Shown: piece after piece, positions 1 through 57,571 of the stretch
Numbering within the stretch: position 1 is the first letter of the stretch
Layout of the letters: each line of letters opens with the position of its first letter
IMG/VR virus record: IMGVR_UViG_3300030012_003218
Location: 1-57,571 of that record
DNA: 57,571 bases
Source of the DNA: a virus
Direction: 5' to 3' (one strand)
Position numbers and translations under genes: made by a program
The notes under the pieces: model-generated
The model's input: the letters and a program-made list of their open reading frames with translations, nothing else
What the model was told of the DNA's origin: nothing
The model's database searches: none

Positions 1-788
1 ATTTGTGTATATCCCATTGAATCCATCCAAGGTTCGTCTTTTTGACTATTTTTCTGAGTTCCTAATACTCTTGTTTTTCCAGCTGGTACATAAATAGTAT
101 CAGGTTCACCCGCGTCTGCACCATATAAAGAACCTTCAATCAAACTTGTAAAATTAATTGATTGAAAGAAAGATTCCATTACAGATTCAGTTTTTGTTAT
201 CTTTTTTGTAAGTAGATTAAATATCTTTGGGTCAAACTTTCCATATACTTTTTTAAAGAATGCTTTCTTTTGTGATTCTTCACCTCTACCGATTCCCTGA
301 CGAACTTCTGTTCCTGAAATACCTTTACCTTGTGGTGGTACTATATAAACATACCCATTGTCTTTCATAGGTAAATCTGTATTACCTTTGTATGGTTGGA
401 AATATCTTCCTTTACCCATACCCAATCTACCTTTATCTTTTTCACCAACAACAGTTACAAATGCTGTTTTCTTCTCGTCAAACCTTTTTAGAATCTCGTC
501 AGGTCTATATGGATTTTTTACTTGATGTATGTTACTTTTTGGGATACCAAACATCTTGGTCATGATTTGAACTTTTTCTTTAAAGTTAAAAGGTGACTTT
601 GGTAATTGTACTTTATTAGAAGTTCCAATATGTACATTTTCTTTACCAAACTTTTTTACCAAATGTTGGTAAACCGCGTTGTGACCTGAATGGAATGGGT
701 GGAACCTTCCAACGTAGGTTACTACTGTTTTGTTAGTCTCTTCTGTTAAGATAGATTCTGTTATCCATTTTTTTAAATTTTGTCCCAT
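1..788 (-). CDS. HxGH-type nucleotidyltransferase, C-terminus cut by window edge
   Basis: A reading frame opens with ATG at 788 and runs off the left edge without a stop (about 262 codons visible). Residues 28-36 hold the cytidylyltransferase signature GRFHPFHSGH, and ISGTEVR at 157-163 matches the second family motif (ISxTxxR). Such enzymes transfer an NMP from NTP to a phosphate substrate (NMN, phosphopantetheine or a sugar/alcohol phosphate); the substrate cannot be told. The part after residue 170 is Lys/Phe-rich and is not part of the core fold. It lies 13 bp after the preceding gene and is the third gene reading from the promoter at 1458-1489. Two other HxGH proteins occur in this window. 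Confidence 0.85.
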   Translation of the reverse strand, partial: MGQNLKKWITESILTEETNKTVVTYVGRFHPFHSGHNAVYQHLVKKFGKENVHIGTSNKVQLPKSPFNFKEKVQIMTKMFGIPKSNIHQVKNPYRPDEILKRFDEKKTAFVTVVGEKDKGRLGMGKGRYFQPYKGNTDLPMKDNGYVYIVPPQGKGISGTEVRQGIGRGEESQKKAFFKKVYGKFDPKIFNLLTKKITKTESVMESFFQSINFTSLIEGSLYGADAGEPDTIYVPAGKTRVLGTQKNSQKDEPWMDSMGYTQ

Positions 789-801
789 GTATATAAGTAT
801 C

Positions 802-1107
802 CTATCTTTTTACAAACTTTGACGCGATTTCATGTCTGAACTCAGAAAGTGTAGGTTTATCTAAACTTCCTGTTGGCCATAAGTTGTGTAATTCTTCTTC
901 TGTTGAGAAAGATGCTGTAGTGATTGTATTAGGAAAATTTCTTAAAAAGTTTTTTTGATTTACTATATTTTGTCTTTCAGTATCATCACCATCTTCTAAT
1001 GCTCTTTGAAACTGAATATCTAACTCTTTAAGTTTTACATCTCGTCTTTGTCTAAAGTGTCCTTCAAATTTCCACAATGCAAATTCTTTATTAAAATACC
1101 ATCCCAT
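802..1107 (-). CDS. Small protein after the tail fibre, possible fibre-assembly chaperone
   Basis: 101 residues from the ATG at 1107, chosen because it forms a TAATG overlap with the stop of the upstream gene; an in-frame ATG at 1131 would add 8 residues. It starts MGWYFNKEF and has a charged helical middle (LKELDIQFQRALEDGD). That pattern resembles phage tail assembly chaperone proteins, which count residues and end in helical segments. Position right after the fibre gene fits a fibre-folding or attachment role, but this is inferred from context and general appearance only. Confidence 0.7.
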   Translation of the reverse strand: MGWYFNKEFALWKFEGHFRQRRDVKLKELDIQFQRALEDGDDTERQNIVNQKNFLRNFPNTITTASFSTEEELHNLWPTGSLDKPTLSEFRHEIASKFVKR

Positions 1108-1445
1108 TATATAATTCCTTTTTGTTGGCAATATGTTTTAAAGTCAATGGTGAACGAACCTGAGGTAGGTTCAAGTGAACCACTTGGTAAATAACTACCA
1201 CTACCAAATCCATCGTAATCACTATCCCATGTCCACGAGTAATCATCTAAATTAGGTGGTAATTCATCTTTTGTTACTATTTTGTATTTTACACCTGTTG
1301 GTAGGTCTCGTTTCGCAATCCACTCTAATCTTGCTTCATAAATAGATGCTGTTGGATGATTCTGCCAATCACCTGATAATTCAGTTAGTCCTAATGCGGT
1401 TACATCGTCAGGTCTATGTGTTAGTATGTATTTTTTTTCTGCCAT
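1107..1445 (-). CDS. Hypothetical protein, downstream of tail fibre
   Basis: 112 residues, rich in Trp, Tyr and Asp, with a Ser/Gly-rich stretch (GSGSYLPSGSLEPTSGS) near residues 81-97. No family recognised. It is the first gene after a class B promoter whose -7 box ends 12 bases upstream of the ATG, so its leader would be very short. It is translationally coupled (TAATG) to the next gene. Location suggests a small tail-fibre accessory or assembly protein. Confidence 0.7.
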   Translation of the reverse strand: MAEKKYILTHRPDDVTALGLTELSGDWQNHPTASIYEARLEWIAKRDLPTGVKYKIVTKDELPPNLDDYSWTWDSDYDGFGSGSYLPSGSLEPTSGSFTIDFKTYCQQKGII

Positions 1446-1457
1446 AATCTTTTTTAT

Positions 1458-1489
1458 TAAATATACAAAATTTTTTCCTATTATCCAAA
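1458..1489 (-). promoter_or_regulatory. Class B Bacteroidota-type promoter
   Basis: On the minus strand TTTGG (1485-1489) is followed after exactly 19 bases by TATATTTA (1458-1465), matching -33 TTTG and -7 TAnnTTTG. The -33 part lies inside the last codons of the tail fibre gene. It would give the three small genes below the fibre their own transcript. Confidence 0.75.
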
Positions 1490-4400
1490 TAGTACGAAAT
1501 AGATTTCATATGGGTCTCTATTGTTACCTGTATCATTATCTCTAAAGAACCATTGTATTGTAGTATAATACACCTTAACTGCGATATCTGATGCTGCTTC
1601 GGTGTCTTTATATGCATTACTACCATATGAAGGCGAATCACCTGCTCTACCATAACAACTTACTATCGGAATCGCTTCCCCCGAATACAACACGTTATCT
1701 AAACTGACTTGGAAGTATTGGTCTCTATCAGTGTTACCACCCGATGAAGATGAATTAGAATATCTTGTTACAGATGAAACATTAATATGAGGGTCTTGGA
1801 CTGTTAAGGCTGTAGTGTTACCTGAATAATGAGAACTTGAAGTAAGTTTAATTCTACACATAGCTCTTGTTACAGGATATGACCTTTCTGAAAAATTAAT
1901 GTTACTATTATACCCACCATATACAGGGTCGGTAACACCACCATCTGCGGTTGAATACTTTGGAATAAAATAATCAACATACATACCACCCAACATAGTA
2001 GCCATTGGTACACCGCCAGGGTCGGTTGTAGAACTAAGGTCAACTCTAAATACTTTTTCGTCAGATTTATTTGCTTGTATTCCTACAGAATTAATTTCAA
2101 CCCCACTATTCAGTGATGTAAATTGATAAGCTAAATCTAAATCAAATTGAATTTCAAAAAGTCTATCTGACCCATTTGTTCCATCATCTTGGGATGCGAA
2201 TGCAGAATATGACCTTTTTATTCTACCATACTTAGTCCCTGAAGTCAGAGCAAGGGTGGTAATCTTAGCTAAGTTAAGATTCTGAGTAACTGACTGTGGT
2301 AATCCACCACCACCAATACTGTTGTGTGATATTATTTCGTTAGAGATATAATTTCGAAGTCCAGGCACTGTAAATGTATAAACATCGATTTCACCATAAA
2401 GTGGTTCAAGACTTACTACTGTATCCCATACTTTATGGTTACCATCTTTTACCCATATTTTTGATTCACCTACTTTAATATCTTCTATGAACAACTCATC
2501 TTCAACGGTAAGATAAAATCCGTGAGTAGGAGATACTGTAACAGACTTCCCGCTTTCGGTTGTTACTTTAATTACTTTTTCAACTGTTCTTTTTCGTATC
2601 GATGATATATGTGATACTTGTAAATATCTTGATGCTTCATCACTCCAGGCGATAATAGCGTCTCCTGCTTCAACATCTTCTGCTTTTTTGTAACTACCAT
2701 CCATCATCATGATTAGTGTATCTGCAGTAACCGATGCTGGTGGTGCTCCTTCTTCTTCAAATTCTTCTAATTCATCTCTATCTCCACCACCTGAGTCCCA
2801 TCCGTAGGCGGCTTTTGAAGATAAAAATATTTCGTGTTCCAAAGAACTTGAATTATTGTAATTGGTACTATCCCATATTTGAAACCAAATAGCCATGGTT
2901 GCGTATGAACCCTGTCCTGCGGCTTTTACTGATTTTGGTGAACTACCAAAATGTGATAATTGTAATTGATATGACCCACCTGAGGATAAAGTTCCTAATG
3001 TTTGTGTGTATGGGTAGTCTATTGTTGCGTTTTGATAAGTAGTATTATCACCACTACTTGCGTTTCCTGAAATAGTACTAACGGCTGTTGTATACCATGT
3101 ACCCGTAATACCTGTACCTGTTGAAGGTGACGATAAACTTTCCCCTGCGTTTATATTAACAAGAGGTGTTAAACTACTATCTGATAACTGTATTGCGTAG
3201 TTTTCTGCGTCAAGTATCATTCTACTACCACTTGCTACAATAGATGTATTATCTAATGTAAACTTACCAAGTGTTGCAGAATCAGAACTAATGTCCCCCG
3301 ATATAGATGCTGTTGTTGCGAACATGGCACCATCACTTTGTACATAGAACTTTCTTCTTAAAACACCATCTGAACCTTCTTCAAATCCACCAATACCAAG
3401 AGAACCACCACGAAGGTCGGACCCTGAAATAAAACTACCTGCTTGTAGTGTACCTGCCATTACTACATCACCTGATGATGATAAATGGAAGTTAGAAGAA
3501 CTAATTTCTACGTTACCAAGAGAACCACTGACGTATTGAGTATTTAAGTTACCTAATACAAATTTATCAACTCTAATATCTGCTTGTGACCCTGTAATTA
3601 AAAGTCTTCCACCATTAGGTGCTTCATTGTCCCAATTTAAGAATGAGTTACTACCACTACCTAAGAAGAAATTACCTGCGGAATCTAAGTAAGATGTAAA
3701 ATCTAATAATGTTGCGTTTGCACTTGTTAGTTCGTTATGGAATCCAAATACATCTGCGGTCATTAATAGACCTGCGTCTGCAGGACCCACACCTGTTAAG
3801 TTTTCATTTGCAAAACTAAAGTCTTGATTATCTGCTCCCGGCGGTCCTGCTCCACCTGCTGAACCAGGCGTTCCCGGCGCACCAGGCGACCCAGGCGACC
3901 CAGGCGTTCCAGGCGTTCCCGGCGTTCCAGGCGTACCATCTGTCCCGTCATCACCTTGTAGTGCGACTGCGACTGACATTGTTTTATTTAATGTAACTGA
4001 TGCTGACGTTGCTGTTATTACAACCGAACCACTAAACGGTGTAGTTGCTCCTGTAACAGTAACAGTATCACCTGATAAACCTGTAGTGATGTGAGAGTCT
4101 GATGTTTTTGATATTGTAAAATCATTCGTTACATCTGTTACACCTTGGAATACAAATATATCTGTACTTGCTCCTGCGAATGATATGATACTACCCGAAC
4201 CACTTAATGGTAACGTATGAGAATCATTTGATAAAAATGCTGTTAATGCACTTGTACCATCAGAACCAGGCGTTCCCGGCGTTCCTGGCGTACCCGAACC
4301 ACCAGGCGTTCCTGGCGAACCTGGCGTACCTGAGGTTCCACCTTGTACTTTAAATACTTTTACAGTATCAGATAATGAATCTTTTGATACTGTTATTGAT

Positions 4401-7400
4401 ATTGGTAAATCACCTTTATCTACGACTTTCCCATCTGCTGCACCTGCTCCATTATCAAATGTTATATCGAATGTTCTTTGACCCGTTCCACTTGATACTG
4501 AACCACCTAATGATGGAACACCAATTGTTCCCCCATCTGCTTTTGTAATTGTAATGTCACTCGTTCCAATCGTACCACTTAAGTTTTGTTGATTTATAGT
4601 TATGGTTACTGCTGAAGGGTCTGCGGATGTATCTGCTGCATTGTCAAACGCGTAAGCGGGACTATCTGAAAGTATACTAAGTAGTTTTGCTGTAGTACCA
4701 TCTGTTCCATCATCACCCTGTCTTGCTACAGATAGTGACATTGTTTTACTTAAAGATACCGACGCTGATGTTGCGGTAACCACAACTGAACCACTAAATG
4801 GAGCAGTTGAATTAGTAACTGTTACTGTATCGCCTGATAAAGTTGTTGTTATATGAGAATCTGATGTCTTTGAAATTGTATAATCATTCGTGACATCACT
4901 TGTTCCTTGAAACACTACTATGTCTGTACTTGCTCCTGCGAATGATATTATTTCATTTGATGAACTTAATGGTAGTGTTTGTGAATCGTTTGTTAAGAAC
5001 GCAGTTAATGCACTAACACCATCAGAACCTGCTGCTCCATCAGAACCACCTTCGACTTTGAATATTTTTACTGAATCAGTTAAACCATCTTTTGTACAAG
5101 AAATTTCTACAGGTAAATATCCTTTAGTTTGTTGCATACCACCTGCTGCTTGTCCACCAACCCACTTCAAACTACCACTTACTATACCTGTACCATTTGT
5201 TACAGTGTTGTTATCAAAGTCAAATCCTGTTACGGTACTTCCACCATTTCTTGTAATTGTAATATCACTTGCAGATATTGCTGCATTTAAGTTTTGTTGT
5301 TGGAAACTAAATATAATAGTGGATGGTGTAGGGTCGTTATCAGAAGAATCATCAAACGCAAATGTCTGTGAATCCACACTACCAATTAGTAATTTTGCTG
5401 CCGTACCGTCTGCACCTGTTGCACCTTGTACCGATTTTGCGAGTGACATTGTTTTTGTTAAAGAAGTACTACCACTTGTTGCTGTAATTGCGATAGAACT
5501 TGACAATTGGGTTAGTCCTGTTACTGTAACTCTTTTACCACTTACTCCTGAAGTAACACCGTCACCATCTACTCTTGATATTGTATAATTAGACGTTCTA
5601 TTAGTTACACCTTCAAAAACTTCCATATCAGTTATACCACCTGCAAATGAATTTACCGTTCCATCACTTGCGGCCACAAACGTATGTGATTCATTGGTTA
5701 AGAATGCTGTAACTGCGTCAGAACCGTCTGTACCATCTGTACCTGCGGTTCCACCTTCTACTTTAAAAATCCTTGTACTATCTGTTAGTGAATCTTTTGT
5801 TACTGTTACCGTTAAAGGTAGTTTTGTTTTATCACCACCAACAGTTCCACTAAATGTAATAGAACCACTCACTGTACCTGTACCGTCTGATACATCTGCT
5901 ATTAGTGTTGGGTCTGATAATGTTGCTCCACTTGAATCTGTAATTGTAATATCACCTGAACCAATTGTACCACTTAAGTTTTGTTGATTGATAATAATTA
6001 AAATATCGTTATCTTCAGCAGTAGAAGAAGATGCTGATGGGAACGAGAATATTTGAGAATCACTTGTTACAACTAATGTTTTAGCATTTGCTCCTTGTGC
6101 TCCGTCTGTTCCATCATCACCCTGTCTTGCGACAGAAAGGGACATCGTCTTTGGTAATACAACACTTGCTGAAGTTGCTGTAATAATTACAGAACCACTA
6201 AATGGTGTTGTACTATTTGTTATTGTTACGGTTTTACCTGAGGTTGATGTTGTGATATGTGAATCTGTAGAACTACTAACTGCTACTGTGTAATCACTTG
6301 TTACATCAGATACTCCTTGGAATACTACCATATCCGAACTTGCTCCTGCAAATGATATAATAGAATTAGAAGAACTTAATGCTAATGTATGAGATTCATT
6401 TGTTAAAAACGCTGTCAGTGCAGAAACACCATCGGAACCTGGCGCACCTTCTGCACCATCAGTACCACCTTGTACTTTAAATATTGTTGTTGAGTCAACA
6501 AAGGAATCTTTCTCGACTTCTATTGTTAATGGTAAATCAGTTTTTGCTAAAGACAGTCCTGAGAATGATAAACTACCACTTAGTTGTCCTGACCCATCTG
6601 ATACTACACCACCTAAAGTTGGAGTTGATATTGTGGAACCACCTGCTTTAGTAATTGTAATGTCACTTGTCCCTACAGTCGCATTTAAGTTTTGTTGACT
6701 GATTGTAAAGTTAATTACGTTTGGTGTCGCCGAATCATCTGCGAGATTATCAAACGCGTATACTTGTGAGTCTACTGTTACCGATAATGCTTTCGCAGTG
6801 TTTGATGCTGTTGCTTCTGCTAATACAGATGCTGTTGCTTCTCCAATCGCGTCTTCTACACTTGTTCCACTTTCTAATCTAATCTGACCTCTAACTGTTA
6901 AAGATGTCCCATTCCAAACTAATTTATCACCTAAAGAGAATTTTGAATCTGAACCTAAAAAGAATCCTGTATTTGTATTACCATGTGTTCCAACACCTGT
7001 AAACAGTTTAGAATCTTGCATTTTGATTCCACCAATAGAACCTGTATTTGCAACTATACCACCTTGAAGGAATACGTTATCTGTTGCTAATCCAAAGCCT
7101 GGATTTGAGTTACCAAACACATATGATGAATTTGATAAACCACTTAGGTCACCAATTCTTGCTCTAAGTGCAACATCAAATAAACCACTACCCGTTCTTT
7201 CTACTATATCCATAAATGGAGTAGAACTATCTCTTGGGTTTGCGTTCATTTTAATATAACCACTACCACTTAACCCTGTTGATACAATTACTTGACCTTC
7301 ATCATATGATTGTGATGTTGATGCTAAATCACCAACAAAACTACCCTGTGACCCACTACCATATCCTCTTGTTACATAAAGTCTACCATGTACTTCATCT

Positions 7401-9877
7401 GCTCCTGAGTTGTCACCGTCAACTGATGCTGAGTTTACTAAAATGTATTCTGTTTGGAATCCTGTTCCATCTACTTTTTTAGCTAATAATATTTCACCAA
7501 CAGTAAAACCACTTGCGTTTTTAACTGACATCGTGGTTTCATTTGCTGTAATATTTGAACCTGTAAGAGTTGTTGCGTTAGTAACCCATAATTGACCACC
7601 AACTGCGTTTACTGATTCTTTTTCAAATGTTGTTGTTCTTAATGTACCTCTAATTCTTACGTTTTCAAATTCCGCGGTACCGTTACCTTCAGATGATATT
7701 TTCCAACCTCTAAGATTACTTGCGAAATCTTTTGTTTGTAAAATACCCTCAGGTTTCATTATTAAATTACCACCCTCAATTGAATTTGTAGTAATGTCCC
7801 ATCCACCAATACTTGCGGATACAAACCTTGCGAAACCATCAGGTCTAATAGAGGATGATGAGTTTGTTTCAGTTGATGGATTACCTGCGATTACAGCAGG
7901 AGTTCTAATACTGTTTGCTGTAACGGAACCTAATATTGTTACACCGTCTGTGATTGTACCACCTTGTAGTAATACTCTTGATGCGGTTATATCACCTGCT
8001 GCTTTTAATCTTAATGCATTGTCAGATGACCTTATTTCTTCTGCAACTACTTCAAACCCTGCAATAGATGCTGATGCGAATCTTGCAAAACCATCTTGGT
8101 CAATTGACGATGAGGCGTTTGTTTTGGTTGCAGGTGCTCCATTTATTACTGCGGGAGTTCGAATTTGATTTACCGTAAGTGACGACTTGATTGTTGCGTT
8201 TGTACCAATTACTAAACTACCAGCCCCACCATTTGCATTTGGGTCTAAGTGAAAGTCAGATGAACTAATTTCAATGTTACCATCTGAACCACTCATAAAC
8301 TGACTGTCTGCCGTACCTACGAAAAACTTTTCTGCTTTTATATCTAATAAACCACTACCTGATGTTGTGAATATAAGGTGACTGTTATCGTTGTCACCTA
8401 CGAACTCCATACCAACACCATCCATTTGGTCAACCCCAACTACGAGGTTACCACTACCTGAATAAATTAAAAATCCACCAGGCCCTTTTCCAAGAGATGC
8501 TGACGTAAATCCTTCGTATCCAACTGACCTTAAGAATCCACTACTTGCTCCACCAATCTCAATACCACTACCTAATGTGTTTGATATAAAAATAGAACCC
8601 GAGATTAAAGAACCCGAACCACCTATGAATGTATTTGCGCCTGGGAAGACAACATCTTCAATCAAAACGAACTGTTCTGATGCCACACCTAATGTATTTA
8701 AAAACTCTACTTTTAAAGTTTTTGGGTCACCAATGTGTTTAGAAGGAATACTAATTGTATAAGAAAAGTTTGTGTCTGAATCTACTACATTATTTCCTAA
8801 TACTTCAAAATCACCACCAATACCTTTTGATTTTACAGATGTTCTAACTTCAGTTACTTCACCTGATATAGGAGTTATAGATGGTATTGTAATTGTACCA
8901 ACTGTTTTTAAGTTTTGTGATGTTCCATTTGAAGCAGAACTAAAGTATGTAATACTTGCAGGAATATCAAACCCATCAGAGTATCTAAACGTATGGTTAT
9001 TACTTGAGGTGATTGCTGATTCTAATCTTAGAATATCACTACCCGTTACTGCTGTAATACTTGATGTAAAAGATGTTGGTTGTGTTACTGTTCGTTGTTC
9101 AGGATATAATCTTACATTTGATAAATCAAGTCTAATGGTTGCGTTTTCCATCTCAGCATTAAATGTATCACTGTCTCCTGTATTTCTTTGTAATGCTACA
9201 TCATCTCCAAAATTAGACGCATTATACTTTACGTTGATTTCGTCAGTCGTTAGTGATAATGTTTTGTTTTCTCCTTGACCTAAACTATCACTTCCTGAAC
9301 TATCTAACTTAAAAGTAGTAAACGGTCTTAAACTTGATGATACCGTTGCTGTTGGAAGGTTTGGTGATTGAAATACAATTGTTGAAGAAGGTTTTGAATC
9401 AATTCGTACAGGAATTGTTTTAGTCCACTTAACAACTCTTTCGTTTGTTATTCCTCGACCTCTACCACCTCTACGACTTCTACCTCTACTAATTCTATTA
9501 CCATCTTGAACAGATGCTCTTACTGCTCCTATAATAGTAATTGTGGCGTCACCACTTGCTGTATTTTGTCTTTTATCGTCTCTATCTGAGTAAACCCAAA
9601 TCGTAACTAAAACAGAACCGTCTACAGATGAGAAGTTTGGAACTTCGTGATATATTGGTTTACCTTCAGAATCTTTTACCTCAATCCTAATTTGTGAGTT
9701 AGGAGCAAGTGTATTTTTAGAAGAACCCTTTATTCTAAAAGAATTTCTTCCAGGCCCCAAATAGTCGGGTAACTCAGTAATATTGAAATAATCTACAGAA
9801 TTCGAAGATTGGTCTACAATCTGTGCTTGTATCCTATCTAAATTCTGTTTACTTCTTCTTTTGTATTCTAATGCCAT
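1481..9877 (-). CDS. Giant tail fibre / receptor-binding protein with embedded Hint domain
   Basis: 2798 residues, the largest gene here. The N-terminal ~150 residues form a beta-rich attachment-like region ending in an Arg/Gly-rich patch (SRGRSRRGGRGRG). Residues ~400-1000 carry fibre-type modules with repeated GSGSL and EISSS phrases. Residues ~1030-1975 hold four copies of a two-domain unit. Two collagen-like Gly-X-Y tracts follow (about 1847-1874 and 1981-2014). Residues ~2015-2380 are further fibre repeats, 2382-2519 form a Hint/mini-intein domain, and the C-terminal ~280 residues are the probable tip. Ser/Thr/Gly-rich throughout with almost no Cys, as expected for a trimeric extracellular fibre. 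A candidate late promoter precedes it and GGAG lies about 10 bases before the ATG. Receptor binding is inferred from architecture. Confidence 0.9.
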   Translation of the reverse strand: MALEYKRRSKQNLDRIQAQIVDQSSNSVDYFNITELPDYLGPGRNSFRIKGSSKNTLAPNSQIRIEVKDSEGKPIYHEVPNFSSVDGSVLVTIWVYSDRDDKRQNTASGDATITIIGAVRASVQDGNRISRGRSRRGGRGRGITNERVVKWTKTIPVRIDSKPSSTIVFQSPNLPTATVSSSLRPFTTFKLDSSGSDSLGQGENKTLSLTTDEINVKYNASNFGDDVALQRNTGDSDTFNAEMENATIRLDLSNVRLYPEQRTVTQPTSFTSSITAVTGSDILRLESAITSSNNHTFRYSDGFDIPASITYFSSASNGTSQNLKTVGTITIPSITPISGEVTEVRTSVKSKGIGGDFEVLGNNVVDSDTNFSYTISIPSKHIGDPKTLKVEFLNTLGVASEQFVLIEDVVFPGANTFIGGSGSLISGSIFISNTLGSGIEIGGASSGFLRSVGYEGFTSASLGKGPGGFLIYSGSGNLVVGVDQMDGVGMEFVGDNDNSHLIFTTSGSGLLDIKAEKFFVGTADSQFMSGSDGNIEISSSDFHLDPNANGGAGSLVIGTNATIKSSLTVNQIRTPAVINGAPATKTNASSSIDQDGFARFASASIAGFEVVAEEIRSSDNALRLKAAGDITASRVLLQGGTITDGVTILGSVTANSIRTPAVIAGNPSTETNSSSSIRPDGFARFVSASIGGWDITTNSIEGGNLIMKPEGILQTKDFASNLRGWKISSEGNGTAEFENVRIRGTLRTTTFEKESVNAVGGQLWVTNATTLTGSNITANETTMSVKNASGFTVGEILLAKKVDGTGFQTEYILVNSASVDGDNSGADEVHGRLYVTRGYGSGSQGSFVGDLASTSQSYDEGQVIVSTGLSGSGYIKMNANPRDSSTPFMDIVERTGSGLFDVALRARIGDLSGLSNSSYVFGNSNPGFGLATDNVFLQGGIVANTGSIGGIKMQDSKLFTGVGTHGNTNTGFFLGSDSKFSLGDKLVWNGTSLTVRGQIRLESGTSVEDAIGEATASVLAEATASNTAKALSVTVDSQVYAFDNLADDSATPNVINFTISQQNLNATVGTSDITITKAGGSTISTPTLGGVVSDGSGQLSGSLSFSGLSLAKTDLPLTIEVEKDSFVDSTTIFKVQGGTDGAEGAPGSDGVSALTAFLTNESHTLALSSSNSIISFAGASSDMVVFQGVSDVTSDYTVAVSSSTDSHITTSTSGKTVTITNSTTPFSGSVIITATSASVVLPKTMSLSVARQGDDGTDGAQGANAKTLVVTSDSQIFSFPSASSSTAEDNDILIIINQQNLSGTIGSGDITITDSSGATLSDPTLIADVSDGTGTVSGSITFSGTVGGDKTKLPLTVTVTKDSLTDSTRIFKVEGGTAGTDGTDGSDAVTAFLTNESHTFVAASDGTVNSFAGGITDMEVFEGVTNRTSNYTISRVDGDGVTSGVSGKRVTVTGLTQLSSSIAITATSGSTSLTKTMSLAKSVQGATGADGTAAKLLIGSVDSQTFAFDDSSDNDPTPSTIIFSFQQQNLNAAISASDITITRNGGSTVTGFDFDNNTVTNGTGIVSGSLKWVGGQAAGGMQQTKGYLPVEISCTKDGLTDSVKIFKVEGGSDGAAGSDGVSALTAFLTNDSQTLPLSSSNEIISFAGASTDIVVFQGTSDVTNDYTISKTSDSHITTTLSGDTVTVTNSTAPFSGSVVVTATSASVSLSKTMSLSVARQGDDGTDGTTAKLLSILSDSPAYAFDNAADTSADPSAVTITINQQNLSGTIGTSDITITKADGGTIGVPSLGGSVSSGTGQRTFDITFDNGAGAADGKVVDKGDLPISITVSKDSLSDTVKVFKVQGGTSGTPGSPGTPGGSGTPGTPGTPGSDGTSALTAFLSNDSHTLPLSGSGSIISFAGASTDIFVFQGVTDVTNDFTISKTSDSHITTGLSGDTVTVTGATTPFSGSVVITATSASVTLNKTMSVAVALQGDDGTDGTPGTPGTPGTPGSPGSPGAPGTPGSAGGAGPPGADNQDFSFANENLTGVGPADAGLLMTADVFGFHNELTSANATLLDFTSYLDSAGNFFLGSGSNSFLNWDNEAPNGGRLLITGSQADIRVDKFVLGNLNTQYVSGSLGNVEISSSNFHLSSSGDVVMAGTLQAGSFISGSDLRGGSLGIGGFEEGSDGVLRRKFYVQSDGAMFATTASISGDISSDSATLGKFTLDNTSIVASGSRMILDAENYAIQLSDSSLTPLVNINAGESLSSPSTGTGITGTWYTTAVSTISGNASSGDNTTYQNATIDYPYTQTLGTLSSGGSYQLQLSHFGSSPKSVKAAGQGSYATMAIWFQIWDSTNYNNSSSLEHEIFLSSKAAYGWDSGGGDRDELEEFEEEGAPPASVTADTLIMMMDGSYKKAEDVEAGDAIIAWSDEASRYLQVSHISSIRKRTVEKVIKVTTESGKSVTVSPTHGFYLTVEDELFIEDIKVGESKIWVKDGNHKVWDTVVSLEPLYGEIDVYTFTVPGLRNYISNEIISHNSIGGGGLPQSVTQNLNLAKITTLALTSGTKYGRIKRSYSAFASQDDGTNGSDRLFEIQFDLDLAYQFTSLNSGVEINSVGIQANKSDEKVFRVDLSSTTDPGGVPMATMLGGMYVDYFIPKYSTADGGVTDPVYGGYNSNINFSERSYPVTRAMCRIKLTSSSHYSGNTTALTVQDPHINVSSVTRYSNSSSSGGNTDRDQYFQVSLDNVLYSGEAIPIVSCYGRAGDSPSYGSNAYKDTEAASDIAVKVYYTTIQWFFRDNDTGNNRDPYEIYFVLFG
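2321..2734 (-). other. Hint / mini-intein domain inside the tail fibre gene
   Basis: 138 codons encode a compact Hint fold. It opens SVTADTLIMMMDG (splice block A; the position normally Cys is Ser), contains VEAGDAIIAW, then SVTVSPTHGFY (block B with the conserved Thr and His), and ends NYISNEIISHN followed by Ser (blocks F/G: His-Asn, then Ser at +1). There is no homing-endonuclease insert. All residues for autocatalytic splicing by a Ser1 intein (Ser1, block-B His, terminal His-Asn, Ser+1) are present. The flanks are acidic/Pro (EEFEEEGAPPA) before and Gly-rich (IGGGGLPQ) after, which looks like a linker. Splicing versus simple cleavage cannot be settled from sequence. Confidence 0.85.
3836..3937 (-). 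repeat. Collagen-like Gly-X-Y tract (34 residues)
   Basis: Uninterrupted Gly-X-Y triplets, mostly GTP, with GSP, GAP, GSA, GGA and GPP. At DNA level it is a near-perfect 9-bp tandem repeat, much more GC-rich than its surroundings. Collagen-like tracts are common trimerising linkers in phage fibres. It joins the four-copy domain array to the distal fibre modules. Confidence 0.95.
3960..6800 (-). repeat. Four tandem copies of a ~235-250 residue two-domain fibre unit
   Basis: Each unit has an A part (starting AK-L...DSQ.FAF, containing QQNL and DITIT, near DNA 6790, 6085, 5395 and 4685) and a B part (containing ALTAFLTN, SHT or SQT, ISFAGAS, VFQG and KTMSLSVA; LTAFL lies near DNA 6410, 5705, 5000 and 4240). 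Period is about 700-760 bp. Short Asp/Gly-rich joints such as GDDGTDG separate the parts. The copies have diverged, so this is old duplication rather than a recent slip. Confidence 0.9.
4256..4339 (-). repeat. Second collagen-like Gly-X-Y tract (28 residues)
   Basis: Gly-X-Y triplets GTS, GTP, GSP, GTP, GGS, then GTP three times and GSD, between the A and B parts of the fourth repeat unit. In the other three units the same joint is only a short Gly/Asp/Ser stretch, so the tract expanded at this joint alone. Confidence 0.93.
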
Positions 9878-9896
9878 TCATAGACTCCATATATAA

Positions 9897-12800
9897 CTAT
9901 AAATATGAAACTTTTGAGAACCCGCGCACTTTACTGATATCTATTATTTGGTCAACCATATCTCGGGTCTTATCAATATGAGATATTGTGATAATAAAAT
10001 CAAACTGCGTTTTAAGGTAATCAAATAATAAATATAAAGAATTAAAGTTCTCAGTATCAAGTGAACCGAACCCTTCGTCAATGGCTATAAAGTTTGGTCT
10101 TGGTAGATTTGATACATTTATTAATGCTGTTCTGATTGCTATTGATGATATGAATTTTTCCATACCACTTGTTAATTCGAGAGGCCAATATTCATCACTT
10201 CCATATGCGATATATGAGTTGATATTTCTACCATCTGTATTTAGTAATACTTGGAAGTCTACTATTGGTGATAGTATATTGTTTATCTCTATTTCTAATT
10301 TTGGTAATACTTCGGATATTAGTTGATATGGGATTCCATCTCTTCTAACACATTTAATATAATATTCGTATCCGTCATATTTGATTTCCATTTCACGAAG
10401 TTTCTCGATTGACTCGTTAACTTGTTGTATGGAATTTTCTGCTAATGTAATTTCAGAGTTGACACTCATCATTTCATCACCAACCTCGTCTATCTTTTCT
10501 TTTATAGAATCTCGTGTGAGTTTAAAAGATTTTATCTTTTCATTTACCTGCTTGTTATGCTTAACTGCTTGTTCTTGGTTCTTTGCTTTCTGAAGTTTAG
10601 ACTTTAGTTCTTTTAACTGTATATCTAAATCTCTAACGTCTTGCATACACGACTCGTAAATCTTAGACGCAGTTAACCATTCCTTCTCTAAATCCATCTG
10701 TTGTTTAGTAAGGGTATCAAACTCTTTTAAATCGTTTTTAACGTTAAAACTATCTCTTTCATCAATAAGTTTAACTTTCTTCTCTAAAAGGTCTTTAAAA
10801 CTCTTCTGTAAGGTTTCTATGTCCTTCTGTAGTTTATCTGCTTTCTTTACGATAGGAGTATTCTTGTTTTGTACACAATGTTCACAATCATCATCGAAAG
10901 TTAATTGACCGATTCCTTCTAAAGTGTCTTTCTTATGAGTTATCTCGATATTGATGGTATCCATCTTATTATCTAAATCATTAAACTTTTTATCTAATCT
11001 ATTGAATTTAGTATCTTTCTTTTTTAACTCTTTGATATCTAAGGTTTTAAGTTTACCTTCTATATCGTTTTTAGATACTTCGATATTTTGTAGTTCTGAA
11101 AGATTGTGGTCACACTCTTTATTTTGAGTATCCCGAACTAATTCCAAATCTTTTAGTTCTTTTGAGATATCATCTACATTACCAATATCCTCAACAGGTT
11201 TTAAGTGAGTCATTTCAAACTCTATCTTAGTATTAGTATTTTCTAATTTAAGATTTAGTTCATCTTTTTTAGATTGTAATTCATCTAATGAACCTGTAAT
11301 ACTTGTTAGTGCGTTTTCTGCTTCAATTAGTTTTGTAGGAAAGTCTTGTTTTTTATATTCTCTAAGTAAAGTATTTAGTTCTCTAATCTCTTCACTTGCG
11401 AGATGATATAAATCTTCGAATATATCCATATCCAAAAACTGTGCTAATAATTCTTTTCTTTCCTTTTGAGATTTTTCTATAAACCCACTGTTATTAGATT
11501 GTGTTGACATTGCTGTTAAAACAAAATCTTCATATGTTCCAATGTAGTTTCTAATTATTGCATTTGTCTCTCTACGTTGTTCACCATTTAATGATTCTTT
11601 TTGTCCATCAATCATACGATAGAAATCAACATCAACTTTTACAGTTCCTCTTTTTGGACTTTTCTTTGCTTTTCTTTCTATAAAATATTCAACATTGTTT
11701 AACTCGAATTCAAACTTACAATCAAAATTCATTTTAGAGTAATTCATTACATCTTCTGCTCTGATTGTTCTTGAACACTTATCAAACATACAAAATGATA
11801 ATGCGTCCCATAGAGTTGACTTACCACTTGCGTTTGGTGCGAATATTCCATATGCACCTTTCATATTTGTAAAGTCAATTACATTGTTAGTTCCATATGA
11901 GAACATATTAGAAAACTCAAATCGTTTTGGAATCCACGTTGAGTTACTTACAATATTTGGTTTTCCAAGTTTGTCATTTATATCTTTATTGATATTGGTA
12001 ACTACACTTAGTTGTTCTTTTGTAAGGTGTTCTGTTTCTTCTAAATATTCTTCGATAAGTTTATTTTGAAAACCTGTATCTCTTACATTTTGTAATACTA
12101 TCGATTGGTGTTCTACATCTCTTTTACGAGTTAAAACTTTTTGTACAGTCAGTTCTTGTACTTGTGCTTGTTTTTTAATCTTTGCGATTAATCTATTAAG
12201 TTGTGAAGTTTTAGTATCTTTTACTCTTACCCTAACTCTTGGTTTATTAGGCATATAATTATCAGATACTATCTTACCATTTTCAATATCAACAGTCACA
12301 TATCCATAATCATTGTGTATTGGAACAAATTCACTTTTTAGACTTTTCATATCCCAAACTAAGATACCATGTATAGGATATTTTGCTTCACCATGATTTT
12401 GAACTATCAATGAGCCAGAATATTTTATATGTGATTTACCCATCACCTCATTGTTTGGTTTATGGATATCACCTAACAATACTAAATCATAATTTTCAAA
12501 GTGTGATACTTTTACATTTTGATTCTGTATTACAAATCCGTGTTCAGTTTCAATGTTATCAACAGGACCGTGTAACATTGCAATTCGTCCATTGTTTTTC
12601 TTGTAGTCTGTAGCGGGTGGGAATCCTTCTGACTTGTCCCATATTGATTTATGTACAAACGTGTAACCACCGATTCCAACTGCACCTGTATCTTTTACAT
12701 AGTGTAAGTTTGGGTGGTCTAATGCTTTTATGATTGGACTAAGAGCGTCTAATCTTGATGTATTGTTTAGATTTGCGTCATGGTTGCCAGGAATTACAAT

Positions 12801-13067
12801 AGTTGGTAGTAAGTCTGATAACTTACATAAAAATTCCTGAGTCAAATCAACAACCTCAGGTGACATATCGGTTTTTGCGTGTACGATATCACCTGCTATA
12901 TAAATGATGTCATTTTCCCTCATTGTGGATAAGATATATCCATAAAGGTTAGAAAATACCTCACGGTATTCTTTGTGTCGTTGAAGGTTCCTGATATGTA
13001 CATCTGCGATGTGATATATCTTTCCGATATCGGATACACCGACATCGATATATTTTATTCTTCTCAT
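9897..13067 (-). CDS. Fused Mre11-Rad50 (SbcD-SbcC, T4 gp47-gp46) recombination nuclease
   Basis: 1056 residues joining two proteins that are separate in T4 and most cells. Residues 1-~370 are the Mre11/SbcD phosphoesterase: ADVH (21-24), AGD (58-60), GNHD (94-97), LHGP (165-168) and GDIH (199-202). Residues ~380-1056 are the Rad50/SbcC ATPase: Walker A PNASGKST (411-418), long coiled coils, a CEHC zinc hook at 728-731, an LTSGMEKF signature motif, and Walker B IAIDE (994-998). It processes DNA ends for recombination-dependent replication. Its start overlaps the stop of the primase gene by 4 bp. No frameshift or stop breaks the joint, so it is a true fusion. Confidence 0.94.
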   Translation of the reverse strand: MRRIKYIDVGVSDIGKIYHIADVHIRNLQRHKEYREVFSNLYGYILSTMRENDIIYIAGDIVHAKTDMSPEVVDLTQEFLCKLSDLLPTIVIPGNHDANLNNTSRLDALSPIIKALDHPNLHYVKDTGAVGIGGYTFVHKSIWDKSEGFPPATDYKKNNGRIAMLHGPVDNIETEHGFVIQNQNVKVSHFENYDLVLLGDIHKPNNEVMGKSHIKYSGSLIVQNHGEAKYPIHGILVWDMKSLKSEFVPIHNDYGYVTVDIENGKIVSDNYMPNKPRVRVRVKDTKTSQLNRLIAKIKKQAQVQELTVQKVLTRKRDVEHQSIVLQNVRDTGFQNKLIEEYLEETEHLTKEQLSVVTNINKDINDKLGKPNIVSNSTWIPKRFEFSNMFSYGTNNVIDFTNMKGAYGIFAPNASGKSTLWDALSFCMFDKCSRTIRAEDVMNYSKMNFDCKFEFELNNVEYFIERKAKKSPKRGTVKVDVDFYRMIDGQKESLNGEQRRETNAIIRNYIGTYEDFVLTAMSTQSNNSGFIEKSQKERKELLAQFLDMDIFEDLYHLASEEIRELNTLLREYKKQDFPTKLIEAENALTSITGSLDELQSKKDELNLKLENTNTKIEFEMTHLKPVEDIGNVDDISKELKDLELVRDTQNKECDHNLSELQNIEVSKNDIEGKLKTLDIKELKKKDTKFNRLDKKFNDLDNKMDTINIEITHKKDTLEGIGQLTFDDDCEHCVQNKNTPIVKKADKLQKDIETLQKSFKDLLEKKVKLIDERDSFNVKNDLKEFDTLTKQQMDLEKEWLTASKIYESCMQDVRDLDIQLKELKSKLQKAKNQEQAVKHNKQVNEKIKSFKLTRDSIKEKIDEVGDEMMSVNSEITLAENSIQQVNESIEKLREMEIKYDGYEYYIKCVRRDGIPYQLISEVLPKLEIEINNILSPIVDFQVLLNTDGRNINSYIAYGSDEYWPLELTSGMEKFISSIAIRTALINVSNLPRPNFIAIDEGFGSLDTENFNSLYLLFDYLKTQFDFIITISHIDKTRDMVDQIIDISKVRGFSKVSYL
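9898..9905 (-). promoter_or_regulatory. Candidate late promoter ahead of the tail fibre
   Basis: Read towards the fibre gene the sequence is CATATTTATAG, about 20 bases before the ATG. The same ATATTTATA core occurs at the only two larger gaps between virion-gene blocks (18231 and 28774). On the other strand the core is TATAAATA, the T4 late promoter, so the orientation is opposite to T4; treat as tentative. Confidence 0.4.
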
Positions 13068-13996
13068 ACGTTAAATAGTTGATACTCCATTAACTTTTTT
13101 AAATCAAGTGGTGGTGTATCATAAATTTTTTGGTTTATACGTTCATATCCCATTTCAGATGGGTCTTCCTCACCTAAGTCCACTAAATGAGTCTCAATCC
13201 CGTAGGACATAAACTTCTTAGACAGACCTATTGCGTTAGATATAGCATCCGAATCTAATACAATATACAACTTTTTTACCGAATTTCCAATTATTTTCTT
13301 CTCTAATTTTGATTGTATACTTTTTCCAAACAATGGAACTGCGTTTCTTCGTATTGCTATAGCGTCAAATGCTCCTTCACATAAAACCAATGGTATATCC
13401 CAATTCACTAAAAGGTCAAACCCCACAATGTCTTTAGATACCTTTGGATTTTTGTGTTTGTATTTTGATTGGTAGAATGACCTACCAACAAAAAAGTTTA
13501 GTTTTCCATCATCGTCATAAGATGGTATAATAATTTTATCTTCATATTCTCCTGTTTCACAATATCCTATATTATATTTCACAATATCCTCAGGTCTAAG
13601 TCCACGTTTTAACAAGTAGTTAAGAGCGTGTTTGTACTTAAATGAGTTTGACTTTTTGTAAAGTGGTTTAAATTCCTTTGGAAGTTCAACTTGATTTACC
13701 TGTATCTGATTATCAGAATGAACATAACGGTTTATTCTACTGAATATACTATTGTATTCATCCCAAGTTTGTTTTGATACACGAAGTTTCTTAAAAAGGG
13801 TTTTTATTGTTCTTCCCTTTTCGTCAGATATCCAACAATGCCATGGATTCCTTCCATCAGAAGTAATTCTAATATTTACTTCTAACTTAGGTTTATAGTG
13901 GTCCACAAACGGGGAATAAAAGGCATAATTATCACCCGATGTTTTCTTGGATTTACCAAGAACAGACTCCAATAATTCAAGTAATCTATCTTCCAT
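13064..13996 (-). CDS. DnaG-type primase (T4 gp61-like) with degenerate zinc ribbon
   Basis: 310 residues. The C-terminal half is a TOPRIM domain: the catalytic Glu in LVLCEGAFDA (Glu207) and the metal-binding pair YIVLDSD (248-250). The N-terminus matches the CHC2-type zinc-ribbon layout of phage primases (PF-DHYKPKLEVN ... PWHCW ... GRTIKTLFKKL). However, the expected Cys-x-x-Cys/His pairs are gone: the first is YSPFVDH, and the second reads CWISD with one Cys. It should make RNA primers for the replicative helicase, but template recognition may differ. It sits behind its own class B promoter and is coupled by a 4-bp overlap to the recombination nuclease. Confidence 0.85.
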   Translation of the reverse strand: MEDRLLELLESVLGKSKKTSGDNYAFYSPFVDHYKPKLEVNIRITSDGRNPWHCWISDEKGRTIKTLFKKLRVSKQTWDEYNSIFSRINRYVHSDNQIQVNQVELPKEFKPLYKKSNSFKYKHALNYLLKRGLRPEDIVKYNIGYCETGEYEDKIIIPSYDDDGKLNFFVGRSFYQSKYKHKNPKVSKDIVGFDLLVNWDIPLVLCEGAFDAIAIRRNAVPLFGKSIQSKLEKKIIGNSVKKLYIVLDSDAISNAIGLSKKFMSYGIETHLVDLGEEDPSEMGYERINQKIYDTPPLDLKKLMEYQLFNV

Positions 13997-14012
13997 TTAG
14001 TATAAACTTACA

Positions 14013-14043
14013 CTAATATACAAAATTATTTTGAATAATCAAA
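14013..14043 (-). promoter_or_regulatory. Class B promoter for primase and recombination nuclease
   Basis: Minus-strand TTTG (14040-14043) and TATATTAG (14013-14020), with one base less between boxes than at the other sites. The -33 box lies in the last codons of the endonuclease I gene. The -7 box ends 16 bases before the primase ATG. Confidence 0.7.
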
Positions 14044-14460
14044 GAAATTTTCTGTTTGTTTTTCCTCAATCCATTCTTGGGGTATTTCTTTTTTAGCCCA
14101 TTTGAAACCATTCTTCTCACACCATTCGGCGTAAGTGGTTTTAGAACCTTTGTATATTTTACCGTTTGGGGACTGTAAAACAAATCGTAAATCCATTTCA
14201 GGATTTTGTTCTCTAATGAGTAAATGTTTCTTTCTATCCTCAGGTAAAAACCAACCCTTTGATTCAATGTAGATACCATTGGGTAATCTAAAATCGGGTT
14301 TGTAAGTGTGGTGTGTTGCTGGTATTGTATATGATACTTCGTGTTGTTCATATTCACCATCTATTCCTTGTGCTTTGAGTTGTTCGTCTATACGAGTTTC
14401 CAACCCACTTTTGTGTCCCTTCATTTTTTGGATGTGGGACCAATTTCCTTTTTTATTCAT
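14026..14460 (-). CDS. T7-type endonuclease I, Holliday junction resolvase
   Basis: 144 residues, close in length and sequence to T7 gp3. The catalytic set is in place: Glu21 (SGLETR), Asp56 (KPDFRLPNG), Glu66 and Lys68 (YIESKG), followed by the typical RKKHLLIREQNPE block and C-terminal KEIPQEWI. The enzyme cuts branched DNA during recombination and packaging preparation. T4-like phages normally use the unrelated endonuclease VII for this, so this is a replacement by a podovirus-type enzyme. It follows the tail gene by 2 bases and would be co-transcribed with late genes. Confidence 0.93.
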   Translation of the reverse strand: MNKKGNWSHIQKMKGHKSGLETRIDEQLKAQGIDGEYEQHEVSYTIPATHHTYKPDFRLPNGIYIESKGWFLPEDRKKHLLIREQNPEMDLRFVLQSPNGKIYKGSKTTYAEWCEKNGFKWAKKEIPQEWIEEKQTENFFDYSK

Positions 14461-14462
14461 AA

Positions 14463-16190
14463 CTATTCAAAATCTAATCTAACGTCAACTGTTACATCAA
14501 CATCTTGTCTCTTCTTCATGGGTGAACCCATTTTACCAACGGCGAGTAATTCACCATTGTCATTATATAATCCTATTTGTGTTACATATGGTCTGAAATC
14601 AGAACTTGTAACAAAGTTTCTTAAAGTTGGTTCGTTTTCATCTTGTGTTATTCTAAGAGTATTGTTTGATGATACATTAAACTCACCTCGTCCTATTTCA
14701 CATAATATAGATTGTTGTTCTATTTGTTTAGTAGAATTATATGTAAATTCAAAACCTTTTCCTGTGTAGTTAAAATCACCATCACCTAAAAAACAATTTT
14801 GATATTTTGGTCTTGGGTCTGTTACTACTATTAATCCTTTTTGATAAAATGTATATCCAACATTTCTTGTTTGATATGCTGAACCACTAATAACATGATT
14901 GTTATTTAATGATGCTATATTATCACTCGATAGGTTTGTATTGTAAAATCTTATTTCATCAATCGAACCACTTGTACCTGTATCACCCATTCCATCGTGA
15001 CACATTATAGTTACATCATCTTCATTACCTATCGGTCTCCTTACATGAGTTCCTACGTTACCACCAACTTGAGTTCCATCAAGATACCACTTCATGGTTC
15101 CACCACTCTGACCACCCGTATGATTTACAATAATATTATGCCAACTGTTATCATTAATTTTTGAAGAGGTTACTGTTAATGATTCTCTCTTATCTTCTCT
15201 ACCGTCAAAGAACTGAAATTCTAATTTTCCATTCTTAGAACCTGCTGTCTGATTAAATACACTTATCTTAAATGGATAGTTAGGTGCTTCTCGTACCATA
15301 GTTGACCCAAACGTAGTTCCTTTTGATGTTGAACTTGGGTTATAGTCAAGATATGGATTATACTGTTGAGATGATTTTGCTAATATTGTATTCTTTGTGT
15401 GTCTTAACATAGACTGACTTGGTGGTAATTTAACCCATGCGGATATTGACCAATTTTGTGCTGAATTAAAGAAGTCTGTATTACTACCTGCTGCAGGTAT
15501 GTAAAGTGATGATGATGTTTGTAAGAATCCACCATAACCACTTGCCGTTGCTTCACCTGTTGTATCTATTCCATTTACTATGGTTACATTTTTACATTGA
15601 AGATTATTACCAAATGGTCCTTCGTCTTTTTGAATTTTATAGATTGTATTGTGTGGATACTTATTAAATCCTAAATAGAATTTTAAATATCTATCGTCTA
15701 CAAATTTAGTGTGGTCTATTGCTGTATCATATAAAACACCACAGTTATTATCAGATTTTGATTCACTTAAATGTAATGACGCAGAACCTGCTGCTCTTGA
15801 GAAATCTGAAATAGTTACTGACTCAGGTTTGATTCCTAAACCAAATTTATTTTGTGGTATCGAAACAATTGATGCTGTTGAATATAAATGTTTATCACCA
15901 TAATCCTTAAAACATAGATTGTTAAGGGTACTCCACATAATTTTTTGTGGAACCTTATTTAAGTCTCTTGATATTGCACCTGAACCTGTTAGGATAGTAT
16001 TATCGTATTCGATACCTTGGTGTTTTGATTTAGAAACTTCTAACTTAGTATTAAATGGGGATATTGCTCTAAACGTAGATATCTCGAATGATGACGAATA
16101 GTTTACATCCGTCACCTCATATCTCTTATGAGCTTTGTAGGGACGTGTGGTTATTCCCTGATTGAATATCCTTTTGAATACTTTTGCCAT
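14463..16190 (-). CDS. Virion protein with LamG (concanavalin A-like) domain
   Basis: 575 residues. Roughly residues 230-430 form a LamG/ConA-like lectin domain: WSISAWVKLP, LEFQFFDG, NSWHNIIVNHTGG, MKWYLDGTQVGG and GSIDEIRFYNTNLS are the usual strands. The last ~50 residues (YVTQIGLYNDNGELLAVGK ... VDVRLDF) are paralogous to the C-terminus of the next gene upstream. Probably an outer baseplate or fibre-associated protein that contacts glycans; which one is not clear. It is in the late block that starts at 18208. Confidence 0.8.
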   Translation of the reverse strand: MAKVFKRIFNQGITTRPYKAHKRYEVTDVNYSSSFEISTFRAISPFNTKLEVSKSKHQGIEYDNTILTGSGAISRDLNKVPQKIMWSTLNNLCFKDYGDKHLYSTASIVSIPQNKFGLGIKPESVTISDFSRAAGSASLHLSESKSDNNCGVLYDTAIDHTKFVDDRYLKFYLGFNKYPHNTIYKIQKDEGPFGNNLQCKNVTIVNGIDTTGEATASGYGGFLQTSSSLYIPAAGSNTDFFNSAQNWSISAWVKLPPSQSMLRHTKNTILAKSSQQYNPYLDYNPSSTSKGTTFGSTMVREAPNYPFKISVFNQTAGSKNGKLEFQFFDGREDKRESLTVTSSKINDNSWHNIIVNHTGGQSGGTMKWYLDGTQVGGNVGTHVRRPIGNEDDVTIMCHDGMGDTGTSGSIDEIRFYNTNLSSDNIASLNNNHVISGSAYQTRNVGYTFYQKGLIVVTDPRPKYQNCFLGDGDFNYTGKGFEFTYNSTKQIEQQSILCEIGRGEFNVSSNNTLRITQDENEPTLRNFVTSSDFRPYVTQIGLYNDNGELLAVGKMGSPMKKRQDVDVTVDVRLDFE

Positions 16191-16206
16191 ACTTCATCAC
16201 TAATTC

Positions 16207-17553
16207 TTAGAAATCTAATTTAACCTTAACTAATACTTCGTTTTGGAATGATTTCAAAATTGGTTTAGAAAGTTTAGCGATTGCGAGTAATTCATTATCA
16301 TTGTTATATAACCCAACATTCGTAATGTAAGTTTTTGGGTCACCAACGAAAGTTGATTGATTCAATCTACCCTCTGAACCTGAAATATAAGTCGGGTTGT
16401 TACTAAAGTTATATTCACCATTCTTAGCTCTAACAAAGTAGAAAGTTGATTTAACTTCTTCTTCGTTTCTTGCTTGGAATCCGTCTGATGTAGACTCGTA
16501 TGCTGAACCACTAATTGCTTCAAACAACCTATTATGGTTTTGATTATCTGCTACAGTTCTTACAGTTCCTAAAGATGCTGAATCATCAAGTGCTGCTGCA
16601 CCTAATATGATTATACCATGTTGTGGATAAACTTCACCAAATATTTCAGTTGAGTTTTGAACACCACCTACAAGAGAACCTGATACAACATTGTATTTAG
16701 TTTGTCTTGCATTACCTGCTTGATTCGTGTCACCACTATCATCAATCAATCTAAGTGTTTCACCACCTGAACCTGAAAGAACTAATTCCCAATTGCCAGG
16801 GTCTAATCTATCTTTTAATCTAGCTCTGTTAATTGCTATTGCGTAAATATCATCTTGGTTTCTATCTTGCCATTTGAAAAACTTTTGGTTAGACGGTAAC
16901 AAGACTTGTTGCATTTGTGAGTATATTGCGGATGAAGGTGAATCTTCATTTGTTCCTGCTGAACCACTACCTGCGTAGTGTCCGTATGCTACTGAGAACT
17001 GAGGTTCGTTTGTAGATACACTTGGAAGTCCATTGTATATCTCATAGTAATATGCTTTTTGAGTATTTGATAAGAACGATGATGTATGGAATACAGTTAA
17101 CTCACCACTTCCACCTGACCATAGTCCTCTTGTTACTCTCTTAGTACCACCTTCTACTACATCTTCAGTAGTAAATGCGGTATAAACTTTTCCACTACCA
17201 TAATCATATGCTCCTGCTGGAACGATTGGTGTGTCATTTGTTGCGACATCATCATTTAGTATGACATCGATTGACCTTACTCCACCACCTGCTCCTGAAC
17301 CACCACTTGAAGGTGGTGTTAGTATAGATGGTCTTGGTGTAACGGTTGGTGTTACATTTGATGCACCACCACCATTTTGAAGGTTTTGTGATAATACATT
17401 ATTTTGATTCATGTTTCGAGGTCCAATCATTCCTAAGTTAGGTCCACCTATTCCACCGAAACCACCAGCGTATGGGTTCCCACCACCAAAGAAACCACCA
17501 CCCCCACCAAGAGGGTTAGCGCCACCGAATCCGAAGTTGTTTAAAAATGCCAT
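16207..17553 (-). CDS. Virion protein with Gly-rich N-terminus, paralogous tail domain
   Basis: 448 residues. The first ~100 residues are low-complexity (Gly/Asn/Phe/Pro-rich, with GGGGGFFGGG). The C-terminal ~60 residues (YITNVGLYNNDNELLAIAK ... VLVKVKLDF) match the end of the LamG protein immediately downstream, pointing to duplication of a shared docking module. A good Shine-Dalgarno (AAGGAGAG) lies 8 bases before the ATG, fitting high late expression. Exact virion location unknown. Confidence 0.75.
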   Translation of the reverse strand: MAFLNNFGFGGANPLGGGGGFFGGGNPYAGGFGGIGGPNLGMIGPRNMNQNNVLSQNLQNGGGASNVTPTVTPRPSILTPPSSGGSGAGGGVRSIDVILNDDVATNDTPIVPAGAYDYGSGKVYTAFTTEDVVEGGTKRVTRGLWSGGSGELTVFHTSSFLSNTQKAYYYEIYNGLPSVSTNEPQFSVAYGHYAGSGSAGTNEDSPSSAIYSQMQQVLLPSNQKFFKWQDRNQDDIYAIAINRARLKDRLDPGNWELVLSGSGGETLRLIDDSGDTNQAGNARQTKYNVVSGSLVGGVQNSTEIFGEVYPQHGIIILGAAALDDSASLGTVRTVADNQNHNRLFEAISGSAYESTSDGFQARNEEEVKSTFYFVRAKNGEYNFSNNPTYISGSEGRLNQSTFVGDPKTYITNVGLYNNDNELLAIAKLSKPILKSFQNEVLVKVKLDF

Positions 17554-17566
17554 AGTCTATCTCTCC

Positions 17567-18208
17567 TTATTCGTTTACTTTAGGTGTTACCGTCACATCT
17601 ATTTCCGCTCTACCACCTGTTTCATTACCAATAACAATAATTCTTGTATTAGTTTGTTGATTAGTTGGTAAGTTGTTTGTTGGAGTAAATATGAATGAAT
17701 TAAGTCCCGTTACTGCTAATGCTTGATTAGTAGCATATGAATTAATATTAATAATAGGTGAAGTCGTTCCTGGCACTCCTGCGTTACCTGCTACTGAACC
17801 TACATCACTATTAAGTAATATTGCTGTATATCCTAAGTTTTCATTACCACCATTTTTGGTAGTTACGTTTATAGTACTTGCTGTTCCTTCTTCTGCTGAA
17901 GAGATAGAAGTTATTGATAGTTCTATAAATGGTAACTTTACCGTTGATTTCGGTAATGATAATAATTTGTATTTCATTAAATATGAATCGTCAGTAATCG
18001 CCTCCAAGATTGGCATATTTTCAATAACGATTCCGTAGAAATCACTTCCCAATGAGTGAGCAGGATTCCAAAGGTCGTAATCGACTTCGTCATCCGCTAA
18101 TGCGAATTGGGTAATTGAAAATTTGTCTCTACCTTCCGCGAGTAATTCTCTTCCCCTCTTGGTAAGGATAGCGTCTACTGTTACAGATGAATTGTCTAAA
18201 AATCCCAT
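17567..18208 (-). CDS. Conserved phage structural protein
   Basis: 213 residues starting MGFLDNSSVTVDAILTKRGR, a start I recognise from large marine myoviruses where the protein is conserved but unnamed. Beta-rich after residue 90. First gene after the candidate late promoter at 18231-18238 with AGAGGA before the ATG. Likely a tail or baseplate component because all neighbours are. Confidence 0.75.
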   Translation of the reverse strand: MGFLDNSSVTVDAILTKRGRELLAEGRDKFSITQFALADDEVDYDLWNPAHSLGSDFYGIVIENMPILEAITDDSYLMKYKLLSLPKSTVKLPFIELSITSISSAEEGTASTINVTTKNGGNENLGYTAILLNSDVGSVAGNAGVPGTTSPIININSYATNQALAVTGLNSFIFTPTNNLPTNQQTNTRIIVIGNETGGRAEIDVTVTPKVNE

Positions 18209-18230
18209 AGTTGTTTTCCTCTTTTACTTA

Positions 18231-18238
18231 TATAAATA
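18231..18238 (-). promoter_or_regulatory. Candidate late promoter for the 213/448/575-residue virion genes
   Basis: Read towards the genes: CTATATTTATATAAG, 22 bases before the ATG at 18208, in a 64-base gap that is otherwise homopolymer-rich. It shares ATATTTATA with sites at 9898 and 28774. No TTTGG/TAnnTTTG pair is present here. Confidence 0.4.
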
Positions 18239-18272
18239 TAGTTTTTTTTATTTTTAAATCATTTTTTTGTTT

Positions 18273-21200
18273 TTAAGTACCTCTGTTTGTAAAGATACCC
18301 CCTCTTTGGTTCTTTCTTCTGTTTTGATTTATATCAGAAGATGACCCTCTTGAAGTGTTTAATGCTCCAAAAGTTGCTGTATTACTTCTTGATGAACGTG
18401 GTCCTACTCCAAATCCTACATTGGATACATTTCCACCCATAGTGTTAGAACCTAATCCACCACTTCTGTACTGTCTTCTCATTTGTTTTCTTACAGCGTT
18501 ATTTAATACACTATTTGTTGCGTCAACATTTAATGTAACATTCTTTCTTGTATTTCCAATAGATGGTATAAAATCAAATGAAATTGTTTTATCACCACCT
18601 GCTATTCTACCTATTGGTCTCTTTCTTGTTCGAGGTAATAATGGTAGTGCTGGTGGATTTCTAAACAAGTCGTCTTCTATTTGTTTATCTACACCTTTTG
18701 AAACTGAAGTATTTGGTGCTTCATTCTTATCGATATATTTTTGAACTGATAATAAATCTTCGGATGGAATGATACCAATAACTTTAGGGTCTTTACCCCC
18801 TGACTCAAGGTCAATATCTTTTGTAGTGTTCATTACTAACTTAGTATCGTTAACAATACTAACTTCAATTACAGGAGTATTGTCAGGCGTATCAGGTGAA
18901 TTTGCTGTTAAAGATGTACTTGATATACTACAACCATTGTAATATAAATTAAGTAAACCACCTGTTAGTCTATCATCCTGAACTCTTGCAAAGTGGAATG
19001 ATGCGGAACTTGCGAACTCAGGACCTTTTGATGCACTTATATCATTTGAATAAAAATACTTTGGTTCTAATGCTGTCTTTGAAAGTCTTGCGTCTAATAT
19101 AGTAGAACCTGTTGGTGAATATTCCCAATATGGATTTGTATCTGTAAAATAATCACCCGAAGAACTAAGTCTTTGAATATCTGTGTATTTGTAAACAGAC
19201 GGTTTAAATGCGTCTTTTGTTATACTACTTGTATAAGTTAAGTAAGAACCTGATATTATATTTAAAGTTGCTATTCCACTACTCTCATATTGATTTTGTG
19301 TAAATGATATCCCTTGTGGTCTTAAATAATTATTTCTTTCAAAAATGTGTGGTTCAATTAAAATACCTTTATGCCAATCAGCTCTTGCTGGAACTAATTG
19401 TTTCATTGAATCAAAGATAGACATATCGTATCTTGATAACATATCTAATTGAATCTGAAGTGCTGTTCTTCCTGTATATTTTTGGAAATAGTTTCTTGCT
19501 CTAAAATCTAATAAATCATATCCGTCATTATTTCTAACATCAGTATCACCAACCAAATCACCTGCGTCAAAGTAACCTTCAGACGCGTAGATATCAAAGT
19601 TAATTGTATCTGTTGTAGAGAAGTAAGTTCCTAATAAATTAGAATCAAGAGGTGCTTCATCGTATTGACTAATTTCATTTGACCTATCAAACTGTAATGG
19701 TCCTCTTAAAGATGAAGATTCTATTCTTACTTTTTTATTTGTTAAGTTTAATGCCCCAACAGATGGAATAGAAACAAACTGAGTATCTACTTCACCTGAC
19801 AATCTTGCTGGGTCTGCTCTGTTAGTTCTGTCAAAAGATGCTGATAATATAAGACCCGTTGCTGATGCGGTAAACTGTTGATTAGGATGTCTTGATAATA
19901 TAGAACCACTAATATTATTGTATGTACTATCAGGGAAAATTCTATATAGAAGATTCTCATATGATGTATCGATATCTAAATCAGTTGTATTATCATCAGA
20001 ATAATATGCGTCAGTATTTGCTGCATGACCAAGTATGACTTCATTTGATAACTGTTTCTTGTAGTATCTTACCTCTTGAACACTTGACGTAGTATCACTT
20101 CCTACATTAACATAAGGTATCGCGAGACCATATGCGCCTCCACCTACACCACTCCAACAGTGGTCAAGACTACCCGTAGTCCAAGATGCGGTTGGGTTTG
20201 CTAATGTGAATCCAAAATCGTCAACCCATGCTGAGTTAAGTGTATATCCACCTGACCCTGATGATATTGCTACTACAACATTTCTTTCTTGTTTGTAAGG
20301 AACATATGGAGTTGTTGCTACAGTCTCTAAATTATTCTCTTTAACAACCCATCTTGCTTTTCCTGTTAATTGGTTGTATTCCCACATTAAATCATAAACT
20401 TTTGCAGTGCCAGAGAAATTTGGATGTCTCATGATTGTATGATTACCCTGTGGTAGTTTTGCTATTATTTCAATAGTCTTCGGTCTACTACCATTGATAA
20501 CATCCCAAGGGTGTTCTCCATTTGTTAACCCATCTAATTGTAGTTTGTAGATATATCTTTCGTGTTCGTATATCTCTTTAGTGTCTTTTATTCTTGGTCC
20601 ACCGTATTCTCTAATCTTTAAAAATGCACTTGGAATACCATAAGAAGATATCAATGTTTTAAATGAACGTGCTGTACCTTTACTTTTGTATATTCCCGGC
20701 ACATTGTTTAATAATCTTCTCCAAGTTTCGTGTACAATCTCTTTTGTTGGTTTAGAATATAATGAACCTGATTGTATTGGATTACCTTCTTGACTAACTC
20801 CAAATTCATATGTCCACAATGAAGTATCAGAGTATCCGTTAAATAGTTTCCAACCGAAAGAATTTGCAATAACCTCTATTAGGTCTTGTGCCATACCATC
20901 TTTAGGATGTTCTTCTCTGTCATTGATTTGTGTAATTTCCTGAATGTAGTTGTAGAATATATCAAAATGCTGACCTAACATTTTTACAAACTCAACATAC
21001 TCTTCATTCTTTTCATCAAACGCTAAATTCGAAGGAATCATTTCTGTTAACTTACTATCGTTAAATGCGTCGTATGTTCTTGCAGTCTCAATTGTATTGT
21101 TAAACCAATTAGTACCTTGTGATGATGTCAAATCATACAATGTATGTGGATTCTTTAATTCTTTTGGATATGGGTCTATTCTATATTCAGAAGAACTAAA

Positions 21201-22748
21201 GTGTGTGTATAGCGATGATTCATGATTGTAATATAACCAATACTCAAAATCATCAAACCCACCAATTAACGCGTCTCTTCTGTTTGTTGACGCCGAAATA
21301 TTTGTTATTGCTTCAGAACCACTTACTCCTGTTAAAGTTGTAATTCTTGCATTATATCCTTCTACAAGTTGTAGTTTATATTTAAAGTTTCTGACTCTTT
21401 CTTCTGCAGATGAGAAGTGTATATAGTTTTGTAAATCAGAATAATCTATATTTAGTTTTACGTTTCCAAGTGAACCACTGAAAAACTTATCTACAATCTG
21501 TTGTTTTGTTGGAAGACCTGCGTCTAATAAAGAATCCCAAGATTCAAACTCTCCTGCTGCTCCTTTGTTTTCACCCAAGTCAATATTAAAGTTTGGATTT
21601 GAAAAGAACGGAATTTGATTAGGGTCTTCAAGTGCTTCATATAGAATTATGTTTTCGACATATGGTTTGTGTAACTCTAATGATATTTCAAGTGAATCGT
21701 TAACGTTTACAGTAGATGGTAATTCTTGATTTAATTTAACAATTACCTCATTTACTGTATTTAGATTCAGGTCCATCGCATTGTAGTTAACCTCTAATGA
21801 GTTTATGTTAACTGTTGTATACGTTGGTTCTAACATTGCGTTTCTTGTCGAAGCGTCTACATCTGATGGAAGTTCCTCGGGTGTGGTATATACTTCATTT
21901 TTTCTTAACCAACTTAGTGACGTGTCTGCATTTCTTCTAAGTTTAAATCTATCAAAAATACCTGTTAATCTATATTTTGTTATAGGGAAGAAACTAACAC
22001 CACCTTGAATAGTGTCATCTAAGTCTATTTCTGCGAATGTAACAAATGGAGTTGTGTTGTCATCTCCAAATCCACCTTCTAACGGACCTTGTGTTACGGG
22101 AACAAATATTGTATTTCTATTATTATCTTGTACTGATGCGTCACCTACAGGGAATGGTAGTATAGCACCATACTGTCCACCACGTTGTCCCATAAATGCG
22201 GCATTTACAATTGGATATAGTTGGTTACCACCGAAGTTTAATTGAGCAGGTAAAAATGTATCATCACCTGAAAATGTATTTCCTACAAGATTATTTGGTC
22301 TACTATAAAGTTGATATAGATTTGTAAGTCCATTTATATTATTTGATTGAATCTTAACTTCTTTTCTGTTTGGTGAAATTTCTGTTATTTTCAATCCTGA
22401 TGCTGCTTGGTGTAAAAAGTTGTATACTAACTTGTATGTTCCACTCGTATAACCTGCCTCTCTTATGTCCTGACCAGGCCTTACAAAAATAGTTTTACTA
22501 CCTGCGTCACCAACTATTGTAATTGGTGAATTAGTTTTACCACCTAAGTATGCTCCTTGTGGTGTGTAGTAGTGAACTTCCAAACTTGGACTTGTAATCC
22601 CATCAATACCTGTTACGTCCTCACTGTCTAATTGAGGATATGTTGCTCCTTCTGAAATTAGAGCAAGGTCTTGAGATGTAAACACGTCACCAAAGGCAGG
22701 TTGTTTACTTTCTATCTCTTCTATATTTGTAAATCTATTTAAAGGCAT
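18273..22748 (-). CDS. Large baseplate wedge protein (gp7 / tail protein I-like core)
   Basis: 1491 residues. A recognisable block near residues 595-745 (FVKMLGQHFDIFYNYIQ ... DLIEVIANSFGWKLF ... RRLLNNVPGIYKSKGT ... YGIPSAFLKIREYGG) is the pattern of tail protein I / wedge proteins that join the tail tube end to the fibres. The rest is beta-rich, and the last 100 residues are Arg/Asn/Gly-rich and basic. It overlaps the upstream nucleotidyltransferase gene by 14 bp. The gp7-like role is inferred from the central block and gene order; the flanking regions are not recognised. Confidence 0.75.
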   Translation of the reverse strand: MPLNRFTNIEEIESKQPAFGDVFTSQDLALISEGATYPQLDSEDVTGIDGITSPSLEVHYYTPQGAYLGGKTNSPITIVGDAGSKTIFVRPGQDIREAGYTSGTYKLVYNFLHQAASGLKITEISPNRKEVKIQSNNINGLTNLYQLYSRPNNLVGNTFSGDDTFLPAQLNFGGNQLYPIVNAAFMGQRGGQYGAILPFPVGDASVQDNNRNTIFVPVTQGPLEGGFGDDNTTPFVTFAEIDLDDTIQGGVSFFPITKYRLTGIFDRFKLRRNADTSLSWLRKNEVYTTPEELPSDVDASTRNAMLEPTYTTVNINSLEVNYNAMDLNLNTVNEVIVKLNQELPSTVNVNDSLEISLELHKPYVENIILYEALEDPNQIPFFSNPNFNIDLGENKGAAGEFESWDSLLDAGLPTKQQIVDKFFSGSLGNVKLNIDYSDLQNYIHFSSAEERVRNFKYKLQLVEGYNARITTLTGVSGSEAITNISASTNRRDALIGGFDDFEYWLYYNHESSLYTHFSSSEYRIDPYPKELKNPHTLYDLTSSQGTNWFNNTIETARTYDAFNDSKLTEMIPSNLAFDEKNEEYVEFVKMLGQHFDIFYNYIQEITQINDREEHPKDGMAQDLIEVIANSFGWKLFNGYSDTSLWTYEFGVSQEGNPIQSGSLYSKPTKEIVHETWRRLLNNVPGIYKSKGTARSFKTLISSYGIPSAFLKIREYGGPRIKDTKEIYEHERYIYKLQLDGLTNGEHPWDVINGSRPKTIEIIAKLPQGNHTIMRHPNFSGTAKVYDLMWEYNQLTGKARWVVKENNLETVATTPYVPYKQERNVVVAISSGSGGYTLNSAWVDDFGFTLANPTASWTTGSLDHCWSGVGGGAYGLAIPYVNVGSDTTSSVQEVRYYKKQLSNEVILGHAANTDAYYSDDNTTDLDIDTSYENLLYRIFPDSTYNNISGSILSRHPNQQFTASATGLILSASFDRTNRADPARLSGEVDTQFVSIPSVGALNLTNKKVRIESSSLRGPLQFDRSNEISQYDEAPLDSNLLGTYFSTTDTINFDIYASEGYFDAGDLVGDTDVRNNDGYDLLDFRARNYFQKYTGRTALQIQLDMLSRYDMSIFDSMKQLVPARADWHKGILIEPHIFERNNYLRPQGISFTQNQYESSGIATLNIISGSYLTYTSSITKDAFKPSVYKYTDIQRLSSSGDYFTDTNPYWEYSPTGSTILDARLSKTALEPKYFYSNDISASKGPEFASSASFHFARVQDDRLTGGLLNLYYNGCSISSTSLTANSPDTPDNTPVIEVSIVNDTKLVMNTTKDIDLESGGKDPKVIGIIPSEDLLSVQKYIDKNEAPNTSVSKGVDKQIEDDLFRNPPALPLLPRTRKRPIGRIAGGDKTISFDFIPSIGNTRKNVTLNVDATNSVLNNAVRKQMRRQYRSGGLGSNTMGGNVSNVGFGVGPRSSRSNTATFGALNTSRGSSSDINQNRRKNQRGGIFTNRGT

Positions 22749-23316
22749 TCTTCAAGTCCAAATATTTTCCTGTATAAGTTTTTTCTCTCATACGTTTATT
22801 TACTTTAGATGTTGTCATGTAATCATATCCTGTTACTTCATACAGACCATCTATAATCTCTTTACAATTCATTGATTTTGGTAAAAATCTTTTTTCTAAA
22901 GTTTGACCATTAACTGTCTTGATACTATAGTTGTGGTTTTTAATTCTTGTAAACTTACTTAACTTAGAAGGTCTTTGACACTTCTTTCTAATACCAAGAT
23001 GTTCAGTCCAAAGAGTTTCACAACTCCACTTTATATCTATAAACATTTTAGATTCAAATCCTAATATCATTGCTGTATCTAAAATATGTTTTAATTTTGT
23101 ATGGTCTTTTACTTCGTTTCTAAGTACAACATCAACATCCATTGTTGGAATACTTGCTCCATAAATATTTTCTGCGAATGAACCAACTAAATATACTCTA
23201 TAGTCTGATAGGTCAACACTTCTGTTGAATCTATTCCACCAACCTCTAAACGTATCAAACCTTGGTTGTTCCCAAGGTGTGAAAGTTTTTATATTTCCAA
23301 TTGTAAATTCAAACAT
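22735..23316 (-). CDS. Minimal nucleotidyltransferase (pol-beta fold) inside the baseplate operon
   Basis: 193 residues. VYLVGSFAENIYG (42-54) followed by TMDVDVVL (58-65) is the pol-beta-superfamily signature GS-x(n)-DxD, with Ser46, Asp60 and Asp62 as likely active residues. The C-terminal half is Lys-rich. These enzymes add nucleotides to RNA, proteins or small molecules. It is encoded between structural genes, 14 bp overlapping the wedge gene. Target unknown; neighbouring virion proteins or host tRNA are possibilities. Confidence 0.75.
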   Translation of the reverse strand: MFEFTIGNIKTFTPWEQPRFDTFRGWWNRFNRSVDLSDYRVYLVGSFAENIYGASIPTMDVDVVLRNEVKDHTKLKHILDTAMILGFESKMFIDIKWSCETLWTEHLGIRKKCQRPSKLSKFTRIKNHNYSIKTVNGQTLEKRFLPKSMNCKEIIDGLYEVTGYDYMTTSKVNKRMREKTYTGKYLDLKNAFK

Positions 23317-23327
23317 ATTATTCTCAT

Positions 23328-23864
23328 TTATAGTTGGTTAATGTTAAAGTTTAATCCTGGCCCAAACGAATCTGCATTAAAACCATAAGAGTCATATCCA
23401 CCGACTCCAATCGGACTTCCATCACCACCACCGTTTATCAACCCACCTGTAGTTCCTGCGGTACCGAATGCTGCTTGCCCTGAAGATGGAAGGGATGGTA
23501 GATTTGGTGTCGTTACACCTGCTGGATTGAATCCACTTGTTACTACTTGGTCACCTGCTATTGTACCCGCTATGGATGTTCTTACGTTTACATTACTTCG
23601 TACATTAATACTATTAAATCTTAATTCACTTATTGAAGAGTCAAGACCTTCCAATACTCGAGTTAGACTAAATCTTTCAGGAGTAGTACCCGTTCCTTCT
23701 TGACCTTCTATATAAACTTTACTATAGTTTGGAAGTGCGGTTCCCGGCGGTACAGAATCAGGTGAAGGGATTTCATAGGACACGACTTGTCCTCTGACAT
23801 TTCTTTTCAGTTCTCTATCACCTTGTACTCCAACTATTGTTGGTGTTGTTGTTTGTTCGCTCAT
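23328..23864 (-). CDS. Hypothetical virion protein
   Basis: 178 residues, Gly/Pro/Ser-rich C-terminal half, no motif recognised. Its start shares one base with the stop of the preceding gene (TAATG). Given position between baseplate genes, it is probably a small baseplate or tail component. Confidence 0.7.
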   Translation of the reverse strand: MSEQTTTPTIVGVQGDRELKRNVRGQVVSYEIPSPDSVPPGTALPNYSKVYIEGQEGTGTTPERFSLTRVLEGLDSSISELRFNSINVRSNVNVRTSIAGTIAGDQVVTSGFNPAGVTTPNLPSLPSSGQAAFGTAGTTGGLINGGGDGSPIGVGGYDSYGFNADSFGPGLNFNINQL

Positions 23865-25939
23865 TATCTAACTACCTTAAAGTAAAAGTTGTCATCGTAG
23901 TATCTAATGTTACCACCTTGGTCAACTCTAAAACAAAATTTGTAAAATCTTTCGGGTTGTAATCCGTTGAACCAAAAATTAAAGTAATTACCACTACTAT
24001 CACAACTTAACTTTGTGTAGTTAGTATCGAATGGAACAATCACTTGTTCCGTGTCTGCGTCAACTACTGAGTAATATGAAGTTGAAGGTAAATACTTTAC
24101 CGTTTTCAATGGACTTGTAGAGAAACTTCTATTAGGATATCTTTCTCTACCGAATACTCTTATTTTTCCTTTTGACGATTCTTTGTATTCAGTTTGTAAA
24201 TTTTTAACGTAAATGATTAAATCGTCACCACTTAATGCCTCTAATGACCCTGTATCAAATGAAGAGTCATCCCACCTTGCTTCTAATACAGGTGGATATA
24301 TTGTATGTGTATCAGTTGAGAAGAATTTAATCTTACCGAAGTTGATTGTTGAGTTCTCATCTGTTTTAGATTTCTTAATTATGAATCCGTTATTTGTTCT
24401 TGTTCCGTCAATCCATTCTGATACATAGTCGGTTACTTCGACATCGATGTTATCAGTATTTCTATTAAAAGATTGATAGTAATGCTTTCCACTTCCAAAT
24501 GAAGAAGTAAACCATGTACCACCCCCTGATGTTTTATTAAAATGTGCTTCATAGTCGTTATCATTAAATCTTGCACTTGTTGTATCATGGTCAAATGATT
24601 TTATTAAGAAGTTATCTAACGATGCACTTGCTTGTAAATCACTACCACTTGCGTAATAAGACCATCGGAAGTTGTGTTGTCCTGATTCTCTTGCTTGGAA
24701 TATAATTCTTTGAGTCATACTTGACGTTATATATCTTGTATAACCTGTAAAGTCATTTATGTCTACTAATCTACCCGTTGGTGTTTGTACTGTAAACTCA
24801 ACTCCTAATGGAGTGTTATCACCATATGTATCAGGGAAGTTTCCTGGCACTATATCAAAACTCGCTGTATAGTTTGCGTTTTCTTGTAGACTAAACTTTC
24901 TGTTTAATGTTGCTCCACCAAACTTTGATGATGTCATGGTCAATGTATTATTCAATACTTCTGCTGAACCTGTGATACCATCTAAGTTTTCAATCCCCTC
25001 ATTTACTATGTAACTTGAAGGTAGGTCAGTTAGGTTTGATGCGAATTGGTCAAACACCAAAGTGTTAGGGTCTGTTGTTGTAAAGAAGAAAAAGTTATCT
25101 ATGTTTCCTTCTGACCCGTTTGAACCGTCATCGTCAAAATATGTAAACTGAAACTTATGAACTCCTGGCATACTTGCCGTAAATGCCATTTTATATGTTG
25201 CTGTTGATACTAATGATTCTTGGAACCCAACAATGTCTGAGTTTAATAGAGACCCACTTGGATTGATTACATTGAAATCAACTCCTGATAATGATTCTCT
25301 GTTAAAATCAAACTGAATATTGTATACTGACCCCGAGTCTAATGAAGATGATAAGTTTGCTGTACCACCACTAAATTCTGATGCTGACATAATCAATCTA
25401 CCACCTGATACAAATAGTAATGGGTCATCTCCATTTGAACCTTTTATCTTGTCAACTAATTCAAAGTTACCAAGACTTCCTGCGAAGTTGTAATATGCGT
25501 TTAATGAGTTTAGTGTATCTACATCTACTGCTTTTCCTACTGTAGAGTTATCTACATCCCATCTTGAACCACTGATTCTAAACACCCAATTTGATGCGTG
25601 TTCACTCTTTGGTGAATCATTAAACTGACCAAGTCCTTCATTCCATGATTCTTTTAGTGGGTATACGAATAAATCAAAGTCGTCTTGTAGTTCCGAACTT
25701 TCTATATTTTCTAATCTTAATCTATATTGAGGTGACGTGATTGTTCCGTCTGCTACAGAGGATGATATTGGTGTCAAATCGAAACCAAGAAGTATTCTAC
25801 TGTTTCCAACAAATGTTATGTTGTCATCACCATAGAACTTACCTACTTCGAGAATTTGGTCTTTACCTGTATTCTGAAGTTTTAGGTTGTCCTTCTCGTA
25901 GATAGTGTTGTCTTTATTTGGGTATATTCTATATATCAT
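23864..25939 (-). CDS. Virion protein: DNRLRE-like domain split by two jelly-roll modules
   Basis: 691 residues. The start (IYRIYPNKDNTIYEKD) and the stretches LKESWNEGLGQF and VTDYVSEWIDGTRTNNGFII resemble DNRLRE-type beta-sandwich domains. Between them are two similar ~120-residue modules ending HKFQFTYFDDDGSNG...IDNFFF and HNFRWSYYASGSD...LDNFLI, like carbohydrate-binding jelly rolls. AAGAGGTG precedes the ATG. Encoded next to gp6, it is likely a baseplate-peripheral protein with possible glycan contact. Confidence 0.75.
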   Translation of the reverse strand: MIYRIYPNKDNTIYEKDNLKLQNTGKDQILEVGKFYGDDNITFVGNSRILLGFDLTPISSSVADGTITSPQYRLRLENIESSELQDDFDLFVYPLKESWNEGLGQFNDSPKSEHASNWVFRISGSRWDVDNSTVGKAVDVDTLNSLNAYYNFAGSLGNFELVDKIKGSNGDDPLLFVSGGRLIMSASEFSGGTANLSSSLDSGSVYNIQFDFNRESLSGVDFNVINPSGSLLNSDIVGFQESLVSTATYKMAFTASMPGVHKFQFTYFDDDGSNGSEGNIDNFFFFTTTDPNTLVFDQFASNLTDLPSSYIVNEGIENLDGITGSAEVLNNTLTMTSSKFGGATLNRKFSLQENANYTASFDIVPGNFPDTYGDNTPLGVEFTVQTPTGRLVDINDFTGYTRYITSSMTQRIIFQARESGQHNFRWSYYASGSDLQASASLDNFLIKSFDHDTTSARFNDNDYEAHFNKTSGGGTWFTSSFGSGKHYYQSFNRNTDNIDVEVTDYVSEWIDGTRTNNGFIIKKSKTDENSTINFGKIKFFSTDTHTIYPPVLEARWDDSSFDTGSLEALSGDDLIIYVKNLQTEYKESSKGKIRVFGRERYPNRSFSTSPLKTVKYLPSTSYYSVVDADTEQVIVPFDTNYTKLSCDSSGNYFNFWFNGLQPERFYKFCFRVDQGGNIRYYDDNFYFKVVR

Positions 25940-25949
25940 TTTTCACCTC

Positions 25950-27863
25950 TTAAAATAATGGTACCACTCTACCTCTAATGTCTGTATCAGGATATTTAAC
26001 CTCAAATATAGACGGGTCTTTAGGTGGATAGATTACACCATTTCTCGTTGCGTATTTCATGTCGTATCTTCTCGGTGAGTAGGTTCCACCGTACTTGTTG
26101 GAAATTTGTAATCCACCAAGTCCGTCCTTATCAGGTCTTACAACACTTTGTACACCGTCCACGTCATCTAACATGACATATACATCCGACAATAATATCG
26201 GTTGATTTATTTGTTGATTGTCTACTTTGAAATAATCTCTTAATTTACTTATACATTTTAAAAGTATTTCATTTGAATTGTAATTTGGTTTTACTACTAT
26301 CTCGAAATCGATTCCTATATTTACAATGTATGCGTTTTTGATATTAATCGCATCTGTAAGTATTCTATAGAACGATAAATAATTCGCAAGGTTTTGTTTT
26401 GTTGCGGTATTTAGTTCTGTAATTTTTTTATTTGCATCATATCCTAATACATAGAAGTTTAGACCAAGTGGATTTGGTATTGGTTTTCCTGCGTCATCTA
26501 ATATTGTTTGTATTTGGAAATCAGGAGCGACAAATGCTTTTGCTACCGAACCAAATTGTGGTGGCATTGCATAAGTTCTAACTACATAGTCTTCTCTTGT
26601 TACTGACCTGTTTTGTGCTCCAAAGTATGCTTTTGCATTTTCTCTTACTTCTTCAACTGTCTCTTCGAACTTACCACCAACTGCCGCTGCTTCGTTATTC
26701 ATTGCAATTGAGTTTCTTGATTGGTTGAATAGTGCTGTATCGAGACCTAAGTTTGATGTTTCAATCTCAACGTTCGCAATTTGATTTAAGTCATTACTTG
26801 GAACGTTATCAGATACACCTTTACTTACTCGATATCTAACTGTTAGTGTTTGGTTAGCAGGAGCCACTCCATATGTTTTAGAATACAGAAAGTTCGATGG
26901 GTCTAAACCTTGATTTAGGTTACCACTCGCATTATATAATGCAGACCCAACGTTGTCAGGGTTTGGAAGTAGTTCTTCGTCTGCGTTTGCAGATATACCT
27001 GCTCCAAACTGAATATGTATTTCACCTTCATCTGATACTCTTGTAATATATCTCTTCGGTACTTTTTTTAATTTTAGTAACGAAGGTGTATCAGAACTAT
27101 ATGCTGAATACTCTAATGAGTACTCTTCAGTGTTTGGAGTTTCTTCGAATACGGTGTCTTGACCAAGGTAATCTACCTTTGTCCAATCTTCACCGTCATC
27201 ATCGGATATTTTGATTACATCTATAAGACCGTCTTCGTCTTGTAATCTAATTTTGTCATATATCTTTGGGGCGCCAAATGTAAAAGTTTGTGTCTTTTCT
27301 TTACCACTTGTTGCTTTTACATACTTCTTTAAAAGATATTTAATTGGTTCGTTGTTGTTATCGTTAATCTGATAAACGGAAACTTCAGTAGGGTCGAATG
27401 AAGATGAGTAATTAAATCTAACTTTTTGATTTGTACTAAATTCAACTTCACCGTTTGATTCTGCTGTTACAGTCGCTCCCTCTTTGATTGTAAGTGCATA
27501 TCTCCAATCGGGTCTTACACTATCACCACTACCTATTGATGGTACGATTTGGAAAACACTTAGTGTTGTTGTAGCAGGAACATTTAGTTTTGGTTTATAT
27601 CCTACTGCTTGTGCAATCGTAAATATATTTTTCTTTTCCTGTGCTTCTTCTAATAAAGATTCTCTTAACTGAACATCAGTATAATAAGAAAGTACATCAC
27701 CAACATATGACGCAAGTTCCAATATCATCATCCCCGGCGATGATTCGTTGAAATCATTATATGTTTGAGGGAAGTAAGTTTTTGTGAAGTCAACAAGATT
27801 ATTTCTTATTTCTCCAAAATCTCTTCCTAAAAGTTTTACTTCCTTTTTTATTTTGTCTGCCAT
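25950..27863 (-). CDS. Baseplate wedge protein gp6 (baseplate J family)
   Basis: 637 residues, the usual length for gp6. The N-terminus (YFPQTYNDFNESSPGMMILELASYVGDVLSYYTD) and central GAQNRSVTREDYVVR are the hallmarks of the baseplate J/gp6 family, which forms the inner ring that triggers sheath contraction. It lies directly downstream of gp25, the same pairing as in T4-like phages. Confidence 0.93.
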   Translation of the reverse strand: MADKIKKEVKLLGRDFGEIRNNLVDFTKTYFPQTYNDFNESSPGMMILELASYVGDVLSYYTDVQLRESLLEEAQEKKNIFTIAQAVGYKPKLNVPATTTLSVFQIVPSIGSGDSVRPDWRYALTIKEGATVTAESNGEVEFSTNQKVRFNYSSSFDPTEVSVYQINDNNNEPIKYLLKKYVKATSGKEKTQTFTFGAPKIYDKIRLQDEDGLIDVIKISDDDGEDWTKVDYLGQDTVFEETPNTEEYSLEYSAYSSDTPSLLKLKKVPKRYITRVSDEGEIHIQFGAGISANADEELLPNPDNVGSALYNASGNLNQGLDPSNFLYSKTYGVAPANQTLTVRYRVSKGVSDNVPSNDLNQIANVEIETSNLGLDTALFNQSRNSIAMNNEAAAVGGKFEETVEEVRENAKAYFGAQNRSVTREDYVVRTYAMPPQFGSVAKAFVAPDFQIQTILDDAGKPIPNPLGLNFYVLGYDANKKITELNTATKQNLANYLSFYRILTDAINIKNAYIVNIGIDFEIVVKPNYNSNEILLKCISKLRDYFKVDNQQINQPILLSDVYVMLDDVDGVQSVVRPDKDGLGGLQISNKYGGTYSPRRYDMKYATRNGVIYPPKDPSIFEVKYPDTDIRGRVVPLF

Positions 27864-27872
27864 ATTCTAACC

Positions 27873-28310
27873 CTATGCGATTGAAAGACTACCCTGTTCG
27901 TCTACGTTTAATATAATTATCTGATTTGCTCCACTTTCTCCTACAGAAAACGAAAAAGAAATATTAATTCTGTTCTCATTGGGTAAATCATCTACTATAA
28001 TCTCTTTCATTTGAATGTAGGGTAACCAAAATTCTATATCCTTTTGTAACCCTGCTCTCAGGTTGTCAAGTAATTTTTTTGTTATGTTCTCAAACAAGAA
28101 AGATGGGACATCGGTTCCAAATAATGGTTGAAACGGTCTTTCCCCTTTTCTTGTTAATAATAAGTTTTTTAAGTTGGATATTGCCTGTTCTTCTGTCGTG
28201 AATGTAGTAGCAAAAATAGGTACACCACCTAATGGTAGTGGGATACCCACACCTACATTTTTCTGTAGGTCTAATGGATGATACTTTTTCTCTTCACGTT
28301 TTCTTGACAT
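27873..28310 (-). CDS. Baseplate wedge protein gp25 (gpW/gp25 family)
   Basis: 145 residues. The family core AISNLKNLLLTRKGERPFQP...FG is at residues ~45-65, with the typical C-terminal strand pair. gp25 couples the wedge to the sheath and to gp6, whose gene follows after 9 bases. TAATG overlap with the upstream gene. Confidence 0.92.
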   Translation of the reverse strand: MSRKREEKKYHPLDLQKNVGVGIPLPLGGVPIFATTFTTEEQAISNLKNLLLTRKGERPFQPLFGTDVPSFLFENITKKLLDNLRAGLQKDIEFWLPYIQMKEIIVDDLPNENRINISFSFSVGESGANQIIILNVDEQGSLSIA

Positions 28311-28756
28311 TATACTCTACCCTTCTTTGTATCTATTGCTTTCATTAACTGAGAATAGTCTCTTGTTAATGCTTGACCAACACCTGAGTTCATCACTGCG
28401 TTTACATCAACTTCTCTACCATCAGAATCAGTCTGTGGTATCATTGATTGTTGTGTTGGTTGGTTACTAAGACCCATCATCGATGCCATGGTTTGTCTGT
28501 CCATACCTTGAGCGTGTTGTGATGTCAAGGTTTGTCCACCCATAGTATCCCAAGTGTCTACTGTTTCATTTAACAAGTCAGAAAACTTGTTACTCTTAAA
28601 CTTGACTTTTGGTTTTTTACTTTGAGTTTTAGTTTGAGGCGTACTCATCTCTTTAATAACAGATTCTCTGATAGTTGTTTTTTGTTTTTCAACTTCCTTA
28701 CGAACCTCTTCTTTTATCAAGAGTTTTAACGCTTTTACAAATTTATTAGTGTCCAT
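28310..28756 (-). CDS. Hypothetical protein upstream of gp25
   Basis: 148 residues from the ATG at 28756 (MDTNKFVKAL). An in-frame ATG at 28810 would add 18 hydrophobic/basic residues but would overlap the upstream gene and swallow the only gap in this block, so I prefer 28756. Charged, helical N-terminus (EEVRKEVEKQ), Gln/Met-rich middle. No family recognised; likely a small baseplate or chaperone protein. Confidence 0.7.
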   Translation of the reverse strand: MDTNKFVKALKLLIKEEVRKEVEKQKTTIRESVIKEMSTPQTKTQSKKPKVKFKSNKFSDLLNETVDTWDTMGGQTLTSQHAQGMDRQTMASMMGLSNQPTQQSMIPQTDSDGREVDVNAVMNSGVGQALTRDYSQLMKAIDTKKGRV

Positions 28757-28773
28757 AATTGTATTTGTTTTTA

Positions 28774-28781
28774 TATAAATA
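28774..28781 (-). promoter_or_regulatory. Candidate late promoter for the baseplate block
   Basis: Read towards the genes: ACATATTTATATAAAAAC, 17 bases before the ATG at 28756, in the only gap (44 bases) between 30252 and 22735. Same ATATTTATA core as at 18231 and 9898. Confidence 0.4.
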
Positions 28782-28800
28782 TGTTTAACATAAATTATTA

Positions 28801-29280
28801 TTACGACCAAGGTGAAACTACTGTACCAATTGTGTATGTTCCTGTTCTCATATACACGTCAACAGCAGTTGAAAACTTAGTTGCAAATATTTGTCTTGAA
28901 TTTGGTATTGGACTCACGGGAGTCCCCCAAATAGTTAATAATGTTATCTTTAACGCTGCTAATCCTGCTGGTGGAGTCGCTGCTGTTGCTCCTGCTGCTA
29001 TCATCCCCGCGGGGAATTGAGCAGTATATGCTGCTAACCAATCTGCAAACATTAACATAAATTTACCATTTGGTGCACTTGGTATTGCACTTGTAGCAAG
29101 ATTTGCTTTGAATGATTGGTCCATTGGTGATTTACCATTGACTGCATATATTATTGGATTAGAATAGGAAATAATTGCCTCACCGATTGTTTCTGCTGCG
29201 GATTCATATGTGGTTCCATCATCCACCGCATCAAAAATACTTAATATATCGTTTTTTAAATTTGCTTTTATTAAAGGCAT
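28801..29280 (-). CDS. Hypothetical baseplate-region protein
   Basis: 159 residues with an Ala/Pro-rich middle (AAGATAATPPAGLAAL). No Cys and no charged clusters, so a folded structural protein is plausible. Located between the spike gene and the gp25 block. No family recognised. A gene reading on the opposite strand here is a shadow. Confidence 0.7.
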   Translation of the reverse strand: MPLIKANLKNDILSIFDAVDDGTTYESAAETIGEAIISYSNPIIYAVNGKSPMDQSFKANLATSAIPSAPNGKFMLMFADWLAAYTAQFPAGMIAAGATAATPPAGLAALKITLLTIWGTPVSPIPNSRQIFATKFSTAVDVYMRTGTYTIGTVVSPWS

Positions 29281-29289
29281 TGTAACTTC

Positions 29290-30252
29290 CTATTGACTAA
29301 TCTTACTCTTCAGTGCTGCTACTTTAGATACTGCAGGTGCTAACGGACCTGTAGGACCTACGGGTGTAGGATACTTTCCTTCTGCAATTATTTTTAATAT
29401 CTCTAATAAGTCATCTAAGTATTCATTTAGTAACAACTTATATCCACTTGTACTAATAGCAAGATTATCTTTAGATGATAATATAATTGATTCATCTCTT
29501 GCGTTCAAATGGATTCTACCTGAATTCATGAAGATACCTTTATCACTATATCCACTTGTCGCAGATATTGGTGGTAAAGAATTTGGTGTTGATAATTTTA
29601 CAGTTTGTCCCGATGTTAAATAAATTGACGAATCATCTTTATCAACATCTTCAATAACAAATTTATTCCAACCACCTTCTTCTTGATGGTTTCTAATTAT
29701 TGTTATTGGTTTAGTTGGGTCACCACTCCAACTTGGGTCTTTTGATGTACCTGCTCCTGATGGTGTGTGACCAAGTCTTATTGATTGACCATACCTACCT
29801 TCTATCAAAACATCACCACTAAATGGTTGAAGTCCTGATAAGTCTTTTACTTCATCAAAACCTGCTTGAAATTCAAAATCTTTTTCGTTATTGGATTCAG
29901 GATTACCTGCTGCTGCTTCGGAGTAACCACCCGAACCACCTTTACCTTTTGATGCGGTTATTGACTTTGGTAGTACGTTGTGGTTTATATTGTGTTGTAG
30001 TGAATTACTTGTAATATAAAAATATCGTCTTCCACCACCACTCGTTTTACTATCTGAACTTTTACCTTTTACTAAATAAACAAGTTCACCTACTACGGGA
30101 ACTCTTTTGATATTTACGTCAAGTGGGTATACGATTTCTGTAGTTAGTGAAGACCCTGTCGAGGTTTTTATGGCTACTTCTATTCCATGTAGTTGGTCAC
30201 CATCACTGTCTACTAACTCTATCTTTGTTACAAGTCCATAAAGATTACTCAT
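29290..30252 (-). CDS. gp5-like central spike / hub protein (OB-fold plus beta-helix), no lysozyme domain
   Basis: 320 residues. The N-terminus (LYGLVTKIELVDSDGDQLHG ... VPVVGELVYLVKG) has the OB-fold layout of gp5/VgrG-type spikes. The C-terminal half contains short repeats typical of the spike beta-helix (SIYLTSGQTVKL, GRIHLNARDESIILSS). T4 gp5 has a lysozyme domain between these parts; here nothing like it is present, so peptidoglycan hydrolysis must come from elsewhere. Stop overlaps nothing; its start overlaps the upstream gene by 8 bp. Confidence 0.75.
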   Translation of the reverse strand: MSNLYGLVTKIELVDSDGDQLHGIEVAIKTSTGSSLTTEIVYPLDVNIKRVPVVGELVYLVKGKSSDSKTSGGGRRYFYITSNSLQHNINHNVLPKSITASKGKGGSGGYSEAAAGNPESNNEKDFEFQAGFDEVKDLSGLQPFSGDVLIEGRYGQSIRLGHTPSGAGTSKDPSWSGDPTKPITIIRNHQEEGGWNKFVIEDVDKDDSSIYLTSGQTVKLSTPNSLPPISATSGYSDKGIFMNSGRIHLNARDESIILSSKDNLAISTSGYKLLLNEYLDDLLEILKIIAEGKYPTPVGPTGPLAPAVSKVAALKSKISQ

Positions 30253-30604
30253 CTTCGTCTCCTTTGACAGGTAGGTCCTTTTCTACCTCGTCTATGGCAT
30301 CCATTAGTTGTCGTTTCTCTTCGTCACTTAATAATAGACCACCACCTTCATTGTTGTTATCTTTCATTAATCTTTGTACGATTGCTGCTAACTTAATTAA
30401 TGCGTCATCGTTCTTTACAGATATTTCAAGATATTCTTTTATTAAAGGAACAACTACTGAAGCATCATTTAGGTTCTTGACCATTGGTTCAAGTTGTGCA
30501 ATCAGTAGTTTTATTTGTCGGTCTTTCTTTTTTTGATTTGAATAAATGTCTGACATCAAATCTTGGAATGACCGTCCTTTAAAAATTTCGTCTTCTATAT
30601 TCAT
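30245..30604 (-). CDS. Hypothetical helical protein next to late sigma factor
   Basis: 119 residues, strongly helical and charged, C-terminus acidic (EVEKDLPVKGDEDE). Coupled to the sigma gene by a one-base TAATG overlap, and to the spike gene by an 8-bp overlap. Could be a baseplate assembly factor or a transcription partner; nothing in the sequence decides this. Confidence 0.7.
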   Translation of the reverse strand: MNIEDEIFKGRSFQDLMSDIYSNQKKKDRQIKLLIAQLEPMVKNLNDASVVVPLIKEYLEISVKNDDALIKLAAIVQRLMKDNNNEGGGLLLSDEEKRQLMDAIDEVEKDLPVKGDEDE

Positions 30605-31323
30605 TAGATAAACTCCTCTATTCTATGATTGAGTCTGAGGTTTCCTACGTTCAGATAATCAATGTATAGTTCTTTGTATACTAACTTTAGTTTTCCAATT
30701 ACTTTTGTTATATATTGAGTTTGAACTCCTGTCCTCTCTCTAATAAGTATGTAAAGAGCCTTTTTGTTGTAGGAATATAAATCCTTTCGTGTTCTAAATA
30801 ACTCATTTACTGAATCAGCAATCTTTTGGTCTCTTGGTTTATCAAACATCTTGTAAAGATTTGCGTCAATATATCTAACATAGAAATCAAAAAAGTCTGC
30901 CATACTATCTTTTAGATTTTGGTCATAAACTTCATTTGTTATATTTCTTGAAGTGTCAATATACTTTACCTCAGTCTTCTGTTTCATTCTTTGGTAGTTC
31001 TGATTGTTCTCGTTAAACAGGTAGTTTCTAGCTACAACTGTAAAGTATGAGAACGCTCTACCATTCGTTCCATTAAACTTGTCTATCTTTTGATTTAGAA
31101 ACGCGACTACATTTGCTTTTACGTCATCATATGGTACGTCAAAGTAATAAGTCTTGTATGTGTGAATTACATTTTCAGATAGTTTATCGAATGGATAATG
31201 AATAAATCTATTGTAGATTTTATTCTTTAACTTGTCATCGTCAGAATTATTATACGCGTTTATTGCGATTTCTGTTATCTTTGTAAAATATCTTTTACTC
31301 CTCTTCCTTCGTTTCCTCGGCAT
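30604..31323 (-). CDS. gp55-like sigma factor for late transcription
   Basis: 239 residues. The segment FNGTNGRAFSYFTVVARNYL (residues ~92-111), followed by basic NQNYQRMKQK, corresponds to sigma region 2 as reduced in T4 gp55, and the N-terminus is very basic (PRKRRKRSKRYF). gp55 directs host RNA polymerase to late promoters together with the sliding clamp. It lies in the operon led by the clpP-like gene, just before the first virion genes, which fits an early-to-late switch. Identification rests on pattern, not alignment. Confidence 0.72.
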   Translation of the reverse strand: MPRKRRKRSKRYFTKITEIAINAYNNSDDDKLKNKIYNRFIHYPFDKLSENVIHTYKTYYFDVPYDDVKANVVAFLNQKIDKFNGTNGRAFSYFTVVARNYLFNENNQNYQRMKQKTEVKYIDTSRNITNEVYDQNLKDSMADFFDFYVRYIDANLYKMFDKPRDQKIADSVNELFRTRKDLYSYNKKALYILIRERTGVQTQYITKVIGKLKLVYKELYIDYLNVGNLRLNHRIEEFI

Positions 31324-31588
31324 AATACGTTTCTAATTTTTCAATGACTTCGTATAACTCTTTAAATACTGTTCCTGTCTCATCGTCTGCTTCAAACGCA
31401 CCTTTTGTATCTAAGTCTTTCATTTTTTTCATAGAATTATCAATTCTACTCGCTATGTTTGCTATCATCTCTTCCTGTTCTTCAATTACATCTTCAGTTG
31501 CTTCATTCTTTCTAAGAAGGTTCCAAGTTGTAAATCCTAATACAACGGTTGATACTGATAGTACACTGATTACTATTATTTCTGTCAT
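31295..31588 (-). CDS. Small single-TM coiled-coil protein
   Basis: 97 residues. Residues 4-24 (IIVISVLSVSTVVLGFTTW) form one membrane segment with the N-terminus outside; the rest is a charged coiled coil ending in an acidic tail. Overlaps the sigma gene start by 29 bp. Function unknown; a membrane-anchored regulator or spanin-like role would be guesses. Confidence 0.72.
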   Translation of the reverse strand: MTEIIVISVLSVSTVVLGFTTWNLLRKNEATEDVIEEQEEMIANIASRIDNSMKKMKDLDTKGAFEADDETGTVFKELYEVIEKLETYYAEETKEEE

Positions 31589-31596
31589 AATGTTTG

Positions 31597-32379
31597 TTAA
31601 TCTTCTACTATATCTTTAAACGCATCAAATACATTTACTTTACTTTCTGTACTTGTAAATGCGTTACTTAACTTAGATTGGGTTGACGGTCTTCCATTTG
31701 GATTACGAGTTCCCTTTGATTTGTCAGAACTTTTTTTCCATCTTTGTAATTCATACTTTGCTGCCATCATATCTGCTTGATGTAGAATATGTGGTAACAT
31801 TGTTTTAAGAGCTTTGTCTTTATTAAACTGTCTCAAGTATTCTTTACTTGAATCGTCATAAACCCCATCTGTTAACCTAATACCTAAGAATTCTTCTTCA
31901 GTTAATTTTATTCCAAAGTGTATAAGGTGAAAGAAAGTTCTATCGTGTGTATCCATATAATGGATATTTGGATTTAACTTATACATTTTACCTTGATTCT
32001 TTCTATGCCATTCTGAATCATTTTTTAGATAATGGTCTGCGTCAACAGAACCTAACTTACCTAAGTCATGATGTATCGCTGAAAAGATTACTGATTCTTT
32101 AGATATTTCACCTTCCTCAATCATACCTAATTCCAAATACATATCATATAACTTAAGTGCGTTTCTTGTCACTCTAAGTACATGGTCTATGTATCCGCCA
32201 GGAAATGAATTGTGAAAGTGTTCAAATGATGACGCGGGTGTGTAGATAATTCTATCTTCAAAGTGGTCATACATTTTATTTAATTTTTCTAATCTTTCAC
32301 CTGTAAAGGATTTGTTGATTAGTTTTCGGAACTTTTCATAATTACTTTTAAGTTCCTCTGCTGTAAAGAAATTTGTCAT
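31597..32379 (-). CDS. HD-domain phosphohydrolase
   Basis: 260 residues. Metal-binding His66 (GGYIDHV), His104-Asp105 (AIHHDLGKLG) and a later DTHDRTFFH form the HD superfamily pattern. Such enzymes hydrolyse nucleotides or cyclic nucleotides. Similar HD proteins occur in many T4-like marine phages. Substrate unknown; scavenging host dNMPs or degrading signalling nucleotides would both fit. 1 base separates it from the protease gene. Confidence 0.82.
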   Translation of the reverse strand: MTNFFTAEELKSNYEKFRKLINKSFTGERLEKLNKMYDHFEDRIIYTPASSFEHFHNSFPGGYIDHVLRVTRNALKLYDMYLELGMIEEGEISKESVIFSAIHHDLGKLGSVDADHYLKNDSEWHRKNQGKMYKLNPNIHYMDTHDRTFFHLIHFGIKLTEEEFLGIRLTDGVYDDSSKEYLRQFNKDKALKTMLPHILHQADMMAAKYELQRWKKSSDKSKGTRNPNGRPSTQSKLSNAFTSTESKVNVFDAFKDIVED

Positions 32380-32380
32380 T

Positions 32381-33034
32381 TTATATTATTTTATCTATTA
32401 TTCCTAATTCAAGTGCTTTGTCAGAAGACATGAAGTAATCTGTTGAAGAAATATTTTCCCAATACTCTTGGTCCTTCTTACTGTGTTCTGCCATCAACAC
32501 GTTACACTCTTTCTCTAACTCCTCACTAAATTTAGCGTTAGATTTAACATCACTCAACTTACCTACTACTATTGTAGACAATTGGTGTACCATAATCTTA
32601 GAGTGTTTAGAAACCATTCGGGTTCCTGTCGCACAAGTCAACAAGAGTGCTGCTGCTGACATTGCTCCACCTCTTACTATTACATTAAACTTGACACCAT
32701 ACTTTTCTTGAGACTTCATAAAATCAATCAATCCAAGAGTTTCTATAACATCACCACCTGGCGAATTCAATAAGATATTAAATGTCTTAATGTCTTCACC
32801 TGCTAAGTTGTTTAGTAATCTTGTTTTTGCTATGATATCAAATGTAAGTCCTGATTGTATTTCACCTTCAATGATAATCACGTTATCTTTAGTGTCAATA
32901 CCATAATCAAACTGTCTGAAGTATTTTCTATCCAAATCATTCTCCGTTGATTCTGATTTCTGTATTCTCTCTGCCGTGTCTAACTCTTTTTCTAAGTCTT
33001 CGTTAAACTCCTCGCCGTATAGTGTTTCACTCAT
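32381..33034 (-). CDS. ClpP-like serine protease
   Basis: 217 residues. Oxyanion loop NSPGGDV (90-96), nucleophile Ser126 in GGAMSAAAL, His150 in IMVHQLST, and the C-terminal DKALELGIIDKI all match ClpP. The first ~50 residues are an acidic extension. No Clp ATPase is visible here. In phages ClpP-like enzymes may act as capsid proteases, but this one leads an operon with an HD enzyme and the late sigma factor, not head genes, so host-protein or regulator turnover is equally possible. Own class B promoter. Confidence 0.88.
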   Translation of the reverse strand: MSETLYGEEFNEDLEKELDTAERIQKSESTENDLDRKYFRQFDYGIDTKDNVIIIEGEIQSGLTFDIIAKTRLLNNLAGEDIKTFNILLNSPGGDVIETLGLIDFMKSQEKYGVKFNVIVRGGAMSAAALLLTCATGTRMVSKHSKIMVHQLSTIVVGKLSDVKSNAKFSEELEKECNVLMAEHSKKDQEYWENISSTDYFMSSDKALELGIIDKII

Positions 33035-33053
33035 AGTTTAATTTAATTTGTTA

Positions 33054-33085
33054 CTAATATACAAATAATTTTTGTAATTACCAAA
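33054..33085 (-). promoter_or_regulatory. Class B promoter for clpP / HD / late sigma operon
   Basis: Minus-strand TTTGG (33081-33085), 19 bases, TATATTAG (33054-33061) with TG just upstream of the -7 box. It lies 19 bases before the ATG at 33034 and probably serves genes down to 28801. Confidence 0.78.
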
Positions 33086-33098
33086 TGTTTTATTGAGT

Positions 33099-34256
33099 TT
33101 ATAGTTTTCTTCCGTAAACGTGTTTTGGTACGGGTTTAGGTTTGGTTTCTTTAGCTACCTGTTCTTCACCATATAAGATTCTTTTATTTTCTTCAGGTGG
33201 TTCAACTCCTCTTGCTTCATCGGGTAGTTTAAATCCTCTTACTCTGTCTTCATCTTTATCTTGTGGGACTTCCAAAACTTCTTCCACATCTTCCTCTTCC
33301 TTTGTCTCTCCATCTGTTCCCGATGATTCTTCGAGTTCAGATACTTCGTCCCCATCGTTCTCAGACAAAACAGGAGTGACATTATCGATACTGCTATCAT
33401 CGATATTATTACTGCTGTTGCTATCATCATGAATATGTCTGTGGTTTCCATTCTTATTCCTTCCAATTAATTTATTTAATGCAATTACCATAGCTATTGC
33501 TAATGGGTCAAATACAAATACTATCAACAGGGTAAACCAATTTACAATTACATTCATTGGTTTCTCAGTTAACTCTGCCATATATCTCAATGGTCCTATT
33601 TCTGCTGCAACTTCATTGTTTGATTCAATATCTAATACTTGTAATTCAAGTTTTGTAATTGAGTCAGTCAATTGTTCAAGTTTGACATTTATCTTTTCTC
33701 TTGATTCAACTGCGGTTTCTAATTCTCTTGTTAACAATTTTCTTGTTGAGGAAGATTGAGTTGTAATTATTCTACCTAAAGTATCTGTATATTGTATCTT
33801 GTTGTTAGAAATACCATTTCTTAAATCAAGGATAGATTCTGTTAGGTTACTTTTTTCTATATTGTAATAATCAAGTTGTTCTTGAAATCGGTCTTTTTTT
33901 AACTCGATTACTTTGACCTGTTTTTCTACTACACCTAATTGGTCTGCAGTTGTTTGATATGCTGATGTTAAGAATCCGTAGATACCTAATGATGTAATCA
34001 CCATTAATATAACAACAGCAAGTGATAGATACCATTTCATCCAACCTGCGGTTTTCCAATTGTTATGTAGGTATGAAGCAGTCACAAGTTTTGCAACTTC
34101 TAATGCTGCTGCCATAATAATGACTTCAAACCTTGCACCTGCGAATAAAGAACTTAATCCAAATACCGAATAATATGCTGCTGCACCTGCTACTGAGAAG
34201 GTACTTAAAATCATCAATAAGATAAAACCATTTGACCTGTTAAAAATATTTTTCAT
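33099..34256 (-). CDS. Membrane protein with large coiled coil
   Basis: 385 residues. Three hydrophobic segments near the N-terminus (about 10-30, 43-60, 73-97), a coiled coil (~100-225), a fourth membrane segment (VIVNWFTLLIVFVFDPLAIAMVIAL, about 235-260, listed here only by its ends VIVN and VIAL), then an acidic Ser/Asp/Glu-rich tail of ~120 residues ending in basic residues. AGGA precedes the ATG. Similar layout is seen in conserved marine phage membrane proteins; possible roles are superinfection exclusion or envelope remodelling, not demonstrated. Confidence 0.75.
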   Translation of the reverse strand: MKNIFNRSNGFILLMILSTFSVAGAAAYYSVFGLSSLFAGARFEVIIMAAALEVAKLVTASYLHNNWKTAGWMKWYLSLAVVILMVITSLGIYGFLTSAYQTTADQLGVVEKQVKVIELKKDRFQEQLDYYNIEKSNLTESILDLRNGISNNKIQYTDTLGRIITTQSSSTRKLLTRELETAVESREKINVKLEQLTDSITKLELQVLDIESNNEVAAEIGPLRYMAELTEKPMNVIVNWFTLLIVFVFDPLAIAMVIALNKLIGRNKNGNHRHIHDDSNSSNNIDDSSIDNVTPVLSENDGDEVSELEESSGTDGETKEEEDVEEVLEVPQDKDEDRVRGFKLPDEARGVEPPEENKRILYGEEQVAKETKPKPVPKHVYGRKL

Positions 34257-34300
34257 TTTTTTTCCTAAAAATTGGTTTTATTAACTTTAAAAATTGTACT

Positions 34301-34369
34301 TATACTAAAACACTTAAGTTCTTAAGTATACTTAAAAGCTTAGTTAACTTAGTGTTATTCTGTAGTATA
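34301..34369. repeat. Large imperfect palindrome in the 173-base gap after the UV endonuclease gene
   Basis: TATACTA (34301-34307) pairs with TAGTATA (34363-34369). AACACTTAAGTT (34309-34320) pairs with AACTTAGTGTT (34346-34356), one base bulged. The centre holds the perfect 14-bp palindrome TTAAGTATACTTAA (34322-34335) plus smaller ones (AAGCTT, AGTTAACT). It could form a cruciform or an RNA hairpin. No T-run follows directly, so simple termination is doubtful. The rest of the gap (34257-34429) shows nothing else clear. Confidence 0.7.
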
Positions 34370-34429
34370 AATATCAATAAGAAAATTAATTAAATAAATA
34401 AAACCAAGCTATCCCCCAACTATGCCCTT

Positions 34430-35338
34430 TTAGTGTCCACCAAAAATGGAAAGATATTTCTGAACAGTTAGTTCTTTTTTCTTAGCTTCGACAACAATAT
34501 CAAGGTCATGACCATATGTGTCGATTTCAGAATAAATAAAATCGGAGTGAGCTTGTGGTTTTGAAGTCTCATCTTCAAGAGTTCTTGACTCTGAGTAATG
34601 TACGATAGGTTTGATATCACCCCAAGTAGACATAGCGAGTTCTAACGCTTCTTGTTCGGTCAGACCACCTGTATTGAATGTATGGTGATGATAATCGAAC
34701 ACAATAGGAATACCAATTCTCTCGTGTATATACATTAAGTCTTTTACTGAATACATACTTGCCTTGTCGTCATTTTCTACAGTAAGTCTTGTCTGTACTG
34801 ATTCGGGTAACTTCTCAAAGTTCTTACAGAACCTATCCATAGCAGATTGTTTGTCACCATAGACACCATTACAATGAATATTGATTTTGTTGTAAGGAGT
34901 TCTACTAAGACCCATCAAGTCAAATATCTCACCGTGTATAGAAAGGTCTTTAATCGTGTTCTGAACGACTTTCTCGTTTGGTGATACAAGAACATTGAAA
35001 GGGCCAGGATGTGACGTTATACGTTGTCCATACTTGTCAGCAAGATTACCTGCACCATTCAGTAGAATAGAAATCTTACGATAATCAGGCATTGAACTAA
35101 GTGGGAACTCGGATGACCATGGAATAAGATTGGATGTCATACGGAATAGTTTGAATCCGTTTTTGTGATTCCACTTGATAATCTCAATCAAGTCTCGTGT
35201 ATTCTGTAAAGCAAGTTCTGAAGAATACTTTACACCTTCACTAAGGAAGGTTCGTTTAATCATACCACGGTTAGTGGTAATCTTGGGTTTCTGAGAACCC
35301 AATGTCATGTTAATACATGCGTAACCTAAGTTTGTCAT
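34430..35338 (-). CDS. uvsE: UV damage endonuclease (UvdE/UvsE family)
   Basis: 302 residues, full length. Family features: LGYACINMTL at the start, SHPG at 109-112, HCNGVYGDK (155-163), the metal ligands in VENDD (187-191) and FDYHHHTFN (214-222). The enzyme nicks 5' to UV photoproducts, starting alternative excision repair, useful to a phage of sunlit surface water. T4 uses DenV glycosylase instead. Driven by its own class B promoter. Confidence 0.93.
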   Translation of the reverse strand: MTNLGYACINMTLGSQKPKITTNRGMIKRTFLSEGVKYSSELALQNTRDLIEIIKWNHKNGFKLFRMTSNLIPWSSEFPLSSMPDYRKISILLNGAGNLADKYGQRITSHPGPFNVLVSPNEKVVQNTIKDLSIHGEIFDLMGLSRTPYNKINIHCNGVYGDKQSAMDRFCKNFEKLPESVQTRLTVENDDKASMYSVKDLMYIHERIGIPIVFDYHHHTFNTGGLTEQEALELAMSTWGDIKPIVHYSESRTLEDETSKPQAHSDFIYSEIDTYGHDLDIVVEAKKKELTVQKYLSIFGGH

Positions 35339-35359
35339 TTTTTACTATTTAATCTGTTA

Positions 35360-35391
35360 CTAATATACAAAATATTTTTCTAAAATCCAAA
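35360..35391 (-). promoter_or_regulatory. Class B promoter for uvsE
   Basis: TTTGG (35387-35391), 19 bases, TATATTAG (35360-35367), about 21 bases before the ATG. Just upstream, within the end of the previous gene, CGATAAT and ATTATCG form a 7-bp inverted repeat that ends at the -33 box and could be a terminator stem or an operator. Confidence 0.78.
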
Positions 35392-35631
35392 CGATAATTG
35401 TTTTTTATTATCGTACTTCCATCCTAAGTTATATAGAACTATCATTCTTAACTTATCATAGAGGTCTGATTTTGTGTCTAACCATGTAAGACCTTTTCTA
35501 ATACTAACTTGAGGGTTTGATTTATTAAATGCATTGAACTGATGATATCCATCTGCCCAACCATGTATTAAACCACTACTCTTTCTGTCAGTTATATAGA
35601 AACAATCTAAAGGGTGTTTAATCTGATTCAT
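35380..35631 (-). CDS. Hypothetical protein
   Basis: 83 residues, Trp/Tyr-rich (LIHGWADGYHQF), no family recognised. It lies 5 bases after the HAD gene. Its last codons overlap the uvsE promoter. Confidence 0.7.
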   Translation of the reverse strand: MNQIKHPLDCFYITDRKSSGLIHGWADGYHQFNAFNKSNPQVSIRKGLTWLDTKSDLYDKLRMIVLYNLGWKYDNKKQLSFGF

Positions 35632-35636
35632 ATTAT

Positions 35637-36107
35637 TTAAAAATTACCAGGCGCAACCTGAAAACAAGAGATACCATTAGCTCTCCACATATCTACTACC
35701 TTTTGTCTATCGTCAAAAGTACATAGAACATTGTCTTTCCCGATATCGTCTAACCAATCTTGTTTAAGGATATCATCGGGAGTGAAATCCTTTATTGGTC
35801 TCATGAACAATCTATGCCATGGAACATTGTGTTTGTTTAACCACATTTTAGTTGTATTGATAGTACCTTTACTTCTACCACTAAATATCACAATCTGATG
35901 ACCACTATCACACAATGATTGTGCCATCTTGATTACAGGAATGTTTGGTTTATCCAAACTAATATTTTTAGGGTCAAAGAAAATGTCCCAATCTATCTTA
36001 CCATTTGGTTTAGTAGAAATCTTTCTCCTATCATCGATAAGAGCAAGAGTACCATCTAAATCAAAGATTACTTTTTTAAATTTCTGTGGTGGAAGGTTTA
36101 CACTCAT
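35637..36107 (-). CDS. HAD-family phosphatase, PseT 3'-phosphatase-like
   Basis: 156 residues. Motif I FDLDGTLA (14-21, nucleophile Asp), motif II VIFSGRSKG, and the C-terminal FDDRQKVVDMWR are the pattern of the phosphatase half of T4 polynucleotide kinase. It likely removes 3'-phosphates from nicked nucleic acid, or is a related nucleotide phosphatase; no kinase domain is attached. Its ATG shares a base with the stop of a 40-codon gene (TAATG). Confidence 0.82.
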   Translation of the reverse strand: MSVNLPPQKFKKVIFDLDGTLALIDDRRKISTKPNGKIDWDIFFDPKNISLDKPNIPVIKMAQSLCDSGHQIVIFSGRSKGTINTTKMWLNKHNVPWHRLFMRPIKDFTPDDILKQDWLDDIGKDNVLCTFDDRQKVVDMWRANGISCFQVAPGNF

Positions 36108-36229
36108 TACTTTGTTTTTAAGTCGTCTATTTGTTTTTGTAGTGATTTAATTTTTCTATCTCTACTCATTAGATACTTCACTAAGGTATCTTTGTGAATT
36201 GCTTGGTAGAGTGATTTTGAATATCCCAT
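36107..36229 (-). CDS. Small basic helical protein (40 residues)
   Basis: ATG at 36229 to TAA at 36107. It reads MGYSKSLYQAIHKDTLVKYL, then a Lys/Arg-rich helix ending IDDLKTK. It is the first gene after a class A promoter and is TAATG-coupled to the HAD gene, which argues that it is translated. Confidence 0.65.
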   Translation of the reverse strand: MGYSKSLYQAIHKDTLVKYLMSRDRKIKSLQKQIDDLKTK

Positions 36230-36250
36230 ATCTTAATTATTATTACATAA

Positions 36251-36282
36251 TAAAGATAATAAAAAAAGGGGACTTTTCCAAG
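36251..36282 (-). promoter_or_regulatory. Class A promoter whose -33 box is the loop of a terminator
   Basis: CTTGG (36278-36282), 19 bases, TATCTTTA (36251-36258). The -33 box falls in the hairpin loop of the terminator at 36261-36287, so terminator and promoter share DNA. Tandem TTTAACA repeats lie 7 bases further upstream. Confidence 0.8.
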
Positions 36283-36287
36283 TCCCC
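36261..36287 (-). terminator. Rho-independent terminator after the 36313 gene
   Basis: Minus strand: GGGGACTT, loop GGAA, AAGTCCCC (perfect 8-bp stem, 36268-36287), followed by seven T (36261-36267). The only clear intrinsic terminator in the window. Confidence 0.92.
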
Positions 36288-36289
36288 AA

Positions 36290-36307
36290 TGTTAAATTTA
36301 TGTTAAA
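36290..36307 (-). repeat. Tandem TTTAACA repeats upstream of a class A promoter
   Basis: Two TTTAACA copies with an 11-bp period (36301-36307 and 36290-36296), the nearer one 7 bases before the -33 box, the same spacing as at five other promoters. Confidence 0.85.
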
Positions 36308-36312
36308 TTTTC

Positions 36313-36516
36313 CTATACCTCTTCCCACTCTACATCCGAAACTTCTTGGAGAAAATAGAAAAAACCGTCATTTCCCTTCAGTACAGTGTCACAATTTAAG
36401 TGTTCTTTCCAAACGTTAACTATTGGTCTTTGGTCAATCGAAATCTTCCGTATGATTAAATATAACTTGTTGTTGTAATTAAGTTTTTGATACCTAAACC
36501 ATGAGTTAGAAAACAT
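36313..36516 (-). CDS. Hypothetical protein
   Basis: 67 residues, aromatic-rich (SWFRYQKLNYNNKLYLIIRK), acidic end (DVEWEEV). No family recognised. Last gene of an operon, followed by the terminator. 6 bases after hsp20. Confidence 0.7.
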   Translation of the reverse strand: MFSNSWFRYQKLNYNNKLYLIIRKISIDQRPIVNVWKEHLNCDTVLKGNDGFFYFLQEVSDVEWEEV

Positions 36517-36522
36517 TTAACT

Positions 36523-36861
36523 TTATTTAACTTTTACTGTAATACTTTTAGCTTTCCTATCCTCGTACTTAGGAATGGAGATTGTTAAGATACCATCTTT
36601 ACAAACAGCAGAAGTTTGATTCAAATCATAAGAATCATGAACCCTGTACTTTCTTTCGAACTTACGATGTTCTTTTTCTGCTTTAATATGTAGATGTCTA
36701 TCTTCTACATTTACTTGAACGTCCTTGTTACCTAATCCAGGCACTTCGAAGTCCATTAACAACACATCGTCTTCAACTCGTGCTGTAGTATCTGAACTGT
36801 AACCATTCATATCCCAATCTAAGTATGAATCGAAAATCTTATCAAAATTTCTTAATGTCAT
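36523..36861 (-). CDS. Small heat-shock protein Hsp20
   Basis: 112 residues from the ATG at 36861, chosen because AAAGGA lies just before it (another in-frame ATG at 36888 adds nine residues). It has the alpha-crystallin domain: VLMDFEVPGLGNKDVQVNV, LHIKAEKEH, then CKDGILTISIPK. A holdase chaperone; Hsp20 genes are common in T4-like marine phages, probably protecting virion proteins during assembly. 110 bases separate it from the upstream gene, with a doubled TTGGTAC but no clear promoter. Confidence 0.9.
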   Translation of the reverse strand: MTLRNFDKIFDSYLDWDMNGYSSDTTARVEDDVLLMDFEVPGLGNKDVQVNVEDRHLHIKAEKEHRKFERKYRVHDSYDLNQTSAVCKDGILTISIPKYEDRKAKSITVKVK

Positions 36862-36971
36862 TTTTTTCCTTTTTAAATAATTAAACATATACTACTATTA
36901 GTACCAAATCTGTACCAATCGGAAATGTATGACATTTTGTTAGTTTTAAATTAGTTCAATGTGACAATGTG

Positions 36972-37322
36972 TCAGTTTACTGACATCGGGTCTCCAACTG
37001 CGATTATATTAAAGACTGACGTATCACCTGATACACTTCGTTTCTCTAAAAGAAATCCATCCATTACAAACAATGAAACTGTTTTGTTAACTAATGTTGG
37101 ATTGTCACAAGAAATTACAAGAGTGTTTGCGTCGATTACAACCTGTATCGGTCTATGTTCGGGAGTTTCTTCAGGAATGTCTACATCTTCAAAGACATCC
37201 TCTTCTAATTCACCATAGAGATAGTCGTGTAGATAATATACTTTAGTCATATCATCTAAACTCATGAAGTAATTATATTCTGCTTCATCCCAATGTTCCA
37301 CGATATCTCCTTTACTATACAT
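36972..37322 (-). CDS. Hypothetical acidic protein
   Basis: 116 residues, very acidic N-terminal half (GELEEDVFEDVDIPEETPE), beta-rich C-terminal half. No family recognised. Its stop codon lies inside the inverted repeat TGTCAG-TAAA-CTGACA; no T-run follows. 3 bases after the upstream gene. Confidence 0.7.
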   Translation of the reverse strand: MYSKGDIVEHWDEAEYNYFMSLDDMTKVYYLHDYLYGELEEDVFEDVDIPEETPEHRPIQVVIDANTLVISCDNPTLVNKTVSLFVMDGFLLEKRSVSGDTSVFNIIAVGDPMSVN

Positions 37323-37325
37323 ATC

Positions 37326-37676
37326 TTAAATCTTATCTTTCCACATCTTGTTCAAGAATAATAAACCTTGTTTGGATATAAACCTTTTATCGTGAAGAAC
37401 AACCTCTGAGAATATCTCAATTAATGTTTTTAAGTACTCAGAACCAAAATTATCCTTGACCATTGTTAGTCTTGGAATCATTTTTTCTTTGTATTCTTTT
37501 GTAACCATTTTATCGGGTTCTGAAATCAACTCCTTGATTTTACTTTTACACAAAGTATAATACGGGTCTTTTTTTTCCACAAGAATATCACGGACACTCT
37601 TTAGATACAACTCTAAGTCCGTATTATTTTCTAATGCGTCTTCATCAAATATGTTGAAAATTCCCTTGGGTGGCAC
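37326..37676 (-). CDS. Hypothetical helical protein
   Basis: 116 residues, Lys/Glu-rich and helical (ELYLKSVRDILVEKKDPYY). No family recognised. Member of the run of small genes from 39621 to 36313. Confidence 0.7.
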   Translation of the reverse strand: MPPKGIFNIFDEDALENNTDLELYLKSVRDILVEKKDPYYTLCKSKIKELISEPDKMVTKEYKEKMIPRLTMVKDNFGSEYLKTLIEIFSEVVLHDKRFISKQGLLFLNKMWKDKI

Positions 37677-37679
37677 TAA

Positions 37680-37970
37680 TTACATATTAAGTTTGTACTT
37701 CTTTTTTGCTAAATCAATCGCCTCTACTAACGTATGTGCTATCCTGTTACATTCTGCCATTGTTAGTTCGATGTCATGATTACCAACCTGTAAGTATCCG
37801 ATTTTAGATGGACCTGTTGGATACTCAGTTTGTTTTTGTTCGTGCATTTGAAAGTCGATAGAAGACCAATAGTTACCCATTCGTTTATCGTTCTTTTTCG
37901 CTACATCGTTTGGAATTCCGAAAGATTGGTTAACGTAACCACCTCTTTGCTTTTTGTTATATTTTTTCAT
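37680..37970 (-). CDS. Hypothetical protein
   Basis: 96 residues, basic N-terminus (KKYNKKQRGGYVNQSFG), helical C-terminus. Preceded by a 58-base gap reading TATTTATG and TATATAAATC, which may hold a weak promoter but has no TTTGG box. Confidence 0.68.
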   Translation of the reverse strand: MKKYNKKQRGGYVNQSFGIPNDVAKKNDKRMGNYWSSIDFQMHEQKQTEYPTGPSKIGYLQVGNHDIELTMAECNRIAHTLVEAIDLAKKKYKLNM

Positions 37971-38028
37971 AAACTGATTTATATAGTTTTGGTTATATTA
38001 CATAAATAGTTTTTTGAAATTAATAAAA

Positions 38029-38331
38029 CTACTTTTTCTTCCTATTTCTTCGAGAAACTCTATCGAACCTTTTCTCATCGATAGCCATTTCATGTTTCAT
38101 TGGATGAGTTCTGTTAAAGTTTTGTTCTATTTGACAAGACCTACTTGCCCAATACCACGCGTCATATACCTTAGTTTGTGGTGGAATGAATAACTCCTCA
38201 CCTACTACTGTACCGATTCCACTTGATATATAAAATAACCCATCTGTGTTTCTTTGAATCTTTGCCTTAGGATATCTTTTCCTAACTTTTCTTTGGAATG
38301 TTTTAAACTTCCTTTTCTGTTTCTCGTCCAT
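38029..38331 (-). CDS. Hypothetical basic protein
   Basis: 100 residues, highly basic at both ends (KQKRKFKTFQRKVRKRYPK; RFDRVSRRNRKKK), compatible with nucleic-acid binding. Overlaps the upstream gene by 29 bp. No family recognised. Confidence 0.72.
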   Translation of the reverse strand: MDEKQKRKFKTFQRKVRKRYPKAKIQRNTDGLFYISSGIGTVVGEELFIPPQTKVYDAWYWASRSCQIEQNFNRTHPMKHEMAIDEKRFDRVSRRNRKKK

Positions 38332-38539
38332 CTTTTTTATTTAGTGATTTCGTCAATCCTCTGTGGATGTGACAACTCGTCAATTCTTTATTTACAGAAC
38401 ACTCGTCAACTGTAGTACCGTTCTCAAGTTTGACTTTATACACAAGTCCTCTTTTTAATCTTGTTCGGTGTAAAACGGAACCCACCCTGTAGGTCCCGTT
38501 TAACTTTACAATTACACTGTCCCCTTTTTGAAAAATCAT
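38303..38539 (-). CDS. Small SH3-like (KOW-type) protein
   Basis: 78 residues. FQKGDSVIVKLNGTYRVGSVLH followed by GLVYKVKLENGTTV (read as separate strands) is the five-stranded SH3-like barrel pattern of nucleic-acid or protein-binding modules. Shares one base with its upstream neighbour (TAATG). Confidence 0.7.
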   Translation of the reverse strand: MIFQKGDSVIVKLNGTYRVGSVLHRTRLKRGLVYKVKLENGTTVDECSVNKELTSCHIHRGLTKSLNKKDGRETEKEV

Positions 38540-38739
38540 TATTTAATTACCTTTATGATTTTGGTCTCTATTACTGACCCTACTTCAAATTCAATTCCTG
38601 AATTCTCAAAGTCTTTTACGACTTTAGTTTCAGCGTCAGTTACAGACACTGCGTTAACTACATATTGTTCAGTTAACTTTTTTACTCTGCCTTTGTCATC
38701 CGTGTGATGTACTTTTACTTTTGCAATGTAATACTTCAT
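38539..38739 (-). CDS. DUF4494-like small protein
   Basis: 66 residues. The layout YYIAKVKV, EQYVVNAVSVTDAE and FEVGSVIET matches DUF4494, small proteins I know mainly from Bacteroidota genomes, where the central EQYLVDA-SFTEAE motif is invariant. Function unknown. Useful as an independent host-lineage hint. Confidence 0.7.
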   Translation of the reverse strand: MKYYIAKVKVHHTDDKGRVKKLTEQYVVNAVSVTDAETKVVKDFENSGIEFEVGSVIETKIIKVIK

Positions 38740-38742
38740 AAT

Positions 38743-39093
38743 TTATTTATTTTGATTTTTATTCTTGTCTCTTTCTTCCATTAAAAGGGTGGACAATTTA
38801 ACCCCTTCTTCGGTTGGACCGTATCCAAGTTTTCCGTTCTCGTCAACGTACATACGAATCAAACCTTTATCAGATAAGTTCATAAGAGCCATATCTGTTT
38901 CAAATCTCGTGTAATCTCTATAAGTTTGAACAACTACTTCTGATAACATATCAAATTCACCTGACTTTTTAAGTTTGTATTTTAAGATATCACCGAATGT
39001 ATTCCAATCGTCAACACCTGAGAATCCAACTTCTTTCAATTCAGATATTATGTCTGTTACTAAGTTATCTAACTCTTCTTGATTCCACTTCAT
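38743..39093 (-). CDS. Hypothetical protein, winged-helix-like
   Basis: 116 residues. LMNLSDKGLIRMYVDENGKLGYGPTEEG (given in parts: a helix then a strand-turn-strand) looks like the wing of a winged-helix domain, but the similarity is only visual. Starts one base after the stop of the next upstream gene. Confidence 0.68.
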   Translation of the reverse strand: MKWNQEELDNLVTDIISELKEVGFSGVDDWNTFGDILKYKLKKSGEFDMLSEVVVQTYRDYTRFETDMALMNLSDKGLIRMYVDENGKLGYGPTEEGVKLSTLLMEERDKNKNQNK

Positions 39094-39094
39094 A

Positions 39095-39268
39095 TTATTT
39101 TTCTTTAGTCTCTACCAAACTGTCTAAGTAATCCATTGCGTCTACGTCCCCAATTAGGACATCCACCTTTGGACCGTTATATCGATTTAACACTGCCTTA
39201 ACTCCCCATTCCTCAACCATCGATTTAAGTTCTTTTATATTTGGTAAATGTATTTTATTAAATCCCAT
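39095..39268 (-). CDS. Small protein (57 residues)
   Basis: ATG at 39268 to TAA at 39095: starts MGFNKIHLPNIKELKSMVEE, contains VDVLIGDVDAMDYLDS. Spacing of 1-2 bases to both neighbours and good codon periodicity support it as a gene. Function unknown. Confidence 0.65.
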   Translation of the reverse strand: MGFNKIHLPNIKELKSMVEEWGVKAVLNRYNGPKVDVLIGDVDAMDYLDSLVETKEK

Positions 39269-39270
39269 AA

Positions 39271-39621
39271 TTAATCAAACCATTGTGACCTGTGGGTCTT
39301 TACGTTTTTAACCATCTTGTCAGGTTCTTCCCAACCTTTTTCATTCATCTTGTCTATGATTCTCTGTTGTACGATATCATCACCAATCTGTCCCATCTTC
39401 TCTGCGTCTTTTATTAACTTCGTAGTAATTTCTTTACCACTCATTTTAGCATCCAACGCTGCGAATCTTTTACAATGATACTTTCCTAATGGTTTACTAT
39501 ATTGTTTTAAGTATGCTGTTTTTGAATCTAAGTATTCTAAAAACATATCAAAGTCATATGCTGCTATTTCGTCAAGTTGTTTATCCGTTAATGGATTCTC
39601 GGGGTCGTACTTTAGATTCAT
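39271..39621 (-). CDS. Hypothetical protein
   Basis: 116 residues, helical, Lys/Asp/Tyr-rich (DKQLDEIAAYDFDMFLEYLD). No family recognised. The class B -7 box ends only 5 bases before the ATG, so the transcript would be nearly leaderless. First gene of the run to 36313. Confidence 0.7.
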   Translation of the reverse strand: MNLKYDPENPLTDKQLDEIAAYDFDMFLEYLDSKTAYLKQYSKPLGKYHCKRFAALDAKMSGKEITTKLIKDAEKMGQIGDDIVQQRIIDKMNEKGWEEPDKMVKNVKTHRSQWFD

Positions 39622-39626
39622 ATCTT

Positions 39627-39658
39627 TAAATATACAAAATTTTTATTTAACATCCAAA
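39627..39658 (-). promoter_or_regulatory. Class B promoter, likely leaderless start
   Basis: TTTGG (39654-39658), 19 bases, TATATTTA (39627-39634). The ATG of the next gene is at 39621, about where transcription should begin. Confidence 0.75.
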
Positions 39659-40080
39659 CCGTTTCTAAACATCTTCTCAATACAGTAGTATTCGTAGACA
39701 TCTTCGGTACTCATAGGTTTCTCATCCATGAGTTTATCCCATAGACAAAAACCAAAATGTTTTTCTAATTCTTTTTTTAAGTTGTTTAATATCTTAATAT
39801 CATCATTGTGTCCTTCTTCAGCCAATTTGTTTGCTCTAACATTCTTTAGGTAGGTCTTTTGTCTTGCCTCATATTCATATCCCCAATAATCACCACCCTC
39901 GGGACACTTACTCATTATCTCATTGTAGAGGTCAGAAGACTGCTTTCTTGCAGCCTTCTCCTCTGTGTAATAATGAGATAATTCAAAGTCACCATTCTGT
40001 ATCCTATCCCAAAGATGAGATTTTACAGAAAGAGTTTTTCTTTTACCATTTGTCCACCACCTATACTTGTTGTATGCCAT
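39643..40080 (-). CDS. Hypothetical protein
   Basis: 145 residues, Trp/Tyr/Lys-rich, start MAYNKYRWWTNGKRKTLSVK, helical afterwards. No family recognised. It follows the AAA+ gene by 27 bases and its end overlaps the next promoter. Confidence 0.7.
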   Translation of the reverse strand: MAYNKYRWWTNGKRKTLSVKSHLWDRIQNGDFELSHYYTEEKAARKQSSDLYNEIMSKCPEGGDYWGYEYEARQKTYLKNVRANKLAEEGHNDDIKILNNLKKELEKHFGFCLWDKLMDEKPMSTEDVYEYYCIEKMFRNGLDVK

Positions 40081-40107
40081 AGTATTAATATTAGAGGTTA
40101 GTAACCC

Positions 40108-41370
40108 TTAGAAAGGATTACTAACGTCTTCTGATTCTACATTAAACAAGTCTTCGTCTTGTGGAGTCTCACCTAAGAACTTCTGAATGTATTGTTTCAT
40201 GAACACTCTCTCAGATTGAGCACCACCACTTTGGTCGAACAATGGATAGATTGTAATCTCAGCGGCTTCACCTAATTCAAAACCATCATAAAGTAGAGAA
40301 CCAATCTCAACTGCGGTTCTTGTTGACAATGAGTTAGTCAACTTAGGAGTCTCTGACATTACGTCATTTCTTGTCATCGAAGTAATTTCAGCAACCGAAG
40401 AAATAACATCCTTATCAACTGAAGGATACATCATCTGAAGTAACTCAGACTCTTCTTCCTTAGTCAAGGTGTCCATTTCAATGACAGTAAATCTGTCAAG
40501 AATAGCTCTATCGAGTGCTCTCGTTGCGGTGTATTCATTACCGATGTTTGCAGATGCGATGAAGGATACTCCGTCTGCAACTTTGATAACAGGAGCGTCA
40601 GCGGCTTCATCCAATCTCAAGTATCTTTGACCTTGGTCAAGAACTGTCATTAGGATGTTGTGAGCCTCAGGGTGTGCTCTCGTCAACTCATCAAGGACCA
40701 CCACCGTGTTTGGAGTTTGGATTGCTTTCACAAATGGTGAAGAGTTGAACACTGTTCCCTTCTTAGTATCGAACTGAGTATTTCCGATAAGGGTTGTTCT
40801 TGGGTCTTGAGTTGCACCCAAGTTAATAATGAAGGTGTTGTAACCTTCAAGGGAATTAGCCGCTGCTTTCGCTGCCATGGTCTTACCACAACCTGCGGGA
40901 CCTGTCATCATAATATTTTTACCTCTAAGGATGTTTCTGATTAGATACTTCCACTTTAGAGACTTCATAAACAACATCTTTGGTTTTAAACCATCGACCT
41001 CATTGTGAATAAAGTTAAGGACATCTGAAGTCATTTCTTTGGACGCGACACCCGTTGGTGTTGGTTCCCATAACATAGACATCAGACCACCGTTAGGTTT
41101 GTTGAAGTTACCAACAGGTTCGGGTTTCTGTTCAACGGTTGAAGCAGGAACTCTGTTGTAAACAATCTCACCATCAGAAAGTCTACCTCTGACTCTGATT
41201 TTGAAACCCCACTTCGCAGGATTGTTACACGCTGACTTTACCCTTTTGTAGAGGTTGGTACCCTCTTCATTGAACTCGGGGATGTTGAACTTAACACCTG
41301 CCGAATCTTCGAACAAATAGAGGTCATCTATCTGAACTACTTTTCCAAAAACTGATTTTTGTGCTTTCAT
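40108..41370 (-). CDS. MoxR/CobS-type AAA+ ATPase
   Basis: 420 residues. Walker A GPAGCGKT (157-164), Walker B VVVLDE (222-227), sensor 1 SFIASAN, and the arginine stretch RALDRAILDRF mark a MoxR-branch AAA+ protein of the CobS/CbbQ kind. Residues 1-~110 are a separate beta-rich domain. Such ATPases work with VWA-domain partners as chaperones that insert metals or remodel complexes; the partner is encoded directly upstream. CobS-like proteins are known from T4-like marine phages. Own class A promoter. Confidence 0.9.
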   Translation of the reverse strand: MKAQKSVFGKVVQIDDLYLFEDSAGVKFNIPEFNEEGTNLYKRVKSACNNPAKWGFKIRVRGRLSDGEIVYNRVPASTVEQKPEPVGNFNKPNGGLMSMLWEPTPTGVASKEMTSDVLNFIHNEVDGLKPKMLFMKSLKWKYLIRNILRGKNIMMTGPAGCGKTMAAKAAANSLEGYNTFIINLGATQDPRTTLIGNTQFDTKKGTVFNSSPFVKAIQTPNTVVVLDELTRAHPEAHNILMTVLDQGQRYLRLDEAADAPVIKVADGVSFIASANIGNEYTATRALDRAILDRFTVIEMDTLTKEEESELLQMMYPSVDKDVISSVAEITSMTRNDVMSETPKLTNSLSTRTAVEIGSLLYDGFELGEAAEITIYPLFDQSGGAQSERVFMKQYIQKFLGETPQDEDLFNVESEDVSNPF

Positions 41371-41415
41371 AGACTTTGTTTTAAATTATTATTTCTCATT
41401 ATTATTATTACTCTC

Positions 41416-41447
41416 TAAAGATAGTGAATTAGGTTCACAATTCCAAA
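41416..41447 (-). promoter_or_regulatory. Class A promoter for the AAA+ gene
   Basis: TTTGG (41443-41447), 19 bases, TATCTTTA (41416-41423), about 45 bases before the ATG. Confidence 0.82.
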
Positions 41448-41454
41448 TTTCTAA

Positions 41455-41472
41455 TGTTAAATTATTGTTAAA
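41455..41472 (-). repeat. Tandem TTTAACA repeats upstream of AAA+ promoter
   Basis: TTTAACA at 41466-41472 and 41455-41461, period 11, 7 bases from the -33 box. The first copy contains the stop codon of the VWA gene. Confidence 0.85.
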
Positions 41473-43588
41473 TTTTAACTTCAAACTTTTTATTTAATGT
41501 CTTAGCTAACTGAGTCACATTGTTTACATCAATGAACTCTGAATCCTTTCCGTACATTTTCTCAAACTGACTCTTACTATTTCCGTAGTATCCATCAGAG
41601 ATAAAGTAAGAAAGAACTGATACACCTGACTGTCTGATTTTCTTGACTTGTTCTGCTGTATGGTCTACTGCGTATTGACCGTTGTAACTAATTTCTCTGT
41701 TATCAAAACCAGGCCACCCATCTGAGAAGTTGATTAGATAACTCTCTTCACCGTTCTTGGTCTTAGTTAACTCTTTTAGTACTGCTTCAAAACAAAGACC
41801 CTCGGGTGTTGTACCACTTGGTGATATGTGTTTGAATAAGTTCTGTATCTTTGAGAACTTATCTTTTCTCGAATCATATGCAACCAACATCAAAGGTTGA
41901 CAGTGTCTACTTTCTCTATTGTAGTAAATACCTCTGTAAGATATAACAACATTCATATTCTCTGTCATTGATGCTGCTTTAGCGATTGCTACTGCGGCGG
42001 TCTGAGTGTTGTACCACTTGTCACCATTCATTGAAGAACTTGCGTCAATCGAGATATGTAGTAGAGAAGGAGTCGCGGTATTGATATTGATTTGGTCAAA
42101 GATATCAAAGTTACCGAAACCAATCTCGTGTAACATTCTACCATTCAACTTACCACTCTTCATTCTTGGAGTCTGAAGAACTCTCTCCTCGTTTCTTGTT
42201 TTAAGTTTCTTACCTAACTGAGTACCTAACATAATACCCTTGTCAACTGCGACCTTGTTTGAATCAGTTCTCCAATAACCTAAGTGGTCAATCAGACCCG
42301 ACTCAATTAACTGTTGAGTCATGTTGTTGATAACATAAGTTTGAACACCTTGTGATTGGTTTCTCCAATAACCTTGTTCAAGACCTTTACCTGTAACCTC
42401 TGTCTTGATATCTGCAGTATCAAGAGTATCAATCTTCTTTTTATCTGCTTTAGATATTTTCTTTTTAGTGATATCACCATTCTGAAACTTCTTTTGTTTT
42501 TCAATGGCGTTCTCTAACATCTTTTTTTGTCTGTCATTCAGTGGTTGGTGTTGACCACCTGCACCATTCTTGTTTGATTGACCACTTGACATAGAACCTT
42601 TCTTATCAGTAGAACCATCGTCCTTACCATCACCATCAGAGTCGGTACCTTTACCTTTACCCTTACCTGTCATTGGTTTACCATCACCCGTTGGTTTAGA
42701 TTGTGAATCAGATACTTCAGACTTACCATCAGTATCACCATCTTCACCACCATTACTTTTTTGTGATTCTGGCATTTGGTCCATATAATCATCAACATTC
42801 TTTTGGATGACTTTGTATATCTTACCTGCTAACTCAAGAGACTCATCTGTATTTTTTAGTCTTGAAATATTTCTAAGGTCAAGAAGACTCCAAATCTCTT
42901 TCAATCCTTTTAGAGCACTGAGGTCTCTGTTCTTGTTAGTGATGTTAATCAATCTAAACATATAAGACTCCCAAGTCTCATCTCTATGTTCTGAAGACTT
43001 AAGACCCTTGTCTACTACATTAGAGTGGAAATACTTTTTGTACATTGACTCGTAGTAACCTCTGTAACCAGGCGCCGATGAATAAACAAAGTTATCAATT
43101 CTCCTGTCTTCTACATAGTTAAGAAGGTCTTTTAGTTTACTTTTTATATCATTACCCACTGACCACCAATCGTCACCAAACACTCCCGACTTGTCTTGAT
43201 AAGGTTTAACGATTTCTTGCATAGACACAGGAAATATGTTGTGGTCCATAAGATTTCTAAGGGAATCGAAATCTGTAAGTTTAATGTGAGAACCCTCATG
43301 TAGTGCGAGACCAACCACGGGGTCAAATTCTTTATCGTCTAATTTTGCAGAGATAACAACCTCTTGACCATCCGTGTAAGAGTCACTACCCCTACCATCG
43401 AATGTCACAGGAATAGACTCACCTGTTACAATACTTACGAAGTTACCGATACTCCTCTTGTAGGACATCAGTTTCATTAAGTCATTTGATTTCTTTTCTA
43501 CTTTTGATACATCATCATCCTCGTCCCAAATAGACTTGTCGAGCCAGAAGGATGAATAGTTTAGATTTGATTTATACATATTTCCCAT
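41468..43588 (-). CDS. VWA protein with N-terminal zincin-like (HExxH) domain, CobT-like
   Basis: 706 residues. An HEGSH motif at 97-101 within ALHEGSHIKLTDF suggests a zinc metallopeptidase fold, as in DUF2201/CobT-like proteins. Residues ~280-360 are a Gly/Lys/Asp/Ser-rich linker. The C-terminal VWA domain has the full MIDAS: DASSS (515-519), a Thr in SGTTPEG (~587-593) and Asp in NFSDGWPG. Pairs with the MoxR-type ATPase downstream, each with its own class A promoter. Whether the HExxH is catalytic or only structural is unknown. Cobalt-chelatase (cobalamin) activity is unlikely without other pathway genes. Confidence 0.88.
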   Translation of the reverse strand: MGNMYKSNLNYSSFWLDKSIWDEDDDVSKVEKKSNDLMKLMSYKRSIGNFVSIVTGESIPVTFDGRGSDSYTDGQEVVISAKLDDKEFDPVVGLALHEGSHIKLTDFDSLRNLMDHNIFPVSMQEIVKPYQDKSGVFGDDWWSVGNDIKSKLKDLLNYVEDRRIDNFVYSSAPGYRGYYESMYKKYFHSNVVDKGLKSSEHRDETWESYMFRLINITNKNRDLSALKGLKEIWSLLDLRNISRLKNTDESLELAGKIYKVIQKNVDDYMDQMPESQKSNGGEDGDTDGKSEVSDSQSKPTGDGKPMTGKGKGKGTDSDGDGKDDGSTDKKGSMSSGQSNKNGAGGQHQPLNDRQKKMLENAIEKQKKFQNGDITKKKISKADKKKIDTLDTADIKTEVTGKGLEQGYWRNQSQGVQTYVINNMTQQLIESGLIDHLGYWRTDSNKVAVDKGIMLGTQLGKKLKTRNEERVLQTPRMKSGKLNGRMLHEIGFGNFDIFDQININTATPSLLHISIDASSSMNGDKWYNTQTAAVAIAKAASMTENMNVVISYRGIYYNRESRHCQPLMLVAYDSRKDKFSKIQNLFKHISPSGTTPEGLCFEAVLKELTKTKNGEESYLINFSDGWPGFDNREISYNGQYAVDHTAEQVKKIRQSGVSVLSYFISDGYYGNSKSQFEKMYGKDSEFIDVNNVTQLAKTLNKKFEVKI

Positions 43589-43605
43589 TTTTTAATCTTA
43601 CGATA

Positions 43606-43637
43606 TAAAGATAATACAATTTTTACTTATTTCCAAA
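43606..43637 (-). promoter_or_regulatory. Class A promoter for the VWA gene
   Basis: TTTGG (43633-43637), 19 bases, TATCTTTA (43606-43613), 17 bases before the ATG at 43588. Confidence 0.82.
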
Positions 43638-43644
43638 TTTCTAA

Positions 43645-43662
43645 TGTTAAGAAATTGTTAAA
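43645..43662 (-). repeat. Tandem TTTAACA repeats upstream of VWA promoter
   Basis: TTTAACA (43656-43662) and CTTAACA (43645-43651), period 11, 7 bases from the -33 box; they overlap the last codons of the 55-residue gene. Confidence 0.82.
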
Positions 43663-43814
43663 TTTTTCTTATGTTTCTCCTTTCGAGAATAAGTCTTTTT
43701 AGACTTATGAGTTTGTTCAGTTGTCTTCTTACCAATATGATGACTCGCCTCACCACGGGTCCAACCCCCGTTGAAGTCAAGTTCGTCTTGATATGATTCT
43801 TTTTTCTTACCCAT
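43647..43814 (-). CDS. Small Lys/His-rich protein (55 residues)
   Basis: ATG at 43814 to TAA at 43647. Reads MGKKKESYQDELDFNGGWTR, then a strongly basic tail (KSKKTYSRKEKHKKN). Overlaps the upstream gene by 8 bp. Basic composition suits nucleic-acid binding; no family recognised. Confidence 0.65.
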   Translation of the reverse strand: MGKKKESYQDELDFNGGWTRGEASHHIGKKTTEQTHKSKKTYSRKEKHKKNLTIS

Positions 43815-44040
43815 TTTTAGCTACCCCTTTTAAAAAGTCTTCTTCAAACTCTAACCAATCAGGTATTGAGTCTAAATCAACAACTGAAGAAATTAGTTTT
43901 TCAACAAATACATGGTCACCCCAAGAAGCGGAATTGTGACATTGTTTTACTAACTTCAATAGTTTCATAAATTTGTTATCTAACTCAATGTAGTTTGTAT
44001 TGCTTATATTACTGTAATTTTTATATTTTAGTTTTATCAT
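43807..44040 (-). CDS. Hypothetical protein
   Basis: 77 residues, helical, start MIKLKYKNYSNISNTNYIEL. No family recognised. First gene after the class A promoter with the longest repeat array. Confidence 0.7.
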   Translation of the reverse strand: MIKLKYKNYSNISNTNYIELDNKFMKLLKLVKQCHNSASWGDHVFVEKLISSVVDLDSIPDWLEFEEDFLKGVAKNG

Positions 44041-44058
44041 ATCTTTTTCTTTACATAG

Positions 44059-44090
44059 TAAAGATAAGCATAAAAACGTTAATATCCAAA
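44059..44090 (-). promoter_or_regulatory. Class A promoter with four-repeat upstream array
   Basis: TTTGG (44086-44090), 19 bases, TATCTTTA (44059-44066), 18 bases before the ATG at 44040. Confidence 0.82.
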
Positions 44091-44097
44091 CCTTTTT

Positions 44098-44137
44098 TGT
44101 TAAATTTTTGTTAAAGTTATTAACAAGTTATTAACAA
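44098..44137 (-). repeat. Four 11-bp phased repeats upstream of a class A promoter
   Basis: From far to near on the minus strand: TTGTTAATAAC twice (44127-44137, 44116-44126), then TTTAACA twice (44109-44115, 44098-44104), all in 11-bp register, the last 7 bases from the -33 box. The whole gap between 44040 and 44143 is taken up by this regulatory region. Confidence 0.85.
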
Positions 44138-44142
44138 TTATA

Positions 44143-44487
44143 TTATATTTTAGATGACATTAGTGTAGATGTATGTCCTTCAGACCACCCTTTTTCTCTG
44201 TAGAAGTTAAGTGTTGTTGGTAGACAGTACGTTATTACATCATACCCTTTAAGGTTTTCTTGACACCATTTCCATCTGGCGTCCCATAACATTCTGTAGA
44301 TTCCGTTACCTCTATATTCTTCTTCTACAAATGCATTAGCAAACTTTACTGTATTGTGGGATAAAAATAGTAATGAGTTCCAACCTATCGCTTTATTATT
44401 GTGTAGAGCAATCCACCCACACTCCTCTTTGGGAGTTGGTACGGATTCTGGCAACTTGTAGGGTACGATAGTTATATTCATTCTCAT
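44143..44487 (-). CDS. GNAT-family N-acetyltransferase
   Basis: 114 residues. The acetyl-CoA loop is RGNGIY (59-64) in FVEEEYRGNGIYRMLWDARW, with the preceding strand carrying ANAFV and the C-terminal NFYREKGWSEG typical of the fold. A second ATG two codons in is possible. Target unknown. Last gene of the enzyme island. Confidence 0.83.
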   Translation of the reverse strand: MRMNITIVPYKLPESVPTPKEECGWIALHNNKAIGWNSLLFLSHNTVKFANAFVEEEYRGNGIYRMLWDARWKWCQENLKGYDVITYCLPTTLNFYREKGWSEGHTSTLMSSKI

Positions 44488-44511
44488 TTCTCATAAAGAA
44501 ATAAATATATA

Positions 44512-44850
44512 CTATTTTTCCATTTCCCTTCTAATCTTTGATGCTGATATGTCGTATATATCTTTCGGTGGTTCGTGCTCGATTACTTCGTATCCAACTG
44601 TTCTACCATAATTGATTGATTCAATGTCAGGTATGACTATAACTTTCACCCTACCTTCAGTTACTAAATCGTTTAATTCTGCTTTGATATTGTGTACAAT
44701 CTTTCCACTGTACCACTCGTGGGTTTCGTCAGGGTGTTCGTCTCTAACTGCTATACAAACGTTCTTACCTTCATTTAATCTTTGGTCTATTAACCATCTA
44801 TGTCCATTATGCCATGGTTGATATCTACCTACGAAAAGTGAGTATTTCAT
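44512..44850 (-). CDS. HxGH nucleotidyltransferase (NMNAT/cytidylyltransferase-like)
   Basis: 112 residues. GRYQPWHNGHRWL (8-20, with HNGH at 14-17) and ISASKIRR (101-108) are both signature motifs of the superfamily; short, close to a minimal catalytic domain. Overlaps the APS-kinase-like gene by 26 bp. Possible products are NAD or a nucleotide-activated metabolite. Confidence 0.87.
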   Translation of the reverse strand: MKYSLFVGRYQPWHNGHRWLIDQRLNEGKNVCIAVRDEHPDETHEWYSGKIVHNIKAELNDLVTEGRVKVIVIPDIESINYGRTVGYEVIEHEPPKDIYDISASKIRREMEK

Positions 44851-45262
44851 TTATACAATCCTCTATTAATCTGTTGTCTGTGTTCATCCAAACATCATAC
44901 TTACCGACCTCTAAGTCTTCGGTATGATAGTGTTCTCGTCCTCTGATTTCAGTTGTGTATGTGTAAATCAGCATAGGGTCGAGGTCGTGTATCTCATTTC
45001 TTACATCTTGATATGGACCAACAACTGATACAATAACTGTGAATCCTTTGTGATATAAGAAACGAATAAGGTCGTTAACCTTTCTTAAGTTGTTACGTCT
45101 ACCTTGTTCAGAATAATCTTTGTTCTGAAATATTTCTCTCATCTCATCACCATCTATTCTAATTATCTTTAGGTGTGGTGATTTCTTATTTAGACGTTCT
45201 TGTAATGCGTTACCGAGTGTTGTCTTACCTGCGCCAGGTTGTCCGTAAAACCAATAAATCAT
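44825..45262 (-). CDS. APS-kinase-like P-loop kinase (CysC family)
   Basis: 145 residues. Walker A GQPGAGKTT (7-15), then RIDGDEMREIF and YSEQGRRNNLRKV, the motifs that in adenylylsulfate kinase bind APS. It is shorter than most CysC (~200), with only a truncated C-terminal lid, so a related small-molecule kinase is possible. Next to a nucleotidyltransferase, so the two may act in sequence on one metabolite. ATGA overlap with the thioesterase gene. Confidence 0.82.
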   Translation of the reverse strand: MIYWFYGQPGAGKTTLGNALQERLNKKSPHLKIIRIDGDEMREIFQNKDYSEQGRRNNLRKVNDLIRFLYHKGFTVIVSVVGPYQDVRNEIHDLDPMLIYTYTTEIRGREHYHTEDLEVGKYDVWMNTDNRLIEDCINEILTFRR

Positions 45263-45657
45263 TTTTCTTCTTTCTCAAATTTATCCTTGATTCTTTGATG
45301 GATTGGAATGGGGTCACCACCTTCATCAATCCTAACAAATTTTATTGACGTGGATAATATTAATTTTTGATTACCGTCATACACATTATGTGCTCTTGCT
45401 TCAAGATATGCAGTTATAGATGTTTTACCAACTTCTTTTATCTTTCCATATATCTTTAGTAACTGTCCTTCTTTAGCAGGTTTTTTAAATATACATTTAT
45501 CAATCATAACAGTTACGAGTCTCGGACTATCCACATACTCAGTAGTAAACGCCGCTCCTGCAGCATCAATCCATGCTAAAAGTTTACCACCAAACAAATT
45601 GTTGTGTAGTCCTAAATCTGATTTCTTAATTGGGTGTGTTGTTATTAGTTTCATCAT
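45259..45657 (-). CDS. Hot-dog acyl-CoA thioesterase (YciA/BFIT-like)
   Basis: 132 residues, full length for a single hot-dog domain. GLHNNLFGGKLLAWIDAAG (16-34) has the family's His-Asn, FGG and catalytic Asp31. It hydrolyses acyl-CoA thioesters, which may release CoA or fatty acids. Rare in phages. TAATGATG start region, so either of two adjacent ATGs could be used. Sits in an operon of small-molecule enzymes. Confidence 0.88.
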   Translation of the reverse strand: MMKLITTHPIKKSDLGLHNNLFGGKLLAWIDAAGAAFTTEYVDSPRLVTVMIDKCIFKKPAKEGQLLKIYGKIKEVGKTSITAYLEARAHNVYDGNQKLILSTSIKFVRIDEGGDPIPIHQRIKDKFEKEEK

Positions 45658-45935
45658 TAAAAAGGTAGTTCATTTAGCCACTCTGCTATATCTTGTTTTA
45701 CTTTATCATCTTTTTGGGAGTTCCATGCTCTGTCCCATTGTTCTCTTAAATACTTTCGATGATGGGGTTCTAAGTTCATACCTTTGTCAGTGTATGCTAT
45801 TATACCCTGTAACACTGCCCATACATCTCCTCTTTGTCTTTGTGTCATTGTCTTAGAGTTCTCAATTAGACTCCACAATATAAGGATTTTTTCAGAATCC
45901 CTTTTTATATTCCATGGTGAATATTCATCCCACAT
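45657..45935 (-). CDS. Hypothetical protein
   Basis: 92 residues, Trp-rich, helical (SEKILILWSLIENSK, EQWDRAWNSQKDD). No family recognised. Overlaps the methyltransferase gene by 11 bp and the thioesterase start by 3 bp. Confidence 0.7.
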   Translation of the reverse strand: MWDEYSPWNIKRDSEKILILWSLIENSKTMTQRQRGDVWAVLQGIIAYTDKGMNLEPHHRKYLREQWDRAWNSQKDDKVKQDIAEWLNELPF

Positions 45936-46551
45936 CTTGTAAAAATTGTTCTATACTAATTAAACCTAAATCTTCTTCTCTGTTTGCGTCCATGACATTA
46001 AACTCATAAAACTCATTATGATTCCATACAAGTTTAGTATCAAAGAGTTCGTTACGTTTTACAATACCAATACCCCAATCAGTATCAACAACACAAACGT
46101 GTAAGTCTTTTCTTGTTGTTCTTAGATTGTATATCGCCTTCCATACAGTTCCATTCCACGGTTCATATCCGTATTCAGTTCTGTAGTTTTCTCTTGCCAT
46201 ATGTGAGGTTGGTGGATTACAATCGTGTAGTATAACATATCCGTTTGGACTTAAAACTCTTAAAGAATTTTCTATATCCTTTTTAACTTGATATGATTTA
46301 TGTAGACCATCGATAAAGATTACATCATACTTTCTATTAGGGTCGTGTTCACTTAAATACTCAAAGAACGTATCAGACTCCATTTGGTATGTAACAGGGT
46401 TTTCTTCAAACTCATAGCCAGGGTCGACACCATGTTTTAGTTCACAATTAACTTTATCAAAACAATCTACAGGATTACATACACCAATCTCAAGGTACTT
46501 TGTAAACCCATTTACTTCTATTACTTTGTTTATTATATCGTATCTTAACAT
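45925..46551 (-). CDS. Class I SAM-dependent methyltransferase (family 24-like)
   Basis: 208 residues. Motif I KYLEIGVCNP (18-27), then YDVIFIDGLHKSYQVKKDI and LSPNGYVILHDCNPP are the pattern of Methyltransf_24/CmcI-like enzymes, which methylate sugars or small molecules. No target-recognition domain of DNA methylases. Directly downstream of tRNA-Glu. Confidence 0.82.
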   Translation of the reverse strand: MLRYDIINKVIEVNGFTKYLEIGVCNPVDCFDKVNCELKHGVDPGYEFEENPVTYQMESDTFFEYLSEHDPNRKYDVIFIDGLHKSYQVKKDIENSLRVLSPNGYVILHDCNPPTSHMARENYRTEYGYEPWNGTVWKAIYNLRTTRKDLHVCVVDTDWGIGIVKRNELFDTKLVWNHNEFYEFNVMDANREEDLGLISIEQFLQDVG

Positions 46552-46563
46552 AACATTTATTTG

Positions 46564-46635
46564 TACTCGGTAGGGGAATCGAACCCCTATTGCCAGGATG
46601 AAAACCTGAAGTCCTAACCGTTAGACGAACCGAGC
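46564..46635 (-). tRNA. tRNA-Glu (anticodon TTC)
   Basis: 72 nt cloverleaf: acceptor GCTCGGT/ACCGAGT, D-arm GTCTAACGGTTAGGAC, anticodon loop TTTTCAT, T-arm GGGGTTCGATTCCCC. The 3' CCA is not encoded (A then CAA). Lies between two genes and is probably cut out of the operon transcript. Confidence 0.96.
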
Positions 46636-46636
46636 A

Positions 46637-46840
46637 TTATTTAAACTTAGCTATATTACTGTATTTCTTTTTCACGTCCTCTATGTTTTGTAACGCCTGA
46701 TTATACTCTTTCTGTATACTTTTATCGACATTGAAGTTCAATACAGTTTGACAATGTGGACAAACCGATACAGGATTCTTTAGAATAAATTCTAAAGTTA
46801 AATCTAACGGTGTAGTACAACTCGGACATGGTAAAGGCAT
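46637..46840 (-). CDS. Zinc-ribbon protein
   Basis: 67 residues. CPSC (5-8) and CPHC (32-35) form a four-Cys zinc ribbon, followed by a helical segment. Last gene of the DUF2589-like module, starting one base after the previous stop. Confidence 0.8.
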   Translation of the reverse strand: MPLPCPSCTTPLDLTLEFILKNPVSVCPHCQTVLNFNVDKSIQKEYNQALQNIEDVKKKYSNIAKFK

Positions 46841-46841
46841 A

Positions 46842-47123
46842 CTACTTGTCTTTGAACCAATAATTAATTACTTGGTTGAAGTTTCCGATTAATGCACCTA
46901 ACAACAATAATAGAAGTTCTTTCCATTCTGCGTTAAGACCTTTGTCAAAGTGCATTGATAAGAATATCCAAACCAATGTAAAAGCAAAACATGAGATTAC
47001 AAACATACTAATTCGTAATCTTTGTTTACCGTTACTACTTACCTTTGTGTTAGTAGTATCTTGCTCTTTTTCCATAGGTTTCCCTTTCTTACTATTTGGT
47101 AATTCTAACTCAGGAATCGCCAT
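46842..47123 (-). CDS. Two-TM membrane protein, holin-like
   Basis: 93 residues. Membrane segments about 38-57 and 69-90 (GALIGNFNQVINYWFKDK at the end), short basic C-terminus. The end resembles small phage holin-type proteins, but no endolysin gene is adjacent, so a membrane anchor for the neighbouring DUF2589-like proteins is just as likely. Overlaps the upstream gene by 14 bp. Confidence 0.72.
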   Translation of the reverse strand: MAIPELELPNSKKGKPMEKEQDTTNTKVSSNGKQRLRISMFVISCFAFTLVWIFLSMHFDKGLNAEWKELLLLLLGALIGNFNQVINYWFKDK

Positions 47124-47619
47124 TCTCTATAACTTTATGAGTCGGGTCATCCATTTTCGCTATTAACATATCTACTAATCGAGAAACCGCCTCGGGTTTA
47201 TTATCTTTCTTAAAATGTATACTGATTTTAGCAACACCTTCCTTGTCAGGACTGTTACCATCAACTGAGATATTACTAATCTGATGTTTGTACTTGTCAT
47301 TACCTTTTTGTTTTTGTCTTTGAAAGATAGGTAATAAATTCTTTTTGAGTGCTGATGGTTTAGTTGTATTTCCTGGCAATAGTCTTGCTTGGAACTCAAT
47401 ATCCAACTTATCTAACCCAACAGATGAATGGTCCGCAAGAATGTAGAGTGGTATCTCTATATCCCTGTCACCGATTCTAAACTTTTGAGTGATTGGTGTA
47501 CCATCTTTATCAAAATACTTTGAGATGGTATTGATGTGTTGTCTTTCTTGTATAGAAAGAACTACTTGTGAGGCCTCTTGTAGACCACCAAGTAGTTCTT
47601 CTAAATTAACCTTAGCCAT
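47110..47619 (-). CDS. DUF2589-like companion protein
   Basis: 169 residues. The beta-strand pattern IEIPLYILADHSSVGLDKLD followed by IEFQARL mirrors the conserved part of DUF2589 proteins (hydrophobic strand, LD-LDIEF). It is the first gene after a class B promoter placed between it and the other DUF2589-like gene. Function unknown. Confidence 0.68.
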   Translation of the reverse strand: MAKVNLEELLGGLQEASQVVLSIQERQHINTISKYFDKDGTPITQKFRIGDRDIEIPLYILADHSSVGLDKLDIEFQARLLPGNTTKPSALKKNLLPIFQRQKQKGNDKYKHQISNISVDGNSPDKEGVAKISIHFKKDNKPEAVSRLVDMLIAKMDDPTHKVIENGDS

Positions 47620-47651
47620 GCTTTAACTATAACTTATTTTTTTACTTCTTA

Positions 47652-47683
47652 CTAATATACAAAAAATATTTCAATTTTCCAAA
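47652..47683 (-). promoter_or_regulatory. Class B promoter for the 47619-44143 operon
   Basis: TTTGG (47679-47683), 19 bases, TATATTAG (47652-47659), about 32 bases before the ATG at 47619. Confidence 0.78.
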
Positions 47684-47694
47684 TTAGTTATGGA

Positions 47695-48321
47695 CTATCC
47701 TGCTGAACCTGTTGATGGTGTTACAGTACCGTCAGGGTTTTGCATTCCCACTACAGTTGGTTCCATCATCATGTGTAACATATCGTTTAGTTTACCCATA
47801 CCTTCAGTTTGTGGTAGTTGTTCTGCGTGTACTTTAACATTGTACTTAGCTGAGTTGTCAGTTTTTCTTGTATTCTCTTTATGAGTTGCTACTTTACCTG
47901 TCATAGAGGCTTTAAACTTAACTCCCCAAAATCCACCTGAAGCCTGAACTGATGTTTCGAATGATGAATCACTTGTATTCTTAGACAAGGTTGATTCATT
48001 AACTTCCATAGTAAAATCAACATCTGCAGATGTAACTGCTAATGTTGGTAGTGGTACTAATGGTAACATAGGAATCATAGATTGAATTTGTTGTAACTTT
48101 AATTCACCTGTTTCCGCGTCCTTTATATACCTGTTTAGTTCAACATCGATTTTTCTTGATTTACGATGGGTACTACTTCCTGAAGGTGGTTCAAATGCAA
48201 CCTCAGAGATGTACTTCCAAGTAATATCATTTAGTTGCGCTTGACCTTTTGCCACACCTGTTAGTGGACCAACGATTAGTTCTTCGATTGGTAGTCCTTT
48301 AAATTGATTTGCGATTGACAT
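47695..48321 (-). CDS. DUF2589-family protein
   Basis: 208 residues. LPIEELIVGPLTGVAKGQAQ (10-29) and, later, MIPMLPLVPLPTLAVTSADVDF (given in parts: the Pro-rich strand then VDF) are the two hallmark blocks of DUF2589. C-terminus Met/Thr/Ser-rich. AAGGAGA lies before the ATG. The 5' gap contains a weak hairpin (ATTGATA ... TGTCAAT). DUF2589 proteins are uncharacterised. Confidence 0.75.
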   Translation of the reverse strand: MSIANQFKGLPIEELIVGPLTGVAKGQAQLNDITWKYISEVAFEPPSGSSTHRKSRKIDVELNRYIKDAETGELKLQQIQSMIPMLPLVPLPTLAVTSADVDFTMEVNESTLSKNTSDSSFETSVQASGGFWGVKFKASMTGKVATHKENTRKTDNSAKYNVKVHAEQLPQTEGMGKLNDMLHMMMEPTVVGMQNPDGTVTPSTGSAG

Positions 48322-48399
48322 AATACTTTCTCCTTTTAAAACGTTTTTATATTGACACTTATATCAATAATAAGTATATATAAAAACAAACAAACGTAG

Positions 48400-48473
48400 T
48401 GGAGATAGTGAGACTCGAACTCACGACCCCTACGGTGCAAGCGTAGTGCTCTAGCCATCTGAGCTATATCCCC
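48400..48473 (-). tRNA. tRNA-Ala (anticodon TGC)
   Basis: 74 nt: acceptor GGGGATA/TATCTCC, D-arm GCTCAGATGGCTAGAGC, anticodon arm CTACG-CTTGCAC-CGTAG, T-arm GTGAGTTCGAGTCTCAC. CCA not encoded. Confidence 0.97.
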
Positions 48474-48480
48474 TACGAAT

Positions 48481-48750
48481 TTATCCTTTTAAGATTTCTT
48501 TTTCGTCTGATTCAGATACAGGGATATCGTGACCATACTCTTTTCCAAAGTACTCAGAAAGTGTTTCTAACTTTCCTGTTGCACTTTCAAGTTGTCCGAT
48601 AAGTTTGTCGATTTCTTCTGTGTGTTGTGGGTGTTCCCCAATAGCGACAGGATTCTCAAAGTAGACTGATAGTCTTGCTTTTGCGTCCATGATATCTGCT
48701 GTATACTTCGCCTCTACGGCTTGATATAATCTTCTTGAAACTTTACTCAT
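48481..48750 (-). CDS. Hypothetical helical protein
   Basis: 89 residues, all-helical and charged (SRRLYQAVEAKYTADIMDAK ...). No family recognised. Lies inside the tRNA cluster. Upstream gap contains TTAATATTTATATTTAG, similar to the candidate late motif. Confidence 0.72.
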   Translation of the reverse strand: MSKVSRRLYQAVEAKYTADIMDAKARLSVYFENPVAIGEHPQHTEEIDKLIGQLESATGKLETLSEYFGKEYGHDIPVSESDEKEILKG

Positions 48751-48816
48751 AACAATTGTTGTTTAATTAGTTAACTAAATATAAATATTAAAATATATTT
48801 AATAAATGTTTTTAGG

Positions 48817-48893
48817 TTGGGATGATGGGGATTGAACCCATATGTAACCAATTACCCTTTCTACTGCGTATAAGACAGAGGGGATACATCCCA
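48817..48893 (-). tRNA. Atypical tRNA-like element (no normal D-arm)
   Basis: 77 nt with an acceptor stem TGGGATG/CATCCCA plus discriminator A, and a good T-arm ATGGG-TTCAATC-CCCAT. The middle does not fold normally: a classical-looking anticodon loop CTTATAC (TAT, Ile) with a 4-bp stem CTGT/GCAG comes only 8 nt after position 9, leaving no room for a D-arm. A D-loop-like AATTGGTTA hairpin (GTAA-TTGG-TTAC) comes after it. Either a pseudo-tRNA or a non-canonical tRNA. Confidence 0.55.
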
Positions 48894-48905
48894 ATCTAAA
48901 CGTTG

Positions 48906-48979
48906 TGAACCCGACAGGATTCGAACCTGTGACCGTCTGCTTAGAAGGCAGATGCTCTATCCAACTGAGCTACGGGTCC
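48906..48979 (-). tRNA. tRNA-Arg (anticodon TCT)
   Basis: 74 nt: acceptor GGACCCG/CGGGTTC, D-arm GCTCAGTTGGATAGAGC, anticodon arm TCTGC-CTTCTAA-GCAGA, T-arm ACAGGTTCGAATCCTGT. Reads AGA, a codon favoured in AT-rich genomes. Confidence 0.97.
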
Positions 48980-48987
48980 ATATGTTG

Positions 48988-49073
48988 TACCTGAGGACGG
49001 ACTCGAACCGTCACGGACATTACTGTCCAAGGGATTTTAAGTCCCTCGTGTCTACCAATTCCACCACTCAGGT
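48988..49073 (-). tRNA. tRNA-Leu (anticodon TAA)
   Basis: 86 nt class II tRNA: acceptor ACCTGAG/CTCAGGT, anticodon arm GGGA-CTTAAAA-TCCC, long variable arm (GGACAGTAATGTCC), T-arm GACGGTTCGAGTCCGTC. First RNA after the cluster's promoter. Reads TTA, abundant in AT-rich genes. Confidence 0.97.
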
Positions 49074-49087
49074 GTCAAAGAACAGTA

Positions 49088-49119
49088 CTAATATACGATG
49101 GGATTTTTTTAAATCCAAA
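49088..49119 (-). promoter_or_regulatory. Promoter of the tRNA cluster
   Basis: TTTGG (49115-49119), 19 bases, TATATTAG (49088-49095), 14 bases before tRNA-Leu. It has a class B -7 box but a class A upstream repeat. GGATTT and AAATCC in the spacer form a short inverted repeat. Confidence 0.82.
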
Positions 49120-49126
49120 TCAGTAA

Positions 49127-49144
49127 TGTTAAATAATCGTTAAT
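49127..49144 (-). repeat. Tandem TTTAACA-type repeats at tRNA promoter
   Basis: TTTAACA (49127-49133) and the weaker ATTAACG (49138-49144), period 11, 7 bases from the -33 box. Confidence 0.75.
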
Positions 49145-50622
49145 TAAAAATCTATCCCTTCGATTGGGGATGTCTGTGAATTGTTTGCTGCTTCATACCT
49201 GTCTTGTTCAACAGGGTTTGATTTAAACGCGAGGACGTTCATGTTTTGAATAAACATCTTTCTAATATCTTCTCTTGGGTGAGTTGTATATGTAGCGGGT
49301 AAGAACTCATCTGATACTATTATGTTTTGTTTTAGTGTTGGTACGTTTGTTTCTACTAACTTCTTTGCTCCATCGTAGTTTAAAACATAACAATGAGTTT
49401 GATATGAATAACTTGGTTTGACCCAATTATCTAATCCTACATTACTATCATCACCACTAATCCTAAGTCTTGATAGGAATACTAAATCCCAATCATAACC
49501 TTCTAACTCATCAAAGGTATTCCAATGAAACTTTTTTGTTGGATTAAAATCATCTTCTAATATCAATACGTTGTTATATTCTCTTTCAACTACATCTTCC
49601 CATATTCTAATATGAGAGTGTACACCACCTGCCTCACCAACAGTTACAGGTCTTGTCCACCAATTGTTACCACTTTCTATCTTCCAATCATCATAGAACT
49701 TGATACCCATTTGTTCTCTCTTTTCAATCGTATCAAACTCTTCCTTACCATTTGTCCCTCTCCATATTCTTATCGGAACATCATTTGGTAAACCTAATTC
49801 TTTTACTCTACTGATTAATCTTTCTACGTTCTCGTTACTTGTATCTAATGTAATGACATAAACCATATCAAGTTTAATACTTCGTTCTAATCGTGTTATA
49901 TCCTCAGTTAGTGAGGTACCATATTCATTACCCGATTCAATATCCGTAGATGTTTGTTTTATCCAATTGTCATCATTGGTTGGTGGTGATATAAACTTTA
50001 ATGATGGTTTAATAAACTCCCTGATATCCTTTCGTGGATGTTTACATATTGTTGATATTAGAAACTCATCAAGTGGCATTAGATTGTTTATGAAGTCATA
50101 GTCGTATAACAACTTTCGTAATCCCTCTCGTGTCAATATGTACGCATGAGCGTTGTAACTATATTGTGGATATACCCAATGGTCATTATACTTTTGTTCG
50201 TCTTCACCATATAACCATTCGTGATTTGGTACACGTCTTCTACCTAAGTGTAAACCATCTATATCGTCAGGAATCAGACCGAGGTTGTGTAAAGACTTAA
50301 CACCTTTGAAGTCTTCTTCCAAGAACATACATACTTCGTGTCCTTCATCATACGCCTGTTTCCACATATTATAGTGACCTAATGCACATCCAACTTCACC
50401 ATCTAACATTGGACGTTCCCACCATTCGTTCCACGGATTCATCTCAGTTATTGCCCATGGATACTCATTGTACTCCATATCAGTTTCCTTACCAATGATA
50501 CCATCAACAACCTCGTAGGATGTTTTATACGGTAGGTCTAATTCATCCAATCGACTTGCGATATCATCGTAGTTTCCCCTTACGGATAATACGAATATTT
50601 TATTTATAGGTTTTTCAGTCAC
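49144..50622 (-). CDS. Tandem family-25 glycosyltransferase
   Basis: 492 residues with two GT25-like domains: residues ~5-205 (DGEVGCALGHYNMW, VCMFLEEDF, YNAHAYILTREG) and ~252-465 (VGEAGGVHSHIRIW, VLILEDDF, YQTHCYVLNYDG). The ED-D acidic motif is the nucleotide-sugar/metal site and is present in both copies. GT25 enzymes build LPS or glycosylate collagen. The start codon is GTG at 50622, overlapping the previous small gene by 8 bp. Acceptor unknown. Confidence 0.88.
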   Translation of the reverse strand: MTEKPINKIFVLSVRGNYDDIASRLDELDLPYKTSYEVVDGIIGKETDMEYNEYPWAITEMNPWNEWWERPMLDGEVGCALGHYNMWKQAYDEGHEVCMFLEEDFKGVKSLHNLGLIPDDIDGLHLGRRRVPNHEWLYGEDEQKYNDHWVYPQYSYNAHAYILTREGLRKLLYDYDFINNLMPLDEFLISTICKHPRKDIREFIKPSLKFISPPTNDDNWIKQTSTDIESGNEYGTSLTEDITRLERSIKLDMVYVITLDTSNENVERLISRVKELGLPNDVPIRIWRGTNGKEEFDTIEKREQMGIKFYDDWKIESGNNWWTRPVTVGEAGGVHSHIRIWEDVVEREYNNVLILEDDFNPTKKFHWNTFDELEGYDWDLVFLSRLRISGDDSNVGLDNWVKPSYSYQTHCYVLNYDGAKKLVETNVPTLKQNIIVSDEFLPATYTTHPREDIRKMFIQNMNVLAFKSNPVEQDRYEAANNSQTSPIEGIDF

Positions 50623-50779
50623 TTGATATTTCAGATAATCTTTGTTGAATCTTTTGAATCCAAAGTTTGTTTTCTTGGGTGTTCTCCCCGTTAACTTTCA
50701 TGTCTACTAACTCATTAACTAAGTCTTCGTATGATTTACCTTTAATCCATTCTTCAATGTGTTTTGTTAATCTATTCAT
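50615..50779 (-). CDS. Small helical protein (54 residues)
   Basis: ATG at 50779 to TGA at 50615: starts MNRLTKHIEEWIKGKSYEDL, ends QQRLSEISSD. It begins directly after the upstream stop and overlaps the glycosyltransferase start, so it belongs to the operon. No family recognised. Confidence 0.65.
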   Translation of the reverse strand: MNRLTKHIEEWIKGKSYEDLVNELVDMKVNGENTQENKLWIQKIQQRLSEISSD

Positions 50780-51103
50780 TTAGTTCTTCTTCTTTAATTG
50801 GGTTATCATCTCAGTGACGAATTCACCCGCGTATACTTTACTACCAATATTCCAAGTAGTGTTAAAGTTCATGGTGACATCACTATCACCTACTTTCCAA
50901 TCGTACACGGTGAATATCTCACCATCGTTTCTTTCGAATACCCATTCTTTATTAATCTTCCCATCACCATTAGTTTCGGGAAATGTTGGGTCACCAAACG
51001 CTTGAACTAATTGTTTATACGTCCAACCATTTAATCTATCCTTCAGGGATGTCCCACCTATCTTTTCGAGGGCGCGTTTGTTATTCAGTTTTTTATATTT
51101 CAT
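50780..51103 (-). CDS. Hypothetical protein
   Basis: 107 residues. LNGWTYKQLVQAFGDPTFPE followed by KINKEWVFERNDGEIFTVYDWK (in parts) gives an alpha-plus-beta layout. No family recognised. Two opposite-strand frames here are shadows. Confidence 0.7.
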   Translation of the reverse strand: MKYKKLNNKRALEKIGGTSLKDRLNGWTYKQLVQAFGDPTFPETNGDGKINKEWVFERNDGEIFTVYDWKVGDSDVTMNFNTTWNIGSKVYAGEFVTEMITQLKKKN

Positions 51104-51135
51104 ATGTGTAATTTAAAAAAATTTCGTGTGTGTTT

Positions 51136-51151
51136 AGAAACTTGCGTTTCT
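51136..51151 (-). other. Hairpin with GCAA tetraloop in a 72-base gap
   Basis: Minus strand AGAAAC-GCAA-GTTTCT forms a 6-bp stem capped by a GNRA-type loop. Just before it AAGCAGTAAG is nearly repeated. No T-run follows, so mRNA processing or stability is more likely than termination. Confidence 0.5.
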
Positions 51152-51175
51152 TACTGCTTATTTGCTTACTGCTCG

Positions 51176-51394
51176 TCATCGGTCATTCTTCCACCATGTC
51201 TTGAAAAACTCGGACCAAAACACATAACCCGTTACGGGCCAGAGAATCAATCCAATTATTACTTGTTCGGTTGTGGGGTGAAACCTTTCCGTCAACCCAC
51301 CCTTCCTATCTACATAGTCAAGGAGTAACATAATGATTAGATTGTTTATACAACCTAACATAATGTATAATGATATATATTGAAATATTGTCAT
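51176..51394 (-). CDS. Small two-TM membrane protein
   Basis: 72 residues. Hydrophobic segments ~4-26 and ~45-61 (IIGLILWPVTGYVFW), C-terminus KTWWKNDR. ATGA overlap with the upstream gene. Function unknown. Confidence 0.7.
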   Translation of the reverse strand: MTIFQYISLYIMLGCINNLIIMLLLDYVDRKGGLTERFHPTTEQVIIGLILWPVTGYVFWSEFFKTWWKNDR

Positions 51395-51690
51395 AGTTTG
51401 TTCTTATACTCTGAGTGTGTCATGAACTCTACTCTTTCTTTGTCCCACATATCGGGTGGACAATCCTGAGAGTTAACGAACCACTCTTTAATTATTTCAC
51501 TTAATTCTTTTTCTTCTAACCTATGGAACTTAGTCTCATTACTGTATACCTTAGGATAGTCTAAGTAATATGACCGTAGATTATCGTCTGATACTTTGAA
51601 GGGTCGTTCTTCTACTTGTTCCCCCCTGATGAATTGGATGACTCCGTAGAAATAATTCATGTCCGCAAAATTCGTGTCCGTTATTTCCAT
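51391..51690 (-). CDS. Hypothetical protein
   Basis: 99 residues from ATG at 51690 (MEITDTNFADMNYFYGV). The frame is open further up to a GTG at 51804, but that part is overlapped by a credible membrane protein in another frame, so I chose the ATG that overlaps its end by 10 bp. Acidic, Tyr/Phe-rich; no family recognised. Confidence 0.65.
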   Translation of the reverse strand: MEITDTNFADMNYFYGVIQFIRGEQVEERPFKVSDDNLRSYYLDYPKVYSNETKFHRLEEKELSEIIKEWFVNSQDCPPDMWDKERVEFMTHSEYKNKL

Positions 51691-51860
51691 GGTACGATTG
51701 TCATTCCGATTTGATTCAATAAGTTCTCTACTATACAAAAGACTAACATCCCTACCGCGATTTGCCACATCCACCATCTCCATCCCGTTAATGATAGTGA
51801 CCACTTACGAAGTGGTGATTCCATTGCCCATGTATATAATTTTTCTTTTATCTTTTTCAT
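51681..51860 (-). CDS. Small membrane protein (59 residues)
   Basis: ATG at 51860 in ATGA overlap with the FkbM gene, stop at 51681. Reads MKKIKEKLYTWAMESPLRKW, then an aromatic/hydrophobic segment (WRWWMWQIAVGMLVFCIVE) likely to span the membrane. Preferred over the competing frame because of the overlap and composition. Confidence 0.65.
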   Translation of the reverse strand: MKKIKEKLYTWAMESPLRKWSLSLTGWRWWMWQIAVGMLVFCIVENLLNQIGMTIVPWK

Positions 51861-52429
51861 TTTAAAAATCCCATTACATCATAGTAGAACTCTTCAACAT
51901 GATATCCGTGTGAATGTAAGTAGTTAACTATTTCTCTTAACTTACCACTATGTTTATGTTCTACCTTAATTATTTTTGGTTTAATCTTATTCATGTCGAT
52001 ACTTTGTAGTATCTCCCAATCGTGTCCTTCCGTATCTATCTTTAAATAGTCTACCCATTGGATATTATATTTTTCTACTAACGTATCCCACGTTACCGTT
52101 TCAACTTTTATCTTTTCAGTATGAACAGGTACACCTCTATCATTTAACATCTCTTCCCCTGCCATACTACCATGATGAATGTCTCTATGAAACGAAGACA
52201 TCCCTTTGAAGTCTCTACTCTTTTCATGATACTTTTCGGGACACAACCACAAATCACGTTCACCATTCTTTGTGTCCAACGCAGAGTTTACATATACGAT
52301 AGTCGGATGTTTCTCTAAGTTGTCTAAGTATTTCTTAACAGGTTCTACAATGATTCCTTGCCAACCATCGTAGTATAAGTGATTCAATGTATTGAAATCA
52401 CACGAACCTATTTCAATAAACGTTTTCAT
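51857..52429 (-). CDS. FkbM-family methyltransferase
   Basis: 190 residues. FIEIGSCDFN (motif I), VYVNSALD and the family signature DYLKIDTEGHDWEIL followed by IIKVEHKH. FkbM enzymes O-methylate sugars or polyketides. With the GT25 and nucleotidyltransferase genes nearby, a role in glycan decoration is plausible. Confidence 0.87.
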   Translation of the reverse strand: MKTFIEIGSCDFNTLNHLYYDGWQGIIVEPVKKYLDNLEKHPTIVYVNSALDTKNGERDLWLCPEKYHEKSRDFKGMSSFHRDIHHGSMAGEEMLNDRGVPVHTEKIKVETVTWDTLVEKYNIQWVDYLKIDTEGHDWEILQSIDMNKIKPKIIKVEHKHSGKLREIVNYLHSHGYHVEEFYYDVMGFLK

Positions 52430-52430
52430 A

Positions 52431-52589
52431 TTACCAAAATTTCCACCAAGGTTTTCTAAACGGTTTTAGTTCTATCTCATCGATTAACCATTTCAATCTC
52501 TCTGCTGCCATCAAGGGACAATCTGATTCACATAACTCTGCAATCTGTTTGAGATTCTTTACTATGTACTCTTGTTCCTTATACTGCAC
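52431..52589 (-). CDS. Small protein (52 residues, GTG start)
   Basis: GTG at 52589 to TAA at 52431, overlapping the upstream gene by 11 bp and ending one base before the FkbM ATG. Helical, with CESDC in the middle and an aromatic end KPWWKFW. Start codon uncertain. Confidence 0.55.
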   Translation of the reverse strand: MQYKEQEYIVKNLKQIAELCESDCPLMAAERLKWLIDEIELKPFRKPWWKFW

Positions 52590-53049
52590 TATTTAACGCT
52601 TTTTCGATTAACCAACTTGAGGATTGTACTTTGTCACCTAATCCCCATACCATATCTACTCCCATAGAATTACAATAGTCTTCCTCGGGAATATTTCCTT
52701 TACCTCTATCACCACCGTTACCAAACGCCATAGATAGTGGTTCATCATACTCTCTACGGAATGTGTTAACCGCAGAATAGATTCCATCACAAACTGTTTT
52801 ATCAGTTGCACTTCTTGGGTTACATACAAATGTTTTTGTTACACCCTTGACACGGGACATGATATATTCCCTTTCTCTTTCTTTCATAAAGGGTTTACCT
52901 TTCTTTTGTTTTAACCAAAAATCATTATTAAGGATTACCCAAACTTCTTCTGCCATCTCTTCTGCTTTTTCAATCATTTGAAGATGACCTTTGTGGACAG
53001 GGTCGAACCCACCACTGACTAACATAACTTTATACTTTTTGTCTTTCAT
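52579..53049 (-). CDS. Cytidylyltransferase-like nucleotidyltransferase
   Basis: 156 residues. GGFDPVHKGH (13-22) is the HxGH motif; SSSWLIEKAL near the end is the second motif. Similar to glycerol-3-phosphate cytidylyltransferase or the RfaE/HldE adenylyltransferase domain, which activate sugar or alcohol phosphates for glycan synthesis. Overlaps the upstream gene by 20 bp. Confidence 0.87.
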   Translation of the reverse strand: MKDKKYKVMLVSGGFDPVHKGHLQMIEKAEEMAEEVWVILNNDFWLKQKKGKPFMKEREREYIMSRVKGVTKTFVCNPRSATDKTVCDGIYSAVNTFRREYDEPLSMAFGNGGDRGKGNIPEEDYCNSMGVDMVWGLGDKVQSSSWLIEKALNSAV

Positions 53050-53242
53050 TTTTTTTAACTCTTTTCTTTCTTCGGTCTTTGACTTCTAACTTTCTATAAT
53101 ACTCTTGTATCTCAGGGTCTCTCTTAAACTCTTCTCTTTGTTGTTTATGTCCCCTGTATATCATAGTCAATAATCCCCACATATAAAGTGAGAAGATTAT
53201 GAATCCTATGATGAACATTCCTAATGGTGCTGGTGAACTCAT
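53030..53242 (-). CDS. Small single-TM protein
   Basis: 70 residues. Membrane segment ~8-30 (GMFIIGFIIFSLYMWGLL), then a basic cytoplasmic helix (KDRRKKRVKKNERQKV). Overlaps both neighbours. Confidence 0.7.
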   Translation of the reverse strand: MSSPAPLGMFIIGFIIFSLYMWGLLTMIYRGHKQQREEFKRDPEIQEYYRKLEVKDRRKKRVKKNERQKV

Positions 53243-53436
53243 TTCTTATTTTTAAATAAATCGTTTCTCCTTTGTCTTATAGCGATTGAGAACGCTAAGA
53301 TAGATGGTACCCATATACCAACAAAAATTCCTTCTAACTTCTGACCACTAAACCATAGTGATACTGAATAAAGGAATGATATAAATGCTAAAATGATTGG
53401 GTAATATGTGTCCCAAAATAATTTAATTGTTTTCAT
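53239..53436 (-). CDS. Small two-TM protein
   Basis: 65 residues, hydrophobic segments ~10-30 and ~33-50 (IFVGIWVPSILAFSIAI), end RRNDLFKNKK. ATGA overlaps on both sides. Confidence 0.7.
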   Translation of the reverse strand: MKTIKLFWDTYYPIILAFISFLYSVSLWFSGQKLEGIFVGIWVPSILAFSIAIRQRRNDLFKNKK

Positions 53437-53612
53437 AGTTCATTATATTTTGTAATTAATACTTCATAACTTTTTTGATATCTATCCAACTGACTCATCT
53501 TTGGATAGTCTATCTCATACTGTTTTACTAACTTAAACATCTCGTCTCTAAATCCATACGCATGTGCTTCGTATAAGATTTCTTCAATATGTTCTTCATT
53601 CGATATACTCAT
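53433..53612 (-). CDS. Small protein (59 residues)
   Basis: ATG at 53612 to TGA at 53433: starts MSISNEEHIEEILYEAHAYG; acidic, helical, Tyr-rich. ATGA overlap with the genes on both sides. No family recognised. Confidence 0.65.
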   Translation of the reverse strand: MSISNEEHIEEILYEAHAYGFRDEMFKLVKQYEIDYPKMSQLDRYQKSYEVLITKYNEL

Positions 53613-53767
53613 ACTTCAAAGTATTTAAAAATTAAATAACCTAACAGGGTGATTCCAAGTAGTACTACAGATGCTTTTATTCCGAAGTAACTATTGTTGT
53701 ATTGTTGTTTACTACGACCCTGTCTATATTTCATATCTTCTTCTGTCATTGGTGCTCTATGTATCAT
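53609..53767 (-). CDS. Small single-TM protein (52 residues)
   Basis: ATG at 53767 to TGA at 53609. Polar start MIHRAPMTEEDMKYRQGRSK, then a membrane segment (ASVVLLGITLLGYLIFKYF). ATGA overlap with the next gene. Confidence 0.65.
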   Translation of the reverse strand: MIHRAPMTEEDMKYRQGRSKQQYNNSYFGIKASVVLLGITLLGYLIFKYFEV

Positions 53768-53769
53768 GA

Positions 53770-53988
53770 TTAATAATCGTAATTAGGTTCTTCTTGTACA
53801 GGTCTTCCCTTTAAGTACAACTTTAAAATTTTATTCTCGTTCTTTCTTCTAATCTTATAGTCACTATAAGATTCACCTTCTAATCTTTTGTTTCCCTTTA
53901 GGTATTGAGAAACACCATCTGTAAAATCAAGAGTATAGTTTACATCCATCTCTTTATTTTCTTGTGGTAACATTTTATCTAAATCCAT
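53770..53988 (-). CDS. Hypothetical protein
   Basis: 72 residues, charged, Tyr-rich end (EEPNYDY). No family recognised. Begins one base after the thymidylate synthase stop. Confidence 0.68.
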   Translation of the reverse strand: MDLDKMLPQENKEMDVNYTLDFTDGVSQYLKGNKRLEGESYSDYKIRRKNENKILKLYLKGRPVQEEPNYDY

Positions 53989-53989
53989 A

Positions 53990-54787
53990 TTAGTTACTTA
54001 ATTTTGCTTTTAGTGTTTTGTGTGATTGATAATTATTTAGTTTGAATTCAAACTCACCGTTGAGGATATCTGAACTTGTGATATCCATAGTAGGTAATTC
54101 ATATCCAACTCGTTTTACTATTTCTTTTGCTTGTGGTAAGTGGTTCTTGTATAGATGTACATCACCGAAGTTTCCAATCAGATTACCAGGCTCATATCCT
54201 GTTTCTTTACATAGTACCATCAATAACATACCATAAGAAGAAATGTTAAAAGGTAACCCAAGGAAGGCATCAACACTTCTTTGGTTCCATAAGAGAGATA
54301 ACTTGTTGTCGTTACTAACGTAACATTGGAATCCATAATGACAAGGTGGTAGTGTCATAAGATGTAGGTCCTCTACATTCCAAGCATTGACAAGATGTCG
54401 CCTTCCGTGTGGGTTTTCTTTTAACGTATATAATAACTCTGTCAGTTGGTCTATACCGTTCCAATCTCTCCATTGTTTTCCATAGATTGGTCCAAGTTCT
54501 CCATCGGTCCTTCCACTCTTCTTGTAGTCACCATCCCATATATGACAGTTGTTATCCCACAAGTATTGGATATCGGTACGACCTTTCAGAAACCATTTGA
54601 GTTCTGTAGCAACAGTTTTCAAAGGCATCTTCTTAGTGGTAAGTACAGGGAACCCATCACACATACAATGTCTGAAGGAACCACCAAAAAACGATAACGT
54701 TCCTGTACCTGTTCGGTCCTGACGTTCTTCACCGAACTCTAAAATGTTGTGAATGATATCTTGGTATTGACTATCTACTCTATTCAT
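53990..54787 (-). CDS. thyA: Thymidylate synthase ThyA
   Basis: 265 residues, full length. DRTGTGTLSFFG (24-35), catalytic Cys149 in LPPCHYGFQCYV, and the dUMP-binding block RSVDAFLGLPFNI plus GDVHLYKNH. It makes dTMP from dUMP with methylene-THF for phage DNA synthesis. No intron. ATGA overlap with the small gene upstream. Confidence 0.97.
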   Translation of the reverse strand: MNRVDSQYQDIIHNILEFGEERQDRTGTGTLSFFGGSFRHCMCDGFPVLTTKKMPLKTVATELKWFLKGRTDIQYLWDNNCHIWDGDYKKSGRTDGELGPIYGKQWRDWNGIDQLTELLYTLKENPHGRRHLVNAWNVEDLHLMTLPPCHYGFQCYVSNDNKLSLLWNQRSVDAFLGLPFNISSYGMLLMVLCKETGYEPGNLIGNFGDVHLYKNHLPQAKEIVKRVGYELPTMDITSSDILNGEFEFKLNNYQSHKTLKAKLSN

Positions 54788-54942
54788 TTTACTCCACCTG
54801 ATTCTATTGTGTTAATCATATCTTCAATCATTCCGTGCCATTTACCGTATGTATCTCGTGATTCTTCATCGGTGTTTTGTTCACACCTACGTTTAAAATC
54901 AAGTTTAACAGCAGTCAATAAATGTATTAGCACGTCTTTCAT
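54784..54942 (-). CDS. Small protein upstream of thyA (52 residues)
   Basis: I start it at ATG 54942 (MKDVLIHLLTAVKLDFKRRC). An in-frame ATG at 54960 would add six residues, but its first two bases are the end of a promoter -7 box, so transcripts from that promoter would not contain it. Helical, ends in ATGA overlap with thyA. No family recognised. Confidence 0.6.
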   Translation of the reverse strand: MKDVLIHLLTAVKLDFKRRCEQNTDEESRDTYGKWHGMIEDMINTIESGGVK

Positions 54943-54958
54943 ATTTAATTGTTTAGAC

Positions 54959-54990
54959 ATAATATACGAAATTTTTAGATTAAATCCAAA
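54959..54990 (-). promoter_or_regulatory. Class B promoter for the thyA operon
   Basis: TTTGG (54986-54990), 19 bases, TATATTAT (54959-54966). The expected start of transcription is only a few bases before the ATG at 54942. The -33 box ends beside the stop codon of the 54991 gene. Confidence 0.75.
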
Positions 54991-55122
54991 TTATTTCTTA
55001 TCTTTTTTTGATTTCTTTTTAGGGATAACATTACCATGTTGGTCTACTTCAGGTGCGATATGCATTTCATATACAATCCATAACCAAATAACTGCTAATG
55101 TTCCTATAACTACTTTTACCAT
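54991..55122 (-). CDS. Small single-TM protein (43 residues)
   Basis: ATG at 55122 to TAA at 54991. N-terminal hydrophobic segment MVKVVIGTLAVIWLWIVYEM, then a basic tail (KKKSKKDKK). Begins 6 bases after the ParB-like gene. Could be a small inner-membrane peptide. Confidence 0.6.
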   Translation of the reverse strand: MVKVVIGTLAVIWLWIVYEMHIAPEVDQHGNVIPKKKSKKDKK

Positions 55123-55128
55123 AATCTA

Positions 55129-55995
55129 TTATTTCATAAAATCAGGACAGAACGTTGTCGCAACATCTGTACATTTCTCACTTACAATGGTATCACCTGC
55201 TTCAAGTTGAGAATGATTCTCAGTTTCGTTCTTAATAAACTGAACCATTCCTGGCGTCAAGTCATATAAGAACTTAGTAAACTTACCGTTGTCACTTCCC
55301 ATCTTCTTAGCGGTACCACCTAACTGTATTGTGTACGCTCTTAACCAATTGTTATTAGTATTAAGTCTGTCACCTGTCAAACCCTTCAAGGTGTTTAGGT
55401 GTCCCAAGATTGTATTGGCGATTAATAACTCTGAATGATTAAACTTCATAGTACCTTGTTTCAAGGGATGGTCTAAAGTTATACTTCGTGAGTTAAGATA
55501 TGCTGCTACTACAACTCCTGATGTGAAACCTAATACCTTGTACTCTTTAAACGCATTAAGTAGTGTGGTGTATGCTCCACCGATTGTTTTAGCGAAACTT
55601 TCAACGAAGTCTTCTGTATGCCACTTCTTCTGCCACTGATTAAGTAAGATGATATAGAACTGAGTTTCTGATACTGATTCGGGGTTTACCCAATCAAGTA
55701 TGTATACAGGAACTTCTTGGTCAGAACTCATCAGAGGGTCACACCCTTTCCATAGGTGATGTGCGTCTGCTAACTTGTATTTACCATCTTTGTTTTTTGG
55801 AAATACAATGAATGGTCTAATCAAACCACTCCTTCCTACTGACGTACCTAAGTTGTCTGCGTGGTCTTGTACTAATTCTCGGTTGGGGTCAGACCAATCC
55901 ATGTCCCCATACTTAATGGTATCTACTGTACCAATCAGTATACCTTTTTTCATTCTACGTTTTATAGTCCGTATCAGACTTTTTGGTTGTTTCAT
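55129..55995 (-). CDS. ParB-like (ParB/sulfiredoxin fold) protein
   Basis: 288 residues. NLGTSVGRSGLIRPFIVFP (48-66) followed by YKLADAHHLWKG (73-84) is the ParB N-terminal box (GL..P..V, then ADGHH). No helix-turn-helix of classical ParB is obvious; residues ~120-288 are unassigned. ParB-fold domains in phages can be nucleases, CTPases or modification enzymes. 10 bases after the nuclease-like gene. Confidence 0.68.
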   Translation of the reverse strand: MKQPKSLIRTIKRRMKKGILIGTVDTIKYGDMDWSDPNRELVQDHADNLGTSVGRSGLIRPFIVFPKNKDGKYKLADAHHLWKGCDPLMSSDQEVPVYILDWVNPESVSETQFYIILLNQWQKKWHTEDFVESFAKTIGGAYTTLLNAFKEYKVLGFTSGVVVAAYLNSRSITLDHPLKQGTMKFNHSELLIANTILGHLNTLKGLTGDRLNTNNNWLRAYTIQLGGTAKKMGSDNGKFTKFLYDLTPGMVQFIKNETENHSQLEAGDTIVSEKCTDVATTFCPDFMK

Positions 55996-56005
55996 AATTT
56001 TTAAT

Positions 56006-56473
56006 TTAGATTACTTTTTCTGCTTTTAATTCATTTATTAATTTATCTTTGTTAGTACCCCAATGTCCGTGGATACTCTTACCACCTGTTGACTTTTCTT
56101 TTAGGTAAGGTATAACTGTTTTAGTAGGTACTCTGTAAATCTCTTTGATTTGAACACCATCCCTAATACAAAAGTACATATCTTCAGTTTGACTATATTG
56201 GTTAATCTTGTTCTCTGATAACCAATGAAACTGAAATGTACCTTTACCTTTACTCCTCAAGTTTATTGCTTTATACTCGACAGGTTTCTTTTTGACAGGG
56301 TCGTATGCGTCACCACCCTGTGTGTTGTTACCGTACTCATGACCCAATTCATTTGCAATCATAAGTTCGACAAATCGTTCATTGTAGAAAATGTTTTCAA
56401 GTCCCAACTCATCTTGTGCGAGGTCTTGAGCCTGTTTCAACAGACTTTTAATCTTTGTAACTGTTTTATTCAT
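56006..56473 (-). CDS. PD-(D/E)xK nuclease-like protein
   Basis: 155 residues. Glu36 in ERFVELMIAN, Asp55/Asp58 in QGGDAYDP and Glu66-x-Lys68 in PVEYKAINL form the spaced E...D...ExK arrangement of restriction-type PD-(D/E)xK folds. Later WLSENKINQYSQTEDMYF resembles restriction endonuclease cores. No DNA methylase is adjacent. DNA cleavage is inferred, not shown. Confidence 0.62.
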   Translation of the reverse strand: MNKTVTKIKSLLKQAQDLAQDELGLENIFYNERFVELMIANELGHEYGNNTQGGDAYDPVKKKPVEYKAINLRSKGKGTFQFHWLSENKINQYSQTEDMYFCIRDGVQIKEIYRVPTKTVIPYLKEKSTGGKSIHGHWGTNKDKLINELKAEKVI

Positions 56474-56485
56474 ATCGTTTATCTG

Positions 56486-56659
56486 TTACCCGTCAATCCT
56501 ATGTTGTTTGAAACCGATAACAGGTTTGTATCCCGTTAACTCATCTTGATGTTTTTGAATCAGTTGTTTCACCATTACGAGTTTCGAAACATCTTGTTCC
56601 TCTTTTACCCATTCGGCAAAGAGTTTGGTCAATACATAATTTTTAATTGTCTTAATCAT
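56486..56659 (-). CDS. Small helical protein (57 residues)
   Basis: Start at ATG 56659 (MIKTIKNYVLTKLFAEWVKE), because an earlier in-frame ATG at 56701 would lie inside the upstream gene. Helical and basic. No family recognised. Confidence 0.62.
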   Translation of the reverse strand: MIKTIKNYVLTKLFAEWVKEEQDVSKLVMVKQLIQKHQDELTGYKPVIGFKQHRIDG

Positions 56660-56670
56660 AATTTTTAATT

Positions 56671-56868
56671 TTAATAAAAGAATCGATTCCAAGTTATCCA
56701 ACTTGGTTCACTAACTTTCTTACCATCACGAACAACGATACATTTGTTGCCGTCTTTACTTACCCATAGGAGTTTGTTGTTCCCATAATAGTCTTTACCT
56801 ATATGGTTACGAAGTTCACCTATCTTATTGGTCCCATCTATTGGGTCACTAATACTTAAGTTTATCAT
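56671..56868 (-). CDS. Hypothetical protein
   Basis: 65 residues with strand-rich layout (KLLWVSKDGNKCIVVRDGKK). ATGA overlap with the upstream gene. No family recognised. Confidence 0.68.
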   Translation of the reverse strand: MINLSISDPIDGTNKIGELRNHIGKDYYGNNKLLWVSKDGNKCIVVRDGKKVSEPSWITWNRFFY

Positions 56869-57083
56869 ACTACTGTTAATATTTGTTCATTACTAATTGC
56901 TACATTTGATGGTTCACCACCAAGTCCCATATCCGATTGTACTATTGTCAGATACATATCATATATGTTACCATCGTCATCTACAGATGGGAATGGTTTG
57001 TTTAACTGTGAGATAACACCATCATTGATTCTACCCCACTTATCTTCGAACATTACTTTTTGTCCTATACTAAATTGTCTCAT
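56865..57083 (-). CDS. Small SH3-like protein
   Basis: 72 residues. FSIGQKVMFEDKWGRINDGVI and later YLTIVQ, VAISNEQILTVV give an SH3-like barrel pattern similar to the gene at 38303. Begins one base after the upstream stop. Confidence 0.65.
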   Translation of the reverse strand: MRQFSIGQKVMFEDKWGRINDGVISQLNKPFPSVDDDGNIYDMYLTIVQSDMGLGGEPSNVAISNEQILTVV

Positions 57084-57084
57084 A

Positions 57085-57270
57085 TTAAAACTGAATTAAA
57101 TCGATTACCATTTCACCTGTAGGATTACCGTTAGCAGTAATCTCATAGTTTGGGTCCATCCCGTTGTCAACTACATAGTCAACTAATTCGTTTATTGATT
57201 TGAACTCATTTACGAAATAAGAACAATCGAGGGAGTACTTTGTATACATCATATAATTTTTATTTATCAT
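57085..57270 (-). CDS. Hypothetical protein
   Basis: 61 residues (starts MINKNYMMYTKYSLDCSYFV); other ATGs at 57252 and 57249 are possible. Acidic, no family recognised. First gene after the class A promoter at 57294. Confidence 0.66.
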   Translation of the reverse strand: MINKNYMMYTKYSLDCSYFVNEFKSINELVDYVVDNGMDPNYEITANGNPTGEMVIDLIQF

Positions 57271-57293
57271 TACTATTAATCATTATTACATAG

Positions 57294-57325
57294 TAAAGAT
57301 AGTGAAAGTAAATGACTTTTCCAAA
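57294..57325 (-). promoter_or_regulatory. Class A promoter for the 57270-54991 operon
   Basis: TTTGG (57321-57325), 19 bases, TATCTTTA (57294-57301), 23 bases before the ATG. Confidence 0.83.
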
Positions 57326-57332
57326 TGTTTAA

Positions 57333-57372
57333 TGTTAAATTTATGTTAAATTTATCAACAAGTTATTAACAA
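57333..57372 (-). repeat. Four 11-bp phased repeats upstream of a class A promoter
   Basis: TTGTTAATAAC (57362-57372), TTGTTGATAAA (57351-57361), TTTAACA (57344-57350) and TTTAACA (57333-57339), all in 11-bp register, the last 7 bases from the -33 box. Nearly the same array as at 44098-44137. Confidence 0.85.
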
Positions 57373-57571
57373 TTAGTTTCCACCTCTTCTACCTGATGAG
57401 GAACTTGAACTACCGCCTGACGAACTTCCTCTACTACTACCACCTACGTTACCACCCCTGTTGATGTTTACAGGTGGGTTACTGTTAAAGTTATTAACAG
57501 GTGGTCTTCCGTTGTTGAAGTTGTTGTTTGGTACTCTTGGTTTGATATTCCAATTGTTATTGTTGTCATTT
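57373..57571 (-). CDS. C-terminal end of an Asn/Pro/Gly/Ser-rich protein, cut by window edge
   Basis: 66 codons to a TAA at 57373. Low-complexity: Asn-rich (NDNNNNWNIKPR), then VNNFNSNPPVNINRGGNVGG, then Ser/Gly repeats ending SGRRGGN. The start is outside the window. Disordered tail of an unknown protein. Confidence 0.7.
   Translation of the reverse strand, partial: NDNNNNWNIKPRVPNNNFNNGRPPVNNFNSNPPVNINRGGNVGGSSRGSSSGGSSSSSSGRRGGN

Follow-up and report, generated by a model that had tools for sequence, protein, structure and literature searches.

Which factor reads the paired TTTAACA repeats that stand at a fixed distance upstream of one class of phage promoters, and what do the repeats say about when those genes are used? 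We address this for the first 57,571 bases (the window) of the 76,075-bp viral record IMGVR_UViG_3300030012_003218. The original prediction described TTTAACA-N4-TTTAACA arrays in front of six promoters (class A), absent from a second set (class B). It proposed either a cooperative regulator bound at helically phased sites or an UP-element-like contact with RNA polymerase.

Arrays and composite promoters in the record

All six predicted arrays are found in the window, on the minus strand and with 0-2 mismatches, and at all six the distance from array to TTTGG is exactly 7 bases (the -33 element reads CTTGG at 36282). The relevant features of the window are the following.

36290..36307, minus strand: Pho-box-like array TTTAACATAAATTTAACA, with -33 CTTGG at 36278-36282 and -7 TATCTTTA at 36251-36258; downstream are a 40-aa ORF, a PNKP-type phosphatase and UvdE.
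41455..41472, minus strand: array TTTAACAATAATTTAACA, with -33 at 41443-41447 and -7 at 41416-41423; downstream is a MoxR-like AAA ATPase (40108-41370), a family that also has the array in G005, G009, G012, G022 and G030.
43645..43662, minus strand: array TTTAACAATTTCTTAACA, with -33 at 43633-43637 and -7 at 43606-43613; downstream is a vWA-domain protein (41468-43588), a family that also has the array in G005, G009, G012 and G022.
44098..44115, minus strand: array TTTAACAAAAATTTAACA, with -33 at 44086-44090 and -7 at 44059-44066, preceding a 77-aa ORF.
44116..44137, minus strand: two inverted units TTGTTAATAAC in 11-bp register; the plus-strand box is at 44119-44136, ATTAACAAGTTATTAACA.
49127..49144, minus strand: array ATTAACGATTATTTAACA (2 mismatches), with -33 at 49115-49119 and -7 TATATTAG at 49088-49095; downstream are tRNA-Leu and tRNA-Arg.
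57333..57350, minus strand: array TTTAACATAAATTTAACA, with -33 at 57321-57325 and -7 at 57294-57301, preceding a 61-aa ORF.
57351..57372, minus strand: two inverted units in register; the plus-strand box is at 57354-57371, ATCAACAAGTTATTAACA.
39627..39658, minus strand: promoter of class B, TTTGG...TATATTTA, which lacks the array (10 mismatches where it would lie).
1458..1489, minus strand: promoter of class B, TTTGG...TATATTTA, which lacks the array (10 mismatches where it would lie).

Taken alone, the array is not in excess of chance in the window (36 matches with up to 3 mismatches, 33 expected). The composite TTTAACA-N4-TTTAACA-N7-TTTGG, allowing up to 2 mismatches, occurs 10 times in the 76-kb record, six times inside the window and four times outside it; 200 first-order shuffles of the record have a mean of 0.005 copies with a maximum of 1, and a reversed-pattern control has none. 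The four composites outside the window (58959, 68077, 71016 and 72041) come from the search of the rest of the genome that the original prediction had asked for, and they confirm it out of sample. The shuffles, the reversed controls and the out-of-sample copies rule out a chance origin of the composite.

Promoter-like sites on the coding strand form two clean classes, with either 0-2 or at least 8 mismatches to the array. Class B promoters fall in the second, as predicted, with at least 8 mismatches at the array position on the coding strand. The -7 sequence does not mark the classes. Class A had been tied to -7 TATCTTTA, and we reject that marker because three arrays in the record come with another -7 sequence, TATATTTA at 68077 and TATATTAG at 49119 and 71016. 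The additional TTGTTAATAAC units at 44116-44137 and 57351-57372, which had been read as further units of the same type, do keep the 11-bp register, but they are inverted. On the opposite strand they make up another TTAACA-N5-TTAACA-type box that points the other way. Both inverted units (with up to 2 mismatches) are present in only 4 of the 87 promoters collected from phages with the composite, which we call carriers.

Conservation across the phage lineage

The full composite (array, TTTGG and TATNTTTA) is found in 66 stretches of IMG/VR belonging to 53 contigs. Each of 41 carrier records (41/41) has between 1 and 26 copies, and the reversed control has none. The carriers that we examined are large T4-like phages of aquatic Bacteroidetes; they have baseplate, sheath, capsid and terminase families in common with Flavobacterium phage immuto and phage Mel-JY01. 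These two phages have no arrays, and no array-like elements are seen at their orthologous genes. A tblastn search for cultured carriers with two carrier proteins finds only distant relatives among named phages. In one carrier, G007, about nine units stand in a row with no obvious promoter.

For a detailed comparison we use eleven carrier records, some of them partial, and two array-free relatives. Exact TTTAACA pairs occur 58 times at 11 bp in the compared carriers and at most 6 times at any other spacing; in the array-free relatives they never occur at 11 bp. Over the 87 distinct carrier promoters the box lies 7 bases from TTTGG (6 or 8 in a few), and the gap between box and -7 element is 31 bp. 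TGTAA is frequent close to the start site, yet the 266-kb carrier G012 lacks it, which makes the array the better conserved of the two elements.

The composite is also kept ahead of the same orthologous genes in different phages. The families preceded by the array in different carriers are the MoxR-like AAA ATPase, the vWA-domain protein, an LPD29-like protein, a SprT-like protein and a HAD-type phosphatase; in the window, tRNAs are found behind it as well. No array precedes the terminase, capsid, sheath and tube genes or the baseplate block of G009, G005 and the present record. This non-structural gene context would fit an early or middle class. T4 middle promoters similarly have a dedicated upstream box that marks one non-structural promoter class. 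The T4 MotA box, which a phage protein reads, is one site near -30 and replaces the -35 element; the array lies upstream of an intact TTTGG -33.

One reading of these data requires no dedicated regulator. The array could be an UP-type element with which the alpha C-terminal domain of the RNA polymerase in Bacteroidetes makes optimal contact, as the position of the array at about -46 and -57, its A/T richness and its promoter-proximal phase would suggest. UP elements are recognised as A-tracts without fixed G/C positions, however, and in the array the C of both TTAACA half-sites is invariant (87/87). The site is also rare at host promoters generally and enriched at phosphate genes, as described below. 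We regard an UP-type element as very improbable. Of the two suggestions in the original prediction, the UP-element-like contact thus becomes unlikely, given the invariant C and the same site before host phosphate genes, and the cooperative regulator at a helically phased site marking one gene class is supported. The fixed phase, the orthologous genes in relatives and the absence of the array from class B promoters and from the structural block agree with a phased regulator site.

The same box at phosphate genes of Flavobacteriales

In Bacillus subtilis, the PhoP box consists of TTAACA direct repeats at 11 bp. The 11-bp TTAACA direct repeat of the array thus has the form of a Pho box, and for this reason we examined host phosphate genes. 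Half-site and 11-bp head-to-tail repeat are alike in the two; B. subtilis belongs to another phylum with another polymerase, and the likeness is one of sequence. The E. coli PhoB pho box is made of two 11-bp units of 7+4 bases, read by a head-to-tail dimer. The array has the same 7+4 tandem units with a half-site different from the E. coli one, and whereas the E. coli box replaces the -35 element, the phage box leaves the -33 intact.

With the full phage geometry (box, 7 bp, TTTGG; up to 1 mismatch) we find one match in 147 Flavobacteriales genomes, a count that leaves out the MAG used as search centre, and six for the control. Because the full composite is essentially missing from hosts, a phage factor was first suspected. 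Examining pstS promoters without requiring TTTGG reversed that reading. In the upstream regions of 19 Flavobacteriales pstS genes, a de novo search that made no use of the phage motif returns TTAACA at 11 bp as the top hexamer repeated at constant spacing, in 8 genomes (4 for the runner-up). The best match to the array in these regions has a mean of 2.37 mismatches, compared with 3.90 in shuffles; the opposite strand gives a weaker signal.

Exact YTTAACA-N4-YTTAACA sites number 17 in 13 pst-bearing genomes against 1 control match. Ten of the 17 are located in pst clusters, where the genes that follow the boxes are pstS, a Na+/Pi cotransporter, a porin and a transporter-like protein. This last protein has no Pfam hit; by eye it resembles a phosphate permease. 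In 396 genomes, the box is followed by TAnnTTTG in 45 places (4 in the control), and the gap from box to -7 element has maxima 11 bp apart, at 20, 31 and 42 bp. The gap is often 20, which brings the box 11 bp closer and into the place of the -33 element. The genes behind host box and -7 element include the Na/Pi cotransporter, the transporter-like protein, the porin, a membrane protein family and DUF1573 proteins.

The phage array thus shows the 11-bp head-to-tail direct repeat of a Pho box, the same motif is found before phosphate-uptake genes of the host group, and the phage distance to the promoter (31 bp) is among the host peaks. We propose YTTAACA-N4-YTTAACA, mostly 20, 31 or 42 bp before the -7 element, as a candidate consensus for the Flavobacteriales Pho box. 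The literature that we searched contains no description of a Bacteroidetes Pho box or of TTAACA phage promoters.

A candidate reader in a host bin

The OmpR/PhoB-type DNA-binding domain PF00486 is absent from 16 of 16 carrier records, which may be incomplete. We also looked for a phage-encoded reader among carrier-only proteins: comparing carriers with the two array-free relatives, none is recognisable as a DNA-binding regulator. These negatives weigh against a phage-encoded regulator of another, non-OmpR type that would activate a middle gene class through the same half-site preference, as MotA does in T4, with the likeness to a Pho box due to convergence or mimicry. Such a regulator would agree with two facts: outside phages the complete composite hardly occurs, and the carriers form one lineage with lineage-specific genes, many of unknown function. 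Convergence would not predict, though, that the phage sites agree with host phosphate promoters in all of half-site, 11-bp period, orientation and 31-bp gap. We give a phage regulator a small chance.

A candidate for a host reader is found in the Schleiferiaceae MAG G042, which includes a 76-kb contig with class A promoters. All composite matches of the bin are on this phage contig. Outside it there is one PF00486 protein, PhoB-like and followed by a PhoR-like kinase, which shares 56% identity with a regulator of G057 whose gene adjoins pstS; in G099, too, the regulator gene lies beside pstS. At up to one mismatch, the sole box off the phage contig (it has 1) lies between the PF00486 regulator gene and a divergent lipoprotein-like gene. 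The F. johnsoniae phoBR locus has a strongly phosphate-regulated lipoprotein of the pectin-lyase superfamily, in a study of the PHO regulon that gives no motif (PMC8115612). By eye, the G042 lipoprotein-like protein is similar to it. A single bin thus links phage array, regulator and host box, though membership of a bin does not prove a host. As in cyanophages, we find a phage without a PhoB of its own and a host that has one, the host link being this one bin.

The G042 bin has no pstS or pstB hit and yet retains the regulator, which raises the question of the signal. A host OmpR-type regulator could respond to something other than phosphate, for example envelope or general stress, and the phage would then be using a general host activator. 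Some host boxes stand before DUF1573 proteins and membrane proteins of unknown role, which fits this reading. A related regulator pair of Riemerella affects a third of the genes, and pstS rose when the pair was deleted (PMC5399024); from the pstS rise, the regulator may not be a simple phosphate activator in all Flavobacteriales. Against a non-phosphate signal, wherever pst genes are present the box is concentrated there, and the regulator gene is beside pstS in the two genomes named above. We see only a slim chance for it. PhoB-like regulators are in any case known to control genes unrelated to phosphate too.

Proposed role of host PhoB and relation to known systems

In the reading that we favour, the arrays are probably host Pho boxes, and host PhoB probably helps to activate class A promoters. 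Each array would be the site for one head-to-tail PhoB dimer, its two 11-bp units carrying TTAACA half-sites, situated ahead of a complete housekeeping-type promoter, TTTGG-N19-TAnnTTTA. When phosphate is short, the kinase PhoR would activate host PhoB, which would bind at about -46 and -57 (positions reckoned from the -7 element) and contact RNA polymerase through sigma region 4 or the alpha C-terminal domain. The phage non-structural operons, with the MoxR-like AAA, vWA, LPD29-like, SprT-like and HAD proteins and the tRNAs, would then be transcribed more. The promoters may keep basal activity, as expected because the -33 box is intact, and PhoB would act as a booster. We infer the binding by host PhoB, activation rather than repression, the need for phosphorylation, the phosphate dependence and the timing. 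A wider claim, which we make tentatively and regard as possible but doubtful, is that host PhoBR gates a whole expression class of this T4-like lineage, comprising many non-structural operons, so that the phage senses phosphate status and adjusts the speed or outcome of infection.

Boxes for host PhoB could instead serve mainly as a sink that titrates the protein and weakens the host phosphate response. The 10-26 sites in some records and the promoterless run in G007 would suit a sink, but nearly all boxes are phase-fixed to a promoter, which a sink does not need; we find this barely credible.

Activation by host PhoB has a precedent in cyanophages, where PhoBR of the host is known to control phage genes, non-phosphate genes included (PMC10976474). 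The same work warns that predicted boxes in phages are often non-functional, and those predicted in cyanophage S-PM2d are only partly functional (PMC10976474). Cyanophages (P-SSM2 with pstS, S-PM2d with its genes) are, like the carriers, T4-like and have Pho boxes before their own genes; their boxes are read by host PhoB, whereas in the Bacteroidetes carriers we infer the reader. The cyanophage boxes concern few genes, vary, match weakly and are used in cyanobacterial hosts. The carriers, in contrast, have a uniform composite in up to 26 copies, 7 bases before an intact -33 and at the same genes lineage-wide. What is new here is the phylum, the standard composite promoter, the copy number, the lineage-wide gene conservation and the proposed Flavobacteriales Pho box. 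If host PhoB does read the arrays, the host's phosphate alarm would control more than a few cyanophage genes. Flavobacteriales are major algal-matter consumers in waters that are often poor in phosphate, and in their phages such control would be built in as a regular type of promoter; class A genes are predicted to be PhoB- and phosphate-dependent.

Start region of the class A promoters

In two class A promoters, which carry the TTTAACA-N4-TTTAACA array 7 bases before TTTGG, the -7 element and the start region together form a near-palindrome, CTTTAC-TAT-GTAAAG:

window 44052-44066, near-palindrome of -7 element and start region
window 57287-57301, near-palindrome of -7 element and start region

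The same near-palindrome is also seen at other class A promoters. In most carriers, the T4-like Bacteroidetes phage records with array promoters, class A promoters often have a TGTAA close to the start site; it is missing from the carrier G012 and from the array-free class B promoters.

Phage genes and the arrays

Two adjacent genes, conserved among the T4-like Bacteroidetes carriers, each have a separate array upstream:

window 40108-43588, MoxR-like AAA ATPase gene and vWA-domain protein gene

Just past window position 57571, where locus L009 of the source record starts, a short stretch translates as unknown residues, which means that some consecutive bases of the record are undetermined close to where the window ends. 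Further along this locus lies

L009 12864-13475 (record 70363-70974), LPD29-like protein gene, with a Pfam match just below the cut-off

The LPD29-like protein is present in 8 carriers, in most of which an array stands directly upstream of its gene, and is absent from both array-free relatives (immuto and Mel-JY01).

The carrier G007 has a longer run, within locus L217:

G007 35249-35332, minus strand, about nine TTTAACA-type units

These units are stepped at 11 and 14 bp, and no obvious promoter was seen adjoining the run. A cluster of array-bearing promoters, on both strands, lies near it.

Arrays in bacterial bins and contigs

A Schleiferiaceae MAG includes in its bin a 76-kb contig that carries class A promoters (G042:C47; L100, L364); its presence there is either contamination or a hint of the host. 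On Bacteroidales contigs, TTTAACA-N4-TTTAACA precedes TTTGGTGG and a -7 element at L093 (G044:C109), L082 and L126, and genome G044 has two such arrangements on a single 6-kb contig; these perhaps represent a related use in gut elements. Host DUF1573 genes (L359-L363) in at least four Flavobacteriales genomes carry the proposed Pho box, YTTAACA-N4-YTTAACA, 41-42 bp before the -7 element. The DUF1573 protein is a possible new member of the Pho regulon.
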